Positions 1-28,740 of a stretch of DNA of 28,740 nt are shown in pieces (positions within the stretch are counted from its first letter, which is position 1; the number at the start of each line of letters is the position of its first letter). A program made the translations under genes and the position numbers. This DNA comes from Saccoglossus kowalevskii (taxonomy: Eukaryota > Hemichordata > Enteropneusta > Harrimaniidae): NCBI RefSeq assembly GCF_000003605.2, contig NW_003140820.1, forward strand, positions 316,698-345,437, given 5' to 3'. The notes beneath the pieces are model-generated. The model was not told where the DNA came from, searched no databases, and worked only from the letters and a program-made list of their open reading frames with translations.

Positions 1-1605
1 AATATAGGACACTATGCATACATGATATAGGACAGTACACACACATAATATAGGACACTATGCATACATGATATAGGACACTACGCATACAAAATATAGG
101 ACACTACACATACATAATATAGGACAATACGTATACATAATATAGGACAATACGTATACATAATATAGGACAATACGTATACATAATATAGGACAATACA
201 CATAAATAATATAGGACAATACGTATACATAATACAGGACACCACACATACATAATATAGGACACTACATACATAATATAGAACAATATATATACATAAT
301 ATAGGACAATACACATAAATAATATAAGACAATGCGTGTACATAATAATATAGGACACTACATACATAATATAGAACAATATATATATACATAATACAGG
401 ACACTACACATACATAATATAGGACACTACACATACATAATATAGGACACTACGCATACATAATATAGGACACTACGCATACATAATATAGGACACTGAA
501 TACATAATATAGCACACCAGGAATACATAGTATAGGACAGTACACATACATAATATAGGACAATACACATAAATAATATAAGACAATACGTATACATAAT
601 ATAGGATACTACATACATAATATAGGACAATATATATATACATAATACAGGACACTACACATACATAATATAGGACAGTACATATACATAATATAGGACA
701 ATACACATACATAATATAGGACAATACATATACATAATATAGAACACTAAACATACATAATATTAAACACTGCATACATAATATAGGACAATACACATAC
801 ATAATATAGAACAATACATATACATAATTTAGGACACTACCCATACATAATATAGGACAATACATATACATAATATAGAACACTGAACATACATACTATT
901 AGACACTGCATACATAATATAGGACAATACACATACATAATATAGGACACTACGCATACATAATATAGGACACTACGCATACATAATATAGGACAATACA
1001 CATACATAATATAGGACAATACATATACATAATATAGGACACTACGCATACATAATATAGGACACTGCGCATACATAATATAGGACACTACGCATACATA
1101 ATATAGAACACTACGCATACATAATATAGGACAATACACATACATAATATAGGACACTACGCATACATAATATAGGACAATACATATACATAATATAGAA
1201 CACTGAACATACATACTATTAGACACTGCATACATAATATAGGACAATACACATACATAATATAGGACACTACGCATACATAATATAGGACACTACGCAT
1301 ACATAATATAGGACAATACTCATACATAATATAGGGCAATACATATACATAATATAGGACACTACGCATACATAATATAGGACACTGCGCATACATAATA
1401 TAGGACACTACGCATACATAATATAGGACACTACGCATACATAATATAGGACAATACACATACATAATATAGGACACTACGCATACATAATATAGGACAC
1501 TACGCATACATAATATAGGACACTGCGCATACATAATATAGGACACTACGCATACATAATATAGGACAATACACATACATAATATAGGACAATACGTATA
1601 CATAA
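1..1605. repeat. 23-bp minisatellite array 1
   Basis: Tandem array with a 23-bp period (some units 21-22 bp) and a core of AATATAGGACAC followed by a variable TACGCATAC, AATACACATAC or AATACGTATAC end. Both edges are informative. The first bases match the beginning of the array behind gene R1 (6340 onward), and the right end decays near 1600 into 3' flank sequence shared with gene R2. Because 23 is not a multiple of three, the minus strand reads as long Tyr/Cys/Val-rich open frames in all three phases. These are by-products of the repeat, not genes. Confidence 0.97.
881..1520. repeat. 320-bp higher-order repeat, two copies
   Basis: Within array 1 the diagnostic variant CACTGAACATACATACTATT occurs at 881 and again at 1201. 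Other variants, such as the GACACTGCGC unit at 1061 and 1381, repeat at the same offset of 320 bp. About fourteen 23-bp units, two bases short of 14x23, therefore behave as one higher-order unit duplicated in tandem. Confidence 0.85.
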
Positions 1606-2185
1606 TGTATATATAATTAATACTTCATTCCTCATATGAATGACATATGTTTTATATTCAGCTGTGAGACGAAAAAAAGAAACGGTTAGTTTCGTCTTGT
1701 TTATATTGCTTGTGTAATATACACCATGTATAAATTACCAAGTAGTGTACGATATTGACATGCATTCCTGTTGTACTGCACTCTTGCCAACATTTTGAAC
1801 TAAAAAAATCTCAATTTTACAAAATCTGACTGTCAAATCAGAAACGCGTAATAAAAAACTGTCCCGTTTGTAGGGGATGTACAATGTTTTTTGTTGTTGT
1901 TTGTATTTTGTTTGTTGAAAAGAATTGAAAACAAGGAAGCGAATCCTCAGTGCGGAATTGGTCGGTAGAGGGCGCATTACTCTAATATGTGTGCTCAGTA
2001 CTGTAAAACACTTTGAAATAGCTACATACCATTTTAGCGAATTTGACGCAATGTATGAATTAACTGAATCTTAATTTAGCTAAAGTGCCAATAATCTCAC
2101 TGTGAGAATATACTCTATTCTAATCAGCGACATCTCGGATTAGCTAAATAGCTAAAATAACGTGCTAGCTAAAAAGACATGTTTT
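1606..2185. other. Block A: receptor 3' flank paralog (no gene seen)
   Basis: Non-coding sequence matching the 3' flanks of R2 (about 13930-14320), psiR3 (about 20291-20560) and, in part, R4 (about 28540-28640). Shared landmarks are AAACGGTTAG, ACACCATGTATAAATTAC, TTGTTGTACTGCAC and CAAAATCTGACTGTCAAATC. It follows satellite array 1 as it would follow a receptor gene, so it probably belongs to a family member left of the window. No coding potential is seen; the short minus-strand frame at 1735-1977 lies in this non-coding homology. Confidence 0.6.
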
Positions 2186-3370
2186 ACAGTATATTCCAAC
2201 ACCGTGTTTGTTTACAATGAACTGTGTGGAAATAATTCAAATCTTAACTTTCAGCTTATTTACAGTAAAATACGAAGGAACAAATTGTGTTACAAGAATC
2301 CCATGTAACATGTTTGGTTGGATGTTACTTATGTTTGTTTTCTCGAATTACGACTGTAATTAACAAATTATAATCGTAACTGCGTGTACAATTCCGCCCA
2401 ATCACGATTGTGAATTATAATCATAATATCACACCTGCAACGTGATTATCGCGGTTGACAATGGAGACCAGCAACACGCGGTCATCAGGCAATGAACGTG
2501 TTGCAAATATCTTTTAAAAGTTTTCAATGTTTAGTAGTGGCATACAAAATATAACTATGATAACACTGCTAATTTTGTCTTATATTTCACTAATATTTTC
2601 ATCATCATGTTGTAAAATTGAATGAAAGTGTTAATAAAATAAAAATAACAATGATTATATACGTATTTTGTTAATTTCCTGAATTTAATAATTAAGTCAA
2701 TCAAATCATAATCTGTCACGATCGAACAAATCAAAGCAACCGAACGTAATAACAATAGCCCGTAATAACAATAATAGAAAGAATAAATTTCACGACAAGT
2801 TGTCTTGAATTATAATCAGTTGTTTTTATTTAATGGTAGTTTGTTCCATGCTGTACCAACATGGTTATGTCTTCTAGTTCAATGTTGTTGCTCATGGACC
2901 AGTGTTTCACTTCACGGGCCACAACGTCCATCGAGGCATGCATCGGAATTTGCCATGTAAATTAGCACAGTACAGCATAAGCCGTAAACTGATATGTAAA
3001 TTAACCTAGTAATCAAAGGAGTCGCAAAGATTACCCGAGGTGACCAGAATCCATTATGTAAATTACTCATATGAATATTTAAGCAGTGTATACCATATAC
3101 ATGTGTATTTAAAGGATATAGATTTATGCATTTCAAAGTTCATAAATAATTTACATATGCATATATAGCTACCTACAGTTGTAACAGATTCGAAGTACAC
3201 AACAGTCTAGCTGTTAATTTTCTTCTTCGGAATCCCGTTTGACATGCAGTACATGTCGGTGTCCCTTAATATTCATGGACACAAATAGATGAAAAAAAAT
3301 CATCCTTTAGATATTTAGTATTGACACAAATTGATAGGATTGCCTACCAGTAAAATCTATATCTATATCT
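2186..3370. repeat. Block B dispersed AT-rich repeat, copy 1
   Basis: Long AT-rich non-coding block that recurs at about 8811-9850, 14325-14760, 15830-16460, 16580-16830 and 20580-21660. Landmarks are TATTCCAACACCGTGTTTG, TGTTACTTATGTTTG, CCGCCCAATCACGATTGTG, CAACGTGATTATCG and GTAAATTACTCATATGAAT. It holds many imperfect dyads of the AATCATGATT type. No protein match is visible. Extra copies between R2 and psiR3 show that it spreads or duplicates independently of the receptor gene, so it may be a non-autonomous element. Confidence 0.7.
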
Positions 3371-4203
3371 ATAGTTCACGCTAGCAACTTAATTTTTTGG
3401 CTATAGCAAATGTTCCGTGGTGGTGCACTGGTCACAGTATTTTTTTTTTATTTTTAAACACAATTTTCAAGTTGCAACAATTTAATATCACACAATCGAT
3501 ACAGAACACAAATCCCATGAATAAGAATGTTGGAATACATTTATCGCATACGTACATTTAATTGCAGACAATTCATTTTCAAATATTACGTCATTAAGTT
3601 TTGTACACAAGCGCAGTGTGTATAATGATGGAATGTTTATGACTTCTAAGCCTTGTTGACATTATTTCATTCTCTTTTTTAACTTTACTAAACAATCCAA
3701 ACCCAGATTTGCAACAAATGAAAAATTAACATCACAGATTTGTAATTACTCTAAAGCTAATAAATATGCATTCTTAATAACCATGTGAGTCATGGATATA
3801 CTTGATATATATAGATATATATTATCAGGTGAATATACGTGAGGCGATACTGGTACCTTGTAAATTACATTTGTTGTAGGTCTAATATATAGTCTGAATG
3901 TACCGTTCACGTTTTTCTACACATAGCAAAGTTAACAGGTAAGAATTTAATTCCCTTTATTCAGTTCACAGGGTTACATCAGGTTGTAGTTTGACTTAAC
4001 AGTATTGTTACCATGGATAAAAAACATGAAACTTTGATTTGTCGCTGAATTCGGAGTCATTTCAAATTTGCAAAATCGTTTCATTATACATTTTTCAAAA
4101 AAAATAAAATGTTTTCTAATTTGTTCACAGTACATATTTACTTAGCATTCGCTAGAACGTGCAGGTTGCATTTAAAGTAACATCGATTTTTAATTAGTGT
4201 GAA
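3371..4203. other. Distal upstream flank of R1
   Basis: Non-coding AT-rich stretch aligned by eye with about 10977-11770 upstream of R2. Examples of shared sequence are GCTAGCAACTTAATT, GAATACATTTATCGCATACG and ATCAGGTTGTAGTT. The first 90 bases of the corresponding segment survive at about 21950-22035 before the insertion upstream of R4. No gene is seen. Confidence 0.6.
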
Positions 4204-4738
4204 GTTTTGATTTTCATAAATTAGTTATTTGTATGTGGTTTAAGACAATTCTGTTTTTAAGAAAAATGTTTGATTTGACCATTCTGATTATAGAAAGGTG
4301 TTACGTTGACCCTTATATCGACTCATGTCACAATCAATTACTGGTATTTATTTCGTATATTCCACTTTTAATATGTAATTACCATTATTTTGCACATAGC
4401 TAGGTCTATCACAGTATTGTATTGAGTAACAGACTACAACTATGTGACAGGAACGCAGGGCTGAAGTGTACCATCAAAATGGTTCCCGTGAAACATCTGT
4501 ATGTTATCAAACATGGAAATGAAGTCTAAATGAAATTAAATAATACTGTTTGCATTATAGTATCAGTAGTACGACTTAGAAGGTCGAAACTTGTTGAAGG
4601 CTGAGTAATACAAGTATACGCCTTATCAACCCAAGGTTACCTTGACACAATGTCTTGCAACACATGCCATACAGATTCACTATGACCTTCTATGAACCCG
4701 GAAATATGCATAATAACTAAAACCAGGTAAAAGTAAAT
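4204..4738 (+). promoter_or_regulatory. Conserved proximal 5' flank (block D) of R1
   Basis: About 530 bases directly before the R1 start that recur before R2, psiR3 and R4. The best-kept core (4293-4332) reads GAAAGGTGTTACGTTGAC, then CTTATATCGACTCATGTCA, and sits about 445-470 bases before the ATG in all intact copies. A second conserved run, AGAAGGTCGAAACTTGTTGA, lies nearer the gene. It probably holds the promoter. However, conservation could simply reflect duplication, and no clear TATA box at the right distance was found. Confidence 0.4.
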
Positions 4739-6265
4739 ATGAATGGTACACTTTCACTCAGATGTGTGTTGTGTCTGTTGGTCTGTTACGTAACTATTGC
4801 TACATATCCTAGTTTAGTTATACAGCCAGATGATCAGAAAGTAGTGCTGCAATATGGTGCGCCACGGATATTTGTCTACCTTCACTGCAAAGCATCGGAC
4901 TATGATTATCAATCCATGCAGGTATCTTGGTTCAAAAATGACGTCATCATCTCAACTAACTACTTGTTTATGCAAAACGTCAGTGATGAGTTGGTGGATA
5001 CATTACGTTATACTATAAGTGGAGGTTTAACCGGACGTTACGGACTCCAGATATGGACCGATGACGAATACGTAACATTCGATACAGGACAATACTACTG
5101 TGCGTTATTGTATTCATCCAACAAGACTGTGATTGAAAAGTCTCGCACTGCAGACATCAATATACACACCAGTCCACTGTGTGTTGTTGATTACGGAACC
5201 AGTTTGTATTACGGCAATGCTGAAGGTGATGTTGGCAATGTTGATGTGTTGGAAGGAGATATTGTGGGACTTTTCTGTAGTTGCAAGTATACGAACACAC
5301 CAGTTCCTGAGGATATTATGGTGTGGGGAAGAAATGATGTCACTGAAGATTTACAACATAATGCCGTCACGCAATTAGAGGGTTTACACTTAAGGGATTA
5401 TAACTGGTATCCTGAAAGAGGGGAACAAGGTGTGACATTTACCTGTACGCATCGACTTTCTGGAAAACCCGATAGAACGTGTCAGGTTGGTCCATTCAAT
5501 ATAAAGTATGCACCCATTGTAAACGTGGTCCACCAAATAAAAATAAACCATGATCACCAGCTTACTTTGTTATGTAACAGTATAGGGAATCCTAGCGCAC
5601 ACGATTACATGTGGACATGGGACAATGAGGTGATTACCAGAAACAACAACTTTCATTTTGAAAATAACCACGCAATTCTCGCTATTCAGGGGCTGACCTT
5701 TGAGAACAATGGACCACATAACATAACGTGTACTGGTATAAATGAAGTCGGTAATACAACAAGTGAAACTGTCACGATACATGTTGATATTACACCACCC
5801 TCTACAGTTACGCCCACTCCATCGGGACCTATCACTGATTATGCAAAGTCGGCAATCATGAACACTGAGCCGATAGTACATGATGTCATAGTGCAACCAT
5901 TGAATGACTGTACGTTCAGTAGTGCTATTGGTGCTACAGTTAGTTGCATATTGGCAGTGGTCGTTGTCATAGTTACAATATGTCTTGTCAAAGAAAAACG
6001 CTTGAGAGATATTCATCATCAGGACGTTTATATGTCTCCGGTTACAACAAAAGCTGAACAGTCACCGACAGGACATCTGACAACAACAGACGAATCTCGT
6101 GAAAATACTGATGCAGTTTATACCAATATGGCGACTGAAGAAGGAATCACAGCAGATTACGTGGAAGTCAATGACGTAATCAAACTACCAAATATAGATG
6201 ACGATAACTATCAACCACTGGTTGGTAAATCACAGGATATCTATACTCAGTTACAAACAAAGTGA
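4739..6265 (+). CDS. R1: three-Ig-domain transmembrane receptor with C-terminal ITAM
   Basis: Single uninterrupted exon of 508 codons. Residues 1-22 form a signal peptide. Ig1 (about 25-145) is V-like with C50, W64 and a DTGQYYC motif ending at C121. Ig2 (about 148-258) uses C180 and C236 with W196 and ends in KYAP; extra cysteines C148, C182 and C248 may pair. Ig3 (about 260-350) has C279, W292/W294 and C331. A Thr/Pro stalk precedes a membrane helix at about 396-416, followed by KEKR. NxT sequons include N128. Tail tyrosines are Y431 (YMSP, R1 only), Y461 (YTNM, fitting both Grb2 and PI3K SH2 consensus), Y474 (ADYVEV) and an ITAM, Y491 QPL with seven spacers to Y502 TQL, with Asp at -3. The likely role is ligand-triggered Syk-type kinase recruitment at the plasma membrane; this is inferred from motifs. 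The ligand is unknown. The start is chosen because the signal peptide follows it directly and the same ATG is kept in R2 and R4. Satellite array 2 begins 75 bases after the stop. Confidence 0.92.
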   Translation: MNGTLSLRCVLCLLVCYVTIATYPSLVIQPDDQKVVLQYGAPRIFVYLHCKASDYDYQSMQVSWFKNDVIISTNYLFMQNVSDELVDTLRYTISGGLTGRYGLQIWTDDEYVTFDTGQYYCALLYSSNKTVIEKSRTADINIHTSPLCVVDYGTSLYYGNAEGDVGNVDVLEGDIVGLFCSCKYTNTPVPEDIMVWGRNDVTEDLQHNAVTQLEGLHLRDYNWYPERGEQGVTFTCTHRLSGKPDRTCQVGPFNIKYAPIVNVVHQIKINHDHQLTLLCNSIGNPSAHDYMWTWDNEVITRNNNFHFENNHAILAIQGLTFENNGPHNITCTGINEVGNTTSETVTIHVDITPPSTVTPTPSGPITDYAKSAIMNTEPIVHDVIVQPLNDCTFSSAIGATVSCILAVVVVIVTICLVKEKRLRDIHHQDVYMSPVTTKAEQSPTGHLTTTDESRENTDAVYTNMATEEGITADYVEVNDVIKLPNIDDDNYQPLVGKSQDIYTQLQTK

Positions 6266-6540
6266 ATATTTGGAACTGAACATAAAGCTGGTAAAGTGGG
6301 GTAACATTTTATTATGCATCAACGTCCTGCTTGTGTGAATAATATAGGACACTATGCATACATGATATAGGACACTACACATACATAATATAGGACAATA
6401 CATACATAATATAGGACAATACATATACATCATATAGGACACAACTCATACATAATATAGGACACAACTCATACATAATATAGGACACTACGCATACATA
6501 ATATAGGACACAATATACATAATATAGGACACTGCATATA

Positions 6541-7010
6541 CATAATATAGGACACTACGCATACATAATATAGGACACTATACATACATAATACAGGACA
6601 ATACATATACATACTACAGAACATTATACACACATAGTATAGGACAATACACATACATAAAATAGGACACTATGCATACATAATATAGGAAAATACATAT
6701 ACATAATATTAGACACTGCCTACATAAAATAGGACAATACACATACATAATATAGGACAATACATATACATAATATAGGACACTACGCATACATAATATA
6801 GGACACTACGCATACATAATATAGGACACTACGCATACATAATATAGGACAATACACATACATAATATAGGACACTACGCATACATAATATAGGACACTA
6901 TACATACATAATACAGGACAATACATATACATACTACAGAACATTATACACACATAGTATAGGACAATACACATACATAAAATAGGACACTATGCATACA
7001 TAATATAGGA
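6541..7010. repeat. 320-bp offset duplication in array 2
   Basis: About 150 bases at 6541-6690, including the unusual CATACTACAGAACATTATAC variant, recur essentially unchanged at 6861-7010. The offset is 320 bp, the same higher-order length as in array 1. Confidence 0.8.
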
Positions 7011-8158
7011 CAATACACATACATAATATAGGACAATACATATACATAATATAGGACACTGCGTATACATAATATAGAACACTACGCATACATAATATAG
7101 GACACTACGCATACATAATATGACACTATGCATACATAATATAGGACACTATGCATACATAATATAGGACAATACACATCTATAATATAGGACAATACAT
7201 ATACATAATATAGAACACTACGCATACATAATATATGACAATACGTATACACAATATAGGACAATACATATACATAATATAGAACACTACGCATACATAA
7301 TATATGACAATACGTATACACAATATAGGACAATACACATACATAATATAGGACAATACATATACATAATATAGAACACTACGCATACATAATATATGAC
7401 AATATGTATACACAATATAGGACAATACATATACATAATATAGGACACTACACATACATAATATAGGACACTATGCATACATAATATATGACACTACGCA
7501 TACACAATATAGGACAATACACATATATAATGTAGGACAATACATATACATACTACAGAACATTATACACACATAGTATAGGACAATACACATACATAAA
7601 ATAGGACACTATGCATACATAATATAGGACAATACACATACATAATATAGGACAATACATATACATAATATAGGACACTGCGTATACATAATATAGAACA
7701 CTACGCATACATAATATAGGACACTACGCATACATAATATGACACTATGCATACATAATATAGGACACTATGCATACATAATATAGGACAATACACATAT
7801 ATAATATAGGACAATACATATACATAATATAGAACACTACGCATACATAATATATGACAATACGTATACACAATATAGGACAATACATATACATAATATA
7901 GAACACTGCGCATACATAATATATGACAATACGTATACACAATATAGGACAATACACATACATAATATAGGACAATACATATACATAATATAGAACACTA
8001 CGCATACATAATATATGACAATACGTATACACAATATAGGACAATACATATACATAATATAGAACACTACGCATACATAATATATGACAATACGTATACA
8101 CAATATAGGACAATACACATACATAATATAGGACAATACATATACATAATATAGAACA
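6921..8158. repeat. 619-bp tandem duplication inside array 2
   Basis: The segment 6921-7539 is repeated with few changes at 7540-8158. The marker ATACTACAGAACATT lies at 6931 and 7550, and the irregular short unit AATATGACACTATGC is present in both copies. A further stretch, about 7441-7549, recurs at 8221-8329 (offset 780). These are successive unequal-exchange products of about 14 and 27 monomers. Confidence 0.8.
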
Positions 8159-8771
8159 CTAAGCATACATAATATATGACAATACGTATACACAATATAG
8201 GACAATATATATACATAATATAGGACACTACACATACATAATATAGGACACTATGCATACATAATATATGACACTACGCATACACAATATAGGACAATAC
8301 ACATATATAATGTAGGACAATACATATACATGATATTGGACAATACATATACATAATATAGGACACTACGCATACATAATATAGGACACTACGCAAACAT
8401 AATATAGGACAATACACATACATAATATAGGGCACTATGCATACATAATATAGGACACTACGCATACATAATATAGGACACTGCATACATAATATAGGAC
8501 ACTACGCATACATAATATAGGACACTAAACACACATAATATTAAACACTGCATACATAATATAGGACACTACGCATACATAATATAGGACAATACACATA
8601 CATAATATAGGAAAATACATATACATAATATAGGACACTACGCATACATAATATAGGACACTACGCATACATAATATAGGACACTACGCATACATAATAT
8701 AGGACACTACGCATACATAATATAGAACACTATGCATACATAATATAGGACACTACGCATACATAATATAA

Positions 8772-9885
8772 TTGTTTATGTTACTAGTGTAATATACACC
8801 ATGTATAAATTACGAAGTAGTATGTATGTATGTTTGGTGGGTGTTACTTATGTTTGCTTTGTCGAATCATGATTGTAATTAACAAATTTTGATCGTAACT
8901 GCGTGTACAATTCCGCCCAATCACGATTGTGAATTATAATCATAATATCACACCTGCAACGTGATTATCGTGGTTGACGATGGTGACCATCAGCAGGTGG
9001 TCATCGGGTAATGAATGTGTTGCAAATATCTTCTAAAAGATTGAAATTTTTAGTAGCTAGTGGCATAAAAAATATAACTATGATAACACTGCTAATTTTG
9101 TCTTATTTCTCACTAATATTTTCATCATCATGTTGTAAAATTGAATGAAAGTGTTAATAAAATTAAAATAACCATGATTATATACGTATTTTGTTAATTT
9201 CCTGAATTTAATAATTAAGTCAATCAAATCATAATCTGTCTCGATCGATCAAATCAAAGCAACCGAACGTAATAACAATAGCCCGTAATAGCAATAATAG
9301 AAGAATACATTTCACGTCATTTAGTAGCCTTGAATTATAATCAGTTGTTTTTATTTCATGGTAGTTTGTTCTATGCTTTACCCACATGGTTCTGTCTTCT
9401 GGTTCACTGTTGTTGCTCATGGACCACAACGTCAATCGAGGCATGCACCGATACTTAGGAATTTGCCTTGTAAATTAGCACAGTTTTTTATGAGCCGCAA
9501 ACTGGTATATATGTAAATTAACCATGTAATCAAATGAGTCGCAAAGATTACCTTAGATGACCAGAATCCATTATGTAAATTACTCACATGAATATGTAAG
9601 CAATGTCTACCATACGTACGCATGTGCATTTAAAGGGTATAGTTTTATGCATTTCAAAGTTTATAAATAATTTACATATGCATATATAGCTACCTACAGT
9701 TTTAACAGATTCGAAATACACCCTAGTCTAGCTGTTAATTTTCTTCTCAGGAATCCCATTTGAAATGCAGTACATGTCGGTGTCTCTTAATATTCATGCA
9801 TACAAACAGATCATTCACATATTTAGCATTGATACAAATTGATAGGATTGCCTACCAGTAATGTATGTATGTATATCCGGTGCCC
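8772..9885. repeat. Block B dispersed repeat, copy 2
   Basis: It runs from ACTAGTGTAATATACACC through GGTGGGTGTTACTTATG, CCGCCCAATCACGATTGTG and CAACGTGATTATCG to GTAAATTACTCACATG and TGTCGGTGTCTCTTAATATT, following copy 1 closely. Its 5' part (about 500 bp including block A) is missing next to the satellite. No coding sequence is seen. Confidence 0.7.
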
Positions 9886-9959
9886 TGGCAACACTTCAGA
9901 GTGCTGTGCAACTAAATACCAAGCAATTCAGACCATATTTCCAGAGAGTGATTATAACA

Positions 9960-10565
9960 GTATGATGGCTTAATTCTCGTGTTATTATTAAACCTTACGC
10001 CAGGTACCAGGGATCGTTACATTCGCAACCTTTTCGACTAAACAAAGACAAACACAGAGATAGAATCGTGTCAACTTCTAATCTCAGTCGCCCTGTGGAG
10101 AGCTCTCCAAGGCTGGCTCTCCTGCCGAGCACTTCTCAAGACTCTTCTCAAGACTGCATGCCTCGTGGTGTTCTCGGCCCATCTGACTAAGACTAATTTT
10201 ATTCACTTTCAAAAGCTTAACGTATCATATGGAAGTTTAAGAGCTCGAGGAGTAGCCTACACACATTTCACTTGCATGTAGCCAATCACACGAAGTACTT
10301 TAAAACACGTCATATATTATAATATATGATTAATTGTCCGTTATATTAAAAGACTAAACATACCAAACTGTCAGGAATAACGGTCTGTTAGCAAAGTTTA
10401 TATCTATAATTAGTTCCAATCACTGACTCAAGTTCCGTTCAGAACCTCATATAACCCTAAATGATGACAGGTTATGGGAAAATGTTGAATGATATCACCC
10501 AGCCACTCCACTAAAAATCAGCTATCAAGTCGATATCTAGACATATGGAAATAAATCCATGACAG
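9960..10565. mobile_element. About 606-bp insertion absent from the paralogous site
   Basis: At the second block C copy, GATTATAACA is followed at once by TTAACACAGAGG (near 21749). Here the same flanks are separated by about 606 bases. ACAG occurs at both junctions, a possible short target duplication. The ends show only a weak inverted similarity (ATGG near the left, CCAT near the right), and there is no open reading frame. It looks like a non-autonomous element of unknown class. A deletion from the other copy is the alternative. Confidence 0.5.
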
Positions 10566-10753
10566 TTACACAGAGGCAGCCATTTTGTACCAGATTTTCC
10601 GGCTAAATATTCAACTGTTTCAACAGCCTTGACATCTGATACGAGTGTGTCATTTTGTGGGTGATGCCAATGTTAATTACAGTTCTTATGCATTATGCAT
10701 ATCTATTGATAATGACACGGTCAAACATGATCAAGAAGTTTTGAGGAGTTCAT

Positions 10754-10976
10754 ATTCAACTAAGCTTAAAGCGAGAGAGTCGTCACCTGCGCATGCGGCA
10801 GATGCCATAGCGTGTCATTGTTTACAAACAAGCGTCTACCCATGAGCCTTTACGTTTTTAGCGAGTGTTCTTATCGTCGCTTGGGACTCAATTCCCGCGT
10901 GTTCTCAGGTAACGAACCTCCCGCTTTAAGCAAAATCCAACAGCGAGTCAGAAAACACTCACTATTGGTTCACACA
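10754..10976. mobile_element. 223-bp MITE-like insertion with inverted repeat
   Basis: An insertion relative to the R1 upstream region and to block C near 21935, flanked by the direct repeat AGTTCAT at 10747-10753 and 10977-10983. Inside it, 10764-10789 and the complement of 10906-10931 match at 22 of 26 positions, beginning GCTTAAAGCG. The arms are not at the extreme ends, so the true element may be the 168-bp core (10764-10931) with extra flanking sequence. It is more GC-rich than its surroundings. Confidence 0.6.
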
Positions 10977-12322
10977 AGTTCATGCTAGCAACTTAATTCT
11001 TCGGCTATAGCGAATGTTCTGATAGGGGTGGTGTCACAGTATTTTTTTTTATTTTTAAACATCATTTTTAAGTTGCAACAATTTAATATCACACAATCGA
11101 TACAGAACATTAATCCCTATGAATAAGAATGTTGGAATACATTTATCGCATACGTACATTTATGTGCAGAAAATTTCATTTGCAACTATTACGTCATTAT
11201 GTTGTGTACACATGCGCAGTATGTATAATGATGGAATGTTTATGACTACTAAGTCTTGTTGACATTATTTCATTCTCTTTTTTCACTTTTACTAAATAAT
11301 CCAAACCCAGATTTGAAACCAATGATAAATTAACATCACAGATTTGTAATTACTCTAAAGCTAATAAATACGCATACTTAATAACAATGTGGATCGTAGA
11401 TATTCGATATAGTTGATATATATAATATCTGGTAAGTATACGTGTGACGATACTGGTGCCTCGAAAATTACATTTGTTGTAGGTCTATTATATAGTCAAA
11501 ATGAACCGTTCACCTTTCTCTACACTTAGCAAAGATAATAGGTACAAATTTATTTTCCTTTATTCAGTTCAGGGTGACATCAGGTTGTAGTTCGACATAA
11601 CAGTATTGTTACCATGGATACAAAATCTGAACCTTTGATTTGTCGCTGAATACGGAGTCATTTTGAAAAATTGTTTTATTATACATTTTTCAAAAAAATA
11701 AAATTCTTTCTAATTTGTTCACAGTACATATTTACTTAGCATTCGCTAGAACATGAAGGTTGCATTTAAAGTAATATCGATTTTTAATTGGTGTGAAGTT
11801 TTGGTTTTCATAACTTATTTATTTGTATGTTTGATTTAACCATTCTGATCATTGAAAGGTGTTACGTTGATCCTTATATCGACTCATGTCACAACCAATT
11901 ACTGGTAACTATGATTTATTTCGTATATTCCACTGTTAATATGTAATTACCATTATTTTGTACATAGCTATAGCTATCACAGTATTCGTATTGTATTGTG
12001 TAACAGACTTCCATTGTGTGACAGAAACGCAGGACTGAAATATACCATCAAAATGGGTCCCGTGAAACATGGGTACTAGTATGTTGTCAAACATAGAAAT
12101 GAAGTCTAAATGAAATTAAATAATACAGTTTGCATTATAGTATCAGTAGTACGACCTAGAAGGTCGAAACTTGTTGAAGGCTGAGTAATACAAGTATACG
12201 CCTTATCAACCCAAGGTCACCTTGACATAATGTCTTGCAACACTTGTCATACATATTCACTATGACCTATGAATCCGGAAATACGCATAAGTAATATAAA
12301 CTAAAACCAGGTAAAAGTAAAT
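10977..12322 (+). promoter_or_regulatory. 5' flank (block D and distal part) of R2
   Basis: Follows the R1 upstream region nearly base for base. The conserved core GAAAGGTGTTACGTTGA, then CTTATATCGACTCATGTCA, is at 11854-11894, about 469 bases before the start. The run AGAAGGTCGAAACTTGTTGA is near 12159. A TATAAA string about 25 bases before the ATG is too close to be a standard core promoter and is absent in R1. Confidence 0.4.
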
Positions 12323-13846
12323 ATGGATGGTGCACTTTCACTCAGATGTGTGTCGTGTCTTTTGGTCTGTTACGTAACTATTGCTACAAATCCTAGTTTA
12401 GTTATACAACCATATGATCAAAGAGTAGTGCTGCAATATGGGGCGTCACCAATATTTGTCTATCTTGAATGCAGAGCATCGGACTATGACGATCAATCCA
12501 TGCAAGTATCTTGGTACAAAAATGACGTCATCATTTCAAATAACTACATGTTTATGCAAGACGTCAATGAGATGGTGGATACAACGCGGTATTCTATAAG
12601 TGCAGGTATACTCGGACAGTACAGACTCCAGATTATGACCAGTGACGACTACGTAACATTCGATACAGGACAATACTACTGTGCGTTATTGTATTCATCC
12701 AACAAGACTGTGATTGAAAAGTCTCGCACTGCAGACATCAATATACACACCAGTCCACTGTGTGTTGTTGATTACGGAACCAGTTTGTATTACGGTAACG
12801 CTGAAGGTAATGTTGGCAATGTTGATGTGTTGGAAGGAGATATTGTGCAACTCTCCTGTAGGTGTATGTATTTAGATTCATTTGTTCCTGAGGATATTAT
12901 GGTGTGGAGGAGAGATGATTTAATGACAAATCTGACACTAGATCCCATCACAGAGACTGGCGGTTTACTGTTTAGAGGTGCTGATTGGTATCCAAAAAGA
13001 GAAGAGCAAGGTCTGACATTTACTTGTACACATCGAATTCCAGGAAAACCAGATAGAACATGTCAGGTTGGTCCTTTCAATATAAAGTATGCACCCATTG
13101 TAAATGTAATAGCAAATCAAATGGAAATCTATACGATTCAGCGGGTTACTTTGCTTTGTAACAGTACAGGGAATCCCAGTGTACATGATTACGTGTGGAC
13201 ATGGGACAATGAGGTGATTATCAGTAATGACAATTTTTATTTTGAAGATAACCACGCAATTCTTGCTATCCAAGGGCTGACCGTTGAGAACAATGGACCA
13301 CATTATATAGGGTGTACTGGTATTAATGAAGTCGGTAACACAAGCGAAACTATCACGATACATGTTAATATTACACCGCCCTCTACAGTTACCCCAACTC
13401 CATTCGAACTCGGTAAGGTCAAAGCTACGGTCATGAGCACTGAACAGATAGTAAATGATGTCATCGTGCAACCACCTTGTGTATGTGGCAATACAATCGG
13501 TAGTATCATTGGTGCTACGTTTTGCTGCATATTAGGAGTGGTCGTTGTCATACTTACAATATGTCTCGTTAACGAGAAACGTCAGAGAAAGCGTCATCCT
13601 CGGGACATTGATATGTCTCCGGGTACAACAAATGCTGAACAGTTATCTGTAGGACATCTGGCACTTAAAGACAAATCTCCTCAAAACTCTGACTCAGAAT
13701 ATATCAATATGGCGACTGAAGAAGGAATCACGATAGATTACGTGGAAGTCAATGACGTAACCAGAATACCAAATAAGGATGAAGATAACTATCAACCACT
13801 GGTTGGTAGAACACAGGATATTTATACCCAGTTACAAACAAACTAA
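12323..13846 (+). CDS. R2: three-Ig-domain receptor with ITAM plus ITIM-like motif
   Basis: Single exon, 507 residues, same layout as R1. Signal peptide 1-22; Ig1 with C50, W64, C120 (DTGQYYC); Ig2 with C179, W195, C235; Ig3 with C279 and C331; stalk; membrane helix about 395-416; then NEKRQRKR. Ig2 is of the second type (RRDDL, NLTLDP, RGADWYPK), shared with R4. The stalk differs from R1 and R4 (FELGKVKATV). Tail motifs are Y460 (YINM), Y473 in the context IDYVEV, which fits the ITIM consensus (I at -2, V at +3), and an ITAM of Y490 QPL, seven residues, Y501 TQL, with Glu at -3. R1's Y431 is Asp-replaced here. If both motifs are used, the receptor could recruit SH2 kinases and SH2 phosphatases; this is inferred, not shown. 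The ATG has G at +4. Confidence 0.92.
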   Translation: MDGALSLRCVSCLLVCYVTIATNPSLVIQPYDQRVVLQYGASPIFVYLECRASDYDDQSMQVSWYKNDVIISNNYMFMQDVNEMVDTTRYSISAGILGQYRLQIMTSDDYVTFDTGQYYCALLYSSNKTVIEKSRTADINIHTSPLCVVDYGTSLYYGNAEGNVGNVDVLEGDIVQLSCRCMYLDSFVPEDIMVWRRDDLMTNLTLDPITETGGLLFRGADWYPKREEQGLTFTCTHRIPGKPDRTCQVGPFNIKYAPIVNVIANQMEIYTIQRVTLLCNSTGNPSVHDYVWTWDNEVIISNDNFYFEDNHAILAIQGLTVENNGPHYIGCTGINEVGNTSETITIHVNITPPSTVTPTPFELGKVKATVMSTEQIVNDVIVQPPCVCGNTIGSIIGATFCCILGVVVVILTICLVNEKRQRKRHPRDIDMSPGTTNAEQLSVGHLALKDKSPQNSDSEYINMATEEGITIDYVEVNDVTRIPNKDEDNYQPLVGRTQDIYTQLQTN

Positions 13847-13902
13847 ATGGTTCAGAACTGAACATAAAGCTGGTAAAGTAGGGCAATGTTTTAATATTTA
13901 TC

Positions 13903-13925
13903 AAGGCATACATAATATAAAACAC
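13903..13925. repeat. Single satellite-like monomer behind R2
   Basis: GCATACATAATATAAAACAC lies about 60 bases after the R2 stop, where R1 has a 2.4-kb array. It matches the satellite unit GCATACATAATATAGGACAC except at two adjacent bases. It is either the unexpanded ancestor or a remnant. Confidence 0.55.
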
Positions 13926-14324
13926 TTGACATCAATGACGAGCGGTTTACATTCTCCTGTGAGGCGGAAATAGGAAACGGTTAGTTTTTTTATATTAGTA
14001 AATTATACACCATGTATAAATTACTAAGTAGTGTAAGGTATTGACTTGCATTCTTGTTGTACTACACTTTGGCCAACATTTTGGACTAAAAAAACATCCC
14101 AATTTTACAAAATCTGACTGTCAAATCAGAAACGTGTAAGAAAACACTGCCTTTTTAACTTGAGATATACACTGTTTCTTTTTCTGTTTTTTACATATAT
14201 TCGAGTATACGTTAATAAAATATTGTATTTTGTTTGTTGCAATGAATTGAAAACTAGCTTTAGGAAGCGAATCCTAAGTACGAGATTGGGACGGAGGGCG
14301 CATTACTCTAATATGTGTGCTGTG
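13926..14324. other. Block A: 3' flank of R2
   Basis: Non-coding sequence homologous to 1606-1990, with AAACGGTTAG, ACACCATGTATAAATTACT, CCAACATTTTGGACTAAA and AAAATCTGACTGTCAAATC in the same order. No gene is seen; short open frames here are not supported by conservation. Confidence 0.6.
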
Positions 14325-14818
14325 TATATTCCAACACAGTGTTTGGTTCCAATGAATTCTGTGGAATAATATAATAAAATATTAACATCAACTTGTTTAC
14401 AGCAAAATGCGAAGAAACAAGTTGTGTTACATGAATCTCATGTGTGTATGTTTGGTGAGTGTTACTTATGTTTGTTTTGTTGAATCATGGCTGTAATTAA
14501 CAATTTATGATTGTAACTGTGTGTACAATTACGCTTAATCACAATCGTGATTTGTAGTCACATCTACAGCGTGATTATCGTGGTTGACGATGGTTGCCGG
14601 ACGACAGGCGGTCATCGGGTAATGAACGTGTTGCAAATATCTTCTAAAGGTTTTGCAATGATAATATAGTTACTGCTACTTTCTCACTAATATTTTATCA
14701 TCATATTGTACAATTGAATGAAAGTGTCAATACAATAACAACAATCATGATTATATACGTATTTTGTTTATATTACTAGTGTAATACACACCATGTATAA
14801 ATTACAAAGTAGTATGTA
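14325..14818. repeat. Block B dispersed repeat, copy 3 (shortened)
   Basis: It starts at TATTCCAACACAGTGTTTGG, continues through GTGAGTGTTACTTATGTTTG and GCGTGATTATCGTGG, and breaks off after ATGATTATATACGTATTTTG. It then joins ACTAGTGTAATACACACCATG, the same kind of junction seen at the end of satellite array 2. Confidence 0.65.
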
Positions 14819-14972
14819 TGTAAGCAAATAACACCGAATAAACGGCAAGGTAAAGACTATGTCTAATTATAGTAAATACGTACTGCGTGCGTGACTCGAA
14901 CCGGCGCTCGCGTACGGCACCTAATCGCCTAGCTTCACGCCACTACACGTCTTCCCCTCGGCCACCGGGCAT
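14819..14972 (-). mobile_element. tRNA-derived SINE-like element
   Basis: Read on the minus strand, TGGCCGAGGGG (complement of 14954-14964) fits the pol III A box and GGTTCGAGTC (complement of 14893-14902) fits the B box. About 50 bases separate them, as in class II tRNAs (Ser/Leu type). The tail ends in GGTGTTATTTGCTTAC. A second copy of the tail half begins at 15190 and runs into the gap. The GC content is clearly above the surroundings. The arms do not make a convincing functional tRNA, so it is called a SINE head. Confidence 0.6.
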
Positions 14973-15189
14973 CCCCAAAAAAAGGATGCTTAATAACCGA
15001 GCTTATTACGTGCAGAGAACGTGAAACCCGTCCACGCGATACGCGCCACACAGCATGGCCAGAATGCGGCAAAGGCCTTCAGATCTGGCTGTAGTAGGAT
15101 GGTGAAAGTAACGGTACAGCATTATAACAGTGAATAAGTACTGAGAAATAATTTTTAAACTCATAGTTGCTGTCGACATAGGAAGTAAA
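14973..15189. other. Spacer between two SINE-tail copies
   Basis: About 217 bases with no counterpart elsewhere in the window and no supported gene. It lies between the SINE-like element and a repeat of its tail, so it may be part of a roughly 370-bp tandem unit. Confidence 0.4.
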
Positions 15190-15265
15190 GTAAGCAAATA
15201 ACACCGAATAAACGGCAAGGTAAAGACTATGTCTAATTATAGTAAACAAACGTACTGCGTGCGTG
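15190..15265. repeat. Second copy of SINE tail, cut by the gap
   Basis: The run from GTAAGCAAATAACACCG to CGTACTGCGTGCGTG repeats 14821-14893 at an offset of about 370 bases, with a short AAC insertion difference, then meets the N run. The head is presumably inside the gap. Confidence 0.85.
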
Positions 15266-15829
15266 NNNNNNNNNNNNNNNNNNNNNNNNNNNNNNNNNNN
15301 NNNNNNNNNNNNNNNNNNNNNNNNNNNNNNNNNNNNNNNNNNNNNNNNNNNNNNNNNNNNNNNNNNNNNNNNNNNNNNNNNNNNNNNNNNNNNNNNNNNN
15401 NNNNNNNNNNNNNNNNNNNNNNNNNNNNNNNNNNNNNNNNNNNNNNNNNNNNNNNNNNNNNNNNNNNNNNNNNNNNNNNNNNNNNNNNNNNNNNNNNNNN
15501 NNNNNNNNNNNNNNNNNNNNNNNNNNNNNNNNNNNNNNNNNNNNNNNNNNNNNNNNNNNNNNNNNNNNNNNNNNNNNNNNNNNNNNNNNNNNNNNNNNNN
15601 NNNNNNNNNNNNNNNNNNNNNNNNNNNNNNNNNNNNNNNNNNNNNNNNNNNNNNNNNNNNNNNNNNNNNNNNNNNNNNNNNNNNNNNNNNNNNNNNNNNN
15701 NNNNNNNNNNNNNNNNNNNNNNNNNNNNNNNNNNNNNNNNNNNNNNNNNNNNNNNNNNNNNNNNNNNNNNNNNNNNNNNNNNNNNNNNNNNNNNNNNNNN
15801 NNNNNNNNNNNNNNNNNNNNNNNNNNNNN
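15266..15829. other. Assembly gap (564 N)
   Basis: An unbroken run of N. It is flanked on the left by a repeat copy and on the right by block B, so its true length and the distance between R2 and psiR3 are uncertain. Any open frame spanning it is meaningless. Confidence 0.99.
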
Positions 15830-16480
15830 TTCCGCCCAATCACGATTGTGAATTATAATCATAATATCACACCTGCAACGTGATTATCGTGGTTGACGAT
15901 GGTGTCATCGGATAATGAATGTGTTGCAAATATCTTCTAAAAGATTGCAATTTTTAGTAGCTAGTGGCATAAAAAATATAACTATGATAACACTGCTAAT
16001 TTTGTCTCATTTTCTCACTAATATTTTCATCATCATGTTGTAAAATTGAATGAAAGTGTTAATAAAATAAAAGTAACCATGATTATATACGTATTTTGTT
16101 AATTTCCTGAATTTAATAATTAAGTCAATCAAATCATAATCTCTCTCGATCGAGCAAATCAAAGCAACCACACGTAATAACAATAGCCCGTGATAACTGT
16201 AATTGAAAAAAATAAATTTCACGACATTTAGTTGTCTTGAACTATAATCAGTTGCTTTTATTTCATGGTAGTTTTTTTTTTCAATGCTGTACGCACGAGG
16301 TTCTGTCTTCTGGTGCACTGTTGATGCTCATGGACAACAATGTTTCGGTTCACGGGCCACAACGTCCATCGAGGCATGCACCGATACGTAGAACTTTTAC
16401 AAGTAAATAAGCCCAGTTGTGCATGAGCCGCAAACTGATATGTAAAATAACCATGTGACCAAATGAGTTATGTTTTTGAG
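15830..16480. repeat. Block B dispersed repeat, copy 4
   Basis: It begins inside the block at TTCCGCCCAATCACGATTG directly after the gap and follows copies 1 and 2 through TGATTATCGTGGTTGACG, TAATTAAGTCAATCAAATC and CACGGGCCACAACGTCC. The alignment is lost near 16480. Confidence 0.7.
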
Positions 16481-16579
16481 TAAAGCACATTGCGTGTATT
16501 GTTTGTTGCATTAATTGCGAACAAAGTGGCGGATATTCTTGTACTCAGACAACAGCAGAGGTCGTATTACTTTTATATG

Positions 16580-16830
16580 TATGTTATGTATATTCCAACA
16601 CCGTGTTTCCTAGTAACTCTGTGTTATAAAATAATAAAATCTTAACTTTCAACTTGTTTACAGCAAAATGCGATATATGTGTATGTTTGGTGGGTGTTAC
16701 TTATGTTTGTGTTGTCGAATCATGATTGTAATTAACAAATTACGATATTAACTTTGCGTCTAATTACGCTCAATCACAATCATGATTGATAATCATAACA
16801 ACCATCACACCACGAACAGTGTTTGTAGTG
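16580..16830. repeat. Block B dispersed repeat, copy 5 (partial)
   Basis: Contains TATTCCAACACCGTGTTTCC, GGTGGGTGTTACTTATGTTTG and CTCAATCACAATCATGATTG, that is, the front part of the block only. With copies 3 and 4 it gives three instances between R2 and psiR3. Confidence 0.6.
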
Positions 16831-17650
16831 GTCCAAGATAGCGGAACAAATTAGCACAATATAGGTACTGACGTCAAACTAATCATAATCACGGTCGTGC
16901 AAATCGAATGAACCACGAACTGGTTAACTTGATAGTAGAGAGTGCTCGATTAGACTTATTGTGGACAGATTTCATTAGTAATACAAATCGCAGGGGGAGA
17001 TGGCAGAATTTGCTGCAATTATGTTTTATTTCCTCTTTGTGCAATATATTTTCCTAAGACATATGCGTGCAGACGATTTTTCCTGTACATTTTTTCAATT
17101 CTGCCATCGCCCCAGGTTCTTAATATTACACTTCTAAAATATTTACACGATTGGAGGAACACAATTTTAACGTACCTTCTCCTAAAACATGGGATTGCAC
17201 TATGCAGACAATGCTATTGGACATGTGGAATAACATTGCTTTTGTGTTTGTAAATACAACAAGGTGTGAAAGATTTTCGTGCCCCAAATCGAAAATTATT
17301 AAATAAAAATACTTCGCCTCCATTGTATTATCCTAAACATACAACGACTATGAATGAATGCATGTTAGTTAATTTAGACAACCAATTTGAAAATCCCATG
17401 ACCGGGAATTTTGAAATACATTTATCGCACATAGCAGCATGGTAATATCCCTTTATTTATACACTTTTCGTTGGACAAGGACATTTTATATGCAATACAA
17501 AATGTTTTTTGGTTTGAAAATTGTGCAGTGATATAACAACGTAACAATATAATGTCATTTCACATGGCAAAACAATGGCCAATTGTTTTGGTGGAAGTCT
17601 GAAATGAACACATCACATTTGTATTCACGTGACAACTTAAAGTTTGTCTC
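16831..17650. other. Unassigned intergenic region with an inverted repeat
   Basis: Mostly sequence not seen elsewhere in the window. Arms at 16993-17010 and 17097-17113 (core GATGGCAGAATT and its complement) could fold with a loop of about 86 bases. Weak resemblance to the distal receptor upstream flank appears from about 17395 (ATACATTTATCGCA). The minus-strand 65-codon frame at 17126-17323 has no recognisable features. Confidence 0.4.
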
Positions 17651-17659
17651 TTACCTAAC

Positions 17660-18135
17660 ATCGACTTCTAACTAGTGTGAAGTTTTGATTTTCATGAATA
17701 TTATAGTTTTATGTGGTTTAAGACAAATCTGTTTTTAAGAAAACTGTTTGATTTGACCATTCTGATCATTGAAAGGTGTTACGTTGACCCTTATATCGAC
17801 TCATGTCATAACTAATTACTGGTAACTATGATTTATTTCGTATATTCCACTGTTACATTGTAATTACCCTTTTATTTTGTAGATAGCTAGGGCTATCACA
17901 GTATTCGTACTGGATTGAGTAACAGACTACCACTGTGTGACTGGTAGGCAGGGATTAAGTATACCTTCACAACGGGTCCCGTGAAACATGAATACGTTTT
18001 TACATATAAATTAATTAATACTGACTGCATTATAGTATTCGTAATGTATTAGCAGTATGACTTAGAAGGTCGAAACTTGTTGAGGGTGAGGAATTCACCT
18101 TGACACAATGTCTGAACCATGAACCCGGAAATACT
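17660..18135 (+). promoter_or_regulatory. 5' flank (block D) retained before the broken copy
   Basis: The conserved core GAAAGGTGTTACGTTGACCC, TTATATCGACTCATGTCA is intact at 17771-17810. The alignment with the other copies continues, with a few small deletions, to GAACCCGGAAATAC at 18121. There it jumps directly to the end of the Ig1 coding region. Confidence 0.4.
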
Positions 18136-18151
18136 TGACTAGTGTAGTCAA

Positions 18152-19369
18152 ACAGGGATACAGGCTCAAGATTATTACCGACGACGACTACGTAACATTC
18201 GATACAGGACAATACTACTGTGCGTTATTATAATCATCCAACAAGACTGTGATTGAAAAGTCTCGCACTGCAGACATCAATATACACACCAGTCCACTGT
18301 GTGTTGTTGATTACGGAAACAGTTTGTATTACGGCAACGCTGAAGGTGATGTTGGCAATGTTGATGTGATGGAAGGAGATATTGTGGAACTTCCCTGTAG
18401 GTGTAAGTATACAGGTACGCCTACAGAGATGATGTCATGGAAGATTTACCACTTAATTACGTCACAAAATTAAATGGTTTACAATTAAAGGATTATTACT
18501 GGTACTTTGAAAGAAGGGAGCAATGTGTGACATTCACTTGTACACATAGAATTCCTAATAAACCCGATAGAACATGTCAGGTTGGTCCTTTCAATATAAA
18601 GTATGCACCCATTGTAAACGTGGTGCCAAATCAAATAAAGGTTAACGATAATCAGCGGTTCACCTTGCTATGTATCAATACAGCGAATCCTAGCGTTCAC
18701 GATTACATGTGGACATGGGACAGTGAGGTAATTACTAGGAAGAACAACTTTTATTTTGAAAATAACCACGCAATTCTCGCTATCCAGGGGCTGGCCGTTG
18801 GGAACAATGGACCACATTACGTAACGTGTACTGGTATAAATGAAGTCGGTAGCACAACAAGTGAGCCTGTAACGATACAAGTTAATATTCATTCAACACT
18901 TCCAGAACACATCAATGACTATTCAACATCAACAGCCATGTTTACTGAACAAATAACACGCAATGGAACCATGCAGTCAGTGTGTGACTGTAAAATCAGT
19001 AGCGATATTATCTGTACAGTCAGTTGTGCTATTTGCGCTACAGTTAGTTGCATATTGGCAGTGGTCGTTGTCATAGTTACAATATGTCTTGTTAAAGAAA
19101 AACGTCACAGAGAGAGTCATCAGCAGGACGTTGATATGTCTCTAGTTACAACAAAGGCTGTAGAGTCACCTGCAACACATCTGACACTAACAGACGAATC
19201 TCGTCAAAACCCCGACACAGAATATATCAATATGGCGACTGAAGAAGGAATCACAGCAGATTACGTGGAAGTCAGTAACATAACACGACTACCAAATAAA
19301 GATGAAGATAACTATCAACCACTGGTTGGTAGAACACAGGATATTTATACTCAGTTACAAACAAAGTAA
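18152..19369 (+). pseudogene. psiR3: disabled receptor paralog
   Basis: Three independent lesions are visible. First, about 320 bases equivalent to the start codon, signal peptide and most of Ig1 are missing, and the 5' flank runs straight into late Ig1. Second, TAA at 18231-18233 replaces the Tyr codon after the Ig1 cysteine (CALLY). Third, around 18411-18450 a net loss of 25 bases relative to R1 shifts the frame in Ig2. From 18437 the frame is open for 310 codons and covers late Ig2, Ig3, a stalk, a Cys-rich run into the membrane helix (ICATVSCILAVVVV) and a complete tail: YINM, ADYVEV and an ITAM at 19313-19357 (YQPL, seven residues, YTQL). Ig2 resembles the R1 type. A protein from 18437 would have no signal peptide, so a functional surface receptor is unlikely. 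The intact tail suggests recent loss or continuing sequence exchange with its neighbours. Confidence 0.88.
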
Positions 19370-20290
19370 ACATTCAGAACTAATCATAAAGCTGGTAAAC
19401 CATTGTGACACTCAAAGGACGCAGAGAAAGAAGCTACCCCGAGCAGAAACCGTGAGAAGGACAATACAATATTAGTATATTATGCAGAAAAAAAACGCCC
19501 TCTTAAAGTAACGAACACAGACCTTTACAGAGGTAACATAGTATAACAAATATTCTCATGCAGAAATCAACGACGATGAACATTTTCAAAATCGTTGGAC
19601 TATTGTTTAGTTTGTGTAACATAATGCATGCTTTATATTGTCGAATATATGAACGTTTTTTGTGATGTTGAATTATATTTTATGTGAACGCCCATATTTA
19701 ATTATATTAATTTAATTTAATTACATTTAATTATAATAATACCTAAGGTCCTTTATTAAAGAAGTATTTGCAGGTTTTGAAGTCTTTCTAGGTTTTTAAG
19801 AATGTAATGAGTTCGAAATCAGATGGGAAGGATATTAGAAGGTTATTAGAATAGTTTCTATACTTTGCGACTTAAATATATTTTTGATTTGAGAGGCACT
19901 TTTGTAACGTTTTAAAATCTTAAATAGAAGTGGCGCGCATTGGTGTATCAATTATATTGTAAATTCCATCATGTTTATAGCGAGCGTGAAGTGATGTATA
20001 TAGATAACATGTGTATATATAATACCGTTGAAGGCGGCATATAACAATTTACCCGAAAGAAATCCTAACTTACAGATTCGGCACGAATCGCGATATGGAC
20101 ATATAAAAGACTTTCCCATATATCTTTTCGCCTTCGGCATAATGTTACTCTCTAATAATTTACTCTAATATGGTCATATACAAATCAATTTAAGTTCTCA
20201 TAACAACATCTTGCATTATGTATGTGCCAATTCGTAAATTAGAAAAGAGGTTTACAATTGATTGTAGACTTGATAACGCAAAGGCTGTGA
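19370..20290. other. Downstream region of psiR3, no gene seen
   Basis: The first 30 bases still resemble the other 3' ends (AATCATAAAGCTGGTAAA). After that the sequence has no counterpart in the window. It includes an AT-only low-complexity patch near 19690-19740 built of TTAATT. No satellite monomer is recognised. Short frames are not supported. Confidence 0.5.
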
Positions 20291-21660
20291 TTTCCTCATA
20301 ATGTTGTACTGCACACCGGCCACGATTTTAAACTACAAAATCATCCCAATCCTACAAAATCTGATTGTCAAATATGAAACGTGTAAGAAAATATTGAATT
20401 TTTTACTCGGAAATGTAGAATGCTTTTTTTAAATATATTCGAGTATACGTCACTAACAAAAAGTATTTTGTTTGTTGAAATGATTTGAAAACTAAGAGGC
20501 GGATTTGTGTTTACTCCGCCCTCTCAGTTCGAATTTTTAGTACCGGGCTATTCGGCAGAGGGCGCATTACTCTAATATTTTGCTATGTATATTCCAACAC
20601 CGTGTTTGTTTCCAATAAACTCTGTGGAATAAAGTAATACAATCTTAAATTTTAATTTGTTTACAGTAAAATACGAAGACATAAGTTGTGTTCCATGAAT
20701 CTCATGTGTGTATGTTGGATTGTGTTACTTATGTTTGTTTTGCCGAATCATGATTGTGATCAACAAATTATGATTGTAACTGCGTATTCAGTTACGCTCA
20801 ATCTCGATTGTGATTTGTAATCATAACATCACATCTATAGCGTGATTATCGTGATTGACGATGGTGGCCAGACGACAGGCGGTCATCGGGCAATGAACGT
20901 GTTGTAAATATTTTCTAAATGTTTGCCATTTTTAGTAGCTAGTGACATGAAAACATATATAAAATATGATAACACTACTAATTTTGTCTTATTTCTCACT
21001 CGTATCATTATCATCATGTTGTAAAAATGAGTGAAAGTGTTAATAAAAACAACAATCATGATTATATACGTATTTTGGTAATTTCCCCAATTTAAGTAAT
21101 TACGTCAACCAAATCATAATCTGTCACGATTGAGCAAATGATAACAACCAAACGTAATAACAATAGCCCGTAGTAACAATAATAGAAAGAAGAAATTTAA
21201 CGATATTTAGTTGTCTTGAATTATAATCAACTGCTTTTATTTTATGGTAGTTTTTTTTTCTATGCTGTACCCACAATGTTTCGGTTCACGGGTCACAACG
21301 TCCATCGAGGCATTCACCGACACTTAGGAATATGCAATGTAAATTAGCACAGTGGTGCATGAGTCAAACTGATGTGTAAATTAACCATGTCACCAAATGA
21401 GTCGCAAAGATTACCGGGGGTGACCAGAATCCATTATGTAAATTACTCATATGAATATGTATGTGTATTTAATGGATATAGCTTTATGTATTTTAAAGTT
21501 CATAAATAACTTACATATGCATTATATATAGCTACATACAATTTTTCAACAGATTCAGATTCTGCTAATTTTCTTCATGCACACAAACAGATCAAACAAT
21601 CTACCTTAATATATTTAGCACTGACACAAATTGATAAGATTGCCTACCAGTGAAATATGT
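20291..21660. repeat. Block A followed by block B, copy 6
   Basis: Block A (TGTTGTACTGCACACC, CAAAATCTGATTGTCAAATA) runs to about 20560. Block B follows from TATTCCAACACCGTGTTTG (near 20588) through ATCGTGATTGACGATGG to GTAAATTACTCATATGAAT and CCTACCAGTGAAAT. The order is the same as at 1606-3370, which supports duplication of the whole intergenic unit. Confidence 0.7.
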
Positions 21661-22035
21661 ATGTATATAAGAAGCTTTAGCAACCTTTCAGAGTGCTGTA
21701 CAACTGAATATCAAGCAATTCAGACCGTATTTCCAGAGAGTGATTATAACATTAACACAGAGGCAGCCATTTTGTACCAGATTTTCCGGCTAAATATTCA
21801 ACTGATTCAACAGCCTTGACATCTGATACGAGTGTGTCATCTAATTGGTGATTCCAATGTTAATTACAGTTCCTATACATATATATTAATAACGACACGG
21901 TCAAACATCAAGAAGTTTTTTTTGGGGGGGGGGTTCATGTTCCGATAGAGGTGGTGAACTAGTCACAGTATTTCTCTTCATTTTTAAACTCAATTTTTAT
22001 GTTGCGACAATTTAATATCCATTGCTTCGATACTC
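21661..22035. repeat. Block C, uninterrupted copy, and start of distal flank
   Basis: It matches block C upstream of R2 but lacks both insertions, so it serves as the empty-site reference. It includes a T/G homopolymer run (about 21916-21931). The distal receptor flank then begins (GGTGGTGAACTAGTCACAG) but is lost at about 22035, where the R4-specific insertion starts. Confidence 0.65.
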
Positions 22036-23990
22036 TGTAAGTTATTTACCAAAGACACTGTTCCAGACCCACGACGAAAAATAAAATATAAACATATATA
22101 GACATATGAATACAGCAAGAGAAGAAACTTGTCACAACATATCAATGATTGGCAATTTTATTTAAATCCCATAATACATTACGAAAGAATAAACTGCAAT
22201 GACAATTTACAATAAATTTGGGAGGGTCTTGATAAAGAGTGTTACCAGCAATCGAGTCAAGCCCATATAAAGACCAAAAACGGAGTTTATCTATGCAAAT
22301 GAATGGAACACGCTACAAGATTATAATTCAAACAGTAAGTTTGATAAATAGAATATCACAATTTCAGATCAATGATATCAAATTTATAAAACGGGTAGAG
22401 TGATTTACATATAGTTTATTCATATGTTCCTCATACACTCGTTTATCACTGTATATCACTGTCAAATGTTCAAATGTCACATTGCAGGTTTTGCGAGCAC
22501 CTTATTTCTGTGAAAGCATGTTATATTTAATAAGTTCATGGATACACATTTATACCTAATTATTTTTTTAAGTCACTCCAATTAACACGTAAAGGTTAAT
22601 TTTCTAATTTTTAATTCTAATTTTTCTAATTTTTAACATTCGTGGAGTAGACTATGTCTATGTTTTTTTTTCATTATTGCTTTTAAATACGTTCCCTCAT
22701 AACTTCTATAAATAGTGTGTACATAAATAATTTTCCTCATGACTCGTCGGTCTCTGATCGAGTATTTCATGTGTTTCATTTCACAATCTTTGGGACAAGA
22801 AAGGCTGCACCATTAGTATATTTATACGCAATTTTTAAATCTTTATGAACTAAGAGTGATATATATTCATTGCTTTTATATTATTTATTTATTAATTCAG
22901 AACTATTTCAATAAACACGTTAATTTTTTTCACTCATATTACCCAAAAGGGACACTTTATGGATTATAGAATCCATAGGCGTATCTAATTATTCTATGAA
23001 CATTTAAGAGCTCTATCATAAATGAAACTTCGAATGGAATTAATTACTCTCATTGCCATGGTGACTAATAACTCATACGTGTATGTACTACAAGTAGAAC
23101 ACCCATAATATGTGCAAATTGCAAGTTCTAGTGCTGACACATAGTGCTATGTTGCAACAGAAACTATGTTCAAGTTTGGGCCTACATGACAAGGCTGTAC
23201 GGCCATCTCTCTATCAAATGGCAATTTAATACGCTATCCAGGCGTCAACAAGACTCGGTCGAACACAAGCACTTGTGGTCCTTAATCAAGGTTTTCCCAA
23301 ATGTAGTGAATGTATCTCGACCAATGGATAGCGGTCGACCGCTTGTGGTGTTCAAACTATGGTAGCATAGGAACTACCGATCATGAGTCTGATGCAACAA
23401 CCACTATGCTACCAATAACCAATGCATATTCTAATTACCAATCATCTACATATTTTAACATCTGTCACATTTTTTGAACGAAACAAAAAAAATCCACGTG
23501 TCATTTATGATTTGTATGAATGTTTGAAATCTAAACTGTATTTCGCAGGGTAGTACATGTATCCTAGATTAGCATTTCATGATTTTCGGACATTTTTGGT
23601 CGCTATTTGAATGCATCCACCTGGATTATAAAAATATTTTCCTTTCCTAAAAAACATAGTATCATCACACTTGGTATGTTCATGACGTCATCAGTAGTAA
23701 AGTTTGTTTGAAAATGATTCCCAAGTCGAAATCTGCCCATTTCCATCGATAAAGATCTCAATTATTGGAACATCTCTGGAAATATCTCTGTACGACCACA
23801 CCCGACGAGCCGAATGTACTCGGGGAATACACGTGACTGAACATTGCAGACATTAACAGTGCTTTTCTGTGCGGAAACGAAGTGGCGACAGAAATACAAC
23901 TGAACATTTACGGAAATTGGTCTTTTTACGACGATTGTTAGAGATTGTATTACAGAATTGTCGCTTATCGGTCATTTGTATAACAATAGT
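22036..23990. other. Unassigned part of the R4-upstream insertion
   Basis: About 2 kb with no match elsewhere in the window. It holds a perfect 11-bp inverted repeat, TGGTAGCATAG at 23360-23370 and CTATGCTACCA at 23404-23414. The 73-codon frame at 23144-23365 has no recognisable domain. The position next to the LINE suggests nested transposon debris, but no class can be assigned. Confidence 0.4.
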
Positions 23991-26358
23991 GTAGTTCATT
24001 ATTGCAACGAAGACTGTCAGATCCACATGGCTCAACGACTTATATTGCCATTATGGCTGCATACATTCACAACTCAATCCCACTCAAAATATTACCAACA
24101 GTTAACGTACATGAATCAGAATCTTTGTGGCTCGAAATAAATCCAACTATATCCTCATTGGCGATTTCAATATTGATTATACTCAAGAAAACACTCTGAG
24201 TCAAAGTTATTTTGACACAATGTCAGCCCTTAATTTCAAACAAATACCCCCACCCGTATCACTTCTTCCTTTTTAACTACAATTAATCATGTAGTTTCAA
24301 ATCCTTTCGATTATTTTGTGCACTGTAGTATATATGCATATATTACAGATCATCTTCCAATCTTTGCCTTCATTGAAAAAGATGATAAAATGTTTTACAG
24401 AACCAAAGAACGACACATACGCGACTTTTCTAGGTATGATATTAATGACTTTCATCATCAACTCAACAACACAAATTGGGCAAATGTTTATAACACGCCT
24501 GATGCAGATACAGCTTATGGTAATTTCAATGAAGTTCTTAAAGTTGTTCTTAAAGTTGCCCCTTTTAGTAAAACTCAACTCAACTCAACGAAACCCTAAA
24601 AACCGTGGTTAACTTGATGAATTATAAAGTCAATCAAGCATAAGCATAAACTATATTATTAGTTAATGAAAGGTAATTATGATTCAACGCATATATAACA
24701 ACTACAAAAATATTTTAACTTCGCTTCTTCGAAAAGCCAAAAAGTTGCATTTCTCCAAGCAAATAAATGACAACCAAAACTATTCTAATAAACTTTGGAA
24801 AATATTTGATGAAGTAACTGGAAGGGTTGCTGCTAGTAGTGGTAAATTGCCCAAAATTCTTGAAATTGATAATCCGAACAATCAATCTGAATATCTAAAT
24901 GATCCCCCCAAAATAACTGATTATCTGATTATTAAGAAAATCAGGAAGTATAAAGACCCCCGCCAGCTATTTAACTTCTAGTAATACTCCATCATGTTTT
25001 CTTCACCCAGTTACAGAATATGATATGGAAACTGAATTACAATTATTAGATCAACAAATATCATGCGGTCATGATTACATTTCATCTCGTTTGTTGAAAG
25101 ATGCTACCCAGTTTATAAAGAGACCACAAAGCTTACATTTACAACTGGAGTCTTTCCCAACCAAATAAACATAGCCGAAATTACCCTCTTATTTACCTTG
25201 AAATTACAGACCAATTTCAATATTGCCAATATTAAGTAAAACTATTGAAAAAGCTGTAAACAAACAATTACCTTCATTTCTTGAAAAATATAACATTCTC
25301 AACAAATATCAATACTTGCTTTAATTGACCTCATTCATGTATTATTAACAGAAATAGATAATGGCAATATTATTTGAATTTAAAATTAAATTCATATGGC
25401 ATACGAGGGTTAACTTTAAACTGGTTGGATAACTATCTATCAAATCGGAAGCAATATGTCCAGACCGATGGTTATAAATTCACAACGCAGTCAATTAAAT
25501 ATGGTGTTTTATACTAGGACTAACTACAGCTAAGCAATTTTCAAAATACTAAGAAGAATTCACAGGGAGCTGATACAATCACATTGGAAACCTCATATTA
25601 ATAAAGTTCTGTCTAAAATTACCCCCCCCCCCCCAATTGGCCTTATTTCAAAGTTAAGTCACCTACTAACACCTACAAAATTCCTTGTAATCTTGCTTTA
25701 CAACTCTTTGATTTTGCCACACATTTCATACGGTTTGGAAGTATGGGGCAGTACATATCCCACATTGCTCAATCCAAACCACATTCATCAAAAAAGATTA
25801 ACGAGTATTATCTTGTTCATACTCACAGTCAACCACTATTAAATTCTCTGCACATCCTAAATGTAAATGACCAATTTAAATATCAACTATGCACATTTAT
25901 CTATGATCTGCATAGAATAGTGTTCCTCGTAATGCGTGTGACTATTTCTCTTTCCCAGAACACAACTATAACTCTAGATTTTCAACTAATTTCTCTTTTC
26001 CTAGAAAAGAAACTAGCTTGGGACAATAATCTATTGACTACCAGGGAACTATACTTTAGAAAAAACATAATCGCGCATGTTTCAAAAAAGCTTTGAAAAA
26101 ATATTTAATAACAGAACACATGATTTCTAGTGATAAGCTCTGACTTTTGTTTTTCTTTCTTCTGGGTTAGTTTGTATTATGATTTGAAACATACTTATTT
26201 GTTATATTTATTTAGTTTGTAAAAGTATGTCTTATAAAGTTTCATTAGTCTCTGTTGTGTTTCTTCTATGATGTCCTCGTCATAATTCATACATTTTTCC
26301 AATACATTTAAAAAAAAGAGTCGACTAGCTATTTTGTGCTATTTCTGTTTCTCTGCCA
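23990..26358 (+). mobile_element. Degenerate non-LTR retrotransposon (CR1/L2/Jockey-like)
   Basis: Protein fragments appear in canonical order but in shifting frames. They are endonuclease pieces (YIHNSIPLK and ESLWLEI near 24080-24140, IGDFNID near 24157, ITDHLPIF near 24345) and the linker to RT (LLRKAKK near 24725). RT pieces follow: YRPISILPILSKTIEKAV near 25205, GIRGLTLNWLDNYLSNRKQY near 25398, and YNSLILPHISYGLEVWGSTY near 25699. The segments that should carry the catalytic aspartates, including the (F/Y)ADD box, are missing. Many stops and frameshifts are present, and the 5' end is truncated within the endonuclease. It is on the + strand, in the R4 upstream region. The 3' limit is set where receptor 5' flank homology resumes at about 26361; there is no clear poly(A) end. 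It is non-functional. Confidence 0.88.
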
Positions 26359-26360
26359 CA

Positions 26361-26923
26361 ATAATATCGATTTGTATTTAGTGTGATGTTTTGGTTTTCT
26401 TAAATTATTTATTTGTATGTGGTTTAGGACAATACTTTTTTTTAAAGAAAATTGTTCAATTTGACCATTCTGATCACTGAAAGGTGTAACGTTGACTCTT
26501 ATATCGACTCATGTCACAACCAATTTATTTCGTATATTCCACTGTTAATATGTAATTACCATTCTTTTGTACATAGCTAGGGCTATCACAGTATTCGTAT
26601 TGTATTGAGTAACATATTTCTAATGTGTGACAGGAACGCAGAGCTGAAGTATACCATCAAAATGGGTCCCGTGAAACATGGATATGTTGTCAAAAATAGA
26701 AATGAAGTATAAATGAAATTAAATAATACTGTTTGCATTGTAGTATCAGTAGTACGACAGTAGCCGAGACTTGTTGAAGGCTGTGTAATACAAATATACG
26801 CCTTATCAACCCAAGGTTACCTTGACAATGTCTTGCAACACATTCCATACATATTCACTATGACCTTCTATGAACCCGGAAATATGCATAAGTAATATAA
26901 ACTAAAACCAGGTGAAGGTAAAT
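26361..26923 (+). promoter_or_regulatory. Proximal 5' flank (block D) of R4
   Basis: Homology to the other receptors resumes with AATATCGATTTGTATTTAG right after the LINE and runs to the start codon. The core (GAAAGGTGTAACGTTGACTC, TTATATCGACTCATGTCA) lies at 26479-26519, 445 bases before the ATG. About 680 bases of distal flank present before R1 and R2 are replaced here by about 4.3 kb of insertion, so only the proximal part is left as a candidate promoter. Confidence 0.4.
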
Positions 26924-28438
26924 ATGGATGGCACACTTTCACTCAGCTGTGTGTCGTGTCTGTTCGTCTGTTACGTAACTATTGCTACAGATCCTAGTTT
27001 AAATAGACAGCCAGATGATCAAAGAGTAGTGCTTGAATATGGTGCGTCACCGATATATGTCAGCCTTGATTGCAGAGTATCGGACTATGATGATCAATAC
27101 ATGCAGGTATCATGGTACAAAAATGACGTCATAATCTCAACTAACTACGTGTTTACGCAAAACGTCAATGAGTTGGTGGATACATCACGGTATTCTATAA
27201 TTGGAGGTTTTCCCGGAACGTACAGGCTCCAGATATTTACGGATGACGACTACGTAACATTCGATACAGGACAATACTTCTGTGCGTTATTGTATTCATC
27301 AAACAAGACTGTGATTGAAAAGTCTCGCACTGCAGACATCAATATACACACCAGTCCACTGTGTGTTGTTGATTACGAAACCAGTTTGTATTACGGCAAC
27401 GCTGAAGGTGATGTTGGCAATGTTGATGTGTTGGAAGGAGATATTGTGGAACTTTCCTGTAGGTGTAAGTATTCTGATTCATTTGTTCCTGACGATATCA
27501 TGGTGTGGAGAAGAGATGATTTAAAGACAAATCTGACACTAGATCCCACCATAGAGACTGACGGTTTAGTGTTTAGAGGTGCTGACTTTTATCCAAAAAG
27601 AGAAGAGCAAGGTCTGAGATTTACTTGTACACATCGAATTCCTAATAAACCCGATAGAACATGTCAGGTTGGTCCATTCAATATAAAGTTTGCACCCATT
27701 GTAAAATTGGTCATAATCCGAATGGAAATATACACGACTTACCGGGTTACCTTGCTATGTAGCGGTAAAGGGAATCCTAGTGTAGACGATTACGTATGGA
27801 CATGGGACAATGAGGTGGTTACCAGAAACAACAGCTTTCATTTTGAAGATAACCACGCAATTCTCGCTATCCAGGGACTGACCGTTGAGAACAACGGACC
27901 ACATGATATAACGTGTACTGGTATAAATGAAGTCGGTAATACGACAAGTGAAACTGTCACGATACAAGTTAACATCACACCGCCCTCTACAGTTACTCCT
28001 ACCCCATCGGGACCTATCACTAATTATGCAAAGTCAGCGAATATGAACACTGAGCTGATAGTGCATAATGCCATAGTGCAACCATTATGTGACTGTACGG
28101 TCTGTGGTGCTATTGGTGCTACAGTTAGTTGTATATTGGCAGTGGTCGTTGTCATACTTACAATATGTCTTGTTCAACATGAGGGAAAGTGTTATCATCA
28201 GGACGTTGATATGTCTCCGGTTAAAACAAAAGCTGAACAGTCACCTGCAGGACATCCGACACTAACAGACGAATCTTGTCAAAACACTGACTCAGAATAT
28301 ATCAATATGGCAACTAACGTAGGAATCACTACAGATTACGTAGATGTGAATGACGTAACCAGAATACCAAATGAAGATAACTATCAATCACTGGTTGGTA
28401 GAACACAGGATATTTATACTCAGTTACAAATAAAGTAA
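26924..28438 (+). CDS. R4: three-Ig-domain receptor with ITAM plus ITSM-like motif
   Basis: Single exon of 504 residues from the ATG at 26924, which aligns with the starts of R1 and R2; an in-frame GTG at 26912 is not used in eukaryotic initiation. Signal peptide 1-22; Ig1 with C50, W64, C120 (DTGQYFC); Ig2 with C179, W195, C235 of the R2 type; Ig3 with C279 and C331; stalk like R1 (TPTPSGPITNYAKSA); membrane helix about 395-417. The membrane-proximal segment differs from R1 and R2: QHEGKCYHQD replaces the basic KEKR or NEKR run. Tail motifs are Y459 (YINM), Y472 in TDYVDV, which fits the TxYxxV switch-motif consensus, and an ITAM of Y487 QSL, seven residues, Y498 TQL, with Glu at -3. The role is inferred as for R1. 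The gene looks like a mosaic of R2-type and R1-type modules. Confidence 0.92.
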   Translation: MDGTLSLSCVSCLFVCYVTIATDPSLNRQPDDQRVVLEYGASPIYVSLDCRVSDYDDQYMQVSWYKNDVIISTNYVFTQNVNELVDTSRYSIIGGFPGTYRLQIFTDDDYVTFDTGQYFCALLYSSNKTVIEKSRTADINIHTSPLCVVDYETSLYYGNAEGDVGNVDVLEGDIVELSCRCKYSDSFVPDDIMVWRRDDLKTNLTLDPTIETDGLVFRGADFYPKREEQGLRFTCTHRIPNKPDRTCQVGPFNIKFAPIVKLVIIRMEIYTTYRVTLLCSGKGNPSVDDYVWTWDNEVVTRNNSFHFEDNHAILAIQGLTVENNGPHDITCTGINEVGNTTSETVTIQVNITPPSTVTPTPSGPITNYAKSANMNTELIVHNAIVQPLCDCTVCGAIGATVSCILAVVVVILTICLVQHEGKCYHQDVDMSPVKTKAEQSPAGHPTLTDESCQNTDSEYINMATNVGITTDYVDVNDVTRIPNEDNYQSLVGRTQDIYTQLQIK

Positions 28439-28474
28439 ATATTTACAACTGAACATAAAACCCACAGATATCAT

Positions 28475-28500
28475 TAAGGTAATATAGGACACAGGCAACA
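28475..28500. repeat. Single satellite-like monomer behind R4
   Basis: GGTAATATAGGACACAGGCA, then ACACGCAT, begins about 40 bases after the stop. It contains the exact satellite core AATATAGGACAC and a CGCAT end at unit spacing, but is not repeated in tandem. Confidence 0.55.
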
Positions 28501-28740
28501 CGCATTACATTCTGTTGCGATACAGCAATTGGTTGATAGACATCGGTTAGAGTTCGTGTTGTTTATATTATTAGTATTTTAAACACCATGTATAAATTAC
28601 CAAGTAGTGTAAGATATTGAAATGCATTCGTGGTGTACATAAATTAAATTGTAGCTTACGTCATTTTTATATTGTTTATAATATGCATAATTTAAAAATA
28701 TTACTAGTATATTATACACCATGTATAAATTACCATGTAA
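28501..28740. other. Block A: 3' flank of R4, to window end
   Basis: Non-coding homolog of the other 3' flanks, with CGGTTAGAGTTCGTGTTG and ACACCATGTATAAATTACC. The last motif occurs twice, near 28585 and 28718, about 135 bases apart. No gene is seen before the window ends. Confidence 0.55.

Follow-up and report, generated by a model that had tools for sequence, protein, structure and literature searches.

The window, meaning the whole stretch of 28,740 nucleotides that was analysed, contains three intact immunoglobulin (Ig) receptor genes and one broken copy in tandem on the forward strand, and each intact gene encodes one membrane helix.

4739..6265, + strand: gene 1, intact intronless Ig receptor, 508 aa
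12323..13846, + strand: gene 2, intact intronless Ig receptor, 507 aa
17656..19369, + strand: gene 3, pseudogene, coding remnant about 18159-19369
26924..28438, + strand: gene 4, intact intronless Ig receptor, 504 aa, ATG start
5933..5989, + strand: membrane helix of gene 1, 19-residue core without charged residue
13514..13570, + strand: membrane helix of gene 2, 19-residue core without charged residue
28118..28174, + strand: membrane helix of gene 4, 19-residue core without charged residue

The open reading frames agree with the initial annotation, which had described three single-exon genes and a broken copy as an intronless, tandemly expanded family. For gene 4, the ATG at 26924 suffices and the listed GTG at 26912 is unnecessary. 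In gene 3, homology of the 5' flank runs to 18094 and is followed by a gap that has taken out the start codon, the signal peptide and a large part of the V domain. The remnant has an in-frame stop and a frame shift, and its 3' ORF (18437-19369) retains the membrane helix, a YINM motif and a terminal ITAM. The cluster extends past the window, a feature unnoticed in the initial annotation.

Hydropathy of the intact genes gave one N-terminal signal-like stretch and one membrane helix; of the proposed signal peptide and single helix, the helix is thus supported and the N-terminus is signal-like by hydropathy. A V-like domain and two further Ig domains had also been proposed. Ig_2 and I-set scored above the Pfam cut-offs in all three intact genes, and Ig_3 did so in genes 2 and 4. 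The V-like and middle domains stand less securely: V-set scored 11.7, 18.5 and 25.2 bits in the full proteins, below its cut-off of 26 bits, and 26.9 bits, just above it, in the gene 4 ectodomain alone, and Pfam support for the middle Ig domain is partial. The three domains are clearest in an AlphaFold ectodomain model with 19 family sequences as input (mean pLDDT 83.6, pTM 0.59). The matches that gene 2 gave among PDB sequences were weak and of mixed kind.

The tails of all three intact genes and of the pseudogene ORF end in [DE]-x-x-Y-x-x-L-x7-Y-x-x-L, which fits the canonical ITAM pattern (D/E-x-x-Y-x-x-L/I, 6-8 residues, Y-x-x-L/I) claimed for them.

6200..6253, + strand: ITAM of gene 1, DDNYQPLVGKSQDIYTQL
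13781..13834, + strand: ITAM of gene 2, EDNYQPLVGRTQDIYTQL
19304..19357, + strand: ITAM remnant of pseudogene gene 3
28373..28426, + strand: ITAM of gene 4, EDNYQSLVGRTQDIYTQL
6119..6130, + strand: YTNM motif of gene 1 (YxNM; putative PI3K/GRB2-type role)
13700..13711, + strand: YINM motif of gene 2
28298..28309, + strand: YINM motif of gene 4

The ITAM is constrained. When the four window tails were shuffled, a strict ITAM arose in 132 to 220 of 200,000 shuffles per tail, about 0.1%. Among the four copies, 9/9 motif columns were invariant, compared with 30/80 of the other tail columns (p = 3e-4), and the same contrast confined to the last 54 tail columns gave p = 0.007; dN/dS in the tail upstream of the ITAM was 0.68-1.33. 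The expectation that relatives keep the ITAM tyrosines was borne out among paralogs, from which the constraint is judged: the tyrosines are kept in 4/4 window copies and in L004, the single intact member that the cluster has beyond the window, and ITAMs are found again in more distant relatives. A conserved YxNM motif and a YV[ED]V motif are also present, both absent from the initial annotation.

The source genome (572 Mb) contains 49 related places, in line with the expanded family that had been proposed. An ITAM was found in 8 of 28 single-frame tails (shuffle mean 0.17) and two or more ITIM-type motifs in 10 of 28 (shuffle mean 0.63), with neither count attained in any of 2000 shuffles; 11 of the 28 have neither an ITAM nor two ITIMs. 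ITIM-tailed relatives, some with closely similar ectodomains, are thus present in the same genome, and the first description of the locus had seen the activating half only.

Two intact pairs have the outer part in common (V plus the start of Ig2, or V plus Ig2) and are diverged in Ig3, helix and tail, with opposite motifs. In sequence terms, these pairs have what would be expected of paired receptors, namely a highly similar putative ligand-binding domain on two receptors and an ITAM on one side against two or three ITIM-type motifs on the other. Pair A consists of the window genes and L006 (contig C1345), whose tail carries LAYAEI, LTYAEL and TIYAEV.

4792..5514, + strand: V and Ig2 part of gene 1 aligning to L006, 83% DNA identity

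This DNA homology, which stops beyond that part, is closest to about codon 180 and weaker to about codon 260. The V domain of gene 1 is identical to that of L006 at 96/119 residues and to those of the other intact cluster genes at 91-95/119, so that L006 is no less similar, with the limit that V differs by about 19%. Within Ig2, 35/36 residues are identical at its start and 45/77 in the remainder, the domain being clearly diverged after codon 180 (dS 0.59-1.04); in Ig3 the count is 27/93. Pair B consists of L022 (ITIMs) and L024 (ITAM), both open, which lie on the same contig in opposite orientation with about 4 kb between them. Their DNA identity is 93.6% across 875 bp, with homology lost beyond, and residue identity in three successive blocks is 73/78 (codons 23-100), 75/80 and 73/79. 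In Pair C, L016 has an ITIM tail and L015, a broken gene with one in-frame stop, an ITAM tail; the first part of V is not shared (35/77). For Pair D the case is weak (p = 0.007; 81/74 support).

Four-fold sites indicate that the shared blocks were copied later. The proportion of differing sites was 4/54 in codons 23-180 against 15/18 in codons 261-420 for Pair A (p = 2e-9), 5/97 inside against 14/21 outside the block for Pair B (p = 2e-9), and 0/67 in codons 106-260 against 7/18 in codons 1-105 for Pair C (p = 6e-6); these p-values are flattering because the blocks were chosen after the identity profiles had been viewed. With this proviso, the putative binding domains of Pairs A, B and C appear to have been kept alike by gene conversion or recombination. 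A V-Ig2 tree of 20 rows requires 5 tail changes, at least 4 of them forced by starred branches.

A similar arrangement is described for CEACAM1/CEACAM3, where a V-type binding domain is common to an ITIM receptor and to one whose own tail bears an ITAM or ITAM-like motif, the domain's similarity being maintained by gene conversion (PMC5112662). The likeness is one of layout, sequence kinship aside: a common V-type domain, ITIM versus cis-ITAM tails, and conversion. For Xenopus Ceacams the same source gives V identities of 80-93%, with ITIM and ITAM genes in inverted orientation (PMC5112662), and Pair B resembles these in its 73/78 identity in codons 23-100 and its opposite strands. Unlike the CEACAM genes as described there, the genes here are intronless, the copied blocks span V and/or parts of Ig2, some members have a YxNM ahead of the ITAM, and the host is apparently an invertebrate, with which the mitochondrial evidence agrees.

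Of the novelties that the initial annotation had put forward, the single-exon expanded family stands, but a cis-ITAM on an invertebrate Ig receptor was already known: CgIgIT2 of the oyster Crassostrea gigas has five Ig domains and a TM helix, and its own tail bears a classic ITAM (PMC11999971). Compared by description, the family here is like it in membrane helix and cis-ITAM and unlike it in having three Ig domains (about 350 extracellular residues) and ITIM-tailed twins, of which the CgIgIT2 passages of that paper make no mention. FcoR of Botryllus, as described in PMC12065747, has a V-type Ig domain, two more Ig domains, a TM and ITIM or activating-motif tails, in haplotype clusters, together with a sushi domain, a hemITAM, alternative splicing and fester partners. 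Our family is likewise multigene, with V plus two Ig domains, a TM and both activating and inhibitory members, but has single-exon genes with full ITAMs; the window genes carry the two-tyrosine motif and not a hemITAM, and a sushi domain was absent from the 11 families found when 19 ectodomains were compared with Pfam at E 0.01. The Alr family of Hydractinia (cited in PMC12065747) is also, by description, an invertebrate Ig-superfamily cluster with ITAM and ITIM motifs, although in a cnidarian host. Invertebrate ITAM/ITIM Ig receptors were therefore known before, and what is new here is an intronless, paired version with the ITAM in cis.

We conclude that the window probably holds activating members of a paired activating/inhibitory receptor system with the ITAM in cis, and the best reading, by analogy, is that these paired receptors would be convergent with CEACAM1/CEACAM3. 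A possible but rather doubtful alternative is that, as in Alr and FcoR, they are homophilic self-recognition or adhesion receptors and not pathogen sensors, the V domain binding the same or a matching receptor on a neighbour cell and the ITAM and ITIM reporting match or mismatch.

Ordinary concerted evolution, in a family that is partly decaying, might also account for the common outer domains, in which case there would be no functional pairing. The window copies are mosaics of one another, and one segment has been homogenised among them, including the pseudogene.

5054..5272, + strand: homogenised segment, codons 106-178 of gene 1, dS 0.065-0.089 among the three intact window genes

In addition, 3/7 cluster places on contig C3169 are broken, and L013 and L028 have one short segment in common and nothing more. 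Against this reading, overall dN/dS is 0.48-0.71 among the intact window genes, and these genes, L006 and both members of Pair B are all open; moreover, the copied blocks end before the tail and link opposite tail types in separate clades. We therefore regard this explanation as improbable. Least likely is a role of the tyrosines in endocytosis or general adhesion signalling (through YxxL adaptor motifs or GRB2/PI3K docking), in which activation and inhibition would not be opposed. YxxL/YxxI also fits endocytic signals, and the tails have more tyrosines and YxNM, but paired YxxL/I sites at a spacing of 7 or 8 residues are found repeatedly in divergent relatives (window genes, L013, L019, L024, L065), an EGLxYA[DE]L core recurs in 8/28 tails, and the ITAM and multi-ITIM counts were not reached by shuffles.

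Potential partners for paired signalling are encoded in the source genome, with an SHP-2 exon and a Shark-type tandem-SH2 kinase locus that has two SH2 exons and ankyrin repeats between them. The best SYK match by SH2 sequence was rejected as SYK, its locus being Shark-like. No kinase exon was seen there because most of the sequence past the SH2 exons is masked. SYK/ZAP-70 was not identified among 25 SH2 matches from 36 scored candidates, too few for absence to count.

In the paired system that we favour, each gene would give, presumably in immune-type cells, a type I surface receptor in which a V-type ligand-binding domain is joined by two more Ig domains. Ligand binding would cluster the receptors; their C-terminal ITAM, once phosphorylated by a Src-type kinase, would then be the docking site of a tandem-SH2 kinase (Shark/HTK16-type, or SYK if encoded) that signals onward, with the upstream YxNM adding a PI3K/GRB2-type input. 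The ITIM-tailed relatives would recruit SHP-2. Conversion or recombination copies V-Ig2 blocks between genes of opposite tail type, so that receptors of both kinds would recognise one ligand or closely related ones; such receptors would be candidates for a role in innate immunity.

CD28 is not known to carry an ITAM, whereas here YxNM and ITAM occur on one chain. The YxNM motif itself is like that of CD28 (PMC11599192), and the survey in that source, which took in non-vertebrate deuterostomes with an acorn worm among them, gives no convincing homolog of CD28, CTLA4 or ICOS there. Because the ITAM is in cis and a CD28-like YxNM lies just upstream in some members, recognition, costimulation-type and activation signals could all reside on one chain, and a DAP12-like adaptor would not be needed. 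On balance, we lean towards an independently evolved invertebrate paired system, CEACAM1/CEACAM3-like or KIR-like, in which the genes are intronless, conversion re-copies a V-Ig2 cassette between ITAM and ITIM tails, and these signals are united on one chain.

The single-exon format makes the proposal easily testable, as genomic DNA would suffice for cloning any intact member, with direct assays of its outer half or tail to follow. Paired receptors are documented mainly in vertebrates, where they are best known from immune cells, and are viewed as the host's counter to pathogens that turn inhibitory receptors to their own use. The same logic and signature, copied outer domains with opposite tails, in an apparent non-vertebrate deuterostome would show that this arms-race solution arises repeatedly, even where adaptive immunity is absent.

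All four copies in the window, the three intact genes listed here and the pseudogene (gene 3), keep a YxNM motif, a YV[ED]V motif and, at the C-terminus, an ITAM whose two YxxL elements are seven residues apart. The ITAM and the spacing described in the initial annotation were borne out in every copy.

4739-6265, + strand, gene 1, intact
12323-13846, + strand, gene 2, intact
26924-28438, + strand, gene 4, intact

A strict ITAM arose in 132-220 of 200,000 shuffles per tail (∼0.1%). The tyrosine-motif columns were invariant in 9/9 cases, against 30/80 of the other tail columns (p = 3e-4), and the same contrast within the last 54 tail columns gave p = 0.007. Whole-tail dN/dS was 0.73-1.12 across the six pairs of window copies, the ITAM stretch being too short for a reliable value of its own, and whole-gene dN/dS was 0.48-0.71 for the three intact copies. 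Within the V domain, five of the eight three-state residues fall in codons 76-100, which have a pN/pS of 1.7, a descriptive value; codons 106-178 are nearly identical among the copies. We set aside positive selection focused on codons 76-100, as their pN/pS is exceeded by that of tail codons 421-445, the highest of all at 2.63 (also descriptive). Compared with the PDB, the gene 2 tail gave no match up to E 10, and the whole gene 2 protein gave weak, mixed Ig matches, the best being VEGFR2 (E 8.5e-5). An initial structure model, built from 4 sequences, was unusable (mean pLDDT 28.8). Re-comparison of the Foldseek matches with VIA-align did not discriminate between the V domains of adhesion molecules and those of antibodies.

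The count of family members proposed in the initial annotation came to at least 49 places on 15 contigs of the 572 Mb assembly (4830 contigs) when two protein searches were merged; this is a lower bound in which the best candidates were scored, weak matches to E 8e-4, possibly including other Ig genes, were taken in, and the C127 matches, belonging to one very long Ig frame, were left out. The window is G000:C3169:316698-345437, and contig C3169 carries three further cluster places: L004, which is intact and ends in the same kind of tail, and two broken copies. In many members one frame stays open over about 430-750 residues. No relatives were found in viral contigs, and in the genome contig set 12 stretches fitted a pattern and 0 were confirmed as relatives. 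The same assembly includes a mitochondrial contig of 17,037 bp (C4830; loci L031 and L072) with the block ATP6-COX3-Gly-ND3-Arg-ND4L-ND4-His-Ser-ND5-CYTB and an unusual arrangement in which COX1 runs in the other direction from ND1 and COX2, the gene names, COX1 excepted, being assigned by eye. In its codon use, AAA stands where Lys is conserved and one AGA where Ser is, TGA reads as Trp, and ATA is often found at Ile sites of vertebrate COX1. We take this codon use and gene block to suggest a hemichordate-like deuterostome, against echinoderms, tunicates and cnidarians.

Tails of two kinds are present in the family. Among the 28 single-frame members with helix and tail (L015 and L023, with broken frames, were excluded), an ITAM (Yxx[LI]-x6-8-Yxx[LI]) occurs in 8, two or more ITIM-type motifs ([SIVL]xYxx[ILV]) in 10, both kinds in 1 and neither in 11; L019, whose 5' part is not in frame, is scored as both. 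YxNM is found in 7/28 tails and EGLxYA[DE]L in 8/28. Shuffling gave means of 0.17 members for the ITAM, 0.63 for multiple ITIMs and 0.29 for YxNM, and the observed counts were reached in 0/2000 shuffles. The divergent member L065 (G000:C3688:301500-303900) has YINM followed by an ITAM (DNEYQHIDRVKDDEYMTL), which suggests that the tail combining YxNM and ITAM is old in the family. The inhibitory tails of L016, L027 and L028 are long, at 275-314 residues, and their YxxV/YxxL-type sites are numerous, exceeding the number found in classical ITIM receptors.

In four pairs, opposite tails go with outer domains that are similar at least in part. In Pair A, gene 1 and L006 (contig C1345; tail motifs LAYAEI, LTYAEL and TIYAEV) are identical at 96/119 V residues, gene 1 and the other intact cluster genes at 91-95/119; identity between gene 1 and L006 is then 35/36 at the Ig2 start, falling to 45/77 in the remainder of that domain and to 27/93 in Ig3. 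The L006 DNA is 81-84% identical to the four intact cluster genes over 702-737 bp, where homology stops. One further alignment, starting a few codons ahead of the L006 start, underlies none of these results. Pair B lies on opposite strands of C1345, ∼4 kb apart, and joins L022 (SGYAIV, LTYADL, ITYAQI) with L024 (EGYYQALYLSNDTNTYTSL); identity is 73/78, 75/80 and 73/79 in three successive blocks, then drops to 44/82 in Ig3 and to 9/35 in the region of the helix. Pair C consists of L016 (ITIM) and L015 (ITAM, one in-frame stop); these agree at 77/80 and 74/80 residues over codons 101-260 and at 59/73 afterwards, but at just 35/77 over codons 23-100. The members of Pair D, L013 (ITAM) and L028 (ITIM, without the third Ig domain), agree at 70/80 residues of codons 101-180 and much less over the remainder.

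Four-fold sites follow the same profile. Differences inside and outside the blocks were 4/54 and 15/18 for gene 1 and L006 (p 2e-9), 8/56 and 17/20 for gene 2 and L006 (p 2e-8), 5/97 and 14/21 for Pair B (p 2e-9), 0/67 and 7/18 for Pair C (p 6e-6) and 6/35 and 14/28 for Pair D (p 0.007), p-values to be read in light of blocks picked after the identity profiles were known. Neither block takes in codons 181-260 for Pair A or 261-280 for Pair B. Since the silent sites match the protein pattern, protein constraint alone is an insufficient explanation, and the blocks were copied after the genes diverged.

The V-Ig2 parts of 20 members (7 ITAM, 7 ITIM, 6 other; L019 and L065 left out) were placed in a maximum-likelihood tree, with the broken L015 labelled ITAM. 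L018, labelled ITIM, combines a single strict ITIM with an ITAM-like pair spaced by 10 residues. L022 and L024 are sisters, as are L015 and L016, and L006 is nested within the clade of the window genes. Five tail changes are required, at least four of them forced by well-supported branches; shuffled labels required 4.9-5.0, so tail type does not cluster on the ectodomain tree.

The window copies are themselves mosaic: genes 2 and 4 have the 3' half of Ig2 in common, genes 1 and 4 the stretch from Ig3 to the membrane helix, and informative sites are clustered (adjacent-site permutation p 0.001, max-chi p 0.002). Codons 106-180 (V end and Ig2 start) have low dS among these copies and in 4/4 ITAM/ITIM pairs examined, as if they were a conversion hotspot. 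Homology between the copies spans hundreds of bases upstream, and thus they arose by DNA duplication; it runs a few tens of bases past the stop, and this common flanking DNA rules out a retrogene origin of the tandem copies. 'Intronless' refers to the coding part, as the 5' untranslated region may still hold introns. The surrounding DNA contains the following.

1-1606 and 6339-8770, 23-bp minisatellite (consensus AATATAGGACACTACGCATACAT), 70 and 106 copies, either side of gene 1, giving long spurious ORFs on the - strand
9878-10976, ∼1.1 kb extra upstream of gene 2, missing at the corresponding site (3369/3373) upstream of gene 1, likely a mobile-element insertion
15266-15829, 564 N bases
24234-26093, upstream of gene 4, broken frames whose endonuclease- and RT-like stretches, judged by eye, resemble a non-LTR retrotransposon; a Pfam scan of one frame gave a sub-threshold match only

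Possible signalling partners were sought among SH2 loci, with 25 matches from 36 scored candidates. These include SHP-2 exons, one of which matches PTPN11 in the PDB (E 4e-37); GRB2, SHIP, SRC and TEC SH2-like exons were recognised by eye alone. None of the 25 matches was shown to be SYK. Contig C2592 has two SH2 exons, the first best matched by SYK (1a81, E 1.9e-23) and the second by ZAP-70 (E 2.8e-7) with RasGAP near (2.4e-6). Its assignment as SYK was dropped when ankyrin repeats were found between the exons, an SH2-ankyrin-SH2 architecture that makes the locus Shark/HTK16-like. No kinase exon was seen at this locus; 6301/10,000 bases of L053 and 9000/9000 of L074 are N.

The shared outer domains could reflect ordinary concerted evolution with no functional pairing. 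The post hoc choice of blocks speaks for this, as does Pair A, where similarity over Ig2 is less uniform; nevertheless we consider it improbable. Xenopus Ceacams and the present pairs are alike in having similar V domains, opposite tails, conversion and inverted orientation (the last as in Pair B), a pattern that in Xenopus was taken as a strong argument for paired receptors (PMC5112662). A cis-ITAM Ig receptor (CgIgIT2) has been published, as have invertebrate families whose members include both activating and inhibitory receptors (FcoR, Alr). None of the open-licence literature matches listed describes intronless ITAM/ITIM receptors with converted, near-alike ectodomains, which is weak evidence of absence, and no invertebrate paired-receptor system with converted ectodomains appears among the titles and abstract openings listed (best 12 of 334, 12 of 24 and 15 of 44). 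Cis-ITAM Ig receptors and invertebrate activating/inhibitory families are thus already known; intronless full-ITAM and ITIM members on converted ectodomains are, judging from the literature matches listed, apparently new.

The window genes and their ITIM-tailed relatives are probably paired activating and inhibitory receptors, for which we infer signalling, ligand sharing and expression. The former would be self-contained activating receptors, with the ITAM in cis and YxNM as a costimulation-type site; the latter would oppose them via SHP-2, and V-Ig2 blocks would be re-copied between the two kinds of gene. On balance we lean towards an independently evolved pairing, CEACAM1/CEACAM3-like or KIR-like, in which a converted V-Ig2 cassette is carried on intronless genes.
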